Source: a virus
Reading direction: 5' to 3' (one strand)
Length of the DNA stretch: 64,000 nt
Virus record (IMG/VR): IMGVR_UViG_3300034684_000059
Coordinates: 1-64,000 of that record
A program made the position numbers and the translations under genes. Within the stretch, counting starts at the first letter, position 1. Every line of letters starts with the position of its first letter. Shown here one piece after another: positions 1-64,000 of the stretch. The notes under the pieces are model-generated. The model did no database searches, was not told where the DNA came from, and saw only the letters and a list, made by a program, of their open reading frames with translations.

Positions 1-1323
1 TCCAGTCCAAGTTCCAGAGTTGATCGTACAACGAAAGCCTTGTCCGTAACGTTCCCACGCTGCAGCTTCGTGTTGAGGTGGAGTTCCTCCAGGGTAATAC
101 TCAGTATGGTTGCTGAATCTATCCCAAGAGTTGAAGACTTCTGCTAATGTAGGCGGAGTGTATGATGTTTTGAATACTTCCAGTTCTTCGGTATTAAAAA
201 TGTATGCTTCCAGTTCAGGAAGTTCTAACACATTCAATTTGACCGTTCCTGTAGCAACGTAATCTAGAGCATCTTTTATATTGTATTGAAATTCTGCAGG
301 ATTTCCAGCGAATCCAGTACTTTGGAAGGTGATGTTGCCTGCATTTTCTGTAACTTCTCCTCCTACAACATGATCACCCAGTCCGGTATATGTTATCGGA
401 GGATTTTTAGTTATGTCGTTGGATAATAACTGAGATACAGGTAAAACTATAGAACTTCCCTGAGTTATATCAAAGACGTCGTTAACTGCCGTGATGGGAT
501 GTGGTTCTCTTATCCTCAACGATACTTGGGATTCGACGGTTTCTCCAGTTGTACGATTTTTAATAACACACACAAACGTAGCAGTTTGTCCGATGTCAGA
601 ACTGTCTTCGAATGTGATAGAAGAAATCTTACCGTTGAAAGTGCTGGTTCTAACAGTACCTCCAACTACGGAGTTGATTGAAATTATCTCTAAGACATCC
701 GCGTCTTTGTTCGATACAATTTCTCCATCTGCACGCACAAGATCATTATTCAGTATGTCAGATGTTCCCATGACAAACGGTACCCCTTGAGAACAAAAGA
801 ATCCGTCATCGATAGGTAACGTTGTGACATCTATATCGTATTCGTCATTGAGTCCTTTTAATAGTTCTTTGACAAATAACGCCACGTGTTTAAAATTGTG
901 GGGCTTTCTTTTGTAAAGTTCAAGGATCTCATTCTGTCTGAACTGAGTTAAGATTTTCGGACGATGCGATTCATATTCGTATTGTAGACTAGTTCGTAGG
1001 AGTCGTCCAAGTCTGGGGGTTCCTTCTCCGTGTGTTCGGCGTATCGTCAAAAACGATTGCATCGGATACGGTTCATCCAAAACGAGATAAAATACATCTT
1101 GGTGTTTAACTTGTTGTATCAGATTACCTTGATAAAAGTCTACCGTGATGGGTTTTCCTGGGTCTTTAGAAAACTGACCTATAGTCAGGTTATTTTTGAG
1201 TATTCTTCCATGCCCAGAAGGGATATCTTCAAAATCTATTTTGAGGTTTAAAAATACAGTGCTTTTTGTAGTCTGTATTTCTGATATGGGCACTCCCGTG
1301 TTGTCAGTGAACTGAAGGATCAT
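1..1323 (-). CDS. Large virion fibre-like protein with Ig/cadherin-like domain (3' end outside window)
   Basis: An open frame of 441 codons on the minus strand runs without a stop to the window edge, so its C-terminus is missing. It begins MILQFTDNTG behind a GGAGG about 14 bases upstream. Residues about 300-385 form one repeat of the tandem Ig/cadherin-like type: it opens ITAVNDVFDITQG, has LLSNDI in the middle and closes with a TGTVKLNV strand, as in the repeats of bacterial adhesins and phage fibres. No enzyme motif is seen. It follows two other minus-strand fibre-like genes, 21 bp after the stop of the previous one. I infer a tail-fibre or virion-surface protein that contacts the host envelope; the receptor-binding end would lie outside the window. 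Confidence 0.8.
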   Translation of the reverse strand, partial: MILQFTDNTGVPISEIQTTKSTVFLNLKIDFEDIPSGHGRILKNNLTIGQFSKDPGKPITVDFYQGNLIQQVKHQDVFYLVLDEPYPMQSFLTIRRTHGEGTPRLGRLLRTSLQYEYESHRPKILTQFRQNEILELYKRKPHNFKHVALFVKELLKGLNDEYDIDVTTLPIDDGFFCSQGVPFVMGTSDILNNDLVRADGEIVSNKDADVLEIISINSVVGGTVRTSTFNGKISSITFEDSSDIGQTATFVCVIKNRTTGETVESQVSLRIREPHPITAVNDVFDITQGSSIVLPVSQLLSNDITKNPPITYTGLGDHVVGGEVTENAGNITFQSTGFAGNPAEFQYNIKDALDYVATGTVKLNVLELPELEAYIFNTEELEVFKTSYTPPTLAEVFNSWDRFSNHTEYYPGGTPPQHEAAAWERYGQGFRCTINSGTWTG

Positions 1324-1344
1324 AATCTTATCGTAACCTCCTTC

Positions 1345-1947
1345 TTAGTTTTTGACACTAAGAAAAAATGTTAACGTAGACGGATACGTATTGATGATGT
1401 CAAGTTGTCTACTGATAGGATCAATAGTCCAATACGCAACACTGGCAGCGTCCGCTAATACTCCATCATCTTCAAATTTCAGATGAACATGTACGTAATG
1501 TAAATCTCCTAATGTTTCATCTAATACAGTTGACCAAGTTTGATCTTGATCAAGTTCAAACGAAGTGTTGAGTATATAAAACGAAAGATCTTCTGGAGTG
1601 TGAGTATGTGTCCTATCTGCAGCTCCGATCGCTTCAGGTAAATGAGTATGATCTTTGTTTGCAGCTCCAAGATCATTAAGAGCATGGGTATGCTCGACTG
1701 TCGCAGCCCCGATGTTCTCAGGGGTTATAGGATCTCTACCTCCCTGAGCATGTGATGCACTGTGTGGTGCAGTAGAATCGAGCAATATCCCATACTCAAG
1801 TTCGGACCATCTCTTGTTGTCTATCCCAACTTTTAAGTTAGTAGTACCTTTGTCGAGAGCAGCTTCTCCTGTGAGGATGACTGGATCTTCGGATTCCCAT
1901 TCTGACTTTGGTCTGATGTGGATTCTGAGATTTGTGACGATGGGCAT
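1345..1947 (-). CDS. Short tail-fibre-like protein with GAA-HTH repeats
   Basis: 200 residues starting MPIVTNLRIH, with a good ribosome binding site (GGAGGAAACTAC then ATG). The N-terminal 45 residues, with a KVGIDNKRWSEL segment, resemble the N-terminal domain of phage tropism-determinant and fibre proteins that hold a parameter-to-grid sentence (this is family knowledge recalled, not searched). Residues about 75-120 carry three units of the form (I/L)GAA followed by HTH. HxH motifs of this kind bind metal in trimeric fibre tips such as those of T4. A beta-rich C-terminus follows. It sits between two other minus-strand virion genes and overlaps the end of the upstream one by 115 bases. Likely a trimeric tail fibre or fibre adaptor. 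Confidence 0.8.
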   Translation of the reverse strand: MPIVTNLRIHIRPKSEWESEDPVILTGEAALDKGTTNLKVGIDNKRWSELEYGILLDSTAPHSASHAQGGRDPITPENIGAATVEHTHALNDLGAANKDHTHLPEAIGAADRTHTHTPEDLSFYILNTSFELDQDQTWSTVLDETLGDLHYVHVHLKFEDDGVLADAASVAYWTIDPISRQLDIINTYPSTLTFFLSVKN

Positions 1948-2669
1948 GTAGTTTCCTCCAGAGACGTTAAATATGCTTTCAGTGTGGATTTTAAATCCGG
2001 AATATGATGCAAATATGCAGTTGCGTTCCAGAAAAAGATATCTATAGGAAAGATCTGATTGTAAAGATCAATGACTCCTACGGGAGGATGAATCGCCGTA
2101 CGAATAAGGCATTCGTCCATAATATCGAGCATACCTTCTTTTGAAGTTGCAACCAGATTCGGATCATATTTTAAAGCCGATATTCTTGTTTCCGGAGTAA
2201 TTTGATCAAAATATACCGGGAATTCTTCTATAGGTGCAAGTGCTTCTCGTATGTGCGATACTTCTTCTCTAGTTTTTTCTCGGTGATACTTCCATTGTCC
2301 GGAGATGGCTCGATAGTATCTGGTCAGAGCCATACTGCCACCTCTGGTCAAGATGTGTGCCATATGGTTGATACCACTATCGTTGTAAATATTGCCTGTA
2401 CGCAATTGGAGAAGATGTCTAAGAGTAGCATTTAATGAATCTGCAAGAAGAGAGTCAGAACCTTCAGGATTATTTTGCCAACTATAAAACGAATATTTTT
2501 GTGCACCAAATTCGTGAACTGTAGAAATAGTTACAAAGGCTAACTGAAAGAAATCTAGAGTTTCAACGAATGGATATTTTTTAAAAAAGAAATGATCTTC
2601 CGAACTAACAGAAGCTTGAGCAAAGAACTTTCGTTCATTTTTTATTTGTTGTTTACGAGGATTTGACAT
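1833..2669 (-). CDS. Unknown protein with overprinted C-terminal tail
   Basis: 278 residues, basic at the N-terminus (MSNPRKQQIKNERK), with no recognised domain. The body to about residue 240 reads as a mixed helical protein. The last 38 residues or so (from LEETTC) turn into Ser/Gln/Lys-rich low complexity exactly where the frame enters the start of the next gene, so this tail is a product of the shared DNA. It is the first gene of a three-gene minus-strand group ending in fibre proteins and is divergent from the plus-strand operon at 2736, with about 66 bp between for promoters. A role in tail-fibre attachment is only inferred from company. Confidence 0.7.
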   Translation of the reverse strand: MSNPRKQQIKNERKFFAQASVSSEDHFFFKKYPFVETLDFFQLAFVTISTVHEFGAQKYSFYSWQNNPEGSDSLLADSLNATLRHLLQLRTGNIYNDSGINHMAHILTRGGSMALTRYYRAISGQWKYHREKTREEVSHIREALAPIEEFPVYFDQITPETRISALKYDPNLVATSKEGMLDIMDECLIRTAIHPPVGVIDLYNQIFPIDIFFWNATAYLHHIPDLKSTLKAYLTSLEETTCPSSQISESTSDQSQNGNPKIQSSSQEKLLSTKVLLT

Positions 2670-2735
2670 AGAACGTCCTTATTTTTAAGGTTAAGTCATT
2701 GTATGAGTTTAATGCGGCCCTATTTGGAGGAAAAT

Positions 2736-4277
2736 ATGCCCACTATTCATACGACCATAGGTGAAATGACAAATCATATTCACCATACGGTATCGACACA
2801 ACTTGTTAAAAAATTAACTTCCGAGATATTCCCTGAGATCACGTTTCACGATAATTTTTATTTGGATACTGGGTATAGTGTAGTTCAGTCGTATGTGGAT
2901 CACAACCACAATCACAAATTAAAAGGAACTCAATTAAACGTAAAAGCATATCCATCACTGAATGTCCAGAATCTCAAATGGTCCAGTTTTTCAGGGTTAC
3001 ATGATACATCATACTACTGTTCCGTTGCGAGATTAAATAACCACCCTGTGATATTTGTAGACAAATCCGCTAAGACTTTTGTTTCTGAGCTAAGTATCCC
3101 TACAGCTATTACTTTGGAATTTGAACTGGAATTACGCCAACGAGATCTGACCTACGCTCTTCGGGATAGATTATTTCGAAAATATGGAAATGGACATGTA
3201 CATACAGAAATCATAGAGTACACATATCCTCTTCCGCAGAATGTAATATTAGCACTTTATCATATTTTCAAACTCCGGAAATTTAACTCGCCTATCACCT
3301 TTGAAGAATACCTTCAAAAAGGATCAAATGAATTAATAGAAAAAGTTGTTTCCAAAGCAGATCTTTCTGGAGAAAAAGATGTCGAACTGGTTGTTCCCAA
3401 ACAACTTGCTAATGTTCATGTGGAAGTAGAAGGAAATATAGATCGTCCTGAAGAAAATAAGATCGATAAAGCTACAACATCGTACACGCTTAACTTTACA
3501 TTGTCTGCACAGTACACACGAGCAGATATGCTTATAATGAAGTATCCTGTAGTAGTGGACAATCAAGTTATCCCTTCTAGTTTAACTCCAGTACCATCTT
3601 CAGCACATACACCGAAGATGGCGGATCCTGATTATCCTGAATACGGATCTAGTTTTGAAACAGTCAGACGAGCATTTTTGTGTGGTGGACTGCCAAGTTC
3701 TATCAAGATACCATATTACGACGATTGGATTCGTCCTGAAAGTCCACTGGAAAGTTCGTCGTATAGAGAATTTGCGTCCATTGTATTTACGTTAGATGGT
3801 CCGACTACCACATTGGATCTTTCTGAGTTTTCAGTTAAAGAAGACCAAGAATATACGATTCATCCAATCATACTTGAGACTTTAACAAAATTCCAGAGAG
3901 CAGTATTTCGTGTAGACAGTCTTTTAGGACTGGAAATCTATGCTGATGATGATCTCATAGACCCTTCTGTCATCCAGTTGAATGGAACACAGATAACTTT
4001 GAACTACTATGATCCTAAATGTGAATATCGCTTAGTACTGTATGAAATGGAAAAAATAGGTTATTTAGATCCAGAGTTTTATCCTTGGGTCAAAGAACAC
4101 TGGCCATTTTTTAGAGTATCACGAGATATCTCAAGATTAGTTAAACTCAAAGTTATAAATGCTCATCCAGATAAGATCTTCGATGATCCTTCTAATCAAT
4201 TTCTGGGAGGAAATCTGGATATGCTTCGTCGACTTAAGAGTCTTTTCGCCGACATTGTAACTAAACGTGAGAGGTAG
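2736..4277 (+). CDS. Large virion-structural-like protein, function unknown
   Basis: 513 residues from ATG 2736 (MPTIHTTIGEM). I prefer this over the upstream in-frame ATG at 2703 because TTTGGAGGAAAAT lies directly before 2736. No catalytic motif is recognised. The middle holds a short charged, coiled-coil-like segment (about residues 180-230) followed by beta-rich sequence, and the C-terminus is helical and basic. It opens a run of four plus-strand genes (2736, 4280, 5571, 6069) separated by 1-12 bases, so they are surely one operon. The last gene looks like a tail hub protein, so tail or baseplate assembly is the best guess for this one. Confidence 0.75.
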   Translation: MPTIHTTIGEMTNHIHHTVSTQLVKKLTSEIFPEITFHDNFYLDTGYSVVQSYVDHNHNHKLKGTQLNVKAYPSLNVQNLKWSSFSGLHDTSYYCSVARLNNHPVIFVDKSAKTFVSELSIPTAITLEFELELRQRDLTYALRDRLFRKYGNGHVHTEIIEYTYPLPQNVILALYHIFKLRKFNSPITFEEYLQKGSNELIEKVVSKADLSGEKDVELVVPKQLANVHVEVEGNIDRPEENKIDKATTSYTLNFTLSAQYTRADMLIMKYPVVVDNQVIPSSLTPVPSSAHTPKMADPDYPEYGSSFETVRRAFLCGGLPSSIKIPYYDDWIRPESPLESSSYREFASIVFTLDGPTTTLDLSEFSVKEDQEYTIHPIILETLTKFQRAVFRVDSLLGLEIYADDDLIDPSVIQLNGTQITLNYYDPKCEYRLVLYEMEKIGYLDPEFYPWVKEHWPFFRVSRDISRLVKLKVINAHPDKIFDDPSNQFLGGNLDMLRRLKSLFADIVTKRER

Positions 4278-4279
4278 TT

Positions 4280-5569
4280 ATGGGATTTATTAGTTCTTCA
4301 GGGAATAAAGTATCTACTCCAAAAGAAGAGATAGACAGAACGCCTACAGATAGATTGATTCCTAAAGAAGAAATTGTTTTTACTGATAAGGATGTTTCGG
4401 ATATGCCTCATGTCCGTGATATCTGGGAAACTCAAACATCAATCAATGTAGATCGATATGATGAAACTGTAGCTGCACTTCAGTTATTCGTTCGTGGAGC
4501 TACAATAAAGGTTACTTACTATCATCAAAACTTACCTGGAAATCGTAGACAAGGGGATATCTCTCAACTGGAATCAGATACACATAACGTCCACAAAGAT
4601 ACCACCAAGATACTTGGATTTGAATTGAAGTTGCAATCTGGTATAGAAGCAGATCTACAATCTGACGATACCAACAGAGCACTTATCCAAGGTGAAGCTG
4701 TCACGTATCCTGGATTCATTCCTTACGTACACGATAGATTCAGTATGGACTTAAGTGATGGTCGATTTGGTGATTGCGAAGTAACAAGTATCGTTCCTTT
4801 ATCGCATAGAAAAAGTAAAAGCTACAAACTAAATTTCTACGTCAGACAATTTACAACTTCTCCGGTTTTGGAAGAGTTAGAACCGACAGTACGTGAAACG
4901 TATGTGTTTGACAAATTGGTCAATCTGGATCGAGGAACATTTAGTCTTTATAAAAGAGACGATTATCTTATCCAGCAAAAGTTCATCGAACTTAAACGAG
5001 TGTATACTAACCACTACTTCAGGAATTTCTACAATCCGGATGCACTGAGTATCATCCCTCCGGATGGAGTGTACGATCCCTATGTGGTGGATTTTCTTAA
5101 CCGTATACTGAGTTGTCAGGAAACAAAAGCTAAGCCACTGCAGTTATTTACAAGATCACGGAATTTTGACAATACTGTTTGGAGTTTACTGTACCATCAG
5201 CTTCCAGTTGGTCTTCTTCCTGAAACACGTTGCTCTGTAGATAAAAAATTCCACCAAGCCAATAACTATCACTACGATCACAACTGGCTTCTTAACAAAT
5301 ACTACAGAGACTTGAATACTTTTGATACCCAAAAAGATCCTTACGTGTTTAGCTATGCGTTTTACCATCGCAACACTGGACAGATGTCAGTGTATGAAAG
5401 ATTAGTGTATTCCGTATTAGAAGATAGAAAGATACCGTCTATGGCTGCACTTCTGTCAGAAATAGATACGTATTTTTCACAAGCTTCAGAAATACAGTTT
5501 TATACTTATCCAACATATGTCTATCTGATGACTTTAGCTATACATCAACTTCCGTACACAGGACGATAA
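4280..5569 (+). CDS. Virion-structural-like protein, function unknown
   Basis: 429 residues, starting two bases after the previous stop; the AGAGGTAG of the preceding gene's end serves as ribosome binding site. After a charged, probably disordered N-terminus (about 40 residues rich in E, K, T) comes beta-rich sequence with a conspicuous Tyr/His-rich stretch near residues 310-370. No known motif is recognised. Its tight coupling to 2736 and 5571 suggests a stoichiometric tail or baseplate component. Nothing in it indicates an enzyme. Confidence 0.75.
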   Translation: MGFISSSGNKVSTPKEEIDRTPTDRLIPKEEIVFTDKDVSDMPHVRDIWETQTSINVDRYDETVAALQLFVRGATIKVTYYHQNLPGNRRQGDISQLESDTHNVHKDTTKILGFELKLQSGIEADLQSDDTNRALIQGEAVTYPGFIPYVHDRFSMDLSDGRFGDCEVTSIVPLSHRKSKSYKLNFYVRQFTTSPVLEELEPTVRETYVFDKLVNLDRGTFSLYKRDDYLIQQKFIELKRVYTNHYFRNFYNPDALSIIPPDGVYDPYVVDFLNRILSCQETKAKPLQLFTRSRNFDNTVWSLLYHQLPVGLLPETRCSVDKKFHQANNYHYDHNWLLNKYYRDLNTFDTQKDPYVFSYAFYHRNTGQMSVYERLVYSVLEDRKIPSMAALLSEIDTYFSQASEIQFYTYPTYVYLMTLAIHQLPYTGR

Positions 5570-5570
5570 C

Positions 5571-6056
5571 ATGCGACCAACTATCCCGAATCGAAGCATA
5601 TCCTTAGATCCTTTTGAAAGGTTGCAACAGAGAACATTCAAATTGTTCAATGTTCCAGCTACTTACGGTTCTGCATCAGATTATGAATTTATGTTCCCTG
5701 AGAATGGACCGATCGCCATGTACTACGATGGAGAAACTGTAACTACTCATCGTACTTTGTTTGAGATTATAACGATGTTCTCGGAAAAAGTGAACTTTAG
5801 CATAGCAGATAAAGACGACATCCCTGAAATGTATCACGTGTTGGAAGAGTTTATTTTACAGTATCCGTTAGAAAAGTTTGCTGACCATAGAGAAGCACAT
5901 GTGTTTTATCAAAAGATAGAAAAGTTTAGACCTTTCATCCGAAAACTTCACACAGCATACGTCAATCAGATCAAACTTCCAAAAGATAAACAACGCAGTC
6001 CTAAACAGTCTGCTTCTAACTTTAACTCTGTGATACGTAGTCGTATACGAAATTAG
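5571..6056 (+). CDS. Unknown 161-residue protein of the tail operon
   Basis: Starts one base after the previous stop (TAACATG), so it is translationally coupled. It has a Pro/Arg-containing N-terminus (MRPTIPNRSIS), a helical middle and a very basic C-terminus ending in SRIRN. No family is recognised. The position between two larger structural-looking genes points to a small tail or baseplate component or an assembly factor. Confidence 0.75.
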   Translation: MRPTIPNRSISLDPFERLQQRTFKLFNVPATYGSASDYEFMFPENGPIAMYYDGETVTTHRTLFEIITMFSEKVNFSIADKDDIPEMYHVLEEFILQYPLEKFADHREAHVFYQKIEKFRPFIRKLHTAYVNQIKLPKDKQRSPKQSASNFNSVIRSRIRN

Positions 6057-6068
6057 GGAGAATGTCTG

Positions 6069-7400
6069 ATGCCTAGTCTTCCTAGTAAACGAATGCAGAC
6101 CGAAGTCAATCGGATAATGGACAATGTTCAGCAAGGAACACGAGCATATCAGATATTTTTTTACACAACAAAAGATAGTAGTATACGAGTAGAACCTACG
6201 TTCTTCGATGAATTGTTTATACAACAACGATTCCATTCTGACTATATGAACAATATGTTTCTTCAGGTTCAGATACCTGTAGCAGATGCGATCTTGTTGT
6301 TAGAACATTATCAAGATCTAAAAGTACAAATCAAATCATTTCCGATAGAACCTATCACTGGACAATATATTGTCAACACATTTCCGACAGTAAAAACATA
6401 TAAAGTGATCATCCCTGACGCTGAAGATCTCTTTAAAAAATATTCCAGAAATGAACTTATCCCAGATCCAGGTTCAGCTCTACTCGAATCCCAACATGGA
6501 ATGATAGCTAATCTCAATGTTCAATTATTTGAAGAAGACGCGTATTATTTACGTAATACTTCTATCTCCGGGATTTTGAGAAATGCCACCATCAAAGATG
6601 CTATCTACTATGTGTGTAATATTCTTGGGATCAAAGATACAGAGATTACACCTCCGGACAACAACCGAAGGTATGTAAACTTAGAAATCCCTGCAGTGAA
6701 GCAACTTGCAAATATCTTTGACTATCTTCAGGACACATATGGGATCTATAAGGATGGCCTAAATTATTACTTCACAGAAGGAAAACTTTACGTCTATCCG
6801 GGGTATCGCACCAACCCCACAACACAATCAGTAGTTCACATATACAACGTTCCTATGAACAGCTATCTTGGGCTTAAAGGATATCATTACAAAGAAAAAG
6901 ATGGTACAGTTCATATCTTGTGTAATCAAGAAGTCCAAGTTAAGAACATGGCTCCAGAAGGAGTAGAAAGAAATGGTTCTCATCGTGTATTCTTTAGAAC
7001 GGATAGGTTCTTCGATACTTCAAGAGTAGCTAATTCTCGAACTCACCAGATCCAGCAAAACTATGCAGGGATAAGCTTAGCTCACAAACGTGGAGCAGTA
7101 GCAAAATCTTCCAGATTGGAATATGGTGGAGTTACTAACAACATATATGCAGTATCTAGTGCATTAGCAGAATTTGACTGCACACTACTTACAAGTTCCT
7201 GGTTAAAGGCAGAATACGGAATATTGCAACCGGGACAAAAAGTCATATACCATTACGATCAAGATCGAGTATATACTACTACACAAGGAGTAGTGGTAGA
7301 AGTTACATATGTGACTTCTATATCTGATCGAAAATCTGATTACCAGTACACTACAGTTGCGGTGTATGGTCTTAGATTAGAATCCAACCCTATGGAATAG
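6069..7400 (+). CDS. Tail/baseplate hub-like protein
   Basis: 443 residues, ATG preceded by AGGGAGAATGTCTG. Residues about 150-270 read ISGILRNATIKDAIYYV, then a segment about a short-range peptide solved by 'DYLQDTYGIYKDGLNYYF' and 'KLYVYP'. That pattern (domain that induces a fold, then a hub domain with an output in text-like beta strands) is typical of gpD/gp27-type tail hub proteins, which form the trimeric base for the spike. The C-terminal third is beta-rich, with a GQKVIYHYDQDRVYTT strand that looks like a hub or carrier domain. It is the last gene of the tail operon, before a two-way terminator. The hub assignment rests on pattern only; the central-spike-like gene at 22459 would be its natural partner. 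Confidence 0.7.
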   Translation: MPSLPSKRMQTEVNRIMDNVQQGTRAYQIFFYTTKDSSIRVEPTFFDELFIQQRFHSDYMNNMFLQVQIPVADAILLLEHYQDLKVQIKSFPIEPITGQYIVNTFPTVKTYKVIIPDAEDLFKKYSRNELIPDPGSALLESQHGMIANLNVQLFEEDAYYLRNTSISGILRNATIKDAIYYVCNILGIKDTEITPPDNNRRYVNLEIPAVKQLANIFDYLQDTYGIYKDGLNYYFTEGKLYVYPGYRTNPTTQSVVHIYNVPMNSYLGLKGYHYKEKDGTVHILCNQEVQVKNMAPEGVERNGSHRVFFRTDRFFDTSRVANSRTHQIQQNYAGISLAHKRGAVAKSSRLEYGGVTNNIYAVSSALAEFDCTLLTSSWLKAEYGILQPGQKVIYHYDQDRVYTTTQGVVVEVTYVTSISDRKSDYQYTTVAVYGLRLESNPME

Positions 7401-7416
7401 TTTGATACGGTGTTAT

Positions 7417-7446
7417 AAGAAGATCCTCCACACGGAGGATCTTCTT
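7417..7446. terminator. Bidirectional hairpin terminator between convergent genes
   Basis: A 13-bp perfect stem (AAGAAGATCCTCC and its complement) with a 4-base loop lies between the stop of the tail operon and the convergent minus-strand gene. The A-run and T-run at the stem ends let it work on both strands. Confidence 0.8.
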
Positions 7447-7455
7447 AGTTATAGG

Positions 7456-7492
7456 TATTTATTTTTTACATGCACTATATCTTATGTTAGAA
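7456..7492. repeat. 37-bp element, copy 1 (second copy at 43668)
   Basis: The sequence from TATTTATTTTTTACAT through CACTATAT to TTATGTTAGAA recurs at 43668-43703 with only three or four differences. Both copies are in non-coding DNA. The T-rich run followed by an AT-rich CTATAT box looks promoter-like, but no gene starts shortly downstream on the plus strand here; a transcript would run antisense to the gene ending at 7536. Confidence 0.6.
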
Positions 7493-7535
7493 AACTGCTC
7501 TTAGAGTAGTCTTCGATAGACAGCCGTACGTATGT

Positions 7536-8699
7536 TTACAATTTGAGACTTTCATTCAGTGCGTCTAACTTTTCAGTTATTAGAATTTTAAGATATGTAT
7601 CTCGTACTCTAGAAACGATATTTCTAGATTGTAAACGCATGACATATGTCCTAAGAGTTCTAGCTAACTGTTGATAGCTTGACATATCCGATTTCCACTG
7701 ATACGTCTTTACGATAGCTTCTACCAACGGAAGATCTCGCAACACTCTAACATAATCCAATTGAGAAAGATAGCTTATATTCTGGTACTCTAAGGTGTAG
7801 TTTACTCTATCAAGCAGACTCCCCTGATACAGTATTTTTGAAGCTAATAATGTCTGAACTTGTATGCTATTCTTACGAACAAGATCAAGTTTTTCACACA
7901 TCTCTCTCATCGCTGGTATATAGCTGCTACCTAATCTACCGTAATGTTGATTTGATAACGGAATGACTTTTAAGAATTCTTCTCGTTCTTCGATGTCGTT
8001 AAGTTCTATACATGTTAAGAACCTATCTATAACCCACACGTCTTGAAGATCGTCTAAAAAATTACCCATCACATACTTTTGTATGAAAGATGCTGGATCT
8101 GTGGATCTTTGCTCTATCTGCGCACGTTGTAAGTATTTAAAATACTTGAACATCAGAGAAATAGTATCGACAAACACCATGGTATAATACGGAGGATCGT
8201 ATTTGTATTCGATATGTCCTTTGAGGATATTCAATGTGTATTCACTAGATCGATGTCCCCAAAGATGCACCGGACGAATAGGTTCCCAAGCAGACCACGG
8301 TAAGTCCATCGGAAGAATACGAAGATGATCTATGTTATCCGTAGAACAAATCAATTCTTGAGTACGCACAATAGAACTCTTGTAGAACATTCCATAATAC
8401 GGCTTTCCTTTGGCTACAGGATCAAAGTATTTGGATGTGACTTGAGACATAGGTAAGAACCAATCTAAATACCTGTCAATATCACTTGGCAAGGTAAGAA
8501 GATATTCGAAATCTTGATCTACGTTCCCTAACATTCGGCGAAGTACTCTAGCCCCAGAACTGAGCATAAGTTCAGCATTCAGATAACGAGTACGCAGTTC
8601 TTCTTTTTGACGCTGTAGATATTGTAATTGTAATTCCCATTTCGGGAGAGCTACATGAGTATTTGTATTTCGTATAAAGGGAAGAATTGTTTCTAACAT
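7536..8699 (-). CDS. Unknown 387-residue protein, mostly helical
   Basis: Starts MLETILPFIR with AAGGGAT about 9 bases upstream. The protein is rich in Leu, Arg, Tyr and Gln, with predicted helices, including a coiled-coil-like segment at residues 25-50 (LQYLQRQKEELRTRYL). No recognised domain and no transmembrane segment. It is a single minus-strand gene between the tail operon and the abundant-protein gene, which is divergent. Its late-gene company suggests a virion or assembly protein, but nothing in the sequence proves this. Confidence 0.7.
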   Translation of the reverse strand: MLETILPFIRNTNTHVALPKWELQLQYLQRQKEELRTRYLNAELMLSSGARVLRRMLGNVDQDFEYLLTLPSDIDRYLDWFLPMSQVTSKYFDPVAKGKPYYGMFYKSSIVRTQELICSTDNIDHLRILPMDLPWSAWEPIRPVHLWGHRSSEYTLNILKGHIEYKYDPPYYTMVFVDTISLMFKYFKYLQRAQIEQRSTDPASFIQKYVMGNFLDDLQDVWVIDRFLTCIELNDIEEREEFLKVIPLSNQHYGRLGSSYIPAMREMCEKLDLVRKNSIQVQTLLASKILYQGSLLDRVNYTLEYQNISYLSQLDYVRVLRDLPLVEAIVKTYQWKSDMSSYQQLARTLRTYVMRLQSRNIVSRVRDTYLKILITEKLDALNESLKL

Positions 8700-8874
8700 T
8701 GGAAATCCCTTCTATGTTATTGAGGTTATTTTTATTTACCTTAAGACATAGAATGTGAAGATGTGGTATATCCAACAAGAATATACGGATATATCATTAA
8801 TTTGAATTGGCATTGGTAATTTACCAAAGTTGTCCTTAGGCCAAGGCAACATTAACCCTTAAGGGAGATCCCTC
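8700..8874. promoter_or_regulatory. Divergent intergenic region with inverted repeats and masked RBS
   Basis: This 175-base spacer separates the minus gene at 8699 from the plus gene at 8875. It holds a small palindrome (TTGGTAATTTACCAA, near 8814), a stem GTTGTCCTT/AAGGCAAC near 8829, and directly before the ATG the sequence AGGGAGATCCCT, in which the Shine-Dalgarno AGGGAG is half of a small hairpin. It must carry promoters for both genes; no TATATTAC is present. Confidence 0.45.
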
Positions 8875-10491
8875 ATGAGTGGAAATTTCTACATGAATGA
8901 TGGTTCCAACGTACCGGAACCCAACGACATCCATCAGGCAGCAACTACCAACAGTTCGCGACAAGACCGGACTGTCCCGAAAGGAACTAATACGTTCCTT
9001 AATCTCCTTCGGTCCAGGAGAGTAAATTCGGCACTCTCTGAAGAAGGAGAAAAGTATAAGGCGACTCTCGAGAAGCATCTTAAATCTCGAGACATCGTCA
9101 TGGTAGGTCTTGAACTTGCTGCAGCCTTCGTGGTACATAACGGAAAGCGCGCGGTCGTACTCTATTTCCAGGAACATTATCCGGAAATAGAAAGAGAAGG
9201 TAACTTTGATGTCGACCAGCGAATCATGGAAACGTTTATCGAAGATAAACTGTACGACAACATGGAATTCGTTGACCGGTACATGATCACTCCGGCGGAC
9301 TATACCAGAGCAGAACATATGGCCAACTACTTGACCGCTCTGCTTCTGGTCGATGACGATGCCGGATTCACCATCCACGAAATGCAGTATGACGATTCTC
9401 GAACGAACCAATACTCCATCGACACCAACCCTTCAGCAGCCATCCAGTTCTGCAACAGTTACAGCCCGTGCGGAACTATTGGTCCTATGGACATTGCCAT
9501 TACCCCCTGCCTCAGAGAAGAAGTAGTGTCGTCAGATCCTTATCGACACTCTGAAAAAGACTACAAAACCGAGCCCATTGGTTGTATCGGAGGGTATTTC
9601 GAAATCGTACAATACCGTCCGGTTCGGGACGGTTCTTATCGTAGCAGACGTCGGACCGATGAACCTGAATTGCAGGTTATCATCCACATTTCCGAAGCAC
9701 AAAGCTTGGTACCTTCAGTGAAGTCTTATGCTTATCTGACTGCACTGTTTGCCGACCAAATCTTTAACCATCAACTTTGGCATAAACCGTTCTTGGCTCC
9801 CAATGGATTCGATATTGGGCGTCTCATTCTTGGACCTGATGGTCAGCCTCTGCCTCCCTTGACCGAAGACATGATTCAAGACATCCTTGAAACAAAATTC
9901 GCAGATCCGCTTATCGTGCAGGACATTCCTTTGGGAAGACCCGGCATTCCCATGATGCCGGCCCTTGCAGACACTGGCAAAGACCAGCGTGCGGTTATCG
10001 AGAAAATCGAACACTTCCTGGATGTGCCGCTGAGCGGTATTCACAGCATGACTGACCCGCAGAACGGTCTGTCGACCATTATCGGTACTTGCACCCACGG
10101 TGGCAACGTTACTGACATCCGGAGAATTGGTTTGTTTACCCTTCTTGAGGCCAACAAACCTTTGGAAGATGCGATGGCGTTCCAGTCGTTTGGACGCAAA
10201 CCCATTGATCGTTTGCAGTTCCTTCAGGAACATATGTACCATGATGCAAAAGCATCGTACTTTACGTGGGTGGTACCGATTGAGCCCGACGTAGTCACGG
10301 TACTGGCTCAAGAACTGAAACACCTCAATATCCGGTCTTCTGATATCGACAGTCGTGTGTATAACTACGGTAACGCCTATGACCGTGGTGTACGCTTCGC
10401 CGAAGGTATGAGTACTGCGAGAATTTCTCGCAGCAGAAACGACCGCAATTACCTGCGTGGTTCTCGCGCATACTACCGTCGAGAACGTTAA
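8875..10491 (+). CDS. Abundant virion-structural-like protein with strong codon bias
   Basis: 538 residues, start at ATG 8875. Codons here end in C or G far more often than in flanking genes (for example GAC, AAC, ATC, CTG runs), which is the usual mark of a phage's most heavily translated late gene. The C-terminus is very Arg-rich (ends YYRRER). No known fold is recognised. Candidates are the major capsid or a tube/sheath-class protein, but I cannot choose between them. It forms its own transcription unit with a long 5' spacer and a strong terminator at 10506-10542, consistent with a monocistronic, highly expressed message. Confidence 0.85.
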   Translation: MSGNFYMNDGSNVPEPNDIHQAATTNSSRQDRTVPKGTNTFLNLLRSRRVNSALSEEGEKYKATLEKHLKSRDIVMVGLELAAAFVVHNGKRAVVLYFQEHYPEIEREGNFDVDQRIMETFIEDKLYDNMEFVDRYMITPADYTRAEHMANYLTALLLVDDDAGFTIHEMQYDDSRTNQYSIDTNPSAAIQFCNSYSPCGTIGPMDIAITPCLREEVVSSDPYRHSEKDYKTEPIGCIGGYFEIVQYRPVRDGSYRSRRRTDEPELQVIIHISEAQSLVPSVKSYAYLTALFADQIFNHQLWHKPFLAPNGFDIGRLILGPDGQPLPPLTEDMIQDILETKFADPLIVQDIPLGRPGIPMMPALADTGKDQRAVIEKIEHFLDVPLSGIHSMTDPQNGLSTIIGTCTHGGNVTDIRRIGLFTLLEANKPLEDAMAFQSFGRKPIDRLQFLQEHMYHDAKASYFTWVVPIEPDVVTVLAQELKHLNIRSSDIDSRVYNYGNAYDRGVRFAEGMSTARISRSRNDRNYLRGSRAYYRRER

Positions 10492-10505
10492 CCTGTACAC
10501 TTGAT

Positions 10506-10542
10506 GAGATAGCTCTCTCCATCTTCGGGAGAGAGCTATCTC
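10506..10542. terminator. Strong hairpin terminator
   Basis: A 15-bp near-perfect stem (GAGATAGCTCTCTCC) with a 6-base loop, followed by TTCTT, ends the abundant-protein gene. Confidence 0.8.
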
Positions 10543-10591
10543 TTCTTACGTCGAATACAAGTTCTATTATTTTTCAACTAAGGGTAGAGCA

Positions 10592-12100
10592 ATGAGCAGT
10601 AGAACGTTTAGTCAATATAACCGATTTAAACTGTTTCATTACGATGAAGCTTTTCTAAATTCTCCAAACAGAAAAGTTCTAGAGTTTGAAGCAAGCTCTG
10701 CTGGAGTAAAACACAGTATAGAACGAACAACGCAGATCTTTTACGACATCAATACGACATTGGGATTCGTTGCCTCGTGCGATTGTGGATCGTATTCCGG
10801 CAATTATTACGCAGGAAGTGTTTGTCCTAAATGTGGATCTATCGTACAAAGTCAATTCGCAGAAAATATGGAACATCAATTGTGGCTCGATATCCCACAA
10901 GAGTTTGTTCCTATACCTCACCCAGTGTTTTTCAAAATACTGAAGACATGGATGGGTATGGTAAAATCTCCCGGCAAAAAGAGAGTAAAACTTTCTGTTC
11001 TGGATGCTATAGTTGATCCTGAGCAGGATCTTCCTGCAAACGTTAAGACACACATCCACGGACAAGGATTGACTTACTTCTACAACAACTTCGATGACAT
11101 CATGCAATTCTTCCTCGAAGTGTACCCTAAGACGAAGAAAAGTGCAGATACGAAGTATATCGAATTCTTATACACCAATGAACGAGAACATTTATTCTTA
11201 CGAAAATTCCCATTGCTGAATCCTGCATTGACTCCGCAAGGAAAAGAAGGAAGGATGCGAGCAATAGACAAACCGTCTACGCACATCCTTACCGCAATCA
11301 CAGATCTGAATAATCTTAAAAACAGTCACCGCAGAACATTTGTTCGGTCTAAATACGTGGACAAAATGTTATGGCGAGTTTACGAAAATATATTACAATA
11401 CACAAAAGATATCATCAAAGAAAAGTTGGGTCAGAAATTTGCACATGTCAGAAAACATGTCATGGGCACACGCATCCATTGTTCTTCTCGTACGGTTATC
11501 TCTCCGATCGTAGTACCACATAAGGGAGATGAAATACATTGCCCTTGGGAAGCGGCAGTAAATATATACGGACTACAATTGCGCAATGTGATGACTAATC
11601 GCAAACACCCCATCGTAGATCCCGTTACAGGAAAAATCACCAAGAGAGCATATACTCCTGCAGAAGCAGAGATAAAATATCGACAAGCACAAGTGATGTA
11701 TGATCCAGACGTCCACGCGATGCTTGAAACCCTTATGCGTGAAGCTGGGGGATTCTTTCCGGTGCTCATGGGACGAAATCCAACTTTGGTACATGGCGGG
11801 ATTTTGTATTTGAAACTGGCTAAGATCAAAACGGATATCAATGATCGTACGTACAGTATCCCCCCAATATGGTGCAAAGGACCAAACAACGATTTCGATG
11901 GGGATGAAATGTATGTGATACATATCCAAGAACAGGGTATGGTTGAACATGTCCAGAATCTTCATCCAAAACAACTGATGCTGGATAAAGAGAATCTAGC
12001 AGTAAGTGGAACAGTTGCCCCTACTGCACAAGCAGCAGTGCATCTTAATTCGTTCTTGCATACAGCATACGACGTTCCAGAATCAGTACGATTCAAATAA
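10592..12100 (+). CDS. RNA polymerase beta' subunit, N-terminal half
   Basis: 502 residues. A zinc ribbon with the beta' spacing C-x-C ... C-x2-C is at C63, C65, C78 and C81. Farther on, GTRIHCSSRTVISP is the counterpart of the bacterial RVDYSGRSVI region, RNPTLVHGG matches RAPTLHRLG, and DFDGD at 434-438 is the catalytic loop (bacterial NADFDGD) whose aspartates bind the active-site magnesium. The protein ends soon after the loop, and the rest of beta' is a separate gene at 26833. This split is characteristic of phiKZ-like phages. By presence of the zinc ribbon and pairing with the 24661/26833 genes I infer that it belongs to the non-virion polymerase. It stands alone between two terminators. 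Confidence 0.93.
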   Translation: MSSRTFSQYNRFKLFHYDEAFLNSPNRKVLEFEASSAGVKHSIERTTQIFYDINTTLGFVASCDCGSYSGNYYAGSVCPKCGSIVQSQFAENMEHQLWLDIPQEFVPIPHPVFFKILKTWMGMVKSPGKKRVKLSVLDAIVDPEQDLPANVKTHIHGQGLTYFYNNFDDIMQFFLEVYPKTKKSADTKYIEFLYTNEREHLFLRKFPLLNPALTPQGKEGRMRAIDKPSTHILTAITDLNNLKNSHRRTFVRSKYVDKMLWRVYENILQYTKDIIKEKLGQKFAHVRKHVMGTRIHCSSRTVISPIVVPHKGDEIHCPWEAAVNIYGLQLRNVMTNRKHPIVDPVTGKITKRAYTPAEAEIKYRQAQVMYDPDVHAMLETLMREAGGFFPVLMGRNPTLVHGGILYLKLAKIKTDINDRTYSIPPIWCKGPNNDFDGDEMYVIHIQEQGMVEHVQNLHPKQLMLDKENLAVSGTVAPTAQAAVHLNSFLHTAYDVPESVRFK

Positions 12101-12114
12101 GTCAACCAGAAAAC

Positions 12115-12144
12115 ATAAGAGGAAGACATTTGTCTTCCTCTTAT
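12115..12144. terminator. Hairpin terminator
   Basis: A 14-bp perfect stem (ATAAGAGGAAGACA) with a 2-base loop directly after the RNAP beta' N gene; AT-rich on both sides. Confidence 0.8.
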
Positions 12145-12204
12145 ATTAGTGTAATTTTCCACTATTGCGTATATGACATGTGAACATATATGGAGGTGTA
12201 ACGG

Positions 12205-12861
12205 ATGTTAGAGTGTCAAGGAGCCCCACCAATGTCGGCCCTATTGGGGACATCTGGTGAGACAGCTCTTAGAGTAAGTCTTGGAAGAAATGCTGAATAT
12301 TTTGGATCTAATTCTGATCCGTATCGAGAACAGTACCATCATTTCAGAGAAGCCATTATTGAGCCTATCCGTAAAGCTCGTCAAACTATCATCCGAGCTG
12401 GGGTCCAATTAAAAGATCCTGAAGCTATTCGATATCTCGAGAAGTTGGAAGATCTGAAAACACTTCCTACGTCTATGATGGGTCCTCTTATCACGTACGA
12501 TCCGTTATATCGTCTTATGCGTCAAGGTCGTATATATGGATGGGGATATGAAGACAATGTCAGCTTGTCTTTAGATAAAGAAATGTACGATAGACTGTTG
12601 AGTAACAACCACATCGAAGATGTGTACAATCACGATGCCAATTATACAGACGATGAGCGAGAAGTAAGAGCATCAATCGCAAAATACTACAACTGGGATG
12701 AAGAAGACATTGTAGTTTTCACTGAAGAACACTCATCCGCAGATAGTGTAATGTATTCGTATGATGAAAGAAGTCTTCTGCGTGCAGCACGCAGATATAT
12801 GGATGACTTCTTAAAAGATACCCCGTTTGATCCTACAGATCCTACGGAACTGAGAGGATGA
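12205..12861 (+). CDS. Unknown 218-residue acidic protein
   Basis: ATG at 12205 preceded by TGGAGGTGTAACGG. The protein is acidic with many Asp/Glu/Tyr residues, especially in the C-terminal half, and ends DPTDPTELRG. No family is recognised. It forms its own transcription unit bounded by terminators at 12115 and 12870. Its neighbour upstream is an RNAP subunit, but nothing in the sequence links it to transcription. Confidence 0.75.
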   Translation: MLECQGAPPMSALLGTSGETALRVSLGRNAEYFGSNSDPYREQYHHFREAIIEPIRKARQTIIRAGVQLKDPEAIRYLEKLEDLKTLPTSMMGPLITYDPLYRLMRQGRIYGWGYEDNVSLSLDKEMYDRLLSNNHIEDVYNHDANYTDDEREVRASIAKYYNWDEEDIVVFTEEHSSADSVMYSYDERSLLRAARRYMDDFLKDTPFDPTDPTELRG

Positions 12862-12869
12862 TTCAATAA

Positions 12870-12897
12870 GAGGGGTCGCACCAGATGGCGACCCCTC
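12870..12897. terminator. Hairpin terminator
   Basis: A GC-rich 10-bp stem (GAGGGGTCGC) with an 8-base loop, followed by ATTTAAT, after the 12205 gene. Confidence 0.8.
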
Positions 12898-12930
12898 ATT
12901 TAATCTGATTCTATTTTTTTGGAGAAACAA

Positions 12931-13347
12931 ATGAAACCATGTATACCTACGTTAGATTCTGTCGGTAGAATAATCACTGAACCCAAACAGATTGCAGCAT
13001 ACTTGTTACGGCAGATATTTGCTCAACCTGCAGACGGTACAGATATGTATCGGGATCATATCGTATCTTTTCGTTTATTGCACGCACAGTATGGAAACCA
13101 TCCCGATACTTTTGCGGAGATCTTTCAAGATAAATTAAGTGTAGTATTTAGTAGATATTTACCGAACGCAGACGTTCAAGTTCAAGCAGACGTTCCTTCT
13201 GATCCAAGTAAAGCGTATACTTTAAATATCTCAATATTAGCACAGGATAGTTCTGGAACTAATGATCTTGTACTTACCAATGGACTTATCGAAATCGGGC
13301 AAGATGGCCAAACTTTTACTATTAACTTCACAGGAACACAAATATGA
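12931..13347 (+). CDS. Unknown 138-residue protein
   Basis: I place the start at ATG 12931 (MKPCIPTLDSVG) because TTTTTTTGGAGAAACAA precedes it; a TTG twelve bases earlier lies inside the ribosome binding site. The C-terminal half is a beta-rich domain, with a hydrophobic stretch around residues 90-130. Its size and composition would fit a small tail-completion or baseplate protein, but it heads an operon that continues with DNA-metabolism genes. Its stop overlaps the next start by four bases (ATGA). Confidence 0.7.
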   Translation: MKPCIPTLDSVGRIITEPKQIAAYLLRQIFAQPADGTDMYRDHIVSFRLLHAQYGNHPDTFAEIFQDKLSVVFSRYLPNADVQVQADVPSDPSKAYTLNISILAQDSSGTNDLVLTNGLIEIGQDGQTFTINFTGTQI

Positions 13348-13976
13348 CCCACACTAACTCCAAAATTCCGGACGATAACGGTGTAGACTTTATGGATGAT
13401 TTTTCTGGAATCATGAAAATCCTGGAAAAAAATACAAAACAACGAGAAACTATTTCTCTTAAAGAGCTTCTGGAGTTTGCTCCTATCTTTAGAGAACTTG
13501 AAGAAGATTGTTCTCCTGACGAAATCGAGTATCGTACAAATCTCGCAAACAAATATTTCCAGAGAGTAAACAGATATTCCCCCATTGAAGTTACGGGAAT
13601 AAATGGGGAAGTTCTCTTCACACTTCCTCCGTCACAAAGAACACTGAATTTATTGGAAAATACTCAAATTGTATCCGAGATTTCCGGTAATTGGGAAAAG
13701 TTTGCACCTCATCAGCAGAAAATGGCTCTGAAGATATTGGAAAACAATATCTTTCATAGTCAAAAATTAGAAGTATCCGAAGTTACTACGTTGAGAACGA
13801 TCATACATCAGATGGACATCCATGTGTTGTATCATACAAATCCTGAATTCAAAGCAATGGTAGATGCACAAATCGAAATTTCAGAAATAGAAGAACTCCC
13901 GGATAATGAGTCCCTCACCTATGGTTCAGATATGCCGGATTACGATATATACGATGACCAACTTGAAGACGAATAA
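13344..13976 (+). CDS. Unknown 210-residue acidic protein
   Basis: Starts in the ATGA overlap with the previous gene, so it is translationally coupled. It is helical and strongly acidic, ending YDDQLEDE. No domain is recognised. It directly precedes the SbcD-like nuclease by 14 bases in the same operon, so a supporting role in DNA metabolism is possible. Confidence 0.7.
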   Translation: MTHTNSKIPDDNGVDFMDDFSGIMKILEKNTKQRETISLKELLEFAPIFRELEEDCSPDEIEYRTNLANKYFQRVNRYSPIEVTGINGEVLFTLPPSQRTLNLLENTQIVSEISGNWEKFAPHQQKMALKILENNIFHSQKLEVSEVTTLRTIIHQMDIHVLYHTNPEFKAMVDAQIEISEIEELPDNESLTYGSDMPDYDIYDDQLEDE

Positions 13977-13990
13977 GGAAATTTTTTCAA

Positions 13991-15112
13991 ATGACATCAA
14001 CAAAGTATCGTATCTTATCAATTTCTGACTTACATCTAGATCATCCTAAAGTAAGTGCAGAACACATGATAACGTCTTTGGAATTGTTCTTGCTGTCTAA
14101 AATACCAACAGCTAAACTGTTATTCATAGCAGGAGATACATTTCACAGACACATGAAAGTAGACTCCATAAATGCTCTTAAGACTATAGAGTTCTTGCAG
14201 AGATTGTTAACTATTTGTAAAACTTCAAATTGTAAATTGCGAGTACTTCGAGGAACATTCACCCACGACAGAAATCAATGTCAACTATTCGAAAGTCTCA
14301 ATGAACATATCAATGCAGACCTTAAGTATTTCGACAATGTGGAATTAGAACACATTGAAGATCTAGCATTAAAAGTATTATACCTTCCGGATAACTTACC
14401 GTATACTGATTCAGAGGAGTGTATCTCAGACATCAAAAAGAGAATGTCTGAAGTCCTGTGGGATACAGTAGACCTTGTTATTGGTCATGGATATTTCGAA
14501 CACGTTCTTCCTCCTGGAGCGCATCATAAACCCCCATGTCTTTTTACAAAGAATCAATTTAAAGACTTTGTCAAAGGACTTGTACTTATGGGGCATGTGC
14601 ACACTTCCTCTAGAAAAGGAAATATCCTTTATCATGGTTCATTTGAAAGAATGAATCACGGAGAAGAAGAATCAAAAGGGTATCTAATCATAGATAGAGA
14701 TGGTGATAAATATCATCCGACGTTTGTTGAAAACACTAATTCCATCTTGTTTTCTACGATATATCCTAGAGGAAATACTGTCGATGAACTTTTCAAAGAT
14801 CTACAAAAACAAGTGCTTGATAAATTCGGCTCTCGTCCGTATGGACACCTCCGGATAGGACTATCAGAGACAGATCTGCGTCAAGTTCTAGTCAGTCAAA
14901 TGTCTGAATTATACGGAGAACATTTACACGTTACGGGATTAAACACTACAAAACCTACAACTTCAGACCAAGTTGTAACTAATCATAATTTTCAGGTATT
15001 TACACAAGTGGAACCTACCGAAGAAAATCTTGCGGAGTTAATTAAAAACCACATGCAAGAAACCAACCAACCAGAATTAGATATTGAAAGAATTCGTGAA
15101 CTACTTGTGTGA
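13991..15112 (+). CDS. SbcD/Mre11-like metallophosphoesterase nuclease
   Basis: 373 residues with the calcineurin-like phosphoesterase motifs in order: SDLHLDH (D13, H15), AGDTFH (D49), THD at 91-93 in place of the usual GNHD, IGHGYF (H166) and MGHVHTS (H202, H204). This is the core of SbcD/Mre11/T4 gp47 nucleases, which process DNA ends in a complex with an SbcC/Rad50 ATPase during repair, recombination and recombination-dependent replication. The third motif reads RGTFTHD, so the Asn is lost; His and Asp are kept. No SbcC partner is in the window. It lies in an operon with an unknown gene and the ssDNA-binding-like protein at 16020. Confidence 0.85.
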   Translation: MTSTKYRILSISDLHLDHPKVSAEHMITSLELFLLSKIPTAKLLFIAGDTFHRHMKVDSINALKTIEFLQRLLTICKTSNCKLRVLRGTFTHDRNQCQLFESLNEHINADLKYFDNVELEHIEDLALKVLYLPDNLPYTDSEECISDIKKRMSEVLWDTVDLVIGHGYFEHVLPPGAHHKPPCLFTKNQFKDFVKGLVLMGHVHTSSRKGNILYHGSFERMNHGEEESKGYLIIDRDGDKYHPTFVENTNSILFSTIYPRGNTVDELFKDLQKQVLDKFGSRPYGHLRIGLSETDLRQVLVSQMSELYGEHLHVTGLNTTKPTTSDQVVTNHNFQVFTQVEPTEENLAELIKNHMQETNQPELDIERIRELLV

Positions 15113-15127
15113 AGGAGGATATAGTTT

Positions 15128-16009
15128 GTGATAAATCAAACCGAAGAAGGATTGAGTCTAGGCGTATCAAAAATAATAGATACCTTCTACAATCTAAGTC
15201 AAGCTAAGCAGAAGATTGCCTGGGACATCATCACGATTAATATCTCAACATTAATACGAAACAATTGCAGTAAAGAGGTTTCTGATGAAACCATTCTTCA
15301 TAATGTCGATGAAGACTTAGATCAAATTGTCAAGTCTATATCTAAATACTATCAATCGTTCACTCATCCTCCAGAACAAACCGCAGTTTTGTTGTACTTC
15401 CCAGATTATTCTGCATTGCCTGAACTACACCGTAGAACGGAAAACAAAACTAATGCAAGAATACGAAAAATCACAGAACAATTTTCTTCACGTACACTTA
15501 CAAAAAATACCAAAGAAAAAGTTATAATGTTTGAGAACTTAACGTGTATCATACGTAAAGCTGGAACTTCCAAACTTTTCCCCCATCAAGAAATCTATCA
15601 GTACCTTACTCACACGATAGGCAAAGGTGCATTGTCCAAAATCAAAACTTTATTTGGTCTTAGACAATTAAAAGTTGCCATGCTTAGCCATTGTCCACTG
15701 GATTTTCATCTGTGCAGGTACACTAAGAATTTTACCTTAATAGAAAGTTATACTGGAAACACAAAAACGGCAATTGATTTTGGATCAAAACTATTCGATT
15801 CTGAGTACGTTCCGTTTAACACGGCAACTCACCTTTTGTTTGGAGATAAAGTTCATGTTGTTCCGATAGTTAAAAGAAACCATAAGAAGATGTTTTTGGA
15901 GTATGCAAAAAAACAACGGTGGTTAACATTAGATGAACCAAAAATTGTCCAGCTTATAGCTGCAACTGGACAAGTTCCTAAACAAGTGTTAACTACTGTA
16001 AAATTTTAA
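15128..16009 (+). CDS. Unknown 293-residue protein in DNA-metabolism operon
   Basis: Starts at GTG 15128 with an excellent AAGGAGGATATAGTTT upstream. The protein is basic and mixed alpha/beta, with no recognised motif. It sits 15 bases after the SbcD-like gene and 10 before the possible ssDNA-binding protein, so a role in replication or repair is inferred from position alone. Confidence 0.75.
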   Translation: MINQTEEGLSLGVSKIIDTFYNLSQAKQKIAWDIITINISTLIRNNCSKEVSDETILHNVDEDLDQIVKSISKYYQSFTHPPEQTAVLLYFPDYSALPELHRRTENKTNARIRKITEQFSSRTLTKNTKEKVIMFENLTCIIRKAGTSKLFPHQEIYQYLTHTIGKGALSKIKTLFGLRQLKVAMLSHCPLDFHLCRYTKNFTLIESYTGNTKTAIDFGSKLFDSEYVPFNTATHLLFGDKVHVVPIVKRNHKKMFLEYAKKQRWLTLDEPKIVQLIAATGQVPKQVLTTVKF

Positions 16010-16019
16010 GGAGAATATC

Positions 16020-16655
16020 ATGTGCACGTTGTATGCTGAAGCAGGCAAAAATCGATTGACCTTCAATGCATTCAGGGGTATGGGAACATTGGCCGTATTT
16101 GGGGATCAGGGGAATTCTCCGGTTATCAATATAGCTCTTCCTCCCAAGGGAGTACAGTTCTTTATTGATTATGCTCCGAAGCTACTGACTGTAGGTCCTG
16201 GAACAAGATTCCCTTGCAAGATCTCGAAAAGAAAACCCAATGCAGACGGCGGAAAACCTGAAATCATAGAAACTTTTCTGCATCTTGGAAAAACCGAACA
16301 GAACCTTCCGTATGTAGAAATCACCAGCAATGGACGAAGTGAAAAATTCCCCATTCGTCCCAGTAAACAGGTTGAGATTCCTGGACACGCTGACGACATG
16401 GAAGCACAGATGGCCATGGAACTGCGTGCATTTGTGCGTTACATAACTCAGCAGTGGACTATAGAAATAGCAAATTCTAGAAGTTCTGGAAATTCTGGGA
16501 ATGCTGGTTCTGGAGGAAACTCTAATAATTACCGTAAGAATTATAACAATAACCGCAATTACAATAATCGTAATAACAATTACGGGTCGAATAACCAGTA
16601 CCAGAATAATGGAAACAATTCTTCTGGAGAAGAAAACGCAGACGGAATCTACTAA
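16020..16655 (+). CDS. Possible ssDNA-binding protein with Asn/Gly-rich tail
   Basis: 211 residues. The first 140 form a compact beta-rich region with alternating hydrophobic strands (LTFNAFRGMGTLAVFG, then basic KISKRKP), compatible with an OB-like fold. From about residue 155 to 205 it is almost only Asn, Gly, Ser, Tyr and Arg, a disordered low-complexity tail, and the end is short and acidic (GEENADGIY). A folded domain plus a disordered linker and acidic tip is how bacterial and phage SSBs are built, and the operon is a DNA-metabolism one. The SSB call is an inference. The repetitive tail could also make it an RNA-binding or condensate-forming protein. Confidence 0.5.
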   Translation: MCTLYAEAGKNRLTFNAFRGMGTLAVFGDQGNSPVINIALPPKGVQFFIDYAPKLLTVGPGTRFPCKISKRKPNADGGKPEIIETFLHLGKTEQNLPYVEITSNGRSEKFPIRPSKQVEIPGHADDMEAQMAMELRAFVRYITQQWTIEIANSRSSGNSGNAGSGGNSNNYRKNYNNNRNYNNRNNNYGSNNQYQNNGNNSSGEENADGIY

Positions 16656-16668
16656 CGTACATAGATAC

Positions 16669-16697
16669 TACGGAGCACCTTAAACGGGTGCTCCGTA
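16669..16697. terminator. Hairpin terminator
   Basis: An 11-bp perfect stem (TACGGAGCACC) with a 7-base loop ends the SbcD/SSB-like operon. Confidence 0.8.
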
Positions 16698-16718
16698 TAG
16701 TCAACAGAATCAGACAGA

Positions 16719-16726
16719 TATATTAC
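16719..16726 (+). promoter_or_regulatory. TATATTAC early-type promoter
   Basis: GATATATTACTATTTGG lies 57 bp upstream of ATG 16784, right after a terminator. The octamer is shared with nine other intergenic sites in this window. Confidence 0.7.
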
Positions 16727-16783
16727 TATTTGGATACTGGGTTATAGTTTTATTGATGTAATTTTTAATTTTGAGGGAACACA

Positions 16784-18412
16784 ATGCTACAGTTCGTTGA
16801 AGTAGAAAATTTTAGTTCTCAATCTCCATACGTCAATGTGGTCCATTCTGGGTTTGATTTGGTCTTTGATAACATAGACATTAAAGACCATCCTGAATTT
16901 CTCAAATTCAGTTTAAAACCATACAGTGCATTGACTAGTACTTTGAAGACTGGTCCTGGAGTTGCGCTTCATCCGATAAATCAGTTCGCAATGACTCTTC
17001 CTACCTCGATTCAAAAACGAATCGTAGAAATGCTTGTGGAATGCCATGTTGCTATTATAAATGGTCCAGAATACGATGACGAACAAGTTGAAAGTTATTC
17101 GGATTTTCTAGCCCAGTTAGAAAAACTGGAAGACACTCTTGGTGATATCATCCTCAAGATGGAAAAAGATACAGATCTTTCTGTCCTCTTAGAAGAGTAT
17201 GTTCGATCCGAAGACTCTCAGATTCCTATCGCAGATATGGCAGATGCAGGTACACGACCTCACGATAGTCCCGAAATGACTTTCTTGAAAGAGGAAGCAG
17301 TTATACTCACAACGGTTTCATTGTATATGAAACTTCTGTCTTTGGTTATGGGGACATTCTTGGCTAAGTATAGTAGTGTGATAGATTCTGAGCAAAGAGA
17401 ATTTCATGCAAGAGCTATCACCAACGCTTTACTTGGCGCAAAGTATCGTCAGATCATGCTCAAGCTCTATGACTACATTGAGAGATTGATCGAAACTAGA
17501 TGCAAATTAACAAAAACGATAACTCCTACTAGTGCATATTGTGGACAAAGTACTGCAAGCTTATCTCGCAGGGAGTTCGATGTTGCTATAGTTAAACGAT
17601 TAGTCGGAGCAGATCTTTACAGATCCGAAGGAAACATCATCAAGTATTTGGCAGCATCTGGTAAAAGTGGTGCTGAGTCAAAACTAAAAAATGCTGAAAA
17701 TACGCATGGAACTAAAATCATGTCTGATCCTAACGATAAAGATCAGTCTGATGAAGGTAATGCCAGTGCGTTCGAAATGGGCTCAAGACAATCGTCCAAA
17801 ACAGCGGATACTCCGCTTATCGTGGAGTGTGGTGCTGAAAGTTTGATCGTCGAACAGCTTGAAACAGAACATATTTCAAACGAAGAATTTGAAATGGTTT
17901 TAGCGTATTATGAAAGAAATCCTCTCCGAATCAATCCTTTTGGAAAATATCTTCTTGGACTCTCTTTCGGACACACACTTGGAGGAGGAACTTATATCCA
18001 ACTTCTGAACCTTCCCATAATAACAAAACTGACAACTATACTACAGATAACTTACGCTCGAGCCGGTATATCTCAACTTGCACACATCATGTCTGCCAAT
18101 ATGGGAACTCCTGGAACACGTGTTCCTAAAGATACGGACATCATCTTAAACTCAGGATGGCAGAATCTTCCAGAATATATCGAGTGTCGTAAGACTTTAG
18201 TTTCCGGATTTGGAGAATATGAATGGAACTCTGTGTTTCGTAGTTTTGTGGAATGTTGTCTGACAACCCCTATCTATTACAACACAGCTCCAGCTATATG
18301 GGATCTGCTGAATGAACGCCCCACAAATGGACAGGAAATCAAAGAATTCCTTCCATTATTGGCTAAAGTTATCAAGTTCTCGACTCATACGTATTTAAAT
18401 AGTGAGGTCTGA
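16784..18412 (+). CDS. Unknown 542-residue protein, first gene of early-type operon
   Basis: ATG at 16784 with TTGAGGGAACACA upstream. The protein is largely helical, with an acidic disordered linker (about residues 300-345, rich in Ser, Asp, Glu) between two folded halves. No known motif is recognised. Size (about 60 kDa) and a position a few genes ahead of the RNAP beta C and beta' C genes recall the phage-specific fifth subunit of the phiKZ non-virion RNAP. I have no sequence evidence for that and mention it only as a candidate. Preceded by a TATATTAC promoter. Confidence 0.75.
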   Translation: MLQFVEVENFSSQSPYVNVVHSGFDLVFDNIDIKDHPEFLKFSLKPYSALTSTLKTGPGVALHPINQFAMTLPTSIQKRIVEMLVECHVAIINGPEYDDEQVESYSDFLAQLEKLEDTLGDIILKMEKDTDLSVLLEEYVRSEDSQIPIADMADAGTRPHDSPEMTFLKEEAVILTTVSLYMKLLSLVMGTFLAKYSSVIDSEQREFHARAITNALLGAKYRQIMLKLYDYIERLIETRCKLTKTITPTSAYCGQSTASLSRREFDVAIVKRLVGADLYRSEGNIIKYLAASGKSGAESKLKNAENTHGTKIMSDPNDKDQSDEGNASAFEMGSRQSSKTADTPLIVECGAESLIVEQLETEHISNEEFEMVLAYYERNPLRINPFGKYLLGLSFGHTLGGGTYIQLLNLPIITKLTTILQITYARAGISQLAHIMSANMGTPGTRVPKDTDIILNSGWQNLPEYIECRKTLVSGFGEYEWNSVFRSFVECCLTTPIYYNTAPAIWDLLNERPTNGQEIKEFLPLLAKVIKFSTHTYLNSEV

Positions 18413-18413
18413 T

Positions 18414-19634
18414 GTGTTTGATGTAGTAGAAGTAGATCTTCCCTTAGTGGAGTATGAACTAGATACTACTACGATATATGTTCCAAATTGCTCTGCATGG
18501 AACTCAGATGAAATATACTGCGCACGCGGTGGAAGATTGTCTTTGGATTGTCATCTGTCGAAATGTATAGTAACAACTCAATTCAAAGATAGTATCTTCG
18601 AATATACTCTACTAGCAAAAGCTCACCCTGAGAAAAACACGCGCATCATGTTCCCTATTTGTTCCAAACTGATCCCTCCTAGTTCTTCAGGGGAGGATGT
18701 CTCAGTGTATTTGCATCTTAAAGGAATACATGAGTTCCATTGGGAATGCAACAAAGAACAACCGCACGTTCCACAATTTATAGGGGAAACGCTGTGGAAG
18801 TTAGAGATGGATGCGCTTATAGATCAATACCCTGCAATAAGTACACGCTCACAAGAACATTGTCTGGATCTTACGTATTGTCCAGAACATGAAAATCTTG
18901 AAACTTTCATAACTCTAGCCAGAGATGAGTTCGTCCATGAATTAAACTTTCACCGAGTAGCTCGAGATCCTTGGGAAGAGTATTGTTCTTTGGACTCATT
19001 GAAAAAGCATCTGTATCCCCAAAAAGATAAAGAGTTACTTTTAAGTGTGATGTTCAGCACCATGGAAGAATTTCCAAGTTTAGACATCAACTATCTTCTC
19101 TTCATTTTACGACAAGCCGGGGATGGAGCTGTACGATATCAAAAAGCACAGATAGAAAGTCCTCATTTGACTTCAGACATCGAAACTCAAGACTATCGAG
19201 AGATAACTAATCTTTATTATCTGCTCAGTAGATCAAGATATAACGATATCAAATTGGAGTACGAGATATATTCGGACAACATCCGATTGACTCACAGCAA
19301 TATCTACAATGAGTACTTTCGTACCAATTCCGTAGAAAGTATGCGCTTGCGATCAGATATAGAAAGTATTATTTTACATCCAGATTTTCTTATGGATCTA
19401 GAGAATAGTACCATAGATCTTGCGCTTAGTAACTACGGAGAAACTCGAGCAGCCAATATCTTGGTTGAAGCTAACTCGAATTCTGAATTAATAGGAGAGT
19501 TATGTTTTGATTATCAGTATGGATTTTTAATTGTATCTCTTACGTTGTACCTTCGAAACGGAAAAACTACTACTCTTTCGATCGTAAGAGATATGCAAGT
19601 ATTGTCGACCATTTCTCAAACTTTAAAGTTCTAG
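18414..19634 (+). CDS. Unknown 406-residue protein
   Basis: I choose GTG 18414 (then TTTGATGTAGTAG) because the GTGAGG six bases before it is a plausible Shine-Dalgarno. An in-frame GTG at 18402 would overlap it and has no site of its own. The previous gene's TGA lies at 18410-18412, so the two are coupled. The protein is beta-rich in its N-terminal third, then helical with many Tyr and Arg. No family is recognised. It is the second gene of a run of structural-looking genes that ends at 22349. Confidence 0.7.
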   Translation: MFDVVEVDLPLVEYELDTTTIYVPNCSAWNSDEIYCARGGRLSLDCHLSKCIVTTQFKDSIFEYTLLAKAHPEKNTRIMFPICSKLIPPSSSGEDVSVYLHLKGIHEFHWECNKEQPHVPQFIGETLWKLEMDALIDQYPAISTRSQEHCLDLTYCPEHENLETFITLARDEFVHELNFHRVARDPWEEYCSLDSLKKHLYPQKDKELLLSVMFSTMEEFPSLDINYLLFILRQAGDGAVRYQKAQIESPHLTSDIETQDYREITNLYYLLSRSRYNDIKLEYEIYSDNIRLTHSNIYNEYFRTNSVESMRLRSDIESIILHPDFLMDLENSTIDLALSNYGETRAANILVEANSNSELIGELCFDYQYGFLIVSLTLYLRNGKTTTLSIVRDMQVLSTISQTLKF

Positions 19635-19650
19635 ATACAGGAGATTACTC

Positions 19651-21204
19651 GTGTACGGAAGACATCGCATAAACGCCAATTCGGATTGGGAACGTAACGT
19701 TTCCAAAGCACAATTGTTTGTATTCACACCACAAGTTATTGCCCCGGTGACAGTGAGACCTACTAGATTTAGTGTCACTGCTAAATTCGTAGATACCGTA
19801 TCCAAAGAACTGGAACGAAATGATACCTTTCTTGGGAATTACGGACGAACACTTCCTTTAGAGGAATTTAATAGTGAATCAAACTACGTTATAACTCCGT
19901 CAAGACACGGACACACTGTTAATTATCGGGAATATCAGGACTTTGCTACATTCATGTTGGTCTGGGATAATCCTCCAATATACGGAAGACGAGTCAATAC
20001 GCCTTCAAACACTCGATTCATCTATATCGGGTATTTTCTGACCGACCAGCCAGTGATACAACGGTACGGACGAAAAATGCTGCAAGAAGATGCTCGTCTG
20101 ATATTCACGCACGTAAACCAAGTAGACATCACTGGAAACCATAGTGCGTTTGGGTCAAATTATCGTACCTTCTCACGGCAAAGTGTGGACATTGTTGATC
20201 CTACTGCAGTTGTTCAGTTAAACCGAGACCGGCAATACCGACTCGATCCCGATATCCTTCTTCAGACGGAATACACTTCTGGAGATGGAAGCGTTGTAAC
20301 TAGTGTACCTGCAGAATCCCATGTTCTTACTACTAACAGCCCGTTGCAGTTCAATAACAACTTATACAAACCAAAAGCTCAACTTCGTTCTATCTTTAGT
20401 GGTATTCGGAAAAAGATAACCCAGGATAGAGCCGCTGCTGGTGCTACTGCAGGATTTTCTTCGATGTATCGTTCAGGATACGCTGGAGAAAGACACGCAG
20501 TTGCTCATCAGATGTCAACGCAAGCGCCTAAACTGAAAATAGGGTTCGAGGTCAATCAAATCTACACTATCGAAGAGTTGTTGGGAGAGTGTCCTTCCTT
20601 AAAGAACCGAGATAATGTGGAGGTACTTAATCTTCCGTTTGATCTTGGCTGCGATGCTCTGCAGACTGATACTCCTACTGTTACCAACATATGGACGGCA
20701 CTTATCGAATCGACACTCCCGATATGGTTCGAAGATGCCGGTATCACGGACATAGCTCTGCGTTACTCCACGTATCCTGAAGGAAGACCTGCACGCATTT
20801 TATCACAAGATGCTTCGTGGGAAATCTTGGAAGATTCTTACGGTCAAGCACAACTTGGATTTACTACCAATCTTCAAGACTCTACGACTCAGCGTGCTAT
20901 AGTCGAAACTTGCATATCGTCATTGGAACGCGATGTGTTCGAAATCATACTGGAGAACGCTGGAGATTTTGATTTGACAATCTACTACAATTGTTACAAT
21001 CGAACTATGGTACAACTCCAGTTCCGGGATGAAGACCCACTTCCTGCAGGGGCATACACTGTAAGTCACGGAACCTACAGAAGCATAGCTACTCCTCTCA
21101 TCGGAGACGAAGAGGACGAAGACTACAATCGCTCGGCGTTAGGTGAATTGGTAGATGGCGTACTTAATAATGTAGAGAAAATTGACGTCGTTCTCGACTA
21201 TTAA
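19651..21204 (+). CDS. Virion-structural-like protein with codon bias
   Basis: 517 residues from GTG 19651, with AGGAGATTACTC upstream. It uses more C-ending codons than its neighbours, which suggests high expression. The middle is Ala/Gly/Arg-rich (GATAGFSSMYRSG near residue 270) and looks like a flexible linker. The C-terminal third is a beta-rich domain ending in an acidic loop (GDEEDEDYNR). It resembles in style the abundant protein at 8875 (acidic core, Arg-rich flexible region), but I see no clear alignment. I infer a virion component. Confidence 0.75.
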   Translation: MYGRHRINANSDWERNVSKAQLFVFTPQVIAPVTVRPTRFSVTAKFVDTVSKELERNDTFLGNYGRTLPLEEFNSESNYVITPSRHGHTVNYREYQDFATFMLVWDNPPIYGRRVNTPSNTRFIYIGYFLTDQPVIQRYGRKMLQEDARLIFTHVNQVDITGNHSAFGSNYRTFSRQSVDIVDPTAVVQLNRDRQYRLDPDILLQTEYTSGDGSVVTSVPAESHVLTTNSPLQFNNNLYKPKAQLRSIFSGIRKKITQDRAAAGATAGFSSMYRSGYAGERHAVAHQMSTQAPKLKIGFEVNQIYTIEELLGECPSLKNRDNVEVLNLPFDLGCDALQTDTPTVTNIWTALIESTLPIWFEDAGITDIALRYSTYPEGRPARILSQDASWEILEDSYGQAQLGFTTNLQDSTTQRAIVETCISSLERDVFEIILENAGDFDLTIYYNCYNRTMVQLQFRDEDPLPAGAYTVSHGTYRSIATPLIGDEEDEDYNRSALGELVDGVLNNVEKIDVVLDY

Positions 21205-21221
21205 CTTAAACTGGAGGTAGT

Positions 21222-22349
21222 ATGACTCAATATAGCCATAAAGATATAACCGCGTTTATCAACGCGATTATTCGTGTATCTCGCATGGTAGAAGTCCATA
21301 ACAACCGGATAGTTTGGACAGACGGAGATCCGGTAGTTGTTCAACTCAAGGATAAAAAAGCTCCGCTCTTCACATACACAAGAAGTCCGGATGATCCGGA
21401 CGCAATCGTACTCAACCCGTTACACGAAACTATGACATCGTCTGTTGACAGAATTTGGTTCTACAAACAGTTGAACTTAGGGTTCGTGACTCATCTGCAA
21501 AGAACTATAAAGTTCCTCGTAGAGATCGTACTGCACGATTGTCAGGATAAACCGGAACTTTTGAAATACATGAAGGGTATCGATGAAAACGACATCGATG
21601 AAAAATTCCTGAAAGAATTGGAGTTTCTTTACAATACACAGGGTGATGGGTTTTTCAGTATCAGTTACAACGCAGCGAAGAAAACAACAAAAGTATTTGC
21701 TGGTGTAGAAGATCCGACAGGAGAATACCAGAAGGCAGTTCCCAGTACAAAATTCCGGAAAAAATCCTGGAAACTTCTGACGACGATCATCAGGAATCTT
21801 CTCAGGGTAAATGATGACGAAACTATCGCATCCAAATACGAAACGTCTACAGACAACCTGGCGTGTCCGCAGTTCCTTACGTTTGTTCCCACTTGGCACA
21901 AATTGTGGGTGGCTATAGCTCCGGCTTGCAAATATACCATGGAATCTCTGGACATTAGTCTGGAAGCTGATCTGAGTGAAATCGAAGAGCATCTTCCCAA
22001 CATCCTGACGTACAACAGCATGTCTAACTGGGCAGCATCAGTACACAATCATAAGCCCAACTTGAATAAGATCAAGTCAGCTATGACTGCAACCACAAGG
22101 GATGTCTTACTTGACGATACTGAAGTGGTTGTCGATCGTTCACGTCCTCGGGTTCAAGAACCTTACCGAGAATCTCGTAATGACTACTCGGATGCAGTAG
22201 CTGCACTCGAAGCGATCGGAGTATATCCGAAATCTCCGTATTCTCGTAACGACACGTCGTATCGTGCACGACCTGTAGACGATTATCGCCCGACATATAC
22301 AAGTCGTTCGATATCATCTCGAGTTCGTGTAGGATATCGTAGACGGTAA
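21222..22349 (+). CDS. Virion-structural-like protein with Arg/Tyr/Ser-rich tail
   Basis: 375 residues, ATG preceded by ACTGGAGGTAGT. A folded helical body to about residue 290 is followed by an 80-residue tail rich in Arg, Tyr, Ser and Asp that ends RVRVGYRRR. Such a basic disordered tail is common in abundant phage proteins that touch nucleic acid or other virion proteins; the 8875 and 19651 proteins have similar Arg-rich segments. No known family. It ends the operon at a strong terminator. Confidence 0.75.
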   Translation: MTQYSHKDITAFINAIIRVSRMVEVHNNRIVWTDGDPVVVQLKDKKAPLFTYTRSPDDPDAIVLNPLHETMTSSVDRIWFYKQLNLGFVTHLQRTIKFLVEIVLHDCQDKPELLKYMKGIDENDIDEKFLKELEFLYNTQGDGFFSISYNAAKKTTKVFAGVEDPTGEYQKAVPSTKFRKKSWKLLTTIIRNLLRVNDDETIASKYETSTDNLACPQFLTFVPTWHKLWVAIAPACKYTMESLDISLEADLSEIEEHLPNILTYNSMSNWAASVHNHKPNLNKIKSAMTATTRDVLLDDTEVVVDRSRPRVQEPYRESRNDYSDAVAALEAIGVYPKSPYSRNDTSYRARPVDDYRPTYTSRSISSRVRVGYRRR

Positions 22350-22355
22350 TATCGA

Positions 22356-22393
22356 CATAGAGAGTTCTCCCTACTTTGGGAGAACTCTCTATG
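22356..22393. terminator. Strong hairpin terminator
   Basis: A 16-bp perfect stem (CATAGAGAGTTCTCCC) with a 6-base loop after the 21222 gene. Confidence 0.85.
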
Positions 22394-22458
22394 ATTAATA
22401 GTGTGATTAGAAGTTTATTTTTGTCTTTCTGAAAGATATTACGATAAGGAGGATACAG

Positions 22459-23574
22459 ATGTCTACAACCATACAAGAATATACAGGGATAGTTCTTGAA
22501 GACAAACCTAGAGATTCCAGAATAATAAAAGTTCTCATACCTGAACTTACTCCGTTTTATCAAGGTACGACTCAACCTATAGTGGAGAAAAAACTTGTAA
22601 AGTCAGGCAGTGACGATACTCTTCCCCCGATATCAGAGATCCATGTCTCTAATTATTTTACGGCTACATTTTTTGGAGATACCAATCGAAGATATCCTCC
22701 AGATGTTAGACGATCAGAACAGGTAAGAATATATAAAATCAAAGATCAAGATGTTCTTTTTTGGGAGTCATATGGCCGAGACGACAAACTAAGAACTACA
22801 GAGAGGTTACATATCGGTATAGCTGCTAAACCAGACATCGATTCTGAGCTTACGACAGACAATACGTATTTTCTGGAATTTGACAGTTTTAAAAAACATG
22901 TAGTATTGAAGACCTCTACTGCCAACGGAGAATCGTGTAAGTATTTGTTGAAAATGGATGTCGATAAAGGAGAACTCTATCTTTGTGACGATGTCAACAA
23001 TGAAGTGTACATAAATTCGCATGCTCCAAGAATTCGTATAAAAAACAAATCCGGCACGTTACTTGATCTTCATAAAGAAAATCTATTGGCATCCGCATTA
23101 AAAGACTGCGTTATTAAAGCTGGAAGACAGCTTGTGATAGACTCTCCTGCGATGACATTTTCGAATTCAAACAAGTCAGGAACCATGGTCTGGAATGCTA
23201 AAGATGTGACGATGAATCTGAAGAAATCTTGGGTGTGCAATTCTCCTGCGATAGGTCTAAATGGAGCAGTCGTTACTGACACTGTAGTTGCTAAACACGT
23301 TCAGGCAGAAGGATTTTCTACTGGGATGCAAGGGGGGAACTACTCTTCATCAAATATAGATTTGAAAACAGGAGAAGGGAATAACCCATCAAATCCTCCC
23401 AACGCTGGAGGGAACAGTAGTTCCAATAGACACTGTACTGCCTGGGAAGAATTCAGCGAAGCATTACGTATAGTGCACCATTGTTTGAGTATCAAGAATC
23501 CGGATTGTCCAGAACTTGATTCCTTGTTAGACCTTGCCAACAAAGCAAAAATGCCACTCAATCGAGGTAAATGA
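22459..23574 (+). CDS. Central tail-spike-like (gp5/VgrG-type) protein
   Basis: 371 residues, ATG behind AAGGAGGATACAG. Residues about 1-110 are beta-rich and compatible with an OB-like domain. Residues about 130-290 are a long series of short beta strands with repeated pattern (VYINSHAPRIRIKNKSG, then LVIDSPAMTFSNSN, then VTMNLKKSWVCNSPAIGLNG), which is the look of the triple-stranded beta-helix of phage central spikes (T4 gp5 C-terminal domain, VgrG, gpV). A Gly/Ser/Asn-rich linker and a small helical domain end the protein. The spike pierces the outer membrane at the start of injection. No lysozyme domain is visible. The next gene overlaps its stop. Confidence 0.7.
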   Translation: MSTTIQEYTGIVLEDKPRDSRIIKVLIPELTPFYQGTTQPIVEKKLVKSGSDDTLPPISEIHVSNYFTATFFGDTNRRYPPDVRRSEQVRIYKIKDQDVLFWESYGRDDKLRTTERLHIGIAAKPDIDSELTTDNTYFLEFDSFKKHVVLKTSTANGESCKYLLKMDVDKGELYLCDDVNNEVYINSHAPRIRIKNKSGTLLDLHKENLLASALKDCVIKAGRQLVIDSPAMTFSNSNKSGTMVWNAKDVTMNLKKSWVCNSPAIGLNGAVVTDTVVAKHVQAEGFSTGMQGGNYSSSNIDLKTGEGNNPSNPPNAGGNSSSNRHCTAWEEFSEALRIVHHCLSIKNPDCPELDSLLDLANKAKMPLNRGK

Positions 23575-24173
23575 TGTATTTTCCACATCTTCCAAAGACT
23601 CTACACATCATAGATGAATCTACCCGATGGTTCGTTTCTCCGGAAAAATACGAATTTAAATTGTATCCGGAATTAGATCATCAAGAATTTCTCAAAGCTG
23701 CCGAGATACTGAATACTGCAACACTCAACTGGGCTAAATTTGAAATTACCCTTAAACAAGATACAGCATTTGTTCCATTTATAATGGGATGTTCTTTGTC
23801 CAATTTTGGAACAAAAGAATTTTTTGATGCATTAGAAGAGTGCAGCTACACGAACGATCCAATAGACGATCCTGATACTTACATGTTTCCTTCTCAGTCA
23901 CAGATCCGATTTACAGAAGAGCTCAATCTTCTTAGACGAGTCGTCGATTGTAAAGTACTTGAAAGTATGGTTGGTCGTGGATGGTTCATGATTTTAAGTA
24001 GTGTTCCTCACTATAGAGAAAGATTGAAGCTAAACACCAAATCAGATGAAGCTAGTTTTCAAGATAGTCTTATATACTCACTAGTCACACTTCATCCATA
24101 TTTTTGGAGTTTACCTTATTTTGCTGGTCTTGAACTTTTCAGAAAATTCTGGATAAAATCTTCAAGAGATTAA
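23571..24173 (+). CDS. Unknown 200-residue protein coupled to the spike gene
   Basis: Start codon overlaps the stop of the spike-like gene (AATGATG), so the two are translated together. It is rich in Phe, Tyr, Leu and Glu, with no recognised domain. The coupling suggests a spike-associated baseplate part or a chaperone. Confidence 0.75.
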   Translation: MMYFPHLPKTLHIIDESTRWFVSPEKYEFKLYPELDHQEFLKAAEILNTATLNWAKFEITLKQDTAFVPFIMGCSLSNFGTKEFFDALEECSYTNDPIDDPDTYMFPSQSQIRFTEELNLLRRVVDCKVLESMVGRGWFMILSSVPHYRERLKLNTKSDEASFQDSLIYSLVTLHPYFWSLPYFAGLELFRKFWIKSSRD

Positions 24174-24197
24174 AACCCACATACTACGGTACACATA

Positions 24198-24223
24198 GGA
24201 GACTCCTTTATAAAGGAGTCTCC
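24198..24223. terminator. Bidirectional hairpin terminator
   Basis: GGAGACTCCTTTATAAAGGAGTCTCC is a perfect palindrome between the convergent genes 23571 (+) and 24246 (-). Confidence 0.75.
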
Positions 24224-24245
24224 CATATAAGTAATCTAATTTGAG

Positions 24246-24575
24246 TTACTTTAATGATTCCATCGTGCGATATGTCTGATAGTGTTCTAAAATGTCGTCG
24301 TGATTAGGAATTAAAAGCTGAGACATATTTTTAAATTCCAGTTCAGAAGAATATCCATTCAAAAGTAAAAATATATCGAGCATATCCAAAGGATATCTGC
24401 GATCTCTTAGTACATCGCACGGTCGATATTCATACATGTGTGCTTCTTCTAATGTTAAAGAAATAACTTTTGCAGATTTGCGCAAATGTTCTATATGATC
24501 AGTAACGTATCTTCTCCAATTTCCTGTCAATCTAAGGTGTTCCATAGAACCCTGTGTGAGAACAAGTAAACTCAT
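24246..24575 (-). CDS. Unknown 109-residue protein
   Basis: Start at ATG 24575 (MSLLVLTQGSMEHL) because GTAGGAGCAATT precedes it; an earlier in-frame ATG at 24593 has no site. It is a lone minus-strand gene, divergent from the RNAP beta C gene and convergent with 23571. The composition (Leu, His, Arg, acidic patches) shows no family. A regulator would fit the position, but there is no sequence evidence. Confidence 0.65.
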   Translation of the reverse strand: MSLLVLTQGSMEHLRLTGNWRRYVTDHIEHLRKSAKVISLTLEEAHMYEYRPCDVLRDRRYPLDMLDIFLLLNGYSSELEFKNMSQLLIPNHDDILEHYQTYRTMESLK

Positions 24576-24607
24576 AATTGCTCCTACATTCATTGTTCAA
24601 TGAGGTA

Positions 24608-24615
24608 TATATTAC
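24608..24615 (+). promoter_or_regulatory. TATATTAC early-type promoter of RNAP genes
   Basis: GTATATATTACTATTGTGTAA lies 45 bp upstream of the RNAP beta C start. The same extended sequence TATATTACTATTGTGTA recurs at 59337. Confidence 0.75.
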
Positions 24616-24660
24616 TATTGTGTAAGATCCGAAATAAACTAAAGTTATTGGAGGAACATA

Positions 24661-26823
24661 ATGAGTCACGAAGATGATCTTTCTCCCAACCCATACCTGG
24701 AAAGAGACAAAAAGAAATATCCGATGATGTCGAATCTGAACTTCGATGTCAGATTACTTGGAACAAAACCAGTATTGTGTCCCATGTTACCGTCGAATTC
24801 ATCTCAGCGTATGGCTATGTTCTCGCATAACATCAGTGGAGCACCCATACCACATCATCCGGAATTTCCTGCAGTAGCATCTGGGTTTGAACATAAGTTC
24901 ATGGAGTACACGTTCAATACATCCAGATTCGTTGCAGACGGTACGATCCTAGCTATTGTTAGTAAGTATCAAGTAGGACAAGGTCTTTATCCTATCACGT
25001 TCAATCCGATGAATTACGTGATATACTTAAACCATGAAGATCAGACCGTAGATTACGTCACAACAGAACAATACACTCGTTGTACTAACGGATTCGGTTA
25101 TAAAAACATCATCGATGAAAGATTGCTTCGTCCAGGTACCCGTGTCGAAGCAGGACAAACACTCACGCATTCTCCCGCAGTCCAAGGTGAAAAATATTGT
25201 CTTGGAACTAATCTTAATGTTGCCTATATGTCGTCCATATACACAACGGAAGACGCCATGGGGATGTCTCGCAGTACCGCCAAACGACTTGGTACTACTG
25301 GGGTAAAAATGATACCCATCGACATCCAACGCAACTACGTACCTTTGAACTTATACGGAACTCCCGAAGAGTATAAGTTCATACCCGATATGTATGGACA
25401 GGTACGTGAAGATGGGATTTTGTGTGGGTTCCGTGAAGTTGATCCTAATACTTTGTTTTTGGACATGAACCCAGAAAGTCTTATGTCTCCGCAGTATCAC
25501 ACGGATTACTTGTACTATGCTCCTCCAGGAGCTACGATCGTAGACATAGACATGTACAAAAATCCTATCAGCAAAGTAAAGACTCCTGAACATATCTTTG
25601 CTCAGGTAGATGCGTATATCCAAAATTCCCTCATTGGATATAAACAGCTCATGAAAGTCTATTATGAACATTGTGTACAAAAAGGACATCGTCCAAGTTC
25701 TGCATTCAATACGCTGATCACAAATACAGAAATGATCCTTCATGCTAATGGCGTAAGATCTAAAAATCTAAAATCGATCCCAAAATATGCATACAAAGGA
25801 GAAGCGATCAATTTCATCCGTATGAATCTGACATACACACACACTATTGAAGTAAATTGCGGAGCTAAAACAACAGATCGTCAAGGTGCCAAAGGCGTTA
25901 GTAGTATCATTATAGATGATGAGCATATGCCGGTTAACGAATATGGTGTTAGAGCAGACATAGTCATTTGTCCGATGACTCCGACTAACCGAATGAATTT
26001 CGGACAGTTGTATGAACAATTCATAGGAATATTACAATACGCAGTTATACGAGAGTGTAAACAATACTACAAAACCGACCCTTTAAGAGCTTACGATAAG
26101 ATCCTAGAATTCTTTTATGACGTTAACACAGAGTATGGTAAACTTTGTGAACAAGCACATAGAACTGATAAATCTAAGATCTCGTTGGTAGATGAACTTA
26201 TAGGGTTAGGATATCTTCCAGTAGTTTGTCCTCCTGGGTTATCAAATATTGGTCCGGACTGGGTGCTCGAAATGCGTGACAAATATAATGCATTTCCTAC
26301 TCCTGTGTCATATAACCAAACAGACGCGGAAGGCAATGTCATAAGAAGAGTAACTACAATTCGACCGATATACATAGGACCGGTTTACAGATACATCCTG
26401 TGCAAGAACCCACATGTACGGGCCAGTGGTATGTCGTATGTGAACCAGATGAGCGTACCTATAACCATAAAGCGAACAGATGTCAAACACCAACATCCTA
26501 TCGGCATAGTCCCCATACGTATCGGAGAAGATGAAGTCAGAAACCTTATCATGACGGTAGGTCCTATGGCATATCGTATCATCTCACTATATGCCAATGC
26601 TCCTGCAGCAACCAGGATCATGGGAAGACAGTTGTTGACGGCGAAAAAGCCTTCCAATATCAAATGGATCAATGTTTCAGAACAAGAACTCAATTCCATG
26701 AACGTCATGACTCAGGTGACAAAACATATGTTGGCTACCTGCGGAATAGATGCAGAAAATGTTGTAGTTGATAAAGAAAGCATGAAGAAATGGTTGGCGT
26801 TACGTCGTGCCTCTAGAAAATAA
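24661..26823 (+). CDS. RNA polymerase beta subunit, C-terminal half
   Basis: 720 residues, ATG behind TTGGAGGAACATA. Residues 400-412 (CGAKTTDRQGAKG) correspond to the bacterial beta region around GRHGNKG, which binds the nascent RNA and nucleotides. CPMTPTNRMNFGQLYE at 437-452 matches the bacterial NPLGVPSRMNIGQILE. A conserved-looking M-x2-GPMAYR and a basic C-terminus follow. The N-terminal half of beta is not in the window. It is followed nine bases later by the beta' C-terminal half, the same gene pair order as in phiKZ (gp71-73 and gp74, as I recall), which supports assignment to the non-virion polymerase. A TATATTAC promoter upstream would place its expression early. Confidence 0.93.
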   Translation: MSHEDDLSPNPYLERDKKKYPMMSNLNFDVRLLGTKPVLCPMLPSNSSQRMAMFSHNISGAPIPHHPEFPAVASGFEHKFMEYTFNTSRFVADGTILAIVSKYQVGQGLYPITFNPMNYVIYLNHEDQTVDYVTTEQYTRCTNGFGYKNIIDERLLRPGTRVEAGQTLTHSPAVQGEKYCLGTNLNVAYMSSIYTTEDAMGMSRSTAKRLGTTGVKMIPIDIQRNYVPLNLYGTPEEYKFIPDMYGQVREDGILCGFREVDPNTLFLDMNPESLMSPQYHTDYLYYAPPGATIVDIDMYKNPISKVKTPEHIFAQVDAYIQNSLIGYKQLMKVYYEHCVQKGHRPSSAFNTLITNTEMILHANGVRSKNLKSIPKYAYKGEAINFIRMNLTYTHTIEVNCGAKTTDRQGAKGVSSIIIDDEHMPVNEYGVRADIVICPMTPTNRMNFGQLYEQFIGILQYAVIRECKQYYKTDPLRAYDKILEFFYDVNTEYGKLCEQAHRTDKSKISLVDELIGLGYLPVVCPPGLSNIGPDWVLEMRDKYNAFPTPVSYNQTDAEGNVIRRVTTIRPIYIGPVYRYILCKNPHVRASGMSYVNQMSVPITIKRTDVKHQHPIGIVPIRIGEDEVRNLIMTVGPMAYRIISLYANAPAATRIMGRQLLTAKKPSNIKWINVSEQELNSMNVMTQVTKHMLATCGIDAENVVVDKESMKKWLALRRASRK

Positions 26824-26832
26824 GGAGATATC

Positions 26833-28782
26833 GTGTACCTGACACAATCTGATATAAGACCAACGTTCGGACATGAAATCCTAGCCAATAACAGACACCC
26901 CAAAGGTTGGGTAACTGTCAAATTTGATGATGGAGAAAAAGATCTTCCCATACAGCAAGTTATCGTCAATGCCCCTATATGGGGTATCTTGCATGCTATG
27001 GATATGAAAGTCAAAACAAAGCATGTTTTCATAAAGGATACGTACTCTAATGATCTTCTCAAGAAAGCAATGACGAAAATCTTCTTAGAGGTTAAAGATC
27101 GTTGTCCTGAAAGAATACAAGAGTTTGTGACTGCTATCTGGGATTGTGCTAATACCATCAATGAACTTGGTGCATTTGAACTTGCAGAACACCATTGTAC
27201 TATCTCTCTTCCTGATCTTGCAGAGATCATGAATGAACCTGCAATGAAAGCGATCACGGATGTTGATCTGACCAATCGATTCGGAACCAACGTTATTGAA
27301 ATGACTCTCAATGACGTAAGAGGAAAAATGTGCAAGTTGCTTGGAACTAAAGGAGCATTAAAAAATGATACGCTTCTTCATTTTCAGCAAACTAACAACA
27401 TAAATCCGAATCAGATGACTCAAGCTTTAGTTGCGTTCGGTCTTCGTACAGAAGTTAACGACATCGTTATTCCAAGAGCGGTACAAGGATCATCTTTAAC
27501 GATGATGCGCGATATCAGAGATATCGCTATCGAGCCTCATGCTGCACGTAAAGCTGCAGTCATGAACCACGCAGCCATCCAAGAATCACAATACTGGGGA
27601 AGAAAAGATCAGTTGCTCCTAAGCGCGATACTCGGAATCGTCCCCGGGGATTGTGGCGCACACAAAACTATAGAAGTTATCCTTAACAAAACGAATATGT
27701 GGTGCTATGTGGGCAAAAACTACATCGCAGACGATGGGCACATAGCTCACATAAATGTGGACAATATGGAAGCTCTTATAGATATACCCCTCCAGATGAT
27801 CACTGTTGGTGGATGTCGTCACAGACATGGGGTATGTGAAACTTGTTTCGGACAACTCCATCTGACCATACCTAAAACAATGAATTTAGGATTGGTTTCT
27901 GCTACCACGATGGTATCTAAAGTGTCTCAGATGATCTTGTCTACAAAACATCTCATCAAGACGTTGTCCAAGATATACGAACTTCCCCCACATGCAGAAG
28001 AAGTATTCCAGAGAAATATCAAAGGTATCTCACTTCATCCTACGTTCCATAAAGAAATGAAGAACAAAGAGTGGTATCTCGGGATAGATCAACGCGACCT
28101 TTATGGAGGTCGATCTGATCTTATTGAGTTGGATAGAGATCTTCCTATCCCGGAAGACAGATTCTCAAGCATCCATTCCGCGTATATCAAATTCACATCG
28201 GACGATGGTCGGGATATCTTTTACGAACTTCCTTTGGATGTTAATGACGTACGACCGTATCTTGCATCAGAATTCATCTTGACGATGAAAGATAAATATC
28301 AGGATATCGTACAAGAAGATCAACTTTTATGGATACCCATGAAAAATCTTCCTAACATGCCTATATTTAGATCTCTGATCATAAACGACTCTATGTCCGA
28401 ATACGTAGAAAGAGTTAAAGCTTTCCTTGAAAGTAAACCTCTTTCAAAACACAAAACATTCCAAGGTGCAATAGAACATTTCACCGAACTGATTTGGTCT
28501 AAAGTTAACATAAACATTGCACATTTGGAAGTGATATTACGAGCTCACATGATTCATGATGAAAACGATTGGTCGATACCGACAAATCCGGATCTGAACA
28601 ATGTGACGTTTGCTCCTACAGGAAGAATACTTCAGAGAAGAACTCTGTCTGAGATGATGTCGTTCGAAGGACACAATGCGCATTTTATGCGGCCACAAAC
28701 GTACGTTATACCTTCGACTAGAGGACCTTTCGATCCATTCTACGATTTTGATCGCCATTGGATACGTGGCAAACTGGGCTAA
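26833..28782 (+). CDS. RNA polymerase beta' subunit, C-terminal half
   Basis: 649 residues from GTG 26833 with TAAGGAGATATC upstream. It holds a trigger-loop/bridge-helix-like stretch (HAARKAAVMNHAAIQESQYW near residues 236-255), then the beta' C-terminal zinc site with C328, C335 and C338 (C-x6-C-x2-C) and probably C276, and right after it NLGLVSATTMVSKVSQM, the counterpart of bacterial GEAVGVIAAQSIGEPGTQ. It completes the beta' subunit begun by the gene at 10592. It forms an operon with beta C, ending at a terminator at 28790. Confidence 0.92.
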   Translation: MYLTQSDIRPTFGHEILANNRHPKGWVTVKFDDGEKDLPIQQVIVNAPIWGILHAMDMKVKTKHVFIKDTYSNDLLKKAMTKIFLEVKDRCPERIQEFVTAIWDCANTINELGAFELAEHHCTISLPDLAEIMNEPAMKAITDVDLTNRFGTNVIEMTLNDVRGKMCKLLGTKGALKNDTLLHFQQTNNINPNQMTQALVAFGLRTEVNDIVIPRAVQGSSLTMMRDIRDIAIEPHAARKAAVMNHAAIQESQYWGRKDQLLLSAILGIVPGDCGAHKTIEVILNKTNMWCYVGKNYIADDGHIAHINVDNMEALIDIPLQMITVGGCRHRHGVCETCFGQLHLTIPKTMNLGLVSATTMVSKVSQMILSTKHLIKTLSKIYELPPHAEEVFQRNIKGISLHPTFHKEMKNKEWYLGIDQRDLYGGRSDLIELDRDLPIPEDRFSSIHSAYIKFTSDDGRDIFYELPLDVNDVRPYLASEFILTMKDKYQDIVQEDQLLWIPMKNLPNMPIFRSLIINDSMSEYVERVKAFLESKPLSKHKTFQGAIEHFTELIWSKVNINIAHLEVILRAHMIHDENDWSIPTNPDLNNVTFAPTGRILQRRTLSEMMSFEGHNAHFMRPQTYVIPSTRGPFDPFYDFDRHWIRGKLG

Positions 28783-28789
28783 CGTAGGA

Positions 28790-28818
28790 TTAAGGGGGGA
28801 TTAACTATCCCCCCATTA
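28790..28818 (+). terminator. Hairpin terminator after RNAP genes
   Basis: TTAAGGGGGGAT and ATCCCCCC-ATTAA form a stem with a short loop, followed by ATTTTAC. Confidence 0.75.
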
Positions 28819-28850
28819 AATTTTACTTAATTTTTGAATGGAGTAGTATC

Positions 28851-29351
28851 ATGTCCAAAACTACAGATGCCAAGAAAACTGCAGTTAAATCGAACACCAA
28901 GAAGACTTCTACAGTAAAACCTAAAAAAACTAAGGTCACTACCAAAAAACCCACTACGGCAAAATCCAAAACTACTAAACAAGAAAAACCTTCATCTAAG
29001 AAAACTGTGGCAAGCAAGAAACCTACTACTAAAGCAAAAGTAACAAAAGAACAGCTTCAAGATATCGTAGATCAAGCAAAAACTGCCAAGCCTATAGACG
29101 AAGATATCGTTGACAAAGAACTTGACAAAAAAATTGAGATGAGTCGTAGTGCCGCTATACATGACCCGTACATGCACAGAGAAACTCTTGTACCTCCTGA
29201 AGAAGGTGCATTTGCTAAAGTATTTGCTGCTCGTGCTGAAAGAAAACGATTTGAAGCAGGAGAAATGACCGAAGAAGAAGTTCAAGCATACAAAAAGAAA
29301 CAAATGAAAGAACTTCTTGATCAGTTCCGTGAAAAATTTGATAAGTCATAG
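28851..29351 (+). CDS. Lys/Thr-rich, histone-H1-like basic protein
   Basis: 166 residues. The first 65 are almost only Lys, Thr, Ser, Ala and Pro (KKTSTVKPKKTKVTTKKPT and similar), with the look of histone H1 tails and of bacterial AlgP/Hc1-type proteins. The rest is a charged helical, coiled-coil-like region with EEGAFAKVFAARAERKRFE in it. I infer a nucleic-acid-binding or condensing protein, possibly for genome or nucleoid organisation. It is a single-gene unit bounded by terminators at 28790 and 29361. Low complexity makes homology searches weak, so the call rests on composition. Confidence 0.75.
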   Translation: MSKTTDAKKTAVKSNTKKTSTVKPKKTKVTTKKPTTAKSKTTKQEKPSSKKTVASKKPTTKAKVTKEQLQDIVDQAKTAKPIDEDIVDKELDKKIEMSRSAAIHDPYMHRETLVPPEEGAFAKVFAARAERKRFEAGEMTEEEVQAYKKKQMKELLDQFREKFDKS

Positions 29352-29360
29352 TTTTTTATA

Positions 29361-29390
29361 GTGGTTGGTATCCTATAAGGATACCACCAT
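29361..29390. terminator. Hairpin terminator
   Basis: GTGG-TTGGTATCC, loop TATAA, GGATACCACCA: a stem of about 10 bp after the Lys-rich gene. Confidence 0.7.
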
Positions 29391-29414
29391 TAAACTGGGA
29401 ATAGATTATTTGTT

Positions 29415-30881
29415 ATGTTTCCGATACATATTGACGTATATCCAACATGCATTGAGGTTATGGCTTCCCCACATGGGCATGTCCCAAATGGAAATATCAA
29501 AAAAGTTCTGAACGATCTTACTGAGTTTGAATACGATAAATTTCGAAACAAATGGAAATTCAAATATGCGTACTATCTTTTTAATGAGAACACTCAAAGA
29601 TTAGTACTGCCAAGACAGTTGCTGCGTAATGTGATAGAGTGTTTGAAAAGTCAGTGTCTACCGTACAATCTCAACTATCCGAAATTGCACAGAGTCAAAG
29701 ACATACATGCAACCATCCGTCCGGAATGGAACGACCGACCAGAACACGGTAAAGTGATCGCCCACCTTAGCAATGCACAACACAGCATGAGAGCATCTAA
29801 CCTTCAGACAGGTAAAGGAAAGACGTATTGTGCTCTACGATCACTTTGCAATCTGCACAAAAGAACTCTCATCGTTTGCGATGGACTTGTTGAACAGTGG
29901 GTAGACGAAATACACGAAAAAACCCTGATCCCCGAAGATCAAGTATATGTCCTGAAAGGTAGTGCTAGCGTTATCCAAGCGTTGAAGTTCACTAAAAAAG
30001 AACATCCTTCCGTATTTGTTGCATCATTAGATACACTGATGCCTTACGTATTAGGACAAGGGGTATACCAAGACATCGATCCTTGGAGTAAATTTGTCAG
30101 TAAATTCTATTTCGGTACGAAGATCATTGATGAATTTCATCTGAATATGCAGGCACTCATTAATCTAGATCTCCGTACGAATATACCCAACAACATCTAT
30201 CTGTCAGCTACACCTAAACGAAGTAAGAAATCTGAAGCTAGGATCTTTGACATCATCTTCCCCAGATACATGATAGTGGGCGGAGAAACTTACGACAAAT
30301 ACGTTCATGTTAAATTCTTCCGGTACGATTTGCACACTCCAAAACCTGGGGTGTTCAAAACTATACATGGGTATTCTCATACCAAGTACGAAGGATTTCT
30401 AGTCAACAATTCTATGGCTCAAGCAGTGATTTTGAATGACATTTTGTTCCCCTTGATATCTACGGAATTTATTAAGATCAGAAGACCTGAACAAAAATTG
30501 CTTATATTCGGATCCACGATAGTGTTTTGTCAGCTTCTACAAAGAAAGATCCAGCAACAGTATCCGGAATTAAATGTCAAAACTTTTGTTTCTGGAGATC
30601 CTCTCGAACACCTGGAAGCCGACATTATCGTAGGAACCCCTAAATCCTGCGGTACTGGTAAAGATATACCAAATCTTAGAACAGTTATAAACACGACAAG
30701 TTTAAGCTCGCCACCTACTGTAGAACAAATGCTTGGCCGTTTGCGTAAACTCAAAACAGAGGACACTCCAATCTATGTCGATATGTACAATGCCAGTCTG
30801 GAACGACAACGTGCACATTATCACGATCGTAAAAATATCTATAGATTGAAAGCAAAAACGTATACTGAGCACACGATATGA
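29415..30881 (+). CDS. Superfamily 2 DNA/RNA helicase (UvsW-like)
   Basis: 488 residues. Motif I (Walker A) QTGKGKT is at 131-137, motif II DEFH at 239-242, motif III SAT at 264-266 and motif VI QMLGRLRK at 438-445, in the order of SF2 DEAD/DEAH-type helicases. The N-terminal 110 residues look like an added DNA-binding or substrate domain, as in T4 UvsW and RapA/RadD-type phage helicases. UvsW-like enzymes unwind branched DNA (fork regression, R-loop removal) and help replication restart. The gene has its own spacer and terminator; the ribosome binding site (CTGGGAATAG) is weak. Confidence 0.88.
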   Translation: MFPIHIDVYPTCIEVMASPHGHVPNGNIKKVLNDLTEFEYDKFRNKWKFKYAYYLFNENTQRLVLPRQLLRNVIECLKSQCLPYNLNYPKLHRVKDIHATIRPEWNDRPEHGKVIAHLSNAQHSMRASNLQTGKGKTYCALRSLCNLHKRTLIVCDGLVEQWVDEIHEKTLIPEDQVYVLKGSASVIQALKFTKKEHPSVFVASLDTLMPYVLGQGVYQDIDPWSKFVSKFYFGTKIIDEFHLNMQALINLDLRTNIPNNIYLSATPKRSKKSEARIFDIIFPRYMIVGGETYDKYVHVKFFRYDLHTPKPGVFKTIHGYSHTKYEGFLVNNSMAQAVILNDILFPLISTEFIKIRRPEQKLLIFGSTIVFCQLLQRKIQQQYPELNVKTFVSGDPLEHLEADIIVGTPKSCGTGKDIPNLRTVINTTSLSSPPTVEQMLGRLRKLKTEDTPIYVDMYNASLERQRAHYHDRKNIYRLKAKTYTEHTI

Positions 30882-30882
30882 C

Positions 30883-30931
30883 TTAAGTAGGTACGATAGA
30901 ATACTAGTTTATTTCTATCGTACCTACTTAA
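30883..30931. terminator. Long hairpin terminator
   Basis: A stem of about 19 bp (TTAAGTAGGTACGATAGAA and its complement) with a 10-base loop, starting within two bases of the helicase stop. Confidence 0.85.
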
Positions 30932-30957
30932 ATACAAATCAGAAAAGGACTTTCAAA

Positions 30958-31611
30958 ATGATACAACTTAAACAAACTGAACATTGGTCAAGACTTAATA
31001 TTTTTGTCAAGAATCAGGATGATACTTGGACAGAAGTTAAGAATATCCATATTAAGACAGAACAAGGATGGAAACCTGTATGGAAATACTCTTGGGAAGT
31101 TGGTACTTGGGGAGAATGTTCTGAAAAATGTGGTGGGGGAGAACAAGTTAGAGATGTAACTTGTCTTAGATCTGATGGTATATACAAATCAGATCGATTT
31201 TGTAGTGAGATAAGTAAACCAGCATCTGTTCAGGAGTGCAACACTGGACCCTGTGGGTCTTACGCTACAGTTACCAGACTTTTGCATTATGGTCAGTTTA
31301 ATGTGAATGGAAATTCCTTCGGTGTCAGCGTGGGTGGTACTTACCTGATAGAACCTACTCTTCCTGAAGGAGAAAATACCCTGATAGTCACCGCACAACG
31401 TCCGGGATTATCGTGGCACCAAGGTACGATTATAGACATTTTATTCTGCAAAGACACACCAGAAGCATTTCGTCCTATATCGGGATTTCCACCAAGTCAC
31501 AGTTCTATTCAATATCCTGTGGAGTGTCAGCAATACGGAATAACTAAAGGAACAAAAGTATTGACATATAACCGAGGAGTAGATTCCACCCGGATGGTAT
31601 TCAAATTCTAA
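30958..31611 (+). CDS. Tail-fibre-like protein with thrombospondin type 1 domain
   Basis: 217 residues. Residues 1-44 read like the N-terminal module of phage tail proteins (IFVKNQDDTWTEVKNIHIKT, then GWKPVW). Residues about 45-99 are a complete thrombospondin type 1 repeat: Trp at 46 and 51, six cysteines at C54, C58, C69, C82, C94 and C99, the CGGGEQVR motif and a CNTGPC end, exactly the pattern of animal TSP1/ADAMTS modules. The rest is beta-rich. TSP1 modules bind glycans and proteins outside cells, so a receptor-binding or virion-surface role is likely. Three disulfides would require export or assembly into the virion. It starts an operon with 31626 and 32163. Confidence 0.8.
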   Translation: MIQLKQTEHWSRLNIFVKNQDDTWTEVKNIHIKTEQGWKPVWKYSWEVGTWGECSEKCGGGEQVRDVTCLRSDGIYKSDRFCSEISKPASVQECNTGPCGSYATVTRLLHYGQFNVNGNSFGVSVGGTYLIEPTLPEGENTLIVTAQRPGLSWHQGTIIDILFCKDTPEAFRPISGFPPSHSSIQYPVECQQYGITKGTKVLTYNRGVDSTRMVFKF

Positions 31612-31625
31612 GGAGTCGTAAGTCA

Positions 31626-32141
31626 ATGTACGATAAAGAACATACGGTTGCGTTTACTGGACATCGACCACATGCGTTTATACCACAATACATCCAAGAG
31701 TACAACGAAATCCCAGATACTTTAGTACAGTTGATTTATGGCGAAATTGAATCGTTGTATTTGTATGAAGCCTGTCGCCATTTTATTTCTGGTGGTGCTC
31801 TTGGTTGGGACATGTGGTCAGCATTTGCTGTTTTTCAGTTAAAAAACAAATATCCTGAAGTACGCCTTACTATCGCAAGACCATTCCCTTCCCAGGATGC
31901 AAAGTGGTCACGAGAAAGTAAACGTATCTACAATGATGTTTTGCTCAGAGCAGATGAAGTTGTCGATACCAGTGACGATCCTTATTTTGCATGGAAATTG
32001 ATGTTTCGTAACAAGTGGATGGTCGATCGTTGCAGCTATCTGATAGCAGGAAAACGTTCGGATATAACTACAGGTGGGACTGCTGCGTGTATCAACTATG
32101 CACGTATTCGCAAAGTGGAAGTGCTAGAATTGGAGTTTTAA
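31626..32141 (+). CDS. SLOG-family (YpsA/DUF1273-like) nucleotide-binding protein
   Basis: 171 residues. FTGHRP at 10-15 and GGALGWD at 57-63 are the signature motifs of the DprA/LOG-like Rossmann fold in YpsA/DUF1273 proteins. A conserved-looking DRCSYLIAG near residue 135 and a C-terminal GGTAACINYAR also fit. SLOG proteins bind nucleotides or nucleotide-derived ligands, and some act as sensors in conflict systems; the ligand here is unknown. It sits 14 bases after the TSP1-domain gene and 21 before a membrane protein, all under one transcription unit. Confidence 0.82.
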   Translation: MYDKEHTVAFTGHRPHAFIPQYIQEYNEIPDTLVQLIYGEIESLYLYEACRHFISGGALGWDMWSAFAVFQLKNKYPEVRLTIARPFPSQDAKWSRESKRIYNDVLLRADEVVDTSDDPYFAWKLMFRNKWMVDRCSYLIAGKRSDITTGGTAACINYARIRKVEVLELEF

Positions 32142-32162
32142 CTTGTAAACTGGAGTTCTATT

Positions 32163-33470
32163 ATGGTTAGTTGGTTAGGTTTTCTTTGGATCGTTATACT
32201 CACACTGGCAGATGCGGTTTTTCTGCAACCTATCAAGATTGTTATTTCGTTCATCGTCAGATTTCTTTGGTATCCTGGAGTACATCGAAGACGAGATATA
32301 CTGGATCGAAGTGATCCGAACATACAAGCACTATTCACTTTCTTTGAAAGAGCAAATGTTGAAAAATACGAAAACCCTGAGCTTATCAAATATTACAAAA
32401 GTATCCACAATATTGCTCGTAAAAGTATCCCCCACCTTGCTGACAATGGGGATGGGTTTAAATTCCATGCTATCGTGGAAGGCATCACTCAGAATCCTGA
32501 ACGAGTAGAAAGTCTTCTTAGAGAATACATTACCCCCGATGGGATCATATGCAGGCACCCTATAGGACATGATAAGTGTAAAGCCGCAGCGAATTTCTCT
32601 GGAGATATGGCGTCAGGACTTCTGTATCTTTTATCTCGGATGAGGAATAAACAAAAAGATCTGTCTGATGCATGCATATGTGCGATCTGCAAGTTGTTTG
32701 AGACCACCACATTTCAGTGGTATATCCCAAATAAAAAGATCTTCAAATTCCCTATGAAGTTCATGCATCCAGATGCAGAGCAAAGACGTATAGAAGATCG
32801 AGGATGGGTCTACACACCCATAGGACTTGGTCCTCAGATACATCGCATCCTTACGTGGTATACCCTTGGTTATCAGTACACAGGTGATCGCAGGTATCAG
32901 TTCCTGTACTATTTTACACTGATTTTGTTTGCTCCTTTGCTTTTAGTGTGCAATGGTGATCCTTCTATCTTTGTAAAGAAGTATTACTTAACTGCGTGGT
33001 ATGCAACACACAGTTCCGCGTATATCTATGCTGCTCTACACGAAGCAAGTGACGATAAGTATATCTCCGGTGTACTTACCCGGAAGTTGGAAAGAAATCT
33101 TGCAAGAATGGCTGACAGATATCAGACCAACGTAGAATTTACTTTACTTGCATCTAAGTACGGCAATAGACCAGTGGAACTTCCAAAAATTATGTATCTT
33201 GTTCCAAAAGGACAAAACACATTCCCGAATGACGATGATGGAAGTTGGAAAGAATACATTTCGCTGAGAGGATTTAAACGTAAACAATACGCAGATACTT
33301 GGCTTACTCCTAAAACTTTAGGACATCCATATATTTGGGAGAACAATCCGTTAAAACCTCTTGAGTGTGATGACTGGAGAAGAGAACATGCCAGTATCGA
33401 TTTATACATTGCTCACTTACATTTAAATACACTTCCACGCCCAGTTCCCTATTCCGCATATCTCAGCTAA
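32163..33470 (+). CDS. Membrane-anchored protein of unknown function
   Basis: 435 residues. A hydrophobic N-terminus (about residues 4-37, LGFLWIVILTLADAVFLQPI onward) is a signal anchor or transmembrane helix, and a second hydrophobic segment (about 247-264, LILFAPLLLVC) may be another. The rest is helical with many Arg, Tyr, Trp and His, and could form an alpha-toroid, but I recognise no enzyme family. It ends the operon with the TSP1 and SLOG genes. It must act in or at the host inner membrane; the purpose is unknown. Confidence 0.75.
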   Translation: MVSWLGFLWIVILTLADAVFLQPIKIVISFIVRFLWYPGVHRRRDILDRSDPNIQALFTFFERANVEKYENPELIKYYKSIHNIARKSIPHLADNGDGFKFHAIVEGITQNPERVESLLREYITPDGIICRHPIGHDKCKAAANFSGDMASGLLYLLSRMRNKQKDLSDACICAICKLFETTTFQWYIPNKKIFKFPMKFMHPDAEQRRIEDRGWVYTPIGLGPQIHRILTWYTLGYQYTGDRRYQFLYYFTLILFAPLLLVCNGDPSIFVKKYYLTAWYATHSSAYIYAALHEASDDKYISGVLTRKLERNLARMADRYQTNVEFTLLASKYGNRPVELPKIMYLVPKGQNTFPNDDDGSWKEYISLRGFKRKQYADTWLTPKTLGHPYIWENNPLKPLECDDWRREHASIDLYIAHLHLNTLPRPVPYSAYLS

Positions 33471-33480
33471 ACTATATCTT

Positions 33481-33510
33481 ACTGTCCTGTCCTTTTGGGG
33501 ACAGGACAGT
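33481..33510. terminator. Hairpin terminator
   Basis: ACTGTCCTGTCC, loop TTTTG, then the complement, followed by ATTTTAA. Confidence 0.85.
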
Positions 33511-33579
33511 ATTTTAACATAACAAACTTATATTTTTGTCTGAACATTTCATGTACACAGTCAATAAGGGGGCAACACT

Positions 33580-34113
33580 GTGGAAAGGGATGCTTACGTC
33601 ATATTCACTATAAGTTTCGTTCTGATGATAATCGGGATCTGTGCTCACAAGATACTACCAAGTAAGTTACCCAAAACAAAAATTCTTCCAGAAGAAATGC
33701 AAACTCTTATCCAAACTATCTCTAAAATGGATAAACAGATAGACTCTACTGAAGACGAATTACGGAAGTGTTATGTTTGCACAAATTACGATATTTTAGC
33801 AGAGTTAACTTCTAAAAAACTTATCAAACATCAAGTTCACAAAATACTGTACTTACATAAATTGCATCTTTTGGAACACAAGTATAAATTCAAATCACAA
33901 TTCCCAAGTGTATTTGAATCCAGGCATAAACTTAAAACTAAGAAAGAAATCTGGATTGAACGTTTGGATAGACTCAAGTGTTGTAACACCAAAAATTCAG
34001 ATCCTATAGATGTACGAAAACGTATGCACTATTGCAGCACAAGAATCAAAATCATTGTAGTTACCGACAGATATCTAGTTAAATTCATTTTAACTAATTA
34101 TTCTAAAAAGTAA
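33580..34113 (+). CDS. Small single-pass membrane protein
   Basis: 177 residues from GTG 33580, preceded by ATAAGGGGGCAACACT. Residues about 5-24 (AYVIFTISFVLMIIGICAH) are a single transmembrane helix. The remaining 150 residues are Lys-rich and helical with scattered Cys and His, facing the cytoplasm if the positive-inside rule holds. No family is recognised. Size and topology would fit a spanin, an accessory lysis protein or an envelope-targeted early protein, but the sequence decides none of these. Confidence 0.7.
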   Translation: MERDAYVIFTISFVLMIIGICAHKILPSKLPKTKILPEEMQTLIQTISKMDKQIDSTEDELRKCYVCTNYDILAELTSKKLIKHQVHKILYLHKLHLLEHKYKFKSQFPSVFESRHKLKTKKEIWIERLDRLKCCNTKNSDPIDVRKRMHYCSTRIKIIVVTDRYLVKFILTNYSKK

Positions 34114-34137
34114 CTGTCGTTCATTTAAATTCGAGGC

Positions 34138-34145
34138 TATATTAC
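34138..34145 (+). promoter_or_regulatory. TATATTAC early-type promoter
   Basis: GGCTATATTACTCCTTTGAATAC lies 55 bp upstream of ATG 34201. Confidence 0.7.
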
Positions 34146-34200
34146 TCCTTTGAATACCCCACTACCATTGGTGTAGTGTATAAATTTAAAGGAGCATATC

Positions 34201-34512
34201 ATGCGAATTTCTCACGCTATTTCTAATTTGTTGTGCCCTACGGTTAATGATATCTGTTCCAGAATAATCAAAAGGACAGACCGTAGGTCAGAAATATGTG
34301 GGCATATCCACAGAACCGAAAAAGACACACTGATTCTGAAGGTAGAGGCAGAAGGACGTCAATCCATTACTGAAATAACGGATGCAGATCTGGCCCGCAT
34401 CCGTCAAAACTTAAGCCACACTCGCATACAGACTCATGGTGTATGGGTGAAGGTAACTAACGTAGTTTCTGAACCTACTGCATTGGAATTCAATATGTCA
34501 GTGTCTTGGTAA
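34201..34512 (+). CDS. Small unknown early-type protein
   Basis: 103 residues, ATG preceded by AAAGGAGCATATC. The protein is basic, with several Arg-Ile patterns in its N-terminal half and a beta-rich end. No family is recognised. The TATATTAC promoter puts it among the presumptive early genes, whose products in jumbo phages often target host functions. It is followed 15 bases later by 34528. Confidence 0.7.
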   Translation: MRISHAISNLLCPTVNDICSRIIKRTDRRSEICGHIHRTEKDTLILKVEAEGRQSITEITDADLARIRQNLSHTRIQTHGVWVKVTNVVSEPTALEFNMSVSW

Positions 34513-34527
34513 ACAAGAGGAGCGCAT

Positions 34528-34740
34528 ATGCAAACTCTCGAATCGTTGGAAAAGAAGCTGACCACGATATTGCAAAGCTTACCTCAACTGTCTGACCCCG
34601 GCCTTGATGGAACGATAACTTACGTTAAATTTCAACGTGATGGGAAAATACAAAGAATCATTCCCACACACCAACTTCCAGCGGTAAAGAGTATCTTAGA
34701 TGAGTTAGGATACGAAAAACGTGAAGGGTCTCCCGAATAG
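34528..34740 (+). CDS. Small unknown protein (70 residues)
   Basis: ATG preceded by AAGAGGAGCGCAT. An amphipathic N-terminal helix (LESLEKKLTTILQSL) is followed by a short beta-rich, basic part. No family is recognised. Its last codons lie inside the terminator hairpin of the unit, which can only form after the ribosome has passed. Confidence 0.65.
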   Translation: MQTLESLEKKLTTILQSLPQLSDPGLDGTITYVKFQRDGKIQRIIPTHQLPAVKSILDELGYEKREGSPE

Positions 34741-34752
34741 GGGACCCTTCAC
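34721..34752. terminator. Hairpin terminator overlapping a stop codon
   Basis: GTGAAGGGTC and GACCCTTCAC form the main stem, with TCC/GG pairs inside. The stop codon of the 34528 gene lies in the loop. Confidence 0.75.
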
Positions 34753-34836
34753 GACATTCATTCAAACTATAGAAATATATTATTTTTTTGCAGAAGAGAT
34801 TAAGTGATTATCTTCTGTAGTCTTAAGGAGGCTCGT

Positions 34837-35223
34837 ATGAATTTTAAATCCCTAGTAGCATCTACACAAACAAAAGTGTCTCAGGAAAAAGGTCTTTCTG
34901 TTTTACTTAGTCATCTGCATACTCAGTATACAGAGGTTAAGAAAACTATGAATTATAGACCTCAAATTGTCTTGTTTTTAATACGCCCCAAAGAGAGACA
35001 TAACCCGACGAGAATAGATATCGTCGATAAATGTTCTCGAGAAGTGTATGCTTCGATTGATGTGTCTTACGACACAAGGTTAAAAGAAATCTATGACACC
35101 ATAATGCTACAGAATTTGAAAGAATTCAAACACATTCCCATGTACATCAAGTTGATAACCAAAGGTTATCCTACGTTAATCAGCAGCACCGATGTAGTGA
35201 ATCGGAAAGGTTCGGTAGTATGA
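34837..35223 (+). CDS. Unknown 128-residue protein
   Basis: Start at ATG 34837 (MNFKSLVAST), as TTAAGGAGGCTCGT precedes it; the upstream GTG at 34804 has no site. The spacer contains TATATTAT at 34771, a one-base variant of the early-type promoter. The protein has a mixed alpha/beta composition with no known motif. Confidence 0.7.
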   Translation: MNFKSLVASTQTKVSQEKGLSVLLSHLHTQYTEVKKTMNYRPQIVLFLIRPKERHNPTRIDIVDKCSREVYASIDVSYDTRLKEIYDTIMLQNLKEFKHIPMYIKLITKGYPTLISSTDVVNRKGSVV

Positions 35224-35243
35224 TGGAGAGTTTGGGTTGGGAG

Positions 35244-35285
35244 GATAAGGAGCAGAAGACAAAATAAGTCTCTTCTGCTCCTTAT
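35244..35285. terminator. Hairpin terminator
   Basis: ATAAGGAGCAGAAGA and its complement TCTTCTGCTCCTTAT, with a 12-base loop, followed by a T-run (TTTTTA). Confidence 0.85.
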
Positions 35286-35399
35286 TTTTACATGTATAAA
35301 TTTTATTTTTTGTTCATTTTTAACTTTTTTAAAAATATGAAAGTAATGATATACTGACTCGGATCTCTGTTTTAAACCATCCCCAAAAAGGAAAAACTT

Positions 35400-38030
35400 A
35401 TGTCTATTATTTTCCCTACTGTTGTACGTAAACGTGACAACCTTACATTTGCTTCTTATAACAAACTGAAGATCATTCATGCCGTAGAAAAAGCGTTTCG
35501 TTCATACAACGAAACGGTTTCAAACGAACAGTTGGAAGAAATTTATTCTGGTGTAGTGGATCATATCACTAAAAATCCCAACATGTTGTCTTATAGATTG
35601 GACACCGGAGAATACTACATAGATGTCGAAACCATCCAGAACTTTGTAGAAAAATCTCTCATGGAGAAAGGATGGTATTCAATAGCTAAGAATTATATCT
35701 TGTACAGGAATCAGCGTGCGACTGTACGTGCCTTAGATAGTGCAGCCATCTTGGACGAAATCGATGGATATATCGGAGGGCATGATCCGGACGAAAAAGA
35801 AAACTCCAATATCGATTTTTCTCTTCAAGGACTCAACAACAACATTGTAGCTAAAATCATGCGGCAGTATTGGCTGGAACGAGTGATGACTCCGGAAGCA
35901 AAACAGATGCACATAAATGGAGAAGTCCATTTCCACGACCTTAATTTGCTTTCTGTGTATTGTTGCGGTTGGGATATGCGTGCACTTATTCTGGAAGGAC
36001 TTGGTGGAGTCCCAGGAGCAGTATCGTCAAGACCTCCTAAAGAATTTGGAGTAGCTCTTGGACAGGTATGGAATTTTCTGTACACCGTCCAGGGAGAAGC
36101 TGCTGGAGCACAATCCTTAAGTCAATTTGATCTTTATCTTGCACCTTTCATTCGATACAATAACCTCACGTATCGTCAAGTTAAAAAGTCTCTTGTAAAA
36201 TTTGCACACAACATGAATACCAAAACAAGGGTAGGTTTCCAGACACCGTTCACCAACGTGTCCTTGTGTTTGACCGTACCCAAATCTATGGCTGACGATC
36301 ATGTCATCTATGGTGGTAAGTTCATGGAAGACAAATATGGGGATTTCCAAAAAGAGATGGATATCTTTAACCAAGCATTTTGCGAAGTCATGCTTGAAGG
36401 TGACGCCGATGGACGTCAATTCCATTTCCCCATTCCTACGTACAACATTACTAAAGACTTCGATTGGGATAATCCCAATTACACCAAGCTCTGGGAATTG
36501 TCTGGGAAATACGGTTCTCCGTACTTCACGAACTATATCAATTCTGAACTTGATCCTGACGACGTACGCTCCATGTGCCCTATGCGATACGATACAAAGA
36601 TCACAACGTACTATCGCGGACACAAATCAACGATGACTTTAGAAGATCTTTATCGGACATATTCTGGTAAATCCATAACCGATACTTCAGTAACTTATCT
36701 TGGTAAACACATACCGGTGAAACGTGTACTGAGAGAACCCACTGAAGAACTTATCCGTATAACGACAAAACGTCAGTCTGAAGGACACGTATTTGATAGA
36801 AGACACATGCAACCTATCACTAGGGAAAACAAACCTCTCACTGTACGAGCATGTGATATCCAGATTGGAGATCTTCTTCCGTACGAACAGAAAGGAAATA
36901 TCGATTGGATAGCTGTCACTGATATCTCTCGAGTAGATAAAACTATACGAGACTCTTACGTATATTGCATAGAAGTCGATAGTGAAGATCACCTGTTTGA
37001 ACTGACAGAAGGAGATCTTATCACGCACAATTGTAGATTGCGTCTTGATTTTACTGAACTTAAGAATCGTGGTGGTGGTCTCTTTGGAGCTAACTCCATG
37101 ACTGGATCTATAGGTGTAGCCACCCTTAACTTACCGGATGCAGCTATAGAAGCAAACGGTGATAAAGACAAACTCTTCGAGATCCTCACAAGACGTATGG
37201 ACATCGCTGCACAGTTCCTCGACGATAGAAGAACTTTCATAGAGAGCAGTATCGAAAAAGGACTGTATCCTTTTAGTCGAAGATGGTTGCAGGGCATCAA
37301 AGACAAAACAGCTAACGATCCGGACATAAAACGTCCTGGATATTACGCTGCGTATTTTAGCACTATAGGTATCATCGGTGGTCATGAAATGTGCCTTAAC
37401 TTCTTAGGTAAAGGCATAGAAACTGAAGAAGGTGCAAAGTTAGCTTTGGAAGTTCAGGAGTTCATCAAATCAAGATTAGATCATTATCGTGAGAAATATC
37501 ACACTCCCTTCAATCTGGAAGCAACTCCTGCAGAAGGTGTGTGCTATCGTCTTGCTAAATGTCTGAAGACTAAATTCCCTACTGCAAAAATGGTAGAAGA
37601 ATTACGAGAACACGATGAACCTTATCTTACTAACTCGACTGCACTTCCTGTAGGATTTACCAATGATCTGTATACAGCAATAACCCACCAATCTAAATTG
37701 CAGGTTATGTATACAGGAGGAACGGTATTTCACATTTTCCTTGGAGAAGCCATATCCAATCCTGAAGCTGTGAAAGAAGTGGTTAGGATGGTGTGTACCA
37801 CGACGCCTATTCCTTACATCACACTTTCTCCCGAATATTCTATCTGCAGAAGTCACGGATATCTTGCAGGGGAACAACCCGAATGTCCCACTTGTCACAG
37901 TGACACCGAGGTGTATGCACGAGTAGTAGGTTTCTACACTCCTATGAACCGGTGGAACAAAGGAAAGCGTACTGAAGGAACTCATCGTAAGAGTTTCGAC
38001 GGAATCGTCGATGTCCTTAAAATCGAATAA
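35400..38030 (+). CDS. nrdD: Anaerobic (class III) ribonucleotide reductase with an intein
   Basis: 876-residue precursor. An N-terminal ATP-cone (VVRKRDNLTFASYNKLKI) is followed by the class III core. Residues 393-544 are an intein, leaving a mature enzyme of 724 residues in which SM is joined to CRLRLD. The C-terminus has the glycyl-radical site RVVGFY (G844 of the precursor) followed by WNKGKR. A metal site just before it has C-x2-H and C-x2-C, where relatives usually have two C-x2-C pairs. The enzyme makes deoxynucleotides without oxygen, using a glycyl radical generated by NrdG (encoded at 49695). Mature NrdD relatives usually have MCCRL at the splice point; here splicing would leave a single Cys. 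The gene is its own unit, ending at 38048. Confidence 0.95.
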   Translation: MSIIFPTVVRKRDNLTFASYNKLKIIHAVEKAFRSYNETVSNEQLEEIYSGVVDHITKNPNMLSYRLDTGEYYIDVETIQNFVEKSLMEKGWYSIAKNYILYRNQRATVRALDSAAILDEIDGYIGGHDPDEKENSNIDFSLQGLNNNIVAKIMRQYWLERVMTPEAKQMHINGEVHFHDLNLLSVYCCGWDMRALILEGLGGVPGAVSSRPPKEFGVALGQVWNFLYTVQGEAAGAQSLSQFDLYLAPFIRYNNLTYRQVKKSLVKFAHNMNTKTRVGFQTPFTNVSLCLTVPKSMADDHVIYGGKFMEDKYGDFQKEMDIFNQAFCEVMLEGDADGRQFHFPIPTYNITKDFDWDNPNYTKLWELSGKYGSPYFTNYINSELDPDDVRSMCPMRYDTKITTYYRGHKSTMTLEDLYRTYSGKSITDTSVTYLGKHIPVKRVLREPTEELIRITTKRQSEGHVFDRRHMQPITRENKPLTVRACDIQIGDLLPYEQKGNIDWIAVTDISRVDKTIRDSYVYCIEVDSEDHLFELTEGDLITHNCRLRLDFTELKNRGGGLFGANSMTGSIGVATLNLPDAAIEANGDKDKLFEILTRRMDIAAQFLDDRRTFIESSIEKGLYPFSRRWLQGIKDKTANDPDIKRPGYYAAYFSTIGIIGGHEMCLNFLGKGIETEEGAKLALEVQEFIKSRLDHYREKYHTPFNLEATPAEGVCYRLAKCLKTKFPTAKMVEELREHDEPYLTNSTALPVGFTNDLYTAITHQSKLQVMYTGGTVFHIFLGEAISNPEAVKEVVRMVCTTTPIPYITLSPEYSICRSHGYLAGEQPECPTCHSDTEVYARVVGFYTPMNRWNKGKRTEGTHRKSFDGIVDVLKIE
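36576..37031 (+). other. Mini-intein within NrdD
   Basis: The 152-residue insertion starts at Cys393 (CPMRYDTKI, block A), and ends with VYCIEVDSEDHLFEL and LITHN followed by Cys545 (blocks F and G), so the splicing residues C1, penultimate His, terminal Asn and Cys+1 are all present. The extein sequence on both sides (RSM and CRLRLD) rejoins into the normal NrdD active-site region. At this length there is no room for a homing endonuclease. Block B is unusual: the RRH around position 467 lacks the usual T-x2-H. Confidence 0.88.
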
Positions 38031-38047
38031 TGACTAACACACTAAAG

Positions 38048-38077
38048 TAGGAGAAGGGGGAACTCCCCCTTCTCCTA
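38048..38077. terminator. Strong hairpin terminator
   Basis: TAGGAGAAGGGGGAACTCCCCCTTCTCCTA is a nearly perfect 30-base palindrome after nrdD. Confidence 0.85.
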
Positions 38078-38105
38078 GTGTGAACGTTCTAAAAAATTTG
38101 AAGGT

Positions 38106-38113
38106 TATATTAC
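38106..38113 (+). promoter_or_regulatory. TATATTAC early-type promoter
   Basis: TTTGAAGGTTATATTACTATC lies 59 bp upstream of ATG 38173. Confidence 0.7.
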
Positions 38114-38172
38114 TATCGTGACACTGAATATGGTCCCACATTTAGTCATATCTAAACACCAGAGGAACTCAT

Positions 38173-38562
38173 ATGGAACACCAATATCCGGAAGATTATA
38201 TTCAAGCAGGTCTTATTGAAGTGTTTTATGCATGGAGAAACGTCAGTTATGCTCAACGTCAGGTCGATAATAGAAGAGACCAAATACAGATCGCAGCTAA
38301 GATTCTCGGGATCGCTACAGAACTAGACGGAATCTATACCGTAGCATGGTCTCACAATGGGGTGAATGATCCATTTATGATCACTCTGGCCAATGGAACT
38401 CAGATCTTAATCCTAGATGCTTTCGATGTCGAAAATGTTCGAATGTATCTAGTAGAACCGACACCTCGACACTGCCTTCAGACCGGATTGCCAATTTACA
38501 ATCTACGCCCATTCGACCGTGGGTTAGATATGTACGTAGTGTTACTTTGTTCGGAGAATTAG
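38173..38562 (+). CDS. Small unknown early-type protein
   Basis: 129 residues, ATG preceded by AGAGGAACTCAT. The protein has an N-terminal helix with many Arg and Gln and a beta-rich C-terminal half. No family is recognised. It is a monocistronic unit between a TATATTAC promoter and the terminator at 38605, an arrangement repeated for several small genes in this window. Confidence 0.75.
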   Translation: MEHQYPEDYIQAGLIEVFYAWRNVSYAQRQVDNRRDQIQIAAKILGIATELDGIYTVAWSHNGVNDPFMITLANGTQILILDAFDVENVRMYLVEPTPRHCLQTGLPIYNLRPFDRGLDMYVVLLCSEN

Positions 38563-38604
38563 TCATATGCACAATTAACAAAACACTGTTAATCTTTGAG
38601 TTAC

Positions 38605-38637
38605 AGAAGAGAAGGATCGTATTGGTCCTTCTCTTCT
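38605..38637. terminator. Hairpin terminator
   Basis: AGAAGAGAAGGA and its complement with a 9-base loop, followed by TTTAG. Confidence 0.8.
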
Positions 38638-38662
38638 TTAGTATTCTACATGATTTTAAGGA

Positions 38663-38670
38663 TATATTAC
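38663..38670 (+). promoter_or_regulatory. TATATTAC early-type promoter
   Basis: TTTTAAGGATATATTACTTATTTGAATG. The next well-placed start (38766) is 95 bp downstream. Confidence 0.7.
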
Positions 38671-38765
38671 TTATTTGAATGTGGATTGAAAATAGATATC
38701 ACAAAACTTTATATGTCTAAAGTTTGTGGCCCTGGTTTTTAATTTATAATCTTGGAGTAATCTCA

Positions 38766-39059
38766 GTGCAGATCGGAGAATTTCTTTTTAAAATTGAAAA
38801 CAAAGGAATGGCTGCCGTCCACGCTCAGAAAGTTGGAACTCACGAAGACATCATACTGGTACTTCCCCCAAATCAGACAAGAGCATTTTCTGGAATGACG
38901 TACGACGTGTACAAATTAAGTGCAACTTCCAACAGATTTATCGTACTTGTTAAAACTCAAAATAACCCGAAAGGAATACTGAAGCGGTTTGATATTTTCT
39001 CAAAAAACAAAAATCAGTACATCGGAAAATTTGCTAAAGGAACACTCTATAGTCTTTAG
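38766..39059 (+). CDS. Small unknown early-type protein
   Basis: 97 residues from GTG 38766 (then CAGATCGGAGAA), chosen because CTTGGAGTAATCTCA precedes it; an in-frame TTG at 38724 has no ribosome binding site. The protein is basic and beta-rich. No family is recognised. It shares a transcription unit with 39069, nine bases downstream. Confidence 0.65.
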   Translation: MQIGEFLFKIENKGMAAVHAQKVGTHEDIILVLPPNQTRAFSGMTYDVYKLSATSNRFIVLVKTQNNPKGILKRFDIFSKNKNQYIGKFAKGTLYSL

Positions 39060-39068
39060 GAGACATAC

Positions 39069-39821
39069 ATGAATTTAATTTCTGTTGCACTTGAGTCGAC
39101 ATATACGAATATCGAATTTGCAATCGAAAAAACTCAGGAGATGCTTTCCCAAATGAAAGCATCTGGAGATTCTACGGTCGAAGAAGCACAGGAACTGTAT
39201 GGAATCCTCATTCAATGGAAATTGTGTCCTTTGCGGTTTTTGCCTGTAGTTATTCGTGAGTTTGACCCCAACAAAAAATTCTTTGCACGGGATGCTAAAA
39301 CTGATCTGGGAGACATGATCATAGAGGATCTGGTACACGGTAAGTTTGAGCATTCCAATGTAACGGGCGCCCCATACACCACAAAACTCCACAGTCGCAG
39401 ACTGGCGTGGCAATTGGATATCGTTGGGATCGATAGTAATTACAAAAGCATCCCACAAAGCATCCTCCCGCATAGTGGTATTTATACCACGGGAGTCCTT
39501 CTTCCGTCACAATATAACTATTTCAAGAGGCTAGTCTGTCGCAGAAGTTATGCTCATCTGGAAGTAGAACAAAATAGAGAAATTTTGACTAATGGATGGG
39601 ATTTGACTTATCTTCCCGAAATAAGTGACGCACAAATAGCGGCATTCCAGATAAATCAAATAGTCCCTGCACACACGTTCATGTCAAAGCTTAACTACAC
39701 TCAATTCGAACGATATGTAAATCGGTTACTGGAAAAAGAGTTTAAATATATAGAAAAAAATCAAGAAGCAAGAACTCCTTATTTGTCGGGAAATCTGCTT
39801 CTCAAAAGAATAAGTTATTGA
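39069..39821 (+). CDS. Unknown 250-residue early-type protein
   Basis: ATG preceded by TAGGAGACATAC. N-terminal helices with a coiled-coil-like stretch (residues 10-35) precede a mixed region with two Arg-rich spots. No family is recognised. It is the second gene of a TATATTAC unit that ends at 39830-39857. Confidence 0.75.
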   Translation: MNLISVALESTYTNIEFAIEKTQEMLSQMKASGDSTVEEAQELYGILIQWKLCPLRFLPVVIREFDPNKKFFARDAKTDLGDMIIEDLVHGKFEHSNVTGAPYTTKLHSRRLAWQLDIVGIDSNYKSIPQSILPHSGIYTTGVLLPSQYNYFKRLVCRRSYAHLEVEQNREILTNGWDLTYLPEISDAQIAAFQINQIVPAHTFMSKLNYTQFERYVNRLLEKEFKYIEKNQEARTPYLSGNLLLKRISY

Positions 39822-39829
39822 TCCACATA

Positions 39830-39857
39830 CCAGAAGGAGACACTTGTCTCCTTCTGG
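39830..39857. terminator. Hairpin terminator
   Basis: CCAGAAGGAGACA, two-base loop, and perfect complement, followed by CATTTCC. Confidence 0.85.
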
Positions 39858-40118
39858 CATTTCCTTACGAAAGATATTTGGGATCCTTTTTTACTAGTAT
39901 CTAGCTGTAAGAAGCTAATGCCTGACACACAGATTTTCTTAGTAAAAGAAAGTCTGCATCTAAAGGAGAATCGGAAAACAGATAACCTAACTGAAGGGTA
40001 TTGGAGTTCTTAATGAATAAGAGTTCCAAGCTTTCTCCAACAATCTACTGCAGGATAGCAATCGCTAACTACGTCTGCAGTATCAACAGATAGGAGTGGT
40101 GGAGATCTCCACCACTCC
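39858..40118 (+). other. Gene-free segment between two hairpins, possible structured RNA
   Basis: This stretch lies between the terminator at 39830 and a hairpin at 40093-40118 and contains no convincing gene. It has the inverted repeat TACTGCAG ... CTGCAGTA (about 40049 and 40074) and other short repeats. A 31-codon frame at 39918-40013 has no proper ribosome binding site. The second hairpin, GGAGTGGTGGAGATCTCCACCACTCC, would end an RNA made from this stretch, and lies just before the next gene's ribosome binding site. Confidence 0.35.
40093..40118. terminator. Perfect palindromic hairpin
   Basis: GGAGTGGTGGAG and its complement with almost no loop, 19 bp before ATG 40138. It may terminate an upstream RNA or regulate the downstream gene. 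Confidence 0.65.
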
Positions 40119-40137
40119 TTATAAGGAACAAATTAAA

Positions 40138-41355
40138 ATGTTCGTACATTACGACAACCATTATGAAAAGAGTTTTAAGGATCGAATAATCCAATGTTCA
40201 ACTGCACAGGACTGCAAAGAAATTTACAAACATCGGTCATTTTCGGAACTACAGCAAATTCAGAAGCAACTCTTTGAGTTGCGTATCAATAAACAAATAA
40301 CCATGAATAAATTTCGCTTGGCAATGTACTCAATGCCTGAAAAACATATTGAGACATTTCCTTATGCCTATGGCGTACAGGACACTGCCAGACACGAACT
40401 TTATCAACAGCGAATTCGATATTGGAAAAATAAGACGAAGTCAAATGCACTTCGTTGCGGGGAACTGTATCCAGAACTACTGTCTAACGATGACTGGCGG
40501 GATATCGTGGATACCAACAACATTCTCCATTGTATCTCTGAGCACTGGAACCCTAAAACGGAGTATGAAAAGATCGGGTCAGATCTTGACAAATTTAAGA
40601 ACATTGCTAGGAAGTTGTACAGACGACAGGCAATTTCTTTGGAAGAATATGGGAGAGCCGTGGGTGTCCCTTGTGCGTATCTTGACTATGAGCGATACGC
40701 AGTGGACGACAAACACAAACACCGAATTGAACTCTTCGATTCAGTACATACACAGATACGTCTGCTGATAGATCAGCAGCTGTGCCTGAAAGAAGTGAGC
40801 AAAAAATCGGCGTTGTCTGAAACTATCGTGCTCGGTGTTGCTCGCAATTTACGCAGACACGGAGATTGTGTTTTTGGAGATACAGAACTCAACACGTACT
40901 CTTCACAAGAACTTCGTGATGCATTGAACTTCCTCAGTTTTAGAGGATTGTCATTGGATCAAGCACTGGAACGCCTGCAGATATCTGCAGATCAAGTTAG
41001 TTCGATCTTAAGTGACTCCCCTCTACAACTTTGCAAAGATTGGAAACTGATAGTTCCTATCAAGTTCCATCAAGAGATAAACCCAGCATCACTTGATTCT
41101 ACAGATATCAAATCCATGCTCGGGATACCTGAACTTGGAAGATATTGGGGAAGAGCTTATTATCTTCGGTCATCTATCTACTCTATCTTTAAGGCTCCTG
41201 CAAAAACGCACAAGCAGAATCTAATAGATCTGGACATGATGGATCATGAAGCTAAAATGCACTTCGATTATCTGTATAATGCAGATCTGATCAAAAAATC
41301 CTGGGCGCAAAGATACCTTACTACGCTTAAGTTCAGGAAAGACGAATATTCATAA
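40138..41355 (+). CDS. Unknown protein with HTH-like segments
   Basis: 405 residues, start at ATG 40138 (MFVHYDNHYEKS) behind AAGGAACAAATTAAA. Reading from GTG 40096 would require translating the hairpin, so I reject that start. The protein is basic and helical. Two stretches look like helix-turn-helix units: about residues 225-250 (LKEVSKKSALSETIVLGVAR) and about 280-300 (GLSLDQALERLQISADQVSS). It could be a DNA-binding regulator. No family is recognised. It is a single-gene unit with its own terminator at 41369. Confidence 0.72.
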   Translation: MFVHYDNHYEKSFKDRIIQCSTAQDCKEIYKHRSFSELQQIQKQLFELRINKQITMNKFRLAMYSMPEKHIETFPYAYGVQDTARHELYQQRIRYWKNKTKSNALRCGELYPELLSNDDWRDIVDTNNILHCISEHWNPKTEYEKIGSDLDKFKNIARKLYRRQAISLEEYGRAVGVPCAYLDYERYAVDDKHKHRIELFDSVHTQIRLLIDQQLCLKEVSKKSALSETIVLGVARNLRRHGDCVFGDTELNTYSSQELRDALNFLSFRGLSLDQALERLQISADQVSSILSDSPLQLCKDWKLIVPIKFHQEINPASLDSTDIKSMLGIPELGRYWGRAYYLRSSIYSIFKAPAKTHKQNLIDLDMMDHEAKMHFDYLYNADLIKKSWAQRYLTTLKFRKDEYS

Positions 41356-41368
41356 TCCCCCTTTTGAG

Positions 41369-41409
41369 TTGTGCTGAAGGACGACTGAGTTTTCGTCCTT
41401 CAACACAAT
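41369..41409. terminator. Hairpin terminator
   Basis: GTTGTGCTGAAGGACGA and its complement with one bulge and an 8-base loop, followed by TTAAATTTT. Confidence 0.8.
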
Positions 41410-41499
41410 TAAATTTTACACAGTGAAAAAGAGCAGCTGGATTGCTGCTATGTTGAAGGGCATATGCCACTATTCAAATATTATCCATTGTGAGGAAAT

Positions 41500-42342
41500 A
41501 TGTTCAAAGTATCGAACCGTAGAATTCATAAGAACATAACAGATGAGACATATATAGGAAGACCTTCTCCCTGGGGAAATCCGTACTCTCTAAACGATCA
41601 TTCCCGGCATGAATCCATCGTGTTATATTGGAGACATCTTGCAAACAACTCAAAACTAGTCGATATGATCTGTCGTGATTTGAGAAGAAAGGAGCTTATT
41701 CGTTATCGTTCTCCTATCTTTTGTCGTGGGGAAACACTTCAGACCGTAGCCGATACTGAGCTTTGTCCGTTCTGTGGTGCTTCGGAACTGATATTTGAAA
41801 AACAACTATTTCAGACTCCATTTGGGACATGGGTAAAACCGGATACTTCACCAGATACCTTTGTTTATCATCGTCCTCCTCCTGGAGCACTAGTTGAATG
41901 TTTCATGTGCAATGCACTATTTCACGTAGATCTCCCGATACTTCAACGTTCACACAAAGTCATGACAGTACACATTGGAGAAAATATTATTACAGATGAC
42001 ATTATCTTAAGGATCACACGAGAGCTCAGTAAAAACGAAAACAATGTGATCTGCACCCCTGTTGCACGTCCGGAGTATATCCAAAATGCACTCAGGTCTT
42101 CGTTCAAACATCGACTTAATGTTACTCTTTATCTTGACTCTAAGAAAAAGTACTTTAAGTTACCTCAGGTAAATATTTGTGATGGATATCGTTACGTACT
42201 CGTACTTCACGGTTCTCCAGAACTCAAAAATATACTACCTCTGATGGAACCTACCGGAGACTTAAATGAGGAGATCTTGGAAGTTCTATCCGACTCTTCT
42301 AAAAATCGAAAATCAGCTATTTTCACTATACGGACAAAATGA
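41500..42342 (+). CDS. DUF4326-domain protein with zinc ribbon
   Basis: 280 residues. The N-terminus (SNRR at 5-8, then YIGRPSPWGNPY at 18-29) and the later FCRGETL at about 75 are the signature of DUF4326, a small domain found in phage and bacterial proteins and linked to nucleotide metabolism by context. Residues about 90-150 hold two C-x2-C pairs (CPFC and CFMC) that probably bind zinc. The C-terminal half is unassigned. ATG preceded by GTGAGGAAAT. It is convergent with the Gly-rich adhesin across the terminator at 42377. Confidence 0.8.
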   Translation: MFKVSNRRIHKNITDETYIGRPSPWGNPYSLNDHSRHESIVLYWRHLANNSKLVDMICRDLRRKELIRYRSPIFCRGETLQTVADTELCPFCGASELIFEKQLFQTPFGTWVKPDTSPDTFVYHRPPPGALVECFMCNALFHVDLPILQRSHKVMTVHIGENIITDDIILRITRELSKNENNVICTPVARPEYIQNALRSSFKHRLNVTLYLDSKKKYFKLPQVNICDGYRYVLVLHGSPELKNILPLMEPTGDLNEEILEVLSDSSKNRKSAIFTIRTK

Positions 42343-42376
42343 TGTAGACACATTTAAGGTTAAACATGTTTACAGT

Positions 42377-42409
42377 ATAAGTAGTACCTCATCATGAGGT
42401 ACTACTTAT
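42377..42409. terminator. Bidirectional hairpin terminator
   Basis: ATAAGTAGTACCTCAT and its complement form a near-perfect palindrome between convergent genes, with T-run on the plus side and A-run on the other. Confidence 0.85.
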
Positions 42410-42414
42410 ATTTT

Positions 42415-43500
42415 TTATATATTATTGGTTTGGATGAGATGTATACTGCCGTTACCACCATTACCACCTGCGGCATTCGGAAGATACTTAGGGTCCACAT
42501 CAAGAGAATCTCCACCTATACCACCCTGTACCAGTATTTTTGCAGGAGTATTAATATCGCCCTTGTGGAATATATGGATCGCACCGCCACCAGAACCTCC
42601 GCCACCTGCATTGTGTCCGGCACCACCATGAGCGCCATTGGCAGTTATTTTTCCGTTAGGACCGAAAATTATATTACCGTGTACTACGATTATAAGTAGA
42701 CCCCCGGCACCACTATACCCGGTTTGTGCAGCATAATTGGAAGGAGCTAATCTATGTCCAATACCACCAGGATTACCGGCTCCTCCTCCAACTGCACGTC
42801 GTTTAGTGTTCACATCTGTCGTAGCACATCTACCATCTCCGCCAAGTCCACCATCTGGTTGACCGGATCCTGCGGCCACTGTACGACCAGACGCTGCTGC
42901 ACCTCCACCTCCAGCTCCGCCAGAGAACGACGTACCTGCAGACCCAGCACCACTTGTACTAGTTCCACTCATCTGCTGAGCACAACCGCCACTACCACCA
43001 CCACCACACGCGCCGTTTATACCTGAACCACCAGTATATCCAACCAAACCATATGCTGTATCACTTCCACTACCTATGCTTCTTTTAGAGGCACCAGCTC
43101 CTCCTGTCGGCTGTATTACTGCGAGTCCTAGTGCAGTGAAAATATCTTCCGAATTTATGAATACCCCACGACGTGGATCTATACCTACGAATTTACCCGG
43201 AGCATTGGCTCCTCGTGCAGTCATGGATAGTTCACCACGAACAATAAGATCTCCAAGGATACGAAGGTACATTCCTTTACATCTATTCGTTGGACGAACT
43301 ACATGTCCTTCGTTGATGGTGAAGTTGTTATACGTTCTAACTACAGGATCACCATCAACTTCACTGACGAACTCATCATGATCAGATAACCCTGTAGACA
43401 CAAAATCCTGCGCAGACGATATCGGAAAATAAAATGCTTGTTCTACCGGAAAATTATAATCTTTAGTAGTCTGAGCATTTATAGAATCGATCACTAACAT
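42415..43500 (-). CDS. Gly-rich tail-fibre adhesin (paralog of 54395)
   Basis: 361 residues. Residues about 35-100 form a conserved head shared almost word for word with the protein at 54395 (DHDEF-SEVDGDPVVRTYNN, then INEGH-VRPTNRCKG). The rest, from about 130, is dominated by Gly runs (GGAGGGG, GGGSGG) with beta strands such as GLLIIVVHGNIIFGP between them. Poly-Gly folds of this kind form the receptor-binding tips of some phage fibres (T4-like gp38 adhesins). I infer a host-recognition adhesin with a common mounting domain and variable tip. It is a lone minus-strand gene; ribosome binding site CTTAAGGAGAG. Confidence 0.85.
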   Translation of the reverse strand: MLVIDSINAQTTKDYNFPVEQAFYFPISSAQDFVSTGLSDHDEFVSEVDGDPVVRTYNNFTINEGHVVRPTNRCKGMYLRILGDLIVRGELSMTARGANAPGKFVGIDPRRGVFINSEDIFTALGLAVIQPTGGAGASKRSIGSGSDTAYGLVGYTGGSGINGACGGGGSGGCAQQMSGTSTSGAGSAGTSFSGGAGGGGAAASGRTVAAGSGQPDGGLGGDGRCATTDVNTKRRAVGGGAGNPGGIGHRLAPSNYAAQTGYSGAGGLLIIVVHGNIIFGPNGKITANGAHGGAGHNAGGGGSGGGAIHIFHKGDINTPAKILVQGGIGGDSLDVDPKYLPNAAGGNGGNGSIHLIQTNNI

Positions 43501-43558
43501 CAGTACTCTCCTTAAGGATTTGATTTACATATCATTTTGTGTGAAAAATAGCCATCGT

Positions 43559-43619
43559 AGTGAATGTGCTTGTGTACATAGAATCCAAAAAAAATGATAT
43601 GTGCACAAGTTCATTCACT
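43559..43619. repeat. Imperfect 21-bp inverted repeat
   Basis: AGTGAATGTGCTTGTGTACAT pairs with ATGTGCACAAGTTCATTCACT with about four mismatches and a 19-base A-rich loop, followed by TTTT on the plus strand. It lies 59 bp upstream of the minus-strand adhesin gene. Confidence 0.5.
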
Positions 43620-43667
43620 TTTAGTATAGTTTAAAAATACGATATATGATTTGAAATAATACTTCAG

Positions 43668-43703
43668 TATTTATTTTTTACATACACTATATTTTATGTA
43701 GAA
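43668..43703. repeat. 37-bp element, copy 2 (first copy at 7456)
   Basis: TATTTATTTTTTACAT, CACTATAT and TTATGTAGAA are in the same order and nearly the same spacing as at 7456-7492. Both copies are non-coding. Confidence 0.6.
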
Positions 43704-43832
43704 TACTTTGAGTAGGAACTAGGAATTAGGAACACCCAATACCTTAGTCTCTAGCAACAATCCGAGAACGAGATCTAGCTCGAACGAAGTGAGAGATAGA
43801 GCCGTCGCGGTTGGTGCGCTCCGTCTAGTCTT

Positions 43833-43907
43833 GGGGGGAAAGGGGGGTTAAAGGAAGGGGGTGAGGAGAGATTGTTAAGAGAACCTAGGGGGAAACCAAT
43901 TGGGGGG
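43833..43907 (+). other. Cluster of five G-runs (G-quadruplex candidate)
   Basis: GGGGGG at 43833, GGGGGG at 43842, GGGGG at 43857, GGGGG at 43888 and GGGGGG at 43902 fall within 75 bases. Runs of five or six G are rare elsewhere in this AT-rich window. At least four runs are close enough for an intramolecular G-quadruplex. Confidence 0.7.
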
Positions 43908-43945
43908 AATTTTCATGTTAGTACATACCGATCACATATATCAAA

Positions 43946-43974
43946 CTATCTACTCCTAACTAAGGAGTAGATAG
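43946..43974. terminator. Hairpin terminator with no gene upstream
   Basis: CTATCTACTCC, loop TAACTAA, GGAGTAGATAG. There is no plus-strand gene for 1.6 kb upstream, so it probably ends a non-coding RNA or insulates the early cassette. Confidence 0.7.
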
Positions 43975-44008
43975 TAGGTACGTTGTATCGTTCAAAAATA
44001 CAGAAAAC

Positions 44009-44016
44009 TATATTAC
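44009..44016 (+). promoter_or_regulatory. TATATTAC early-type promoter (first of two)
   Basis: AACTATATTACAACATAGG, 92 bp upstream of ATG 44109. Confidence 0.6.
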
Positions 44017-44046
44017 AACATAGGAAACTGTTCATGATCTCACGGA

Positions 44047-44054
44047 TATATTAC
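44047..44054 (+). promoter_or_regulatory. TATATTAC early-type promoter (second of two)
   Basis: GGATATATTACTTAATCG, 54 bp upstream of ATG 44109. This spacing matches the other sites best. Confidence 0.7.
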
Positions 44055-44108
44055 TTAATCGATCCGCGACATTAGATCTTAACCTTGTTACATCAGGAGA
44101 ATGTTTCT

Positions 44109-44324
44109 ATGTTAAAACGTATATCGTCAAAAACTCCCCATCCAGCCAAACGTAGTACTAGAAATGTAATCGTACCTATTTCTACTTCTCCGAGTAGGTT
44201 TGAGTTAGGACCAAAATACAACTCGTGTGGACTATTTGACAAATCAGAAACGGATACTTTCCGTGAATGTATGTTCTCTGGTAAAATTGGTAGAGTTCTA
44301 TTAGGACATGCTGAACATAACTAA
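44109..44324 (+). CDS. Small basic unknown protein, first of early cassette
   Basis: 71 residues from ATG 44109 (MLKRISSKTP), with AGGAGA eight bases upstream; an earlier in-frame TTG lies before that site. The N-terminal 25 residues are very basic (KR, RSTRN). No family is recognised. It heads a cassette of six small genes behind doubled TATATTAC promoters. Confidence 0.65.
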   Translation: MLKRISSKTPHPAKRSTRNVIVPISTSPSRFELGPKYNSCGLFDKSETDTFRECMFSGKIGRVLLGHAEHN

Positions 44325-44355
44325 GTTTTTGTTTAACGTAAAAGGAGAATCGGTT

Positions 44356-45009
44356 ATGGCAAGAATAGAGGTTACGTTCGATGGAGTACATACGGAAGAT
44401 CACCTTCCGATATTGAAAATATTCTACGACCTTGGAATACACCCTATGGTAGGTGCAAAGATGTTTCTGAGAAATCAGAAACGATTAAATTATCAACATC
44501 CACATATGGAACAACTTCCGTTTTACGGTAGAAACATAAATCCGACGGGGAATCTCAAATATTTAAAGACAGTGTTTGTCACTGCAAAGGATGCCAAATG
44601 CATCATTGAGACTTATCGAAGATATGTGTGTCCTCAAATCAAGTGCTTAGCAAAAGCTATCAGCGCAAGTCTTAAACGAAAAGAGGCAAAGATACAAAGA
44701 ACCGATCTTGCGGTATACGTAGGCAAAGAGTTGCCTTTTGAAGCGACGCTGCATGACATCACCATGTACTATATAAGTCATACTCGTGAGTATCCTGCAA
44801 TAGTGCTTACGGATCTTAAAGATCCCAATACCGAACACATATATGCTAATCACGTAAATGTGTTTGTATCGGCTCCGGAATTAGAAATTTACTCCCAGTT
44901 TAAACTACCTATGAAAATGACATTCTTAGGTACGGTGTATTCCTATATGGGGAGTCGAAGACCCAAATATGCCGTAAGAGATCTTAGACAGGTCAAACTA
45001 ATGAAGTAA
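44356..45009 (+). CDS. Unknown 217-residue early-cassette protein
   Basis: ATG 44356 (MARIEVTFDG) with AAAGGAGAATCGGTT; an in-frame ATG at 44308 overlaps the previous gene and lacks a site. The protein is basic with a mixed alpha/beta composition and a Lys-rich middle helix. No family is recognised. Confidence 0.75.
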   Translation: MARIEVTFDGVHTEDHLPILKIFYDLGIHPMVGAKMFLRNQKRLNYQHPHMEQLPFYGRNINPTGNLKYLKTVFVTAKDAKCIIETYRRYVCPQIKCLAKAISASLKRKEAKIQRTDLAVYVGKELPFEATLHDITMYYISHTREYPAIVLTDLKDPNTEHIYANHVNVFVSAPELEIYSQFKLPMKMTFLGTVYSYMGSRRPKYAVRDLRQVKLMK

Positions 45010-45022
45010 AGAGGATCTTCTT

Positions 45023-45520
45023 ATGCGCCATCTTATACATGACTTCTTATATGCACAATCCAGGACGTATTCATTTTCGGTATACCTCTCGGATAAGACA
45101 AATCCATCGGAGTATATCCCAATTTGTCTCGAACCTAAAAATGTCGTCTGGTACGAGAAGCATGTGTGCATCAGAGAACACGATCACCCTAATTATGAGG
45201 CACATGTGTTTCAGATAGACGGAATCAAGATACCAAGATATTTCGATCTGTTATATAAACCCAAGGACATATCGACTATCCGGAGCACCCAGGTTCAGTT
45301 ACACAAATCTTCTGGGATACAGATGTGCGGGCATGTAGTATCAAAACATCTCGTATATTCTTTGTGGTTACGACCCGCAAGTTCTGGAACACAGATCGTG
45401 TTCGTCCTTGATCACGACGGGCCTGAGCTCTCCCCGTTAACGGTACATGGACTCAGACAGTTTCGTAAGTTGATATCAAATTTCGAAACTTATCTGACTC
45501 ATTTGAAAGAAATCTTTTAA
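45023..45520 (+). CDS. Unknown 165-residue early-cassette protein
   Basis: ATG preceded by AAAGAGGATCTTCTT. It is rich in His and Tyr, with alternating beta strands in the second half (LVYSLWLRP, then QIVFVLDHDG) and an amphipathic helix at the end. Similar in plan to 45985 and 46552 (short strands followed by a helix), but I cannot show homology. Followed by a perfect palindromic terminator at 45565. Confidence 0.75.
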   Translation: MRHLIHDFLYAQSRTYSFSVYLSDKTNPSEYIPICLEPKNVVWYEKHVCIREHDHPNYEAHVFQIDGIKIPRYFDLLYKPKDISTIRSTQVQLHKSSGIQMCGHVVSKHLVYSLWLRPASSGTQIVFVLDHDGPELSPLTVHGLRQFRKLISNFETYLTHLKEIF

Positions 45521-45564
45521 CGAAAAATAGTTTATTAAAAAGTTAAGTTGACAAGGATTCAAAT

Positions 45565-45594
45565 CCAGGAAGAGCGAATATTCGCTCTTCCTGG
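45565..45594. terminator. Perfect 30-bp palindrome
   Basis: CCAGGAAGAGCGAAT and its exact complement with no loop bases left over. It acts as a terminator between the two halves of the early cassette. Confidence 0.8.
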
Positions 45595-45624
45595 TTAACC
45601 ATATTAACAGAAGGGGACAAACTC

Positions 45625-45972
45625 ATGTGCATCTATCTAGAACCCGAGGTTAATGATTGTTTGGAGTTCATTCAAACCCACGGATACGAATTGGATAAAA
45701 ATGAGTTCCAAAAAGTATACGATGACCGCTCGTTGTTGCCGGGAGAACTTTACGACAAATGTGTCCTCTTTATAGCGGTAACTACGAACCACAATGGAGA
45801 CTACGTTTTGGGAGTTATAACGTCATACAGTGACGTGAAATTATTTACACAGACTACGAATCCTTCAGAGGTCCGGTATTTTATTATGGATCTAGATGCT
45901 GCGTTTGCCCACAATGCTGTATCTGAAGAAAATCTTCGTATTCTTGCTCAAAACTGCCCAGAACTATTTTAA
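45625..45972 (+). CDS. Unknown 115-residue acidic protein
   Basis: ATG preceded by AGAAGGGGACAAACTC. It is acidic, with one predicted beta sheet in the middle (KCVLFIAVTTN, then DYVLGVITSYS). No family is recognised. Twelve bases separate it from 45985. Confidence 0.72.
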   Translation: MCIYLEPEVNDCLEFIQTHGYELDKNEFQKVYDDRSLLPGELYDKCVLFIAVTTNHNGDYVLGVITSYSDVKLFTQTTNPSEVRYFIMDLDAAFAHNAVSEENLRILAQNCPELF

Positions 45973-45984
45973 GGAGAATTAATC

Positions 45985-46482
45985 GTGGCTCTAGTCAGAA
46001 CGCTTCATGCTGATGATCCAAGACTCATCCCGCTGTTTCCCCAGATCGTAACAAACAACTTTGTGGTTTCCCCAAAGTCAGTTATATGGAGTCGAATATT
46101 TCCTACTCCAGACAGTCCTATCTGGGGACTCTTGATAGAAGCAGAACTGAAGAAAGGATGCCCTAATTGGTCCGATACTTTTCAGCATATATTCAATGAA
46201 CTCTATACATTTTGTTCTTCGAGACGTGCTGAACTTCATCTTGATCAGTTGGGACATATCGACAGTTATTGTCAAAGACAGATACATCCGGGAAGGATCG
46301 ATTTGATGATCAATGACAGCTACCGCATGTGTTGCAAAATACATAACTTAAGTTCGAGAAAGATCGCCATCACAATACATTCTCCTGGTACCTTCAGTCT
46401 CATCGATCACGAAGAAGATATCCGAAGTCCAGTACGGTTCGAACGCTGGTTCGCTGAACGCTACAGAGAGTGCATCTCATGA
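45985..46482 (+). CDS. Unknown 165-residue protein
   Basis: GTG start at 45985 with TAAGGAGAATTAATC upstream. It has a His/Cys/Arg-containing second half (DSYCQRQIHPG, then MCCKIHN) that could bind a metal. No family is recognised. Co-transcribed with 45625. Confidence 0.72.
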   Translation: MALVRTLHADDPRLIPLFPQIVTNNFVVSPKSVIWSRIFPTPDSPIWGLLIEAELKKGCPNWSDTFQHIFNELYTFCSSRRAELHLDQLGHIDSYCQRQIHPGRIDLMINDSYRMCCKIHNLSSRKIAITIHSPGTFSLIDHEEDIRSPVRFERWFAERYRECIS

Positions 46483-46551
46483 ACATTGTTTCAGAAGGTG
46501 TAAGTTCCTAGCGTAACCTTTCTACTCAGACATAAGAAGGAAACTAAAACC

Positions 46552-47142
46552 ATGATTCTACATGAGATCAACTTGTACGTCCCAGTCTTCGTATCTGCAC
46601 CTAAGCAGATACTGTCTTCTATGAGAATTCAGAAAATTGGTCCTATACTGGAAGATATTCCGACGATCACTTACTATCAAAAGAAATCTGCTCCAGACCA
46701 GAATCTGGAAGTGACAAGTAGTGATCAACATCCTGGAGTTATAAAGTGGAGACAATTAAAATCCAAGGTGTACTCTTATGCACACGGCGTACTTCAATGT
46801 ACGTATGACACACAGTACATATCCGGAACCACGAATAGTGAAGGAAAAACTTTTCCTGAAATGACTGAGTTAGATCCGTACATGCATGTAAGTATCCTCA
46901 ATTCGGGATCTTTTTGCTGGACCAACCAGATAGAAAACCCAGAAGTTGTCAGGATTAATCACTGTAACATTGGAGGATATGGAGAGTTTATCCAACTTCG
47001 GTATTCCCCTCAAAATCACAAAACCTCAATTGAAGATATTTGTGCACTTGCAAACGTGTTAATAGTAAAGGGATGTCTCCCTATTCTAACACCTTTACAA
47101 GAAGATATCTATCTTCGCCTTCATTGTGAAGGAACTTTGTAA
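46552..47142 (+). CDS. Unknown 196-residue protein
   Basis: ATG preceded by AGAAGGAAACTAAAACC. It is beta-rich with several Tyr and His, ending in a helix and a short basic tail. No family is recognised. It ends the small-gene cassette at a classic terminator. Confidence 0.72.
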   Translation: MILHEINLYVPVFVSAPKQILSSMRIQKIGPILEDIPTITYYQKKSAPDQNLEVTSSDQHPGVIKWRQLKSKVYSYAHGVLQCTYDTQYISGTTNSEGKTFPEMTELDPYMHVSILNSGSFCWTNQIENPEVVRINHCNIGGYGEFIQLRYSPQNHKTSIEDICALANVLIVKGCLPILTPLQEDIYLRLHCEGTL

Positions 47143-47164
47143 CATACACAGTCTTACTATTCAT

Positions 47165-47194
47165 AACCATCGTACTCTTCGGAGTACGATGGTT
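47165..47194 (+). terminator. Classic rho-independent terminator
   Basis: AACCATCGTACTC, TTCG loop, GAGTACGATGGTT, followed by CTTTTTT. The best canonical terminator in the window. Confidence 0.9.
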
Positions 47195-47286
47195 CTTTTT
47201 TCGGTGTCCGGTATACGGGGTTCTTAAGAACCCATTTTCACTATATTCAAAAAAGACGTTCATTTTCACTTGAACGCTGGGAGAGC

Positions 47287-48045
47287 ATGATGCAGTATCC
47301 GTATTTCAAAACACAAAGGATGTTTCGTACGATTGAGTACAAGCTGCAAGACAACCTGCAAGTTTTGCAGGATAAGATTACTAACCTCATGAACTCTGAG
47401 TTCATTGCCTTCGGGACTACTATCGAAGTAGGCCCTGGTCCTAACGACGGTGTCGTTTCGGGATTTGTCCTTAGGATCCTACCCAAACCGTTGTTGGAGG
47501 TGGCCCAAACCCATGTCGCTATGTTGCGACTGTACTTCGAAAGTGCGGAGTTTCAGGGATTCTACACTACTGTAACTCCGATTGAGGAGAATGCTGGTGG
47601 TATAGATGTGACTTTTAGTATCGATTATACCCTTCTCGATACGATATTTGAACGCATCCTTGAGACGCACATTACCCGTAAACTCGGAGGACTGTCCTCA
47701 GGTATCGAATGGAAAAAGTCCACATCACCAGTTCAAGACTATGTCTGGACTCAGGAGACAACTCTCAACGATGTCACATTCCGAGATGCACGTAGACTGA
47801 GCTATTGTATCATGAAACTCATCGAATGTTCGGATATGAACAACATCAGTACTGGAGTAGACTCCGGATGGAACCTCAAAAACGACGACACTCGTGAGGA
47901 GGGCTTCTTCGAAGTTGAGTTCAATATGGCTCATATGGAGTGGAAACTGACTGTCGACTTGACACAAGGGGATCACCCCAACATAAAGCTCAGCAATCGT
48001 CCGATGAAGGGTTACGTTCTACAGGAGATCAATCCCGATATGTAA
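47287..48045 (+). CDS. Unknown 252-residue protein with codon bias
   Basis: Starts at ATG 47287 or the adjacent ATG at 47290, with GGGAGAGC just before. It uses more C- and G-ending codons than neighbours, suggesting strong expression. Beta-rich and acidic. No family is recognised. A single-gene unit between 47165 and 48048. Confidence 0.78.
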   Translation: MMQYPYFKTQRMFRTIEYKLQDNLQVLQDKITNLMNSEFIAFGTTIEVGPGPNDGVVSGFVLRILPKPLLEVAQTHVAMLRLYFESAEFQGFYTTVTPIEENAGGIDVTFSIDYTLLDTIFERILETHITRKLGGLSSGIEWKKSTSPVQDYVWTQETTLNDVTFRDARRLSYCIMKLIECSDMNNISTGVDSGWNLKNDDTREEGFFEVEFNMAHMEWKLTVDLTQGDHPNIKLSNRPMKGYVLQEINPDM

Positions 48046-48047
48046 CT

Positions 48048-48080
48048 AGATAAGTGGGGACACAATGTCCCCACTTATCT
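48048..48080. terminator. Bidirectional hairpin terminator
   Basis: AGATAAGTGGGGACA and its complement with a 3-base loop. Its right edge touches the stop codon of the adenylosuccinate synthetase remnant. Confidence 0.85.
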
Positions 48081-48586
48081 TACTTCTGCGTACGTTCGAT
48101 TATTTTTTCTTCCCATGGACGGATCTGATCTGGATATGGACCATATCCGACATGTGTTGGAACATATCCTTTCGCAAATTTAGGGATAGGAAATCTTCCA
48201 TTCTGAAAGTAGTTGATGAAGTTCAAGAAGATGTGTGTGGGACGTAGAAAATCTACGGCTTCAACGTACTGTTTCATTGAGAAAGTGGAGATGCGTCTGA
48301 TACGCTTGGTAACTGTTGTTCTTTCATCTGGGACATCTAAGTCGGAAAAGGCTATCTCGTCACAATCGTCGAAGAATGGTCCTGAGTAACCCACCTCTAC
48401 ACCATCGCGAATAGGGTTACCCACACGGATAGGAAATGTTCTGTAACTCATCATGAGATTGCCGTAAAAGACTGGGGAAACTCCAAGTTCTGCAAGGATA
48501 GTTCCAGGATGAATGGATCTTGAAGTACAGAACGGATATACTAATCCGTGGTTGTTGTCAAGTCCGAGTCTTTGAACTGAACATGA
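48080..48586 (-). pseudogene. purA: Remnant of adenylosuccinate synthetase (PurA/PurZ), C-terminal part only
   Basis: The open frame from 48586 down to the stop at 48080 encodes 168 residues of the C-terminal half of adenylosuccinate synthetase: GLDNNHG, YPFCTSRS, then RTFPIRVGNP, EVGYSGPFF, RTTVTKRIRRIS and PTHIFLNF, all in order. RTFPIRVG and TTVTKRIRR are the signatures of the archaeal/phage-type enzyme. The N-terminal half, with the GTP-binding loop and catalytic Asp (or the Ser/Gly that marks PurZ), is absent: the frame begins after a TAG with no start codon, and the first ATG (48454) lies mid-domain without a ribosome binding site. The unit is boxed between two terminators on the strand opposite to its neighbours. 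The full enzyme joins IMP (PurA) or dGMP (PurZ) to aspartate. Confidence 0.85.
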
Positions 48587-48602
48587 CTAAGTGTACTCAC
48601 GG

Positions 48603-48632
48603 TAAGAGACAGTCCTTCTGGGACTGTCTCTT
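48603..48632. terminator. Bidirectional hairpin terminator
   Basis: TAAGAGACAGTCC, TTCT loop, GGGACTGTCTCTTA, just outside the 5' edge of the synthetase remnant. Confidence 0.85.
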
Positions 48633-48671
48633 ATTTATCCATATATAATTTTTTCGAGATCATTTAAGAAC

Positions 48672-48679
48672 TATATTAC
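48672..48679 (+). promoter_or_regulatory. TATATTAC early-type promoter
   Basis: AACTATATTACAAATTTGAGTG, 36 bp upstream of ATG 48716. Confidence 0.7.
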
Positions 48680-48715
48680 AAATTTGAGTGTTAGCTATAA
48701 AAATAAGGAACCGCT

Positions 48716-49576
48716 ATGACCATACTTATCGGAGATCTAGTTGAGTGGAGGATCACCACATTAGAAGAAATTATTTGGCTAATGGTTGATCGTGAAAGAA
48801 AGTATACTGCGATATTGTACAGAACAGACAACCCAGAATATTATTTATTATATCTTATCGATATGTCTGGATTGATTGTAGAAAGTTTTCCTGTACATGA
48901 ATTTACAAAAATAAAAATAACTAAGCTGTGGAAAGATGCACTTGTCTATCCGCGATGTAAAATAATCAAACAAAATGCTCATGGAGTAGAAATAGTGTAT
49001 TCTTTTAGAAGAACACCTGAAAATGATGTCCTTTTTGAAATAACTGTAGCTGGAAAGATCTTCAGAGTGATCCTGGACGAAGCTCGTTCATTGCATTCTG
49101 AACCTATATACGCAAGTCCTCCCAACCTTTCTTACTTATTAGAAGCTCTTCTAAAATCTAACGTTACGATTCTTACACAGATCCCTAAGGTATTTGATCT
49201 ACCTTCCTCCGAAGTAGAAGTAGAGGTCTACGATATCTTTTACGAATTTGTCATGGAAACAAATCCTGCGGCATTCTTTTTGTGGGATATAGAAACAGAT
49301 CTATTCCGGCATCTTCAGTATCCTGGGAATAATGACCATCTGTTTTGGGTAGAGTTTGAAGAAGTGGTCAATGCACTCAGTCGATCTCAAATGTCCGGGT
49401 ATTTATTGGTCGCACTTACACCGTATGCGTTGTGTCCAGTATGGTCTATCACGTACCCCTACGATATCTCATCTCGCAATAACCATCTCAGGGAAGATAT
49501 GTATGAACAGATCAAATTGTGCGGAGATCTAATTGCTCAAGGATTTGGTGTATCTACGGGGTTAATTGCTAAATGA
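48716..49576 (+). CDS. Unknown 286-residue early-type protein
   Basis: ATG preceded by AAGGAACCGCT. It is rich in Ile, Leu, Glu and Tyr, with many alternating strands and a helical C-terminal half. No family is recognised. A single-gene TATATTAC unit that ends at 49582. Confidence 0.78.
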   Translation: MTILIGDLVEWRITTLEEIIWLMVDRERKYTAILYRTDNPEYYLLYLIDMSGLIVESFPVHEFTKIKITKLWKDALVYPRCKIIKQNAHGVEIVYSFRRTPENDVLFEITVAGKIFRVILDEARSLHSEPIYASPPNLSYLLEALLKSNVTILTQIPKVFDLPSSEVEVEVYDIFYEFVMETNPAAFFLWDIETDLFRHLQYPGNNDHLFWVEFEEVVNALSRSQMSGYLLVALTPYALCPVWSITYPYDISSRNNHLREDMYEQIKLCGDLIAQGFGVSTGLIAK

Positions 49577-49581
49577 CATCA

Positions 49582-49614
49582 AGAGTCTAAGGAGCCAAAA
49601 GCTCCTTAGACTCT
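49582..49614. terminator. Hairpin terminator
   Basis: AGAGTCTAAGGAGC, CAAAA loop, complement, then GTTCC. Confidence 0.85.
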
Positions 49615-49694
49615 GTTCCATGAAGGAAGATGGGCATCTGCCCAAAAACTACTATCGCCTTACATAACATGTAAAAATTTTATAGGAGGTCAGT

Positions 49695-50426
49695 ATGTAC
49701 ATCGTACCTAATTTTATTACCTCTACTCTGGATTATCCTGGAGGACATCTTTCTACAACAGTATTCACTAAAGGATGTAATCTAAGGTGTGGGTATTGTC
49801 ACAATGCAGAACTGATCAACAAAAACCCAGAAGAGTGTTTATCTTCTGAAGAATTTATTGATCTGATCAAAGAAAGAAGATCATCTATCCCTCACATTAC
49901 TGTATCTGGTGGGGAACCCACTATACACGAAGATCTTCCTGAAGTTTTACGACAACTTAAAACACTGGGATTTAAAGTAAAACTTGATACCAATGGCTCA
50001 CATCCGGAAATGCTCAAACAGATCATTTCGGAAAACTTAGTTACATATGTAGCTATGGATCTAAAAACAAGTTTAGCAAAATACATCGGTATGGAGTTTG
50101 GATGGGAAGAAGATTCGTTTCCAGAAGATATTTTAACTGAATCTGCCAGAGCTCTTAGTCTGTCTGGAATTTCACACGAATATCGTACAACCTTCTTCGA
50201 AAACTATCTTGGATTAGCAGATATCAAAAATATCCAAAAGATACTTCTTCAAAATTATCCGTCCACACAGCACCCTGTTGTGAAATACTTTGTACAGTGG
50301 GGGTTGTGGCCTCATCAACGAAAGACTCCATCGAAGTATAAAGTTCGTCTGAGTAAAAGTTATCGGCCAGATATCGTTGAGTTATTTTCGTCTTGTAAGG
50401 ATGTCATCTCTCTGGATTTCCGATAG
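49695..50426 (+). CDS. nrdG: Anaerobic ribonucleotide reductase-activating protein (radical SAM)
   Basis: 243 residues, ATG behind ATAGGAGGTCAGT. The radical-SAM cluster site is C28-x3-C32-x2-C35 in TKGCNLRCGYCHNAE. SGGEPT near residue 75 is the SAM-binding GGE motif, and the N-terminus (IVPNFITSTLDYPGG) is typical of NrdG2-type activases. The enzyme uses an iron-sulfur cluster and S-adenosylmethionine to put the glycyl radical on NrdD (35400). The two genes are 12 kb apart, not in one operon as usual. Downstream comes the endolysin. Confidence 0.9.
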   Translation: MYIVPNFITSTLDYPGGHLSTTVFTKGCNLRCGYCHNAELINKNPEECLSSEEFIDLIKERRSSIPHITVSGGEPTIHEDLPEVLRQLKTLGFKVKLDTNGSHPEMLKQIISENLVTYVAMDLKTSLAKYIGMEFGWEEDSFPEDILTESARALSLSGISHEYRTTFFENYLGLADIKNIQKILLQNYPSTQHPVVKYFVQWGLWPHQRKTPSKYKVRLSKSYRPDIVELFSSCKDVISLDFR

Positions 50427-50476
50427 GTTTAAGTCAAATCCATAACAAAATAAACGATCATAGGAGGATCTTAATT

Positions 50477-51109
50477 ATGAATACCAAAAATTTCAAGTTC
50501 ACTAAAGATTTGATTCTGGCATCCATATCTCTTATGGTTGTTTATCTTGTTGTACTTTTTCCTTCATCCACAATATCTGAAAGTGTAGATTGTGATGTGT
50601 ACGATCAGTATCGTGCAAAAATTGATCATACTCCCATAGTAATCGAACATGCGGAAGATACCATGATCGTACAAGCTGCAAAAGTTATCATGAAACATGA
50701 AGGATTTAGTGCTACCCCGTATAAATGTACTTCTGGGAAATGGACGCAAGGATATGGAAGAAGAATCTATACTAAGGATAAATCTTCCATCACTAAAGCA
50801 AAAGCTGTAACTTGGCTTTATGAAGATCTGAAACGCATAACTGCAAGTTTAGATCGTAACTTCCCATGGTGGAGAAAATTGGATAGTGTCAGACAACAAG
50901 CGATGATAAATTTTACGTACAACGTAGGTATACGTGGAGTTTATAAATTTCAAAAATTCAGAGCAGCCATGCGAATGGGAGATTTTGAACTTGCAGCGCA
51001 TGAATTAAAGTACACAGGTGAAAGAAAAACCGGTTATTTTAAAGCTGTCAAAACTAGAGCGGTCCAAGTCGCAAATGCGTTTAAATATGGTACATGGAAT
51101 TTAACATAA
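50477..51109 (+). CDS. Endolysin (GH24 lysozyme) with N-terminal membrane anchor
   Basis: 210 residues. A hydrophobic helix at about 11-32 (LILASISLMVVYLVVLFP) is an uncleaved or signal-arrest-release anchor. The T4-lysozyme-type domain follows, with the catalytic series E75, then C84 (8 residues between), then T90 (5 between), in HEGFSATPYKCTSGKWTQGYG. The Cys form of E-8-(D/C)-5-T is known from endolysins such as that of P21, while T4 itself has Asp. It cuts the peptidoglycan glycan strands at the end of infection. The anchor lets it reach the periplasm with the host Sec system rather than a large-hole holin. No holin is recognised nearby. Confidence 0.9.
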   Translation: MNTKNFKFTKDLILASISLMVVYLVVLFPSSTISESVDCDVYDQYRAKIDHTPIVIEHAEDTMIVQAAKVIMKHEGFSATPYKCTSGKWTQGYGRRIYTKDKSSITKAKAVTWLYEDLKRITASLDRNFPWWRKLDSVRQQAMINFTYNVGIRGVYKFQKFRAAMRMGDFELAAHELKYTGERKTGYFKAVKTRAVQVANAFKYGTWNLT

Positions 51110-51117
51110 GGAAAATC

Positions 51118-51741
51118 ATGTCAAATATCACGTTAAAAGAAATAGGGGAGAAATTGTCCCTTCATCCGTTGGTTTGCGGAAAACTGTTTATAGACAAAAA
51201 CGTTTTTCAAAATCATCCACTGTACACTCTCATTCCGTACGTAGGACACGACTTTGAACTGATAGAAGCAGATGGGCCATGTGAACAGTGGAAATTGAAT
51301 ATCCCGGAAGACATAGATCTTATTCGTTATATGACTAAATTGGAAACAAAAGAATTAGTCAATACGTATCACATCTCTGAAAAGATACGAGAAATAGAAC
51401 ATAAATCTCATGAAAAATCTGAGATAGCGGAAGGAAGAACTCTTCTTGCATTTCGTGTAGACCAAGAACAAGATTTTACTGCTAGGATACAGTCGTATAA
51501 AGTACACAGTCCGTATTCTATCCGGGTAATTATAGACGATGTGAGATCTTACCCGGATGGGTGTTTTTGCGCACATCATTCTCACTTGATGGTAAGTCAC
51601 GAAACAAAACTTACTCTGGCACAAACTCCGATCGGAACTAAATTAAAATTTAGAGCAACAATACATAGATATCGAGATAAGAATGGAAACATCAAATTCG
51701 GTCTTCATCATCTTCAAAATTTAGAAATCTTAACGACATAA
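51118..51741 (+). CDS. Unknown 207-residue protein after the endolysin
   Basis: Start at ATG 51118 (MSNITLKEIG) because ATAAGGAAAATC precedes it; an in-frame ATG at 51094 lies within the endolysin gene. Contains an HHSH cluster (about residues 153-156, CAHHSHL) that might bind metal, otherwise unrecognised. Eight bases after the endolysin stop, so co-transcribed. Confidence 0.75.
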   Translation: MSNITLKEIGEKLSLHPLVCGKLFIDKNVFQNHPLYTLIPYVGHDFELIEADGPCEQWKLNIPEDIDLIRYMTKLETKELVNTYHISEKIREIEHKSHEKSEIAEGRTLLAFRVDQEQDFTARIQSYKVHSPYSIRVIIDDVRSYPDGCFCAHHSHLMVSHETKLTLAQTPIGTKLKFRATIHRYRDKNGNIKFGLHHLQNLEILTT

Positions 51742-51834
51742 TTTACAAAACAAACATCTCCCAAGAGTATTTTAACGTGATCACAACAAAACCAAGATTC
51801 TATGTATGAACAACCTGCAACATAGGAGACTTTT

Positions 51835-53166
51835 GTGATATACGGATTTATTGTGGACACTATGTTCCACAAAAACGCACCGATCATGTATGCAGATGAA
51901 GCATTACCTCCGGTATTTGCTTTAGATGAAGCAATTGAAAACTATTTTGATCGACAATTGAAATTTAAAGATCTACGTACAGAGAGAAATAACCCGGAAT
52001 ATTTTGGACAAATTTCCATCCATGCTGATGCTAATAAATTAGATGAAGAGAATTTCTTCACCTTACTTACTGATCCACATCGAGATCTCTACTTCAAACT
52101 TATAGAACGAATTTATACTGCACAGAATGTGACAGTTGAACAGCTTGAAGAAGACATCCGCACAGATCCTGAATTTAGTGTGGTGTATATCCAGGAAAGT
52201 TTACGTCTTGGTTGGAATATCGTTGGAACAGAAGTTCCGGATGGACATCCTGGACCAACTGAAGTCGTAGACTTTATCGAGTTTGAACTTAACTTTCCTG
52301 AAGTACATGAAAAATTCAAACTCTGGATCAATCGTCAGAAGTTTGCAACGGATTATCCGTTATCTACGATAGCGCAAGTTGTACTTCCGTGTGATCACAG
52401 TATCCTTCTCAATCCTTCGACAGTTCCTACGACGATCGATGCCATCATAGCAAGTACTTCTTTTAGTTTTAGCGACGTCGAAAATAAGATCCATACAGGT
52501 GATCATTCCGGACTTATGACGTATACCACAAGGTATATCGTAAGTTCAACTTCTATAAAACGTATGCCTTTTGGTATCCTTTATAAAGGAGCTCAACCTT
52601 CTTCTTTGGAGATAAGAAAAGCTATCCGAGAAAAGCTTTTAGGATATGGAACTGCTCCAGAAGAAGAATGGAAAAAGATACTTCCTGATCTGTTTGTTAC
52701 AGGACAGTTCTTCATTCTTCCCTTTTGGGATAACATGATACAACGAGAAGATCGTCGTATCTTCCAATCCATATTGCCTACGAAAAGGATTACTGGACTC
52801 ATAAGTCAAATCTATCCTGCACTTGAAGAAGTGTTCATAGAAAAATATCAACAGCTTTTAACTTACGCACAAAACCCAGGGTTCGGTTTAGTTATACCCG
52901 ATCCATTGAATGAAGTATTTTTCTCTTTGCAGGAAATTCATCCAACTTATCAACACTACTCGACTCAGAACAATCTTCATACGTTCATGGAAACACATAC
53001 TAAAGAATTCAGCATACGGTTAAATCGCTGTCTTGCTGTTCTTCTTGGCGAATCCATAAACGAAGAGTTCATCTTAAATACGTTCGATGGTATCCGATAT
53101 ATGTCATTTGTCACTTCGGGAATAGAATACCACGTTATACATCCAGAAGATTATCCGAAAGAATAA
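51835..53166 (+). CDS. Virion-structural-like protein, 443 residues
   Basis: GTG 51835 preceded by ATAGGAGACTTTT. It has an acidic helical N-terminal half, a central beta-rich part and helical C-terminal part, with no catalytic motif. The size and neighbourhood (endolysin, fibre genes) suggest a baseplate or virion protein. The preceding 90-base spacer probably holds its promoter. Confidence 0.75.
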   Translation: MIYGFIVDTMFHKNAPIMYADEALPPVFALDEAIENYFDRQLKFKDLRTERNNPEYFGQISIHADANKLDEENFFTLLTDPHRDLYFKLIERIYTAQNVTVEQLEEDIRTDPEFSVVYIQESLRLGWNIVGTEVPDGHPGPTEVVDFIEFELNFPEVHEKFKLWINRQKFATDYPLSTIAQVVLPCDHSILLNPSTVPTTIDAIIASTSFSFSDVENKIHTGDHSGLMTYTTRYIVSSTSIKRMPFGILYKGAQPSSLEIRKAIREKLLGYGTAPEEEWKKILPDLFVTGQFFILPFWDNMIQREDRRIFQSILPTKRITGLISQIYPALEEVFIEKYQQLLTYAQNPGFGLVIPDPLNEVFFSLQEIHPTYQHYSTQNNLHTFMETHTKEFSIRLNRCLAVLLGESINEEFILNTFDGIRYMSFVTSGIEYHVIHPEDYPKE

Positions 53167-53178
53167 GGTATATCAATG

Positions 53179-53208
53179 TACAAGGTAGTGGGATCCCACT
53201 ACCTTGTA
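53179..53208. terminator. Perfect 30-bp palindrome terminator
   Basis: TACAAGGTAGTGGGA and its exact complement, followed by TTTTTAAAA. Confidence 0.85.
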
Positions 53209-53226
53209 TTTTTAAAAGGAGGTACA

Positions 53227-53462
53227 ATGGTTAAAGTAAATACAGTGTGTTCCCAATCTACTGACACTATCAAGAAATATCCCTCTGGATATTCTTGTAG
53301 AAAAAATAATAGAAAAACATACCGCATGGATTGATTTTTTTTGGAAAAATCATAGGACAACGATCTAAATATGCAGAAGCGCTTAAAGCTACTGAACAGT
53401 TGTCCGACGAAGAAGCATTAATAGCTATTCAGAACATTGTTCCAGATTACAAATTGGATTAG
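53227..53462 (+). pseudogene. Small gene broken by frameshifts
   Basis: A good ribosome binding site (AAAAGGAGGTACA) precedes ATG 53227, but this frame stops after 35 codons (53334). A second frame over the same DNA reads like a protein (VPNLLTLSRNIPLDILVEK, then IIEKHTAWIDFF), and after a T8 run at about 53334-53341 a third continues as GKIIGQRSKYAEALK and ends ...NIVPDYKLD at 53462. Joined, they would form a helical protein of about 78 residues. Two frame changes are needed, one near 53240-53250 and one in the T-run. Either the gene is decayed, or the T-run is a slippage site or a sequencing error. Function unknown. Confidence 0.6.
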
Positions 53463-53465
53463 AAT

Positions 53466-53501
53466 ATAGATAAGTCTCTTCTTTGGAAGAGACTTATCTA
53501 T
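53466..53501. terminator. Hairpin terminator
   Basis: ATAGATAAGTCTCTTC, TTT loop, GGAAGAGACTTATCTAT: a 16-bp stem directly after the broken gene. Confidence 0.85.
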
Positions 53502-53580
53502 ACAGTTAGTATTCGATATATTTCATAGATGGGATAATTCGAAATATGATATGATTATATTTTCACATTTGGAGTAAGTC

Positions 53581-54237
53581 ATGTCACTAAAAAATAACGA
53601 CAATGGCACTATGTATTATTACAATCCGATAGCCCCATATGAACTTTTAGTCGAATGCCCACTTGATCTTGAACAAGATTTGTCGTATTCTCCGGGATAT
53701 TCGTGTTGTACTAAAGTACCTCCCCCAAATCCAAAAAATGGATATGCCATATGTTGGGATCACGATAAAAAATCTTGGAGATATGTCATAGATCACAGGG
53801 GACAACTGTATTGGACAGAGGATATGACGTACAATGACTCCGGCATTCCTGTAACCGAACTTGGACCCATACCAGAAGCTAAAACATTCACTAGACCGCC
53901 TATTCCTACAAATATACAAAGAAAACGGGTACTTCAAAAAATCGATACTAAAGAATTGCAGATTCTTGAACAAGGTGTCACGTACAATGGAAAAGCATAT
54001 AAATCCGATATGTCGTCGATGTTAGAGTATTTGATTTTCCAAAACTCTGCAGAACAAAAAGAATTTTTGAGAGTACAACTTAAAGATGGATCTTGGACTA
54101 AAATTGACAAACAGATGTGTTTTGACATTCTAAAATTATGCAAATATAACTTAAAGTTAGCCAAAGAATACCGATATGCTAAAACTATGCAGTTAGAGAC
54201 ATATCCCGATCATAAATTAGAATCATTTCCTTTGTAA
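53581..54237 (+). CDS. Tail-fibre-assembly-like protein
   Basis: 218 residues. Residues about 55-100 have the composition and order of phage tail-fibre assembly proteins (GYAICWDHDKKSWRYV, then YWTEDMTYNDSG and many Pro). The C-terminal third (YNGKAYKSDMSSMLEYL, then DGSWTKIDKQMCFDILKL) matches the pattern of DUF4376, which is common in such proteins. These chaperones help fold or trimerise fibre tips. Its neighbour 158 bases downstream is the Gly-rich adhesin, the obvious client. Confidence 0.72.
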   Translation: MSLKNNDNGTMYYYNPIAPYELLVECPLDLEQDLSYSPGYSCCTKVPPPNPKNGYAICWDHDKKSWRYVIDHRGQLYWTEDMTYNDSGIPVTELGPIPEAKTFTRPPIPTNIQRKRVLQKIDTKELQILEQGVTYNGKAYKSDMSSMLEYLIFQNSAEQKEFLRVQLKDGSWTKIDKQMCFDILKLCKYNLKLAKEYRYAKTMQLETYPDHKLESFPL

Positions 54238-54291
54238 TTTAAGTATACTACTTTTGAACGTCTAAATACATCTAAAAGTATACTATGCGAT

Positions 54292-54321
54292 TTGGTTGTA
54301 CAAATAATCGTGTACAACCAA
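54292..54321. terminator. Hairpin between assembly and adhesin genes
   Basis: TTGGTTGTACA, 8-base loop, TGTACAACCAA. No T-run follows, so it could attenuate rather than terminate. A second imperfect repeat of AGTATACT lies upstream (54242 and 54277). Confidence 0.6.
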
Positions 54322-54394
54322 CGAAAACATTTGATGCGGGGTATCAACGAATTTAATCGTCCGCAGTTATCTTAACGTATATTTGGAGAAACGT

Positions 54395-55408
54395 ATGTTA
54401 GCAATAGATTTTCCTAATGCTGCTTCTACGATCAACGATAAGTACTATCGCGAGATTGTCTCTGAGGAACGATTTGAGTTTCCTTCTACAGCAGAAGATT
54501 TTATATCGACTGGAGTGGCTGATCATGATGAGTTCATCAGTGAAGTTGATGGTGATCCTGTAGTTAGAACATATAACAACTTCACCATCAACGAAGGACA
54601 TCTTGTTCGTCCTACGAATCGGTGTAAAGGACTGTATCTCAATATTCTTGGGGATGCACACATCCACGGAACACTGTCCATGACTGCAAGAGGAGCATTT
54701 GCTCCTGGTAAGTATGTCGGTATAGACTTGAAAAATAAAGTTATACATTACAATCACAGCGATACCTATCCGGAAGATGCGATGTTCGTCATGACGCCTA
54801 TAGGTGGTCCTCGACTGACAACGTATAATACTCGTGGATCTGACGGAGTGGGTAACTCGTGTGGAGGCGGTGGATGTGGTGCGGTAGAATACCACTACGG
54901 TGGTGTTGGAGGATATGGGGGGGAAGGTACTTCTTTTTCCGGTGGAGCTGGAGGAGGCGGGACTGCAAGAGGAACCGCAGGCTCTGGTGGTATAAATGCT
55001 GGTAGAGGAGGAAACGGATACGGATTCGTCGCTACTACCGGTGTATGGTTTTCTGCAGGCGGAGGAGCCGGTAACCCTGGAGGACCTGGCTCTTATGGTG
55101 GACATACAGGAGAATCTGGCGCAGGTGGTGTGATCATTGTGTTCGTTCATGGAGATCTCGTTATCCATCCTACAGGGAAGATAGTTTCTGCCGGATCTAA
55201 AGGTGGAGATGGGTATGACCCTGGTGGTGGATCTGGTGGTGGTGCCATCCATATATTCTACAAGGGGTTATTCGAAGGATCCGATAAGTTATTTGTTCCT
55301 GGAGGAGGTGGGGGACGTCCTATCCCTGCAGGAGGATATTCCGGAGCAATTGGTGCTCCCGGAGGTACCGGATCGATATCCCATCAACGTATACCTAGTA
55401 TATGGTAA
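54395..55408 (+). CDS. Gly-rich tail-fibre adhesin (paralog of 42415)
   Basis: 337 residues from ATG 54395 (MLAIDFPNAAS) with TTTGGAGAAACGT; a TTG at 54383 lies inside that site. The head shared with the 42415 protein spans about residues 35-100; the Gly-rich region from 150 on has repeated GGAGGGG and SGGGAIHIFYKG-type strands. The two tips differ strongly in length and loop sequence while the head is nearly identical, as expected for alternative host-recognition adhesins mounted on the same fibre. Confidence 0.85.
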   Translation: MLAIDFPNAASTINDKYYREIVSEERFEFPSTAEDFISTGVADHDEFISEVDGDPVVRTYNNFTINEGHLVRPTNRCKGLYLNILGDAHIHGTLSMTARGAFAPGKYVGIDLKNKVIHYNHSDTYPEDAMFVMTPIGGPRLTTYNTRGSDGVGNSCGGGGCGAVEYHYGGVGGYGGEGTSFSGGAGGGGTARGTAGSGGINAGRGGNGYGFVATTGVWFSAGGGAGNPGGPGSYGGHTGESGAGGVIIVFVHGDLVIHPTGKIVSAGSKGGDGYDPGGGSGGGAIHIFYKGLFEGSDKLFVPGGGGGRPIPAGGYSGAIGAPGGTGSISHQRIPSIW

Positions 55409-55416
55409 TGATTATC

Positions 55417-55449
55417 AGATATGTCTCCCTTTTTTAGGGAGACATATCT
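55417..55449 (+). terminator. Rho-independent terminator
   Basis: AGATATGTCTCCC, loop TTTTTTA, GGGAGACATATCT, followed by TTTTTT. Confidence 0.9.
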
Positions 55450-55540
55450 TTTTTAATGTGAAAGGCACTTCTAATTGATGTACAGTTATTTCTAGTTAAG
55501 CACATCTTATGCCCTAACTCCCAGACAAAGGAGATGTATA

Positions 55541-56146
55541 ATGCAAGTCAATGTGAACTGGACATATAAGTTTGGATTCATTGAGGCATTTGAATCGCTG
55601 AACGGTATATATAAAGTAGTTCAAATCATGTCGTATAAAGAATTGTTGGATAGCAATCTTTCTCTTTACGATGGACTTTATGTTCACGTAAATAAAACAC
55701 AACAGGATTTGGACAACGATGTAGCCAAATACAGAACAGACGATATCCTCAAATTAGAATCTGTGATTGACAAAACAAAGGTTTATTACATTCCCAGCAA
55801 AATATTACGGTTTATACCGGAAACAAATGTTAATAAATACGCTAAATTAGCAGTGGGTTTAAATGTTGGCCCGTGTAATAGTAAAGAAGATTTGGATCAC
55901 ATTGTAGAAGCACTCCAGCAACTGATGACTAAAATGTTCGGGATCTCTCAGTCTCCGAGTGTTTTTAGTGTAGGAAGTGTGTGGTTAACAGATGCCGAAT
56001 ATGCGACTATAACCGCAGAACGGGATAACGAAGCTAGAGAAGTCATCAATTATTATGGAGAAAATAAAAAGCTTCTTGAAACTATCAGTCAGCAAAATGA
56101 AACAATACGTCAACTACAATTGTTGATCAAAGACCATTTAGGCTAA
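55541..56146 (+). CDS. Unknown 201-residue protein with C-terminal coiled coil
   Basis: ATG preceded by AAAGGAGATGTATA. A folded N-terminal part is followed by a C-terminal heptad-like helix (about residues 170-200, ENKKLLETISQQNETIRQ), probably a trimeric coiled coil. It is 14 bases ahead of the large 56161 gene, and both are likely tail or fibre-base parts. Confidence 0.75.
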   Translation: MQVNVNWTYKFGFIEAFESLNGIYKVVQIMSYKELLDSNLSLYDGLYVHVNKTQQDLDNDVAKYRTDDILKLESVIDKTKVYYIPSKILRFIPETNVNKYAKLAVGLNVGPCNSKEDLDHIVEALQQLMTKMFGISQSPSVFSVGSVWLTDAEYATITAERDNEAREVINYYGENKKLLETISQQNETIRQLQLLIKDHLG

Positions 56147-56160
56147 AGGAGTATTTCGTT

Positions 56161-58083
56161 ATGTATTTAACCCCAGATTTGACTGCAGAAAATCTTCTTT
56201 ATCGAAAAGATAATGATGTACGGATGATTATATCTGCAGAACAAAAACTCACGTTCACTAGTCCTATCTATTCCGATACTATCAATATGGTTTTGATGGG
56301 TACACAAAATCAGACACTTATCAAAGGTATTGATTGGACAGTACGTTCGGAAGATATTGCTATAGAAAGTACTTCTCAGATGCGTCTTATAGACCACACA
56401 TTTAACAAAGAACTTGTGCGCAGTATAACGATCATCAAACCGTATGTTGCAGATTACAAGATCTTTATGACTTATCAGATGCTCTATCCTGAGCATAGTA
56501 AAGTCGCATTGAATGAAACAGAAGAGGTACTTGAATTTACGCCAGATCTGTTAACACATATACTTCAATTATTACGTGCACACGATAGACTGTTATCTCC
56601 TATAACTGATGTACATAGTCCGGTAGAACGTAATCCTAGGATGTTCGAAATTGATCAGCACAAAGAACTTCCTGAGAACTTTGTTTCTAACGAATTACAT
56701 AGCGTAAATACTCTAGAGCAAATTCACACGATCCATCCTATCGGCGGAGCATTTTTCAAAGATTCGCTCGTTGTAGAAAAAGTAGATCCTACAGTCAGCG
56801 ATCCTATGGCACATGTCCCTGAAAATGTACTTATCCCTGGAGTAGACTACAAAGTATTTGGTTGTGATTATCACAAGACAAGTATGACTAAGAATACTTC
56901 TGGTGTATATAGATTCGTCCTGTTCACAAAAGCATTTGTGGGTCAAGTCAAAGTAAGCTATCATGCATATGGCGGAGATCCTACACTGTACGACATACGT
57001 CAACAAGAAGAATCTATCGATAACATACGCCGATATGTTCTTGAATCTCAGTTACTTACTCCCAAGACATTAGGCAACACACCACAAATCATCACAATTT
57101 CCAATAGAATATTGGAATTGGAGGAAAAGATGCGTATATTAGCACAACAAGGTCGTCCTTCTTACGGAGATGTAAGTCACGGCGGTACGCTTATCAAAAA
57201 GATCACATCTGTAGATGACGAACTTCACTGGTACACTATCGCAGAATTATTCAAAGTAGACGGTTCTGAAGAAGTATTTATAGCCGACATCATGCGTCTG
57301 TCTATACAGACACTTTACACAAAATTCACATTTGACGTTTTAGTCAATGTAAATATTGAACATCCTACTGATCGACTTGAAGTTGCATGTACTTCAGCAA
57401 CGTATCCTAAAGGATATATTCCTTTTGAAGATTATTCCCAAATAGAAAATATCATTCGTCCTCAGTTTAGGATCATTTGGAATGAAAATACGGTGGAAGG
57501 TTCCGGTATCTTTTTACAGATCGGGATGCGTCTTAAAGGATACGTCGAAGAAACTTTGGCTATCGAAGACATGAGTGGACAGCAATCTGCTTGGAAACTT
57601 ATACCTACTCCTGTAGAAGCATCTCTTCCTGAAGATAATTTGATAGCACTTCCTAGTAACAACCACACTTGGGACGTACTTAACCCGAATAGTCGCTCTG
57701 AAAGTCAGATGATACCCTTCCCGGATGGGCACCTTATTTGGGCAGGACAAGAAGCGCTTAACCGTCCTAACTCGGGATGGATGAGTCATCGGTTAGTACA
57801 TCTTCTTGAAAAAGATACTGACATCCGTAAGATCAAACAGATCCGTTGTGATCTTACTGAAGAAGGTGGAAATCGATTCCCCATTATGTTCAACTTCATT
57901 CGCGGCTCTGAAAAGTTACAATCCAGTACGACGTTTAACTACAACGGAAAACCTTCTTACATGGTTGCGCAGATAACACGCGATGCAGTAAATGGGAATA
58001 TAGTTATTGATATAGCTGCAGACATCGTTGCAGGTCCTACTGCTAACCGACTTGATTTAAGTCAAGTCTTAGTCTTCTTCTAA
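56161..58083 (+). CDS. Large virion-structural protein (baseplate or fibre)
   Basis: 640 residues, ATG preceded by AAAGGAGTATTTCGTT. The N-terminal 300 residues are a series of beta domains with a ring of repeated 'YKIFMTYQMLYP' and 'GQVKVSYHAYGG' motifs. A short helix (about 310-325) separates it from a C-terminal half that resembles a jelly-roll or fibre-tip domain (strands such as FDVLVNVNIEHP). No enzyme motif. With 55541 and 58095 it forms an operon; a baseplate or fibre-base role is inferred from size and company. Confidence 0.8.
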   Translation: MYLTPDLTAENLLYRKDNDVRMIISAEQKLTFTSPIYSDTINMVLMGTQNQTLIKGIDWTVRSEDIAIESTSQMRLIDHTFNKELVRSITIIKPYVADYKIFMTYQMLYPEHSKVALNETEEVLEFTPDLLTHILQLLRAHDRLLSPITDVHSPVERNPRMFEIDQHKELPENFVSNELHSVNTLEQIHTIHPIGGAFFKDSLVVEKVDPTVSDPMAHVPENVLIPGVDYKVFGCDYHKTSMTKNTSGVYRFVLFTKAFVGQVKVSYHAYGGDPTLYDIRQQEESIDNIRRYVLESQLLTPKTLGNTPQIITISNRILELEEKMRILAQQGRPSYGDVSHGGTLIKKITSVDDELHWYTIAELFKVDGSEEVFIADIMRLSIQTLYTKFTFDVLVNVNIEHPTDRLEVACTSATYPKGYIPFEDYSQIENIIRPQFRIIWNENTVEGSGIFLQIGMRLKGYVEETLAIEDMSGQQSAWKLIPTPVEASLPEDNLIALPSNNHTWDVLNPNSRSESQMIPFPDGHLIWAGQEALNRPNSGWMSHRLVHLLEKDTDIRKIKQIRCDLTEEGGNRFPIMFNFIRGSEKLQSSTTFNYNGKPSYMVAQITRDAVNGNIVIDIAADIVAGPTANRLDLSQVLVFF

Positions 58084-58094
58084 AAGGACGTGTT

Positions 58095-58319
58095 ATGATC
58101 TTGGTAGACACAAAGAAAATACCGGAACTTAATAAACATTTTGTGATCTCATGGTACTGCGTAACCAAAGCTCAGCTCCGAGACATGAAACTTAAAAGTT
58201 CTCAAAAAGTATTTAACCATGGAGATATACCTAAAGGGTTTTACACTAACTCGGCACAATTCTTTGTCGAAGAAGGTATACTCAGAAATGGTTACGGCAT
58301 CTTAAAACGTATCTCTTGA
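58095..58319 (+). CDS. Small unknown protein (74 residues)
   Basis: ATG 11 bases after the previous stop with AAAGGACGTGTT. It is basic with several Lys and aromatic residues. No family is recognised. The unit ends at the terminator 58347-58375. Confidence 0.7.
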   Translation: MILVDTKKIPELNKHFVISWYCVTKAQLRDMKLKSSQKVFNHGDIPKGFYTNSAQFFVEEGILRNGYGILKRIS

Positions 58320-58346
58320 TTTTCTTCTCTATTCCTTCCTTCTACT

Positions 58347-58375
58347 GTGTATGAGTCCGGATAGGACTCATACAC
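58347..58375. terminator. Hairpin terminator
   Basis: GTGTATGAGTCC, GGATA loop, GGACTCATACAC. Confidence 0.8.
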
Positions 58376-58411
58376 TATCAATAACAATACCTGATATTTA
58401 GGAGGTAGTTT

Positions 58412-58627
58412 ATGCGTACTCGTTATGACGTTACTTTAATGTCAGGAAATTTGATAACACGTTGTAGACAGTTCATAATAAAAAACCAAGATGGTACTTG
58501 GTATGATGAGAATACGGCTATGACGTTTTCTTCAGAAAATGATATCTATCAGTACTATGGCAAAAATGACATCTTAGTTATCTTAACACCAGTCGAGGAG
58601 ATGAGAATATGTGGGCATTCGCTATAG
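58412..58627 (+). CDS. Small unknown protein (71 residues)
   Basis: ATG preceded by TAGGAGGTAGTTT. A basic N-terminus (MRTRYDVTLMSG) is followed by short beta strands. No family is recognised. Its last 19 bases overlap the start of 58609, so translation is coupled. Confidence 0.7.
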   Translation: MRTRYDVTLMSGNLITRCRQFIIKNQDGTWYDENTAMTFSSENDIYQYYGKNDILVILTPVEEMRICGHSL

Positions 58628-59274
58628 ACCGACAATACTTTATTGTATTCGATAAAACTCAAAAAGAGTACGATGTGTTGTCATATCCACACTATCCTAC
58701 AACCGATGAAGATGTCGGCATAATCATGGTCGACAACAGAAATCCTAAAACTCCTATCATTTCTGGATATGGGGGAGTTGACGACATAGTGTCTAACTAC
58801 AACCACCCTCTGACTTCTTTGGTTATTTACATGGCTCAAAAGCACATGGAACTTCTTCCCGTAGCATATTGGGACATGACACAATTGCATGCAACTGCCA
58901 ATCCATTCTATTTTGAAGATTTCTTTGTCAGACAGTTGTCTCTCATAATCTCAGATGAAGAAGGTAAGATCCCAAATATCGAGGATGAATTAAAATATAA
59001 GGATAACTCTTGGTCACGTATATTTGGAGTGGTTTATCACGGAGAACACAAAGTACAAACTAAAGTCAAAACACTTGTTCGTCCGATACTGTTCCTCGGA
59101 ATGAGAGACGGACAGATCATCCTCGGTAAAACTACTAATAGTTATCATGTTGATGAAGATGCCCCAGATATCATGTTCGGAAGGATCCATCTGAATGAAG
59201 ATGTCGCTGTCGATTTGAAACCTCTAGCTCCCTATGACAGTGAAGAAATTCGTTCTATTGTACCAAGTAATTAA
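58609..59274 (+). CDS. Unknown 221-residue protein
   Basis: ATG 58609 lies within the end of the previous gene, with GAGGAGATGAGAAT upstream. It is acidic in its C-terminal half and rich in Tyr, His and Asp. No catalytic motif is recognised. It ends the unit at the hairpin 59284-59309. Confidence 0.75.
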   Translation: MWAFAIDRQYFIVFDKTQKEYDVLSYPHYPTTDEDVGIIMVDNRNPKTPIISGYGGVDDIVSNYNHPLTSLVIYMAQKHMELLPVAYWDMTQLHATANPFYFEDFFVRQLSLIISDEEGKIPNIEDELKYKDNSWSRIFGVVYHGEHKVQTKVKTLVRPILFLGMRDGQIILGKTTNSYHVDEDAPDIMFGRIHLNEDVAVDLKPLAPYDSEEIRSIVPSN

Positions 59275-59283
59275 TTTCGACAA

Positions 59284-59309
59284 GAGAAGAGTTCTTAGGA
59301 ACTCTTCTC
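59284..59309. terminator. Hairpin terminator
   Basis: GAGAAGAGTTC, TTAG loop, GAACTCTTCTC. Confidence 0.8.
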
Positions 59310-59336
59310 ATTGCAAGCTCTATCCGTTTTGAAGGA

Positions 59337-59344
59337 TATATTAC
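59337..59344 (+). promoter_or_regulatory. TATATTAC early-type promoter
   Basis: TTTTGAAGGATATATTACTATTGTGTA is the fullest form of the element, 41 bp upstream of ATG 59386. The same TTTGAAGGATATATTACT stands at 60819. Confidence 0.75.
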
Positions 59345-59385
59345 TATTGTGTATCTATACCTGAATTCATTTAAGGAGAATCACT

Positions 59386-60729
59386 ATGTCTGAAGTACAA
59401 AATACTATCGTAGCTACAGATGACAATATCGTGTACATCGTTAGCTCCGAGATCAAACGGTTGGGAGACCGTGCTGATCTTAATCACATAGATGTCAGTA
59501 ACATTACTGACATGTCGTGTCTGTTTAATACGTCTTCATTCAATGGAGACATATCCAAGTGGAATGTATCAAACGTTAAGGATATGTCTTGGATGTTCTC
59601 AGAATCTGAGTTCAATGGAGACATATCTGACTGGAATGTATCTGGTGTAGTAAACATGCACGGCATGTTCTCACATTCTAAGTTCGATCAGGATATATCG
59701 AACTGGGATGTGTCTCATGTTGAAGATATGTCTTATATGTTCGATGAGTCTCAGTTCAATCAAGACATATCGTCTTGGGACGTATCGAACGTTACTGAGA
59801 TGAATAACATGTTCGAACGTTCTGTATTCAATGGGGATATCGCATCCTGGGATGTCAGTAACGTTAAGAACATGCGTACAATGTTCACATACTCACGATT
59901 CAACAGAGATATCTCCCGGTGGGATGTGAGTAATGTGGTATTCATGTCTTGGATGTTTGCATCTTCAGTATTCGACGGGGATATATCTGGATGGGATGTA
60001 TCCAACGTCAGAGATATGTCTCACATGTTCGAACGTTCTAAGTTCAATCGGGACATATCTAAATGGAATGTGTCTAACGTTAAATACATGCAACACATGT
60101 TCTCAGAATCAATATTCAACCAAGACATATCTTCTTGGAATATTGGTCGAGTAAAAGATATGTCTGGCATGTTCGAACGTTCGATATTCGATCAGGACAT
60201 ATCCCGATGGGATGTGTCGCACGTTACAAATATGTTTGGAATGTTCTCACACTCTAAGTTCAAAGGGGATCTATCCAAATGGGACGTAAGTGAAGTCGAG
60301 AACATGCGCTGCATGTTCTCAGAATCTGTGTTCAATAGAGACATATCCATGTGGGACGTATCGAACGTTAAAGATATGTTTGGTATGTTCACAAATTCGA
60401 TGTTCAACCAAGACATATCTGACTGGGATGTCTCTAATGTTAAAACAATGAAAGGGATGTTCTCAAAATCCAGGTTTGACCAAGACATATCGACATGGAA
60501 TGTGTCTCAGGTTACAGATATGTCTTGGATGTTCTATAGATCCGTGTTCAACCAGGACATAGCTTTGTGGGACGTGTCTAACGTAACTGGCATGGAATAT
60601 ATGTTCTACCGTGCTAAGTTCAATCAAGACATATCCCGATGGGATGTGTCCGATACGACTGACGTATCCGGCATGTTTGAAGGATCTCCTTTAGAACAAC
60701 ATCCTCCGATGTGGAACAAACAAAAATAG
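59386..60729 (+). CDS. BspA/DUF285-type leucine-rich-like repeat protein
   Basis: 447 residues. Residues 52-435 are sixteen repeats of exactly 24 residues with consensus FNxDISxWDVSNVxxMxxMFxxSx, preceded by a half unit (HIDVSNITDMSCLF) and followed by a 12-residue tail. This is the DUF285/BspA-like (PARCEL) repeat seen in Mycoplasma and gut-bacterial surface proteins, which forms an extended solenoid for protein binding. There is no signal peptide or anchor, so the product stays in the cytoplasm or binds a virion. A TATATTAC promoter makes it an early-type gene, which argues for an intracellular partner rather than a fibre. Confidence 0.9.
   Translation: MSEVQNTIVATDDNIVYIVSSEIKRLGDRADLNHIDVSNITDMSCLFNTSSFNGDISKWNVSNVKDMSWMFSESEFNGDISDWNVSGVVNMHGMFSHSKFDQDISNWDVSHVEDMSYMFDESQFNQDISSWDVSNVTEMNNMFERSVFNGDIASWDVSNVKNMRTMFTYSRFNRDISRWDVSNVVFMSWMFASSVFDGDISGWDVSNVRDMSHMFERSKFNRDISKWNVSNVKYMQHMFSESIFNQDISSWNIGRVKDMSGMFERSIFDQDISRWDVSHVTNMFGMFSHSKFKGDLSKWDVSEVENMRCMFSESVFNRDISMWDVSNVKDMFGMFTNSMFNQDISDWDVSNVKTMKGMFSKSRFDQDISTWNVSQVTDMSWMFYRSVFNQDIALWDVSNVTGMEYMFYRAKFNQDISRWDVSDTTDVSGMFEGSPLEQHPPMWNKQK
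59539..60690 (+). repeat. Sixteen tandem 72-bp units encoding the DUF285 repeats
   Basis: The array is exactly 16 x 72 bp with no insertion or gap. Positions such as GACATATC(C/T), TGGGATGTGTC and ATGTTC recur in nearly every unit, while flanking codons vary. Confidence 0.85.
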
Positions 60730-60747
60730 AAACGTTAGTACGTACGG

Positions 60748-60784
60748 TAAGAGAGTTCCTCCTTGACCGGGAGGAACTCTCTTA
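60748..60784. terminator. Hairpin terminator
   Basis: TAAGAGAGTTCCTCC, 7-base loop, GGAGGAACTCTCTTA, a 15-bp stem after the repeat protein. Confidence 0.85.
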
Positions 60785-60827
60785 TATCAAGATATGTCAT
60801 TCGATTTATTTGAAGGATATATTACTT

Positions 60828-60835
60828 TTTTGAAC
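60828..60835 (+). promoter_or_regulatory. TATATTAC early-type promoter with no gene behind it
   Basis: ATTTGAAGGATATATTACTTTTTTGAAC. The next plus-strand features are a structured 100-base stretch and a terminator, not a gene. Confidence 0.7.
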
Positions 60836-60839
60836 AAGA

Positions 60840-60975
60840 GACTAGGACACTCTTATTTAAATAACCACTCCATTGTCCTTCAAACAGATGAGTCCGTGTC
60901 CAGCTTATCTGTGGGTCGTTAAGGCGGACACAATTTAGGAAGATCGTACTAGCCCCCAAGGTACGATCTTCCTTT
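60840..60975 (+). ncRNA. Probable small non-coding RNA
   Basis: The segment lies between the TATATTAC promoter at 60828 and a terminator hairpin at 60937-60973. It can pair with itself in several ways: GGACAC with GTGTCC, CAGAT with ATCTG, and GTCCG with CGGAC. The only ATG frame (60888-60938, 16 residues) has no ribosome binding site and runs into the terminator stem. The exact 5' end is a guess from the promoter position. Function unknown; other early-type units here encode proteins, which makes this one unusual. Confidence 0.5.
60937..60973 (+). terminator. Rho-independent terminator of the small RNA
   Basis: AGGAAGATCGTAC, 11-base loop AGCCCCCAA region, GTACGATCTTCCT, followed by TTATTTTTTTTTT. 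Confidence 0.88.
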
Positions 60976-60990
60976 ATTTTTTTTTGTTTA

Positions 60991-62934
60991 CTAGGGCATT
61001 CTTGTAAGATTGAACAGAGTTATGTCTGTCAAGTCAGTAGATGCTGACTTGAAGAACTTGCCATCCGTCCCGATAATGGAGCGAATACTACTAAGATACT
61101 CTTGACATTCTCTAGTAGCTTCATCGCTCATTATTCCGTTTAGTGAGACAGTATCCCCATCGTAATCTGCTCCAAGTCCTCTGGTTTGAGAATCGTGGAT
61201 TATCAGACTGTCTACATAGTCTTTGCCCAATATTGGGTAGTGTGGGAGGATGTACTCTTGTGTTTCATTGAACTGAGAACAGAATCTAACTTCTCTACTA
61301 GGAGCGGTAGTTCCGATCTTAGTTTTAGCCACGTAAGTTGAACCAAGTTCAATAGCAGGATATCGTGTAACTTGACTATATTTGTCTTGAGTAGCTCGGT
61401 AAACCGCAAAGTACATCATCTCTAAATAACTAAGCGGACGGATCTTTGAACGATCTACTTTTTCAGATCGGATCTGATCCGCTGTTAACAAGACAAGTTC
61501 AAGTACTGCTATATCTGAATGTTTACCAAAATACTCTTTTTGTTCTTCAGTTAACTCATCGTACTTGGGATGACTTTTAAGTCGTAGAAGTTCTTGTCTA
61601 CTATTGACTTTGTATACTTCTCCCCAAGGAGTCTTTACTTGATCATCTTCGTGGTACTTATGAAAATCATCTCCAACTACAGTTGTGATGATATTAACTT
61701 CATTCCGGAACTTTAATGTTTCTGTTTCCGAGAATTCGATATTTTTTACGTTCGATTCCATAAAGGACACAAAATCGTCAACGTTCTTCAGAACATATAT
61801 TCTATCTCCAAGATCGTACACTAAAAACGGATAATAAAACTTATTGTTCTTATCTCGGACGATCACGGGTTTTGTTCGTATGTGTGCATTTTGGAACATC
61901 TGGATAATGGATTCCAGTCCAAGAGAACTTATCCCTTTTGTAACTTCCCGGTCAGTAACTTCAATATACTGAGTTTTGTATGTTTTAGGATCGATCGCAG
62001 TAATTGTAGTTTCACCTGAGCCAAATATCTGACTGTAAAACAATTCTCTTAGGGTATGTATCACAAGTGGCTGAAATGCTTTTGCTGCCTGGAACAATGG
62101 AATTATAGTTTCGTTGTGTTTGTGATAACTTGACGATTCTGGAGACGCAGCTTCTGATGTGGATACACTGATAACGTTACGTGATCCCCAAGCGATAGCT
62201 CTACGTGCGTATCTTCTCTGAACAAATCCGGTCTTTCCATCAAGAAAGTTCTTATGATAAAGATAAAGTTCGAATAACTTCTTTTGAAGAAGATACCGAA
62301 CCCCATCGTAGAGTTTGTTCATGACAGGATCTTCACTATCTTTTACTTCCTGAGATAAACTAAGCAAAGATAAGTATATTTGATTGATTTCATCTGAAGT
62401 ATACATATCTCCATCTTTACGCATATCTCGGATGCCTGCGGGAAGTATCAGAAGTTTAGTCGTAAATGCGACATTTTTTTCTCGCAATTGTTCAAGTACT
62501 TTGATTTTATTTGTTCTTGATCTTGACTTATTACGAACAAATTTTAACTGAGGAAATATCCTAACTACAAATGAATATCCTGTTTCTGCTCCAGGTGTAG
62601 TCGGTTCTGCAGGAACTAGATCTTTAAGTTTATTGTCGAATTTAGCATACGCTTTTCCTTCCATAATGGTTTGATAAAATCCTTTGATGTCTATCAAGTT
62701 CTTGTATGCAATAGGAACAAATATCTTAGAACCTAAGGTCATATACCCCAATCTACCTAGACGTTCTGTACTTCCAACTTGCCCAAAAATAGTTTCTGAG
62801 TAGAGACCGTCTGGATGGAATTTTGTACTAGATGGCTCCCAAGATAAAAATGATGTTACTTCCCCTATCTCGTGTTCATTTATAAACTTATCTATATCTA
62901 ACGGCCAGATATTAAACGGACTTTGCGGTTCCAT
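60991..62934 (-). CDS. RNA polymerase beta' subunit N-terminal half, second polymerase
   Basis: 647 residues, ATG 62934 behind GGAGGTAAACAATATC. The N-terminal region (TSFLSWEPSSTKFHPDGLY, then SETIFGQ, then RLGRLGYMTLG) is the counterpart of the bacterial beta' start (SWGEV, PERDGLFC, IFGP, RMGHI), without the zinc ribbon found in the 10592 protein. Near the end, GLGADYDGDTVSLNG carries the catalytic DxDGD at 590-594. It is a different beta' half from 10592, so a second polymerase exists; by analogy with phiKZ I infer the virion RNAP, which is packaged and injected to read early promoters. The partner beta' C and both beta halves of this polymerase are not in the window. A Lys/Thr-rich loop near residue 120-135 may be phage-specific. 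Confidence 0.9.
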   Translation of the reverse strand: MEPQSPFNIWPLDIDKFINEHEIGEVTSFLSWEPSSTKFHPDGLYSETIFGQVGSTERLGRLGYMTLGSKIFVPIAYKNLIDIKGFYQTIMEGKAYAKFDNKLKDLVPAEPTTPGAETGYSFVVRIFPQLKFVRNKSRSRTNKIKVLEQLREKNVAFTTKLLILPAGIRDMRKDGDMYTSDEINQIYLSLLSLSQEVKDSEDPVMNKLYDGVRYLLQKKLFELYLYHKNFLDGKTGFVQRRYARRAIAWGSRNVISVSTSEAASPESSSYHKHNETIIPLFQAAKAFQPLVIHTLRELFYSQIFGSGETTITAIDPKTYKTQYIEVTDREVTKGISSLGLESIIQMFQNAHIRTKPVIVRDKNNKFYYPFLVYDLGDRIYVLKNVDDFVSFMESNVKNIEFSETETLKFRNEVNIITTVVGDDFHKYHEDDQVKTPWGEVYKVNSRQELLRLKSHPKYDELTEEQKEYFGKHSDIAVLELVLLTADQIRSEKVDRSKIRPLSYLEMMYFAVYRATQDKYSQVTRYPAIELGSTYVAKTKIGTTAPSREVRFCSQFNETQEYILPHYPILGKDYVDSLIIHDSQTRGLGADYDGDTVSLNGIMSDEATRECQEYLSSIRSIIGTDGKFFKSASTDLTDITLFNLTRMP

Positions 62935-63029
62935 GATATTGTTTACCTCCGATCATTGAAGAGCATAAAATGAGTCAGAACTGGATATAAGATGCTTACC
63001 ACTCAATCCACGACCATATGGAGATACAT

Positions 63030-63959
63030 ATGTCAGAGTCTCATTTTGATCAAGATAATTTCAATGTTGAGTATTTAAAAGACTTAACAAAAGTCAGAAA
63101 ATGTGTATATCTAGATCTTACGTATTGTATCGATCTCTACGTAAGTTTTTTTATCTACTACTGCACCATCCTCAAACCCAACGAAGAGTTATTTTTACAT
63201 GTAAAAGAAAATCTCGTCAAATACGACCATAGAAGAGACTTTGAACATGCTAAATATTTTCCTAATTTCAATATATCGGACGAACAAGTAATCGAATATT
63301 TGAATGATCCGGAACATCAATCAAAAATTTTACATGTGGGTATAAATACTCTTGTGGGAAGGATGCTTCCGGATATCCATAAACATCTTAGAAAACTAAA
63401 CAGTGGACTAGGATATTACGGACCAATCGAATATTGGATAAATACCCATCCCATCCAAGACTTAACAAACTATTCAATAGAACTTTTAAAAGACAGATTC
63501 TTAAAGATAGATCCTGACAACTACATAACAAATATCACCGCATCGAAAAACTTCAAAGAAGAAGATTTTTCAGATCTGACTGCAGAAGAAAGAATCGCAC
63601 TTGAGCTTGACCTTTCTCAGATCAAAAATGATCCTACTTTAAGAATTGCACTTACACATAAACCTTGTAGACAGATCTCTATAAAAGATCTGAAAAAAGT
63701 AGATATATTCTTTTTGAATGATCTAAGAGAATTTGATGACCCATTAAGTTCGCTTTATTCTCCAATCGTCAACAATCTGGTATTTCAGGATGCGTTGGTA
63801 TGTGTTCCTAGAAGATACACTAATCCTGAAATCATTGAGCAACTTCCTAATCTAAGTCAACAGGAAAAAGACCAAGCACTGGCAATTGCTCCACTTGTTG
63901 CATCGATGTATTTTGAAATGATATATTTCGATCCTTGGATTCTAAATAAAAAGGGATAG
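63030..63959 (+). CDS. Unknown 309-residue protein, divergent from RNAP gene
   Basis: I place the start at ATG 63030 (MSESHFDQDN), because the TGGAGATACAT before it is a good ribosome binding site that itself includes the ATG at 63018. The protein is acidic and helical, with a Tyr-rich N-terminal third and a long Asp/Glu-rich middle. No family is recognised. It is divergent from the RNAP beta' gene (95 bases between) and coupled to the next gene three bases on, so an assembly or virion role is possible. Confidence 0.75.
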   Translation: MSESHFDQDNFNVEYLKDLTKVRKCVYLDLTYCIDLYVSFFIYYCTILKPNEELFLHVKENLVKYDHRRDFEHAKYFPNFNISDEQVIEYLNDPEHQSKILHVGINTLVGRMLPDIHKHLRKLNSGLGYYGPIEYWINTHPIQDLTNYSIELLKDRFLKIDPDNYITNITASKNFKEEDFSDLTAEERIALELDLSQIKNDPTLRIALTHKPCRQISIKDLKKVDIFFLNDLREFDDPLSSLYSPIVNNLVFQDALVCVPRRYTNPEIIEQLPNLSQQEKDQALAIAPLVASMYFEMIYFDPWILNKKG

Positions 63960-63962
63960 ACC

Positions 63963-64000
63963 ATGGCAAAACATGACGATTTTGAAATGGGTTCTGAATT
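63963..64000 (+). CDS. Start of a further gene (cut by window edge)
   Basis: ATG at 63963, three bases after the previous stop, with AAAAGGGATAGACC upstream. Only 12 codons (MAKHDDFEMGSE) are visible. The tight coupling supports a real gene; nothing can be said of its function. Confidence 0.6.
   Translation, partial: MAKHDDFEMGSE

Follow-up and report, generated by a model that had tools for sequence, protein, structure and literature searches.

Predicted phiKZ-type early promoters precede the nvRNAP genes of a highly diverged jumbo phage

Introduction

An octamer, TATATTAC, recurs between the genes of an uncultured phage, and its recurrence raises the question of whether it marks a set of promoters and, if so, which RNA polymerase would read them. 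A sequence-only reading had identified the octamer as the early-promoter consensus of phiKZ, and the published consensus is indeed TATATTAC (PMC7058600, Table 2). In phiKZ, early genes are transcribed by a virion RNA polymerase (vRNAP) (PMC7598289), and the non-virion RNA polymerase (nvRNAP) is a product of early genes (PMC4666361). A 2026 review counted 28 phiKZ early promoters (PMC13282480); as of a 2020 review, no vRNAP had been purified (PMC7598289). The early-promoter switch is already known; what is new here is the very distant phage that owns it.

The window, that is, the whole stretch of DNA analysed, corresponds to bases 1 to 64,000 of an IMG/VR virus record that is 87,468 bases long. 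A scan with the extended motif described below recovered another record of this phage in IMG/VR, IMGVR_UViG_3300034683_000041 (118,395 bases), which was 100% identical to the source record over the compared overlap of 18,000 bases. The second record adds 74,478 bases, giving 161,946 bases (162 kb) of one phage, and coordinates above 87,468 continue the numbering of the window. Since the relatives found measure 203 to 323 kb, the genome is probably not complete in these 162 kb. An IMG/VR search with the RNAP peptides returned no close relatives beyond this second assembly of the same phage. Gene models are simple open reading frame calls combined with ribosome-binding-site scoring and carry no curated annotation.

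Results

The window contains 12 copies of TATATTAC, all on the plus strand, 10 of them intergenic and 2 within genes. Dinucleotide shuffles of the window gave an expectation of 3.4 copies on both strands together, and 12 copies were reached in none of 100 shuffles. Over 162 kb there are 22 exact copies, 21 on the plus strand and 1 on the minus strand, and TATATTAC is the most frequent intergenic octamer. Intergenic DNA makes up 9.2% of the 162 kb, yet 19 of the 22 copies lie there, all on the plus strand (binomial P = 2.4e-17). The sequence-only reading had listed ten intergenic sites, always on the plus strand; the strand claim held for all 12 window copies, and nine of the ten coordinates were exact, the tenth (given as 60828) being correctly 60818. 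It had also named equal frequency inside genes as evidence against a promoter family, and when that comparison was run over the 162 kb, the distribution just given left the claim standing. One might suppose that an AT-rich compositional or mobile repeat had gathered between genes by chance, and the intergenic DNA is slightly richer in AT (GC content of 36.8%, versus 39.2%). However, intergenic Markov models predict only about 0.8 to 1.0 copies on the plus strand and about 0.7 on the minus strand, against the 19 and 0 observed; a reversed control pattern gave 0 to 1 matches; and the sites hold their position ahead of the orthologues even where the RNAP of the other phage shares only some 25% identity. 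We regard such a repeat as having next to no likelihood.

When 18 sites were aligned, the octamer proved to be the core of a motif of some 30 bp, ATTTRAMGGA-TATATTAC-TWWTTTGA, that carries information between approximately -13 and +8. Conservation falls on TTTRA (-9 to -5, adjoining the core), on the final C of the core, and on a G six bases on. Of 22 sites, 18 have G and 3 have A at the base that follows the six spacer bases (core +7), and since published starts sit 6 nt downstream of the consensus, this G is the predicted start site. Specifically, AR9 early promoters read AAATATATATTAT-(6N)-G+1, and in phiKZ and phiR1-37 transcription starts 6 nt after the consensus (PMC5312081). Flank scores were trained on the first 87 kb and applied to the unseen 74 kb, where the seven sites scored between -7 and +20, compared to a mean of -18 and a 95th percentile of -4.4 for random intergenic DNA; the two weakest, 97594 and 151766, fell just under that percentile. 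The extended core TTTGAAGGA...TTTG that had been noticed by eye is real, with flanks at all seven held-out copies well above typical random intergenic DNA. The three copies within genes have background flanks. Two of them, at 11389 to 11396 (plus strand, within the nvRNAP N-beta' gene; flank score, -11.5) and at 42670 to 42677 (plus strand, within the minus-strand gene at 42415 to 43500; flank score, -16.5), are on this measure chance occurrences; the third, at 133974, is on the minus strand.

A weight matrix of the element, which includes the +1 position, found 24 sites in the 162 kb at a cutoff score of at least 12. All 24 were intergenic and on the plus strand; genes and the minus strand had no site at this cutoff, and simulated sequence gave 0.4 sites per strand. 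The matrix added five degenerate sites, at 8790, 34776, 77569 (plus strand; core, CATATTAC), 81489 (plus strand; core, GATATTAC), and 152595 (plus strand; core, TATATTAT), the first two of which lie in the window and had been overlooked by eye. We consider 44009, 81489, and 83311 to be weak sites. As to placement, the 63 nt upstream of the sites fold at -20.9 kcal/mol, whereas the corresponding value for other gene starts is -13.3 kcal/mol (P = 0.003), in agreement with the earlier observation that the octamer usually follows a terminator, and the distance of 36 to 60 bp to the next start codon that had been given for most sites applies to 7 of the 10.

These features bear on whether the host sigma-70 RNA polymerase might use the sites as promoters with an unusual -10 box. 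TATATT does look like a -10 hexamer, and resemblance to TTGACA at 15 to 19 bp is marginally more frequent than random intergenic DNA would give (3.3 versus 3.0 of 6 positions), but the alignment reveals no distinct -35 box, and the layout of TTTRA, core C, and G is not a sigma-70 architecture. Moreover, a scan of the region for sigma-70-like sites showed no enrichment, giving fewer matches than shuffled sequence, and the motif is shared with phages in which rifampicin leaves early transcription unaffected. Use by the host enzyme therefore appears very unlikely. In 257 Gb of bacterial genomes, the extended motif gave 19 single scattered matches, approximately the chance level, and so pointed to no host family.

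The phage codes for both multisubunit polymerases, a phiKZ-type vRNAP and an nvRNAP. The nvRNAP genes encode N-beta' (10592 to 12100, plus strand; catalytic NNDFDGD; phiKZ gp55 homologue), the gp68 homologue or fifth subunit (16784 to 18412, plus strand; phrog_3209, the family of phiKZ gp68), C-beta (24661 to 26823, plus strand; phiKZ gp71-73 homologue), C-beta' (26833 to 28782, plus strand; phiKZ gp74 homologue), and N-beta (132443 to 134044; phrog_2943, the family of phiKZ gp123; 23% identity, E = 5e-15). The vRNAP genes found encode N-beta' (60991 to 62934, minus strand; ADYDGD; phrog_2986; matching "putative vRNAP beta' subunit 1") and a beta protein of 1,508 amino acids (71793 to 76319); other pieces of the vRNAP were not located in the 162 kb. 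The order of the phiKZ gp54-gp75 block, taken as a marker of the nucleus-forming Chimalliviridae, is kept, namely, N-beta', SbcD, gp66, gp67, gp68, C-beta, C-beta', and helicase.

In phiKZ, elements at 45568, 57984, 63063, and 120657 precede gp54-gp55, gp68, gp70.1-gp74, and gp121-gp123, respectively, with TATATTAC lying 72 bp before gp54 and 33 bp before gp68. These four nvRNAP slots are matched here by sites at 8790, 16719, 24608, and 131082, so that all five nvRNAP genes are covered. The predicted promoter at 8790 to 8797 (plus strand; core, TATATCAT; score, 19.1; predicted +1 at 8804) lies 77 bp before the ATG of an orphan gene at 8875 to 10491, which is followed by nvRNAP N-beta'. The one at 16719 to 16726 (plus strand; score, 27.9; predicted +1 G at 16733) precedes the gp68 homologue, and its unit continues into a baseplate-family gene (22459 to 23574), which calls for read-through or for a second promoter that escaped detection. 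The predicted promoter at 24608 to 24615 (plus strand; score, 20.4; predicted +1 G at 24622) lies 45 bp before the ATG of the C-beta/C-beta' operon, and the plus-strand site at 131082 precedes the unit that matches phiKZ gp121-gp123.

The C-beta slot was further compared across 18 related phages by scanning 200 bp of DNA ahead of the C-beta operon with the matrix of this phage, significance being judged against Markov simulations of each region. A significant site (P < 0.05) was present in 14 of the 18, mostly 28 to 46 bp before the start codon; the +1 G in most of these sites is partly selected, since the matrix includes that position. In AR9, Goslar, pir03, and OBP, no significant site was found in the slot, indicating that the arrangement is not universal, and in AR9 an early promoter is instead annotated some 1.1 kb upstream. 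Immediately upstream of the C-beta promoter of our phage is a small minus-strand gene (24246 to 24575; phrog_3455), and a minus-strand gene of similar size occupies the same place in most relatives viewed, which puts the C-beta promoter in a conserved divergent gap.

No early-promoter site was found upstream of the two vRNAP genes, where the best scores were 0.07 (N-beta') and 2.4. This bears on the possibility that the elements are nvRNAP promoters or mixed-use sites serving middle or continuous genes. There is precedent for mixed use in AR9, some genes of which have both early and late promoters (PMC5312081), but the sites described here precede the nvRNAP's own genes, which are needed first, a short TATG element serves the nvRNAP of phiKZ (PMC7598289), and the vRNAP genes have no such sites. 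We give nvRNAP or mixed use only a slim chance.

The product of the orphan gene at 8875 to 10491, a protein of 538 amino acids, occupies the nuclear-shell slot of phiKZ gp54, has a gp54-like promoter, and adjoins nvRNAP N-beta'. The protein had no match in PHROG, PDB, or phage sequences, and neither an alignment search with ChmA nor hhalign revealed similarity to chimallin; its AlphaFold model had a pLDDT of 35. Nothing in the 162 kb matched chimallin (ChmA) in the form of phrog_4795 or a five-sequence profile, but the profile also misses EL and barely reaches OBP, so that a chimallin gene may have gone undetected.

Behind the other sites, mostly uncharacterised genes are found, and the first gene encodes a protein of at most 130 amino acids at 12 of 21 sites, compared to 19% of all genes. 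Predicted plus-strand early promoters at 34138 to 34145 (score, 25.1), 34776 to 34783 (core, TATATTAT; score, 14.9), and 38106 to 38113 (score, 32.1) precede uncharacterised genes at 34201 to 34512 (103 amino acids), 34837 to 35223 (128 amino acids), and 38173 to 38562 (129 amino acids), respectively. Further such promoters at 38663 to 38670 (plus strand; score, 34.2) and 48672 to 48679 (plus strand; score, 27.1) precede genes at 38766 to 39059 (97 amino acids, GTG start) and 48716 to 49576 (286 amino acids, uncharacterised). The predicted promoter at 44047 to 44054 (plus strand; score, 27.9), before an uncharacterised gene at 44109 to 44324 (71 amino acids), has a doubtful copy 38 bp upstream (44009 to 44016, plus strand; score, 12.4), whose flank score of -4.5 lies near the 95th percentile for random intergenic DNA. 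Upstream of this double site, at 43660 to 43930, are some 270 bases with G-rich runs (cttggggggaaaggggggtt) and no obvious gene.

Among the larger or recognizable products, the large subunit of topoisomerase II (122275) and a protein that matches an HTH antitoxin family (76450) lie behind early-promoter sites, and the genes downstream of the site at 128498 include one for a 224-amino-acid protein whose family is labelled RNA polymerase beta. The predicted promoter at 59337 to 59344 (plus strand; score, 28.1) precedes a DUF285 repeat protein gene (59386 to 60729; DUF285 E = 7e-166). A second DUF285-type repeat protein (151814; L045 6263 to 6955) also stands directly behind an early promoter; such proteins are unusual as early products of a phage. 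A tRNA-Leu(taa) gene (L001 12765 to 12851) is located just 3' of the HTH-antitoxin-family gene, between the promoters at 76384 and 76975. Elsewhere, the phage encodes NrdD, an anaerobic ribonucleotide reductase with an ATP cone (35400 to 38030), and a radical-SAM protein (49695 to 50426) that is possibly the NrdD activase; together, these suggest an anaerobic host.

The predicted promoter at 60818 to 60825 (plus strand; score, 34.0; predicted +1 G at 60832), among the strongest of the set, has no open reading frame with a ribosome-binding site downstream of it. A transcript from this site would extend over about 154 nt (60832 to 60985, plus strand) to a strong terminator (stem at approximately 60938 to 60973, then a U run), ending just before the convergent vRNAP N-beta' gene. 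The unit had no Rfam family match and no phage DNA match. A ribozyme or other known RNA was considered and rejected, given the Rfam result and a body that, with the terminator removed, was no more structured than shuffled sequence (z = 0.14). Tentatively, 60818 may drive a noncoding early RNA made by the vRNAP, conceivably a regulator of host or phage. A possible second gene-less unit (L002 1310 to 1555; record 83311 to 83555) has a weak element, TATATTGC, about 240 bases lacking any open reading frame with a ribosome-binding site, and, ahead of a convergent gene, a strong terminator that probably acts in both directions.

Discussion

The closest likeness is to phiKZ, which shares the core, an upstream TTTRAG, the distance to +1, and the four nvRNAP-gene slots; the two differ in the bases before the core, GAT(C/T) in phiKZ and commonly GGA here, and in the uncharacterised nature of the genes behind most other sites of our phage. 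The C-beta promoter has TATATTAC here and TATATCAT in phiKZ, whereas for the shell-slot promoter the reverse is true. The predicted promoter of 201phi2-1, TTAWTAVAA_HYWTTTRARR_BTATATTACDWHDGTG (PMC7058600), matches in register between -9 and the TG at +6/+7 past the core, but its far-upstream TTAWTAVAA is not evident in this phage. OBP, N1M2, and EL promoters (KATATTAT, TACATTAT) have the same architecture, with a TTTCARRY-like stretch before the core, but their cores end in T; here C predominates, and TATATTAT is a minority form. AR9 and phiR1-37 share the AT-rich core, the 6-nt spacer, and G+1, but they have uracil DNA (PMC7598289), and exact TATATTAC occurs at chance level in their records.

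We propose, with a probability of roughly 0.93, that the elements are phiKZ-type early promoters of a highly diverged jumbo phage, read by an injected vRNAP. Recognition by the vRNAP, the start site, and early timing are predicted by analogy with phiKZ, AR9, and phiR1-37. The multisubunit vRNAP would enter with the DNA, recognize the motif of about 30 bp, and initiate at the G six bases after TATATTAC, producing leaders of mostly about 30 to 55 nt with a Shine-Dalgarno site, often 3' of the terminator of the preceding unit. A first wave of transcription would then supply the five nvRNAP subunits from the four conserved promoter slots, together with the topoisomerase II subunit, the two DUF285 proteins, many small uncharacterised proteins, and one apparent noncoding RNA. 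The nvRNAP would subsequently transcribe later genes; the two vRNAP genes found lack such a promoter.

These results suggest that the vRNAP promoter sequence and its placement before all five nvRNAP genes have been kept even though the polymerases are only about 25 to 31% identical. For an uncultured phage, the sites provide a list of putative early genes, in which the small proteins behind this promoter are candidate host-takeover factors. In addition, a motif set as deeply diverged as this one may help to define the bases that a vRNAP must read.

Follow-up and report, generated by a model that had tools for sequence, protein, structure and literature searches.

A thrombospondin type 1 domain in a putative tail adhesin of a distant phiKZ-like phage

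Thrombospondin type 1 repeats (TSP1) are regarded as a hallmark of adhesion proteins in animals and apicomplexans. A gene encoding such a repeat in a phage raises the question of what the domain does there and which part of the protein, if any, makes contact with a host. The window analysed here, a stretch of 64,000 nucleotides, is part of an 87,468-base IMG/VR record (IMGVR_UViG_3300034684_000059) and contains one such gene, whose product is designated P0001; a second copy lies in the same record.

30958..31611, plus strand: whole gene of the 217-residue TSP1 protein P0001 (open reading frame and translation, ATG start)
30958..31089, plus strand: residues 1–44, VK/W repeat module, proposed virion or fibre attachment part (hhalign to the N-termini of Moabite gp269 and SURPRISE13_087)
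31090..31254, plus strand: residues 45–99, TSP1 domain, ADAMTS subtype, Cys 54/58/69/82/94/99 (PF19030, predicted structure, Foldseek against the PDB)
31255..31608, plus strand: residues 100–217, unique C-terminal region, proposed receptor-binding part (entirely unlike the paralogue)
30883..30931, no strand assigned: perfect inverted repeat of 19 bp in the gap that separates the P0001 gene from the helicase gene upstream (RNA fold −28 kcal/mol, z −8)
G000:C1:77862-78575, minus strand: TSP1 gene copy 2, same record, outside the window

An AAGGA ribosome-binding-like site stands at 30944–30948, nine bases 5′ of the ATG. The inverted repeat, whose sequence is unique within the window, is probably a terminator of the upstream transcription unit or a 5′ leader hairpin. 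Intergenic hairpins of 14–19 bp, perfect or near-perfect, are numerous in the window (for example, 30883-30931, 10503-10545, 22356-22393, 53465-53502, and 60748-60784), and several have a similar GAGAGTTC-type stem; they are probably terminators of the phage, and an Rfam scan of the window returned no match.

The TSP1 domain and its genomic setting

The sequence-only reading had taken residues 45–99 (SWEVGTWGECSEKCGGG...CNTGPC) for a complete TSP1 module, and profile searches bear this out: the Pfam family PF19030 (TSP1_ADAMTS) aligns with residues 46–99 over its full length (profile positions 1–55 of 55) at 53.9 bits (E = 2.2e-14; cut-off 23.8 bits), with six cysteines in register and the CNTGPC end in place. 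Two further cysteines of the eight in P0001, Cys 164 and Cys 190, both lie in the C-terminal part. PF00090, the profile by which it had been proposed to check the module, scores 18.3 bits (E = 0.0027), under its cut-off of 21.6 bits; taken literally that check fails, yet the domain is real by PF19030, and a PF00090 score below cut-off beside a PF19030 score well above it places the P0001 domain in the ADAMTS subtype. In the paralogue, PF00090 reaches 24.2 bits and is above the cut-off. A PF19030 scan of the whole record gave E = 3.1e-16 at P0001 and 8.0e-18 at copy 2 (G000:C1:78279-78440, minus strand), and the same search was silent in 14 control genomes. The six cysteines are invariant across a seven-sequence phage alignment, and disulfide bonding in P0001 is implied only by the six aligned cysteines; by analogy with known TSRs, the predicted linkage would be 54–94, 58–99, and 69–82.

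An AlphaFold2 model of residues 1–100, computed with seven phage sequences as input, has a mean pLDDT of 84.8, rising to block values of 89–96 over residues 41–100, and the predicted fold is a three-stranded TSR. The first 31 Foldseek matches in the PDB are all TSP1 repeats, so the structural check proposed for the module came out in its favour; the best of them, 8oxr (TSP7A), superimposes with an rmsd of 2.5 Å over 60 columns at 35% identity, and the neighbours include TSP7A, Semaphorin-5A, BAI1, complement C5b9, properdin, thrombospondin-1, ADAMTS13, UNC5, and Plasmodium TRAP. The Foldseek E-values, at best 1.3e-3, are modest owing to the small size of the domain. In a sequence search, a profile built from the phage proteins matches TSP7A at 1.2e-10.

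The genes around P0001 encode split RNA polymerase subunits together with baseplate and virion proteins. The split multisubunit RNA polymerase genes are related to those of phiKZ (phrog_3295, 3015, 2987, and 2986), and the non-virion RNA polymerase (nvRNAP) beta subunit shares 27% identity with its counterparts in phiKZ and Aeromonas phage pAEv1810; on these sequence grounds the source is assigned as a distant phiKZ-like phage. A contig of 199,880 bases from IMG sample 3300034683 (G002) has 46% identity to the record in nvRNAP beta and also encodes a TSP1 protein. The P0001 gene itself has a helicase gene upstream and a phrog_289 gene on its other side, close to the non-virion RNA polymerase genes, and copy 2 adjoins genes without assignment.

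An animal-like domain on a metagenomic contig might be a chance or convergent cysteine-, glycine-, and tryptophan-rich sequence, or come from a eukaryotic contaminant or chimeric contig. The probability of this is negligible: the strength of the full-profile PF19030 match, the embedding of the gene in a phiKZ-like genome, the second copy in the record and its near-identical counterpart in another contig (1 nt in 714), and diverged copies on independent contigs from other phages together rule it out.

Several other open reading frames of the window deserve mention. An anaerobic-type ribonucleotide reductase-like frame with an apparent in-frame intein-like insert, as judged by eye (35400-38030, plus strand), and a radical-SAM activase-like frame (49695-50426) hint at an anaerobic host. 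The frames at 42415-43500 (minus strand) and 54383-55408 (plus strand) have similar N-termini and glycine-rich GGxGS-type ends and look like a second paralogous pair, tail- or adhesin-like, with no Pfam match to either. The frame at 59386-60726 (plus strand) is matched by phrog_3649 in seven stretches (E = 5e-98) and by other families of unknown function, a pattern that marks its product as a repetitive protein.

A constant half and a variable half

Copy 2 has residues 5–99 in common with P0001 and diverges completely thereafter. Over the DNA tract that they have in common (255 nt) the copies are 91% identical, and comparison of the flanks and the 3′ (C-terminal) halves of the two copies at the DNA level gave no match. 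Within the tract, codons 5–55 differ by one base change, and the remaining changes are clustered at codons 56–68 and past codon 84 (permutation p = 0.002 for the longest clean run); the mosaic fits recombination or gene conversion between the copies and not steady drift. A 237-residue copy on contig G001 is one base apart from copy 2 in 714, and hence that contig belongs to the same or a sister phage and lends no independent support. A diversity-generating retroelement was considered as the source of the C-terminal difference and rejected: searches of four phage records, themselves fragments, found no reverse transcriptase, and the changes are not confined to A.

The C-terminal 118 residues of P0001 gave no usable model (pLDDT 25–38). 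Pfam returned nothing above its curated cut-offs for this region, the Glucodextran_B match (E = 0.028) being below its own; no convincing homologue of this half was found in the loci of relatives; and P0001 as a whole has no PHROG match. The C-terminus is not glycine-rich.

The division into halves bears on where a ligand would be bound. It had been suggested from the sequence that the TSP1 domain binds surface glycans or host mucus, in which case the C-terminal half would only modulate binding. Animal TSRs do bind sulfated glycans, and the structural neighbours include 8ckl, a structure of Semaphorin-5A TSR 3-4 together with sucrose octasulfate; most relatives have a mildly basic TSP1 (several at pI 8.3–8.7); and the differences inside the common tract fall in the TSP1 part, which makes functional tuning possible. 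The domain nevertheless lies in the half common to both copies, with the C-terminal half wholly different between them, and in P0001 it is acidic (net −3, pI 4.6) with few arginines and lysines, unlike heparin-binding TSRs. Binding of a heparin-like glycan is not favoured because of this acidity; the glycan and mucus proposal thus finds no specific support, and a binding role for TSP1 itself is unlikely.

Relatives and their fibre loci

Related phage proteins, which the sequence-only reading had suggested looking for, do exist: when 2.9 million viral contigs were scanned by pattern and by profile, 13 of them, the window's own record not counted, proved to encode TSP1 proteins, after pattern matches in chance frames (L007, L008, L014, and L019) had been left out and with L020 and L021 having no TSP1 frame. 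Among 50,697 phage records, tblastn with whole P0001, with the N-terminus plus TSP1 of L009, L018, and L027, and with three isolated TSP1 domains found no TSP1 match, though single-sequence tblastn may miss diverged copies; the N-terminal module of the TSP1 proteins was found in known phages of the same set. None of the papers searched names thrombospondin type 1 together with phage and tail fibre. The use of TSP1 in phages is real, rare, and apparently undescribed.

Two architectures can be distinguished. The first, a VK/W N-terminus followed by an ADAMTS-type TSP1 and a variable C-terminus as in P0001, recurs in other phages (G001-G006 and L030, the last a contig binned with a Bilophila genome). 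The second combines different N-termini, mostly MALQSSGQIKLSE...-like, with a PF00090-type TSP1, followed by Pfam Gly_rich_2 in both cases tested (L009 and L015). N-termini of the relatives match phrog_25859, phrog_36019, and phrog_21772; phrog_25859 aligns in part across the TSP1 of two relatives and may contain an unrecognised case of the domain. C-termini of the relatives split into several unrelated groups. Three different phages (L017, L030, and L075) have in common a small C-terminal domain ending in GY[LV]YT...CR[TE]P[VI], which, searched with the L075 version, had no match in cultured phages. In two others (L027:4291-5319 and L076:5998-7068) a glycine-rich C-terminus follows straight after TSP1, recalling gp38-type glycine-rich adhesins; the L076 frame changes character near its end, possibly through a frameshift.

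The match to animal modules that had been reported for P0001 holds for the profile, which is of the ADAMTS subtype, but not for the nearest sequences. Outside its own paralogue, the best matches to the P0001 TSP1 are from Bdellovibrionaceae (56%), Taylorbacteria (53%), and Magnetococcales (53%), then two phage domains, then Pacearchaeota (52%); the closest human domain of solved structure is 35% identical. A scan of genome contigs (L031-L048) found ADAMTS-type TSP1 in Patescibacteria, DPANN archaea, Bdellovibrionaceae, Myxococcota, and other prokaryotes, in tandem in some. Because the closest sequences found are bacterial and archaeal, animal ancestry is not needed for the phage domain, as judged by pairwise identities, 55 residues being too few for a tree without broad sampling.

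On five contigs the TSP1 gene lies directly in a tail-fibre cluster, giving six gene sets (L026, L027 twice, L030, L075, and L076), arranged as follows.

G002/L026: fibre (tail-fibre PHROGs), then a 320-residue protein (phrog_2618/1604), then the TSP1 protein
G004/L027: triplet of fibre, ~315-residue gene, and TSP1, twice in tandem, the first set with Collar and Phage_fiber_2
L030 and L076: fibre, then a ~315-residue gene, then TSP1
L075: fibre, then TSP1, then phrog_2618

The L026 fibre has an Mtd_N-like N-terminus (26.2 bits against a cut-off of 26.3), and the middle gene of the second L027 triplet has no PHROG match. A marine contig (L009) carries three TSP1 genes in a tail-fibre gene array, beside recombination genes that appear T4-like by eye. 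The N-termini of the TSP1 phage proteins align by hhalign with those of Serratia phage Moabite gp269 and Burkholderia phage SURPRISE13_087 (probability 98.5, 44 columns), in agreement with the earlier description of a tail-protein-like N-terminus ahead of the TSP1. Moabite gp269 comes right after gp271 (T2 gp12-like, according to the record note) and gp270 (a phiKZ131-like virion protein, according to the record note), the latter annotated by similarity to phiKZ131, detected in virions by mass spectrometry per the record. In Stenotrophomonas phage DLP_6, matched by the other N-terminus type, the module lies two genes past the tail fibre. Across no fewer than three mutually unrelated types of phage, the N-terminal module and its relatives point to tail-fibre loci.

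Because of the relatives' fibre clusters, the L009 array, and the positions in Moabite and DLP_6, P0001 is probably a small structural adhesin on the phage tail, at or near the fibre. The extracellular adhesion-type role first proposed for it therefore stands as the best reading, drawn from the loci of relatives. Residues 1–44 would dock the protein onto the virion fibre or tail; the TSP1 would serve as a rigid, disulfide-stapled stalk or presentation module; and residues 100–217 would be the exchangeable part that contacts the receptor. As its two copies agree in the constant half and differ in the C-terminal half, the phage would have two adhesins, the constant half being long and similar enough for recombination. 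Several observations count against a tail adhesin: neither copy of the record is within a fibre cluster; the ~315-residue partner gene and a phiKZ131-like protein were sought in the recovered part of the record, a fragment, and not found; P0001 has no PHROG assignment; and TSP1 needs oxidation, virions being assembled in the reducing cytoplasm.

The placement of the gene among RNA polymerase and helicase genes, and the many prokaryotic TSP1 proteins that are chromosomal and non-phage, would also suit a non-virion protein, released at lysis or displayed on the infected cell surface (for instance, in superinfection exclusion or in contact with other microbes or an animal host). No secretion signal is apparent by eye at the N-terminus, however, and the N-terminal module and its relatives point to tail-fibre loci; such a role is quite improbable. 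More broadly, it is quite possible that TSP1-bearing tail adhesins form a hitherto undescribed class of phage receptor-binding protein, with a constant VK/W and TSP1 cassette and swappable C-terminal heads; the class would be spread across unrelated phage lineages, with exchange through homologous recombination within the constant DNA.

Comparison with known systems

Genes with TSP1 occur in three or more unrelated types of phage, and the domain has closer relatives in bacteria and archaea than in animals. Should it be present on virions, it would give phage adhesins a further building block, a disulfide-stapled stalk; it would help to recognise receptor-binding genes of uncultivated phiKZ-like phages, in which such genes are hard to find; and it would raise the question of how it can fold when the virion is assembled in a reducing cytoplasm.

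P0001 resembles other ADAMTS-subtype repeats (PF19030; relatives PF00090 and PF19028) in its full-length profile match, six cysteines in register, W-x4-W and CSxxCGGG motifs, and predicted TSR fold; it differs in the phage-type N-terminus ahead of the domain and in its prokaryotic closest sequences, and the secretory glycosylation pathway is not expected for it. Another viral TSP1, found by Foldseek, is G9E6E6 of Micromonas pusilla virus SP1 (annotated as Spondin-like TSP1); this virus, however, has a eukaryotic host, and the domain is of the spondin-like subtype. Moabite gp269 and SURPRISE13_087 have in common with P0001 the homologous 44-residue N-terminal module, and in Moabite, itself phiKZ-like, the gene for gp269 comes immediately after two genes for virion structural proteins; both proteins lack TSP1, and their C-termini are unrelated to that of P0001.

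Jumbo phage tails carry animal-like adhesion domains such as discoidin, Laminin G3, SPRY, and C1q, and in the survey of 224 such phages that describes them, the only mention of thrombospondin is in the title of a reference (PMC7824862). The likeness lies in a metazoan-type extracellular module on the attachment apparatus of a large phage, to which the TSP1 of P0001 would be an addition. The fibre-tip adhesin gp38 of the T2 type (phages S16 and PP01) is attached to gp37 by its N-terminus and uses hypervariable loops to bind the receptor (PMC12892980). Like gp38, P0001 is small and is proposed here to combine a conserved N-terminus for attachment with a variable part for receptor binding, and the relatives of P0001 are encoded next to the fibre; P0001 differs in having TSP1 in place of the glycine-rich PGII domain (glycine-rich C-termini do occur in L009, L010, L027, and L076) and in not being directly downstream of a fibre gene, the upstream gene encoding a helicase. 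P0001 is not a member of the gp38 family; by analogy, it perhaps works like gp38.
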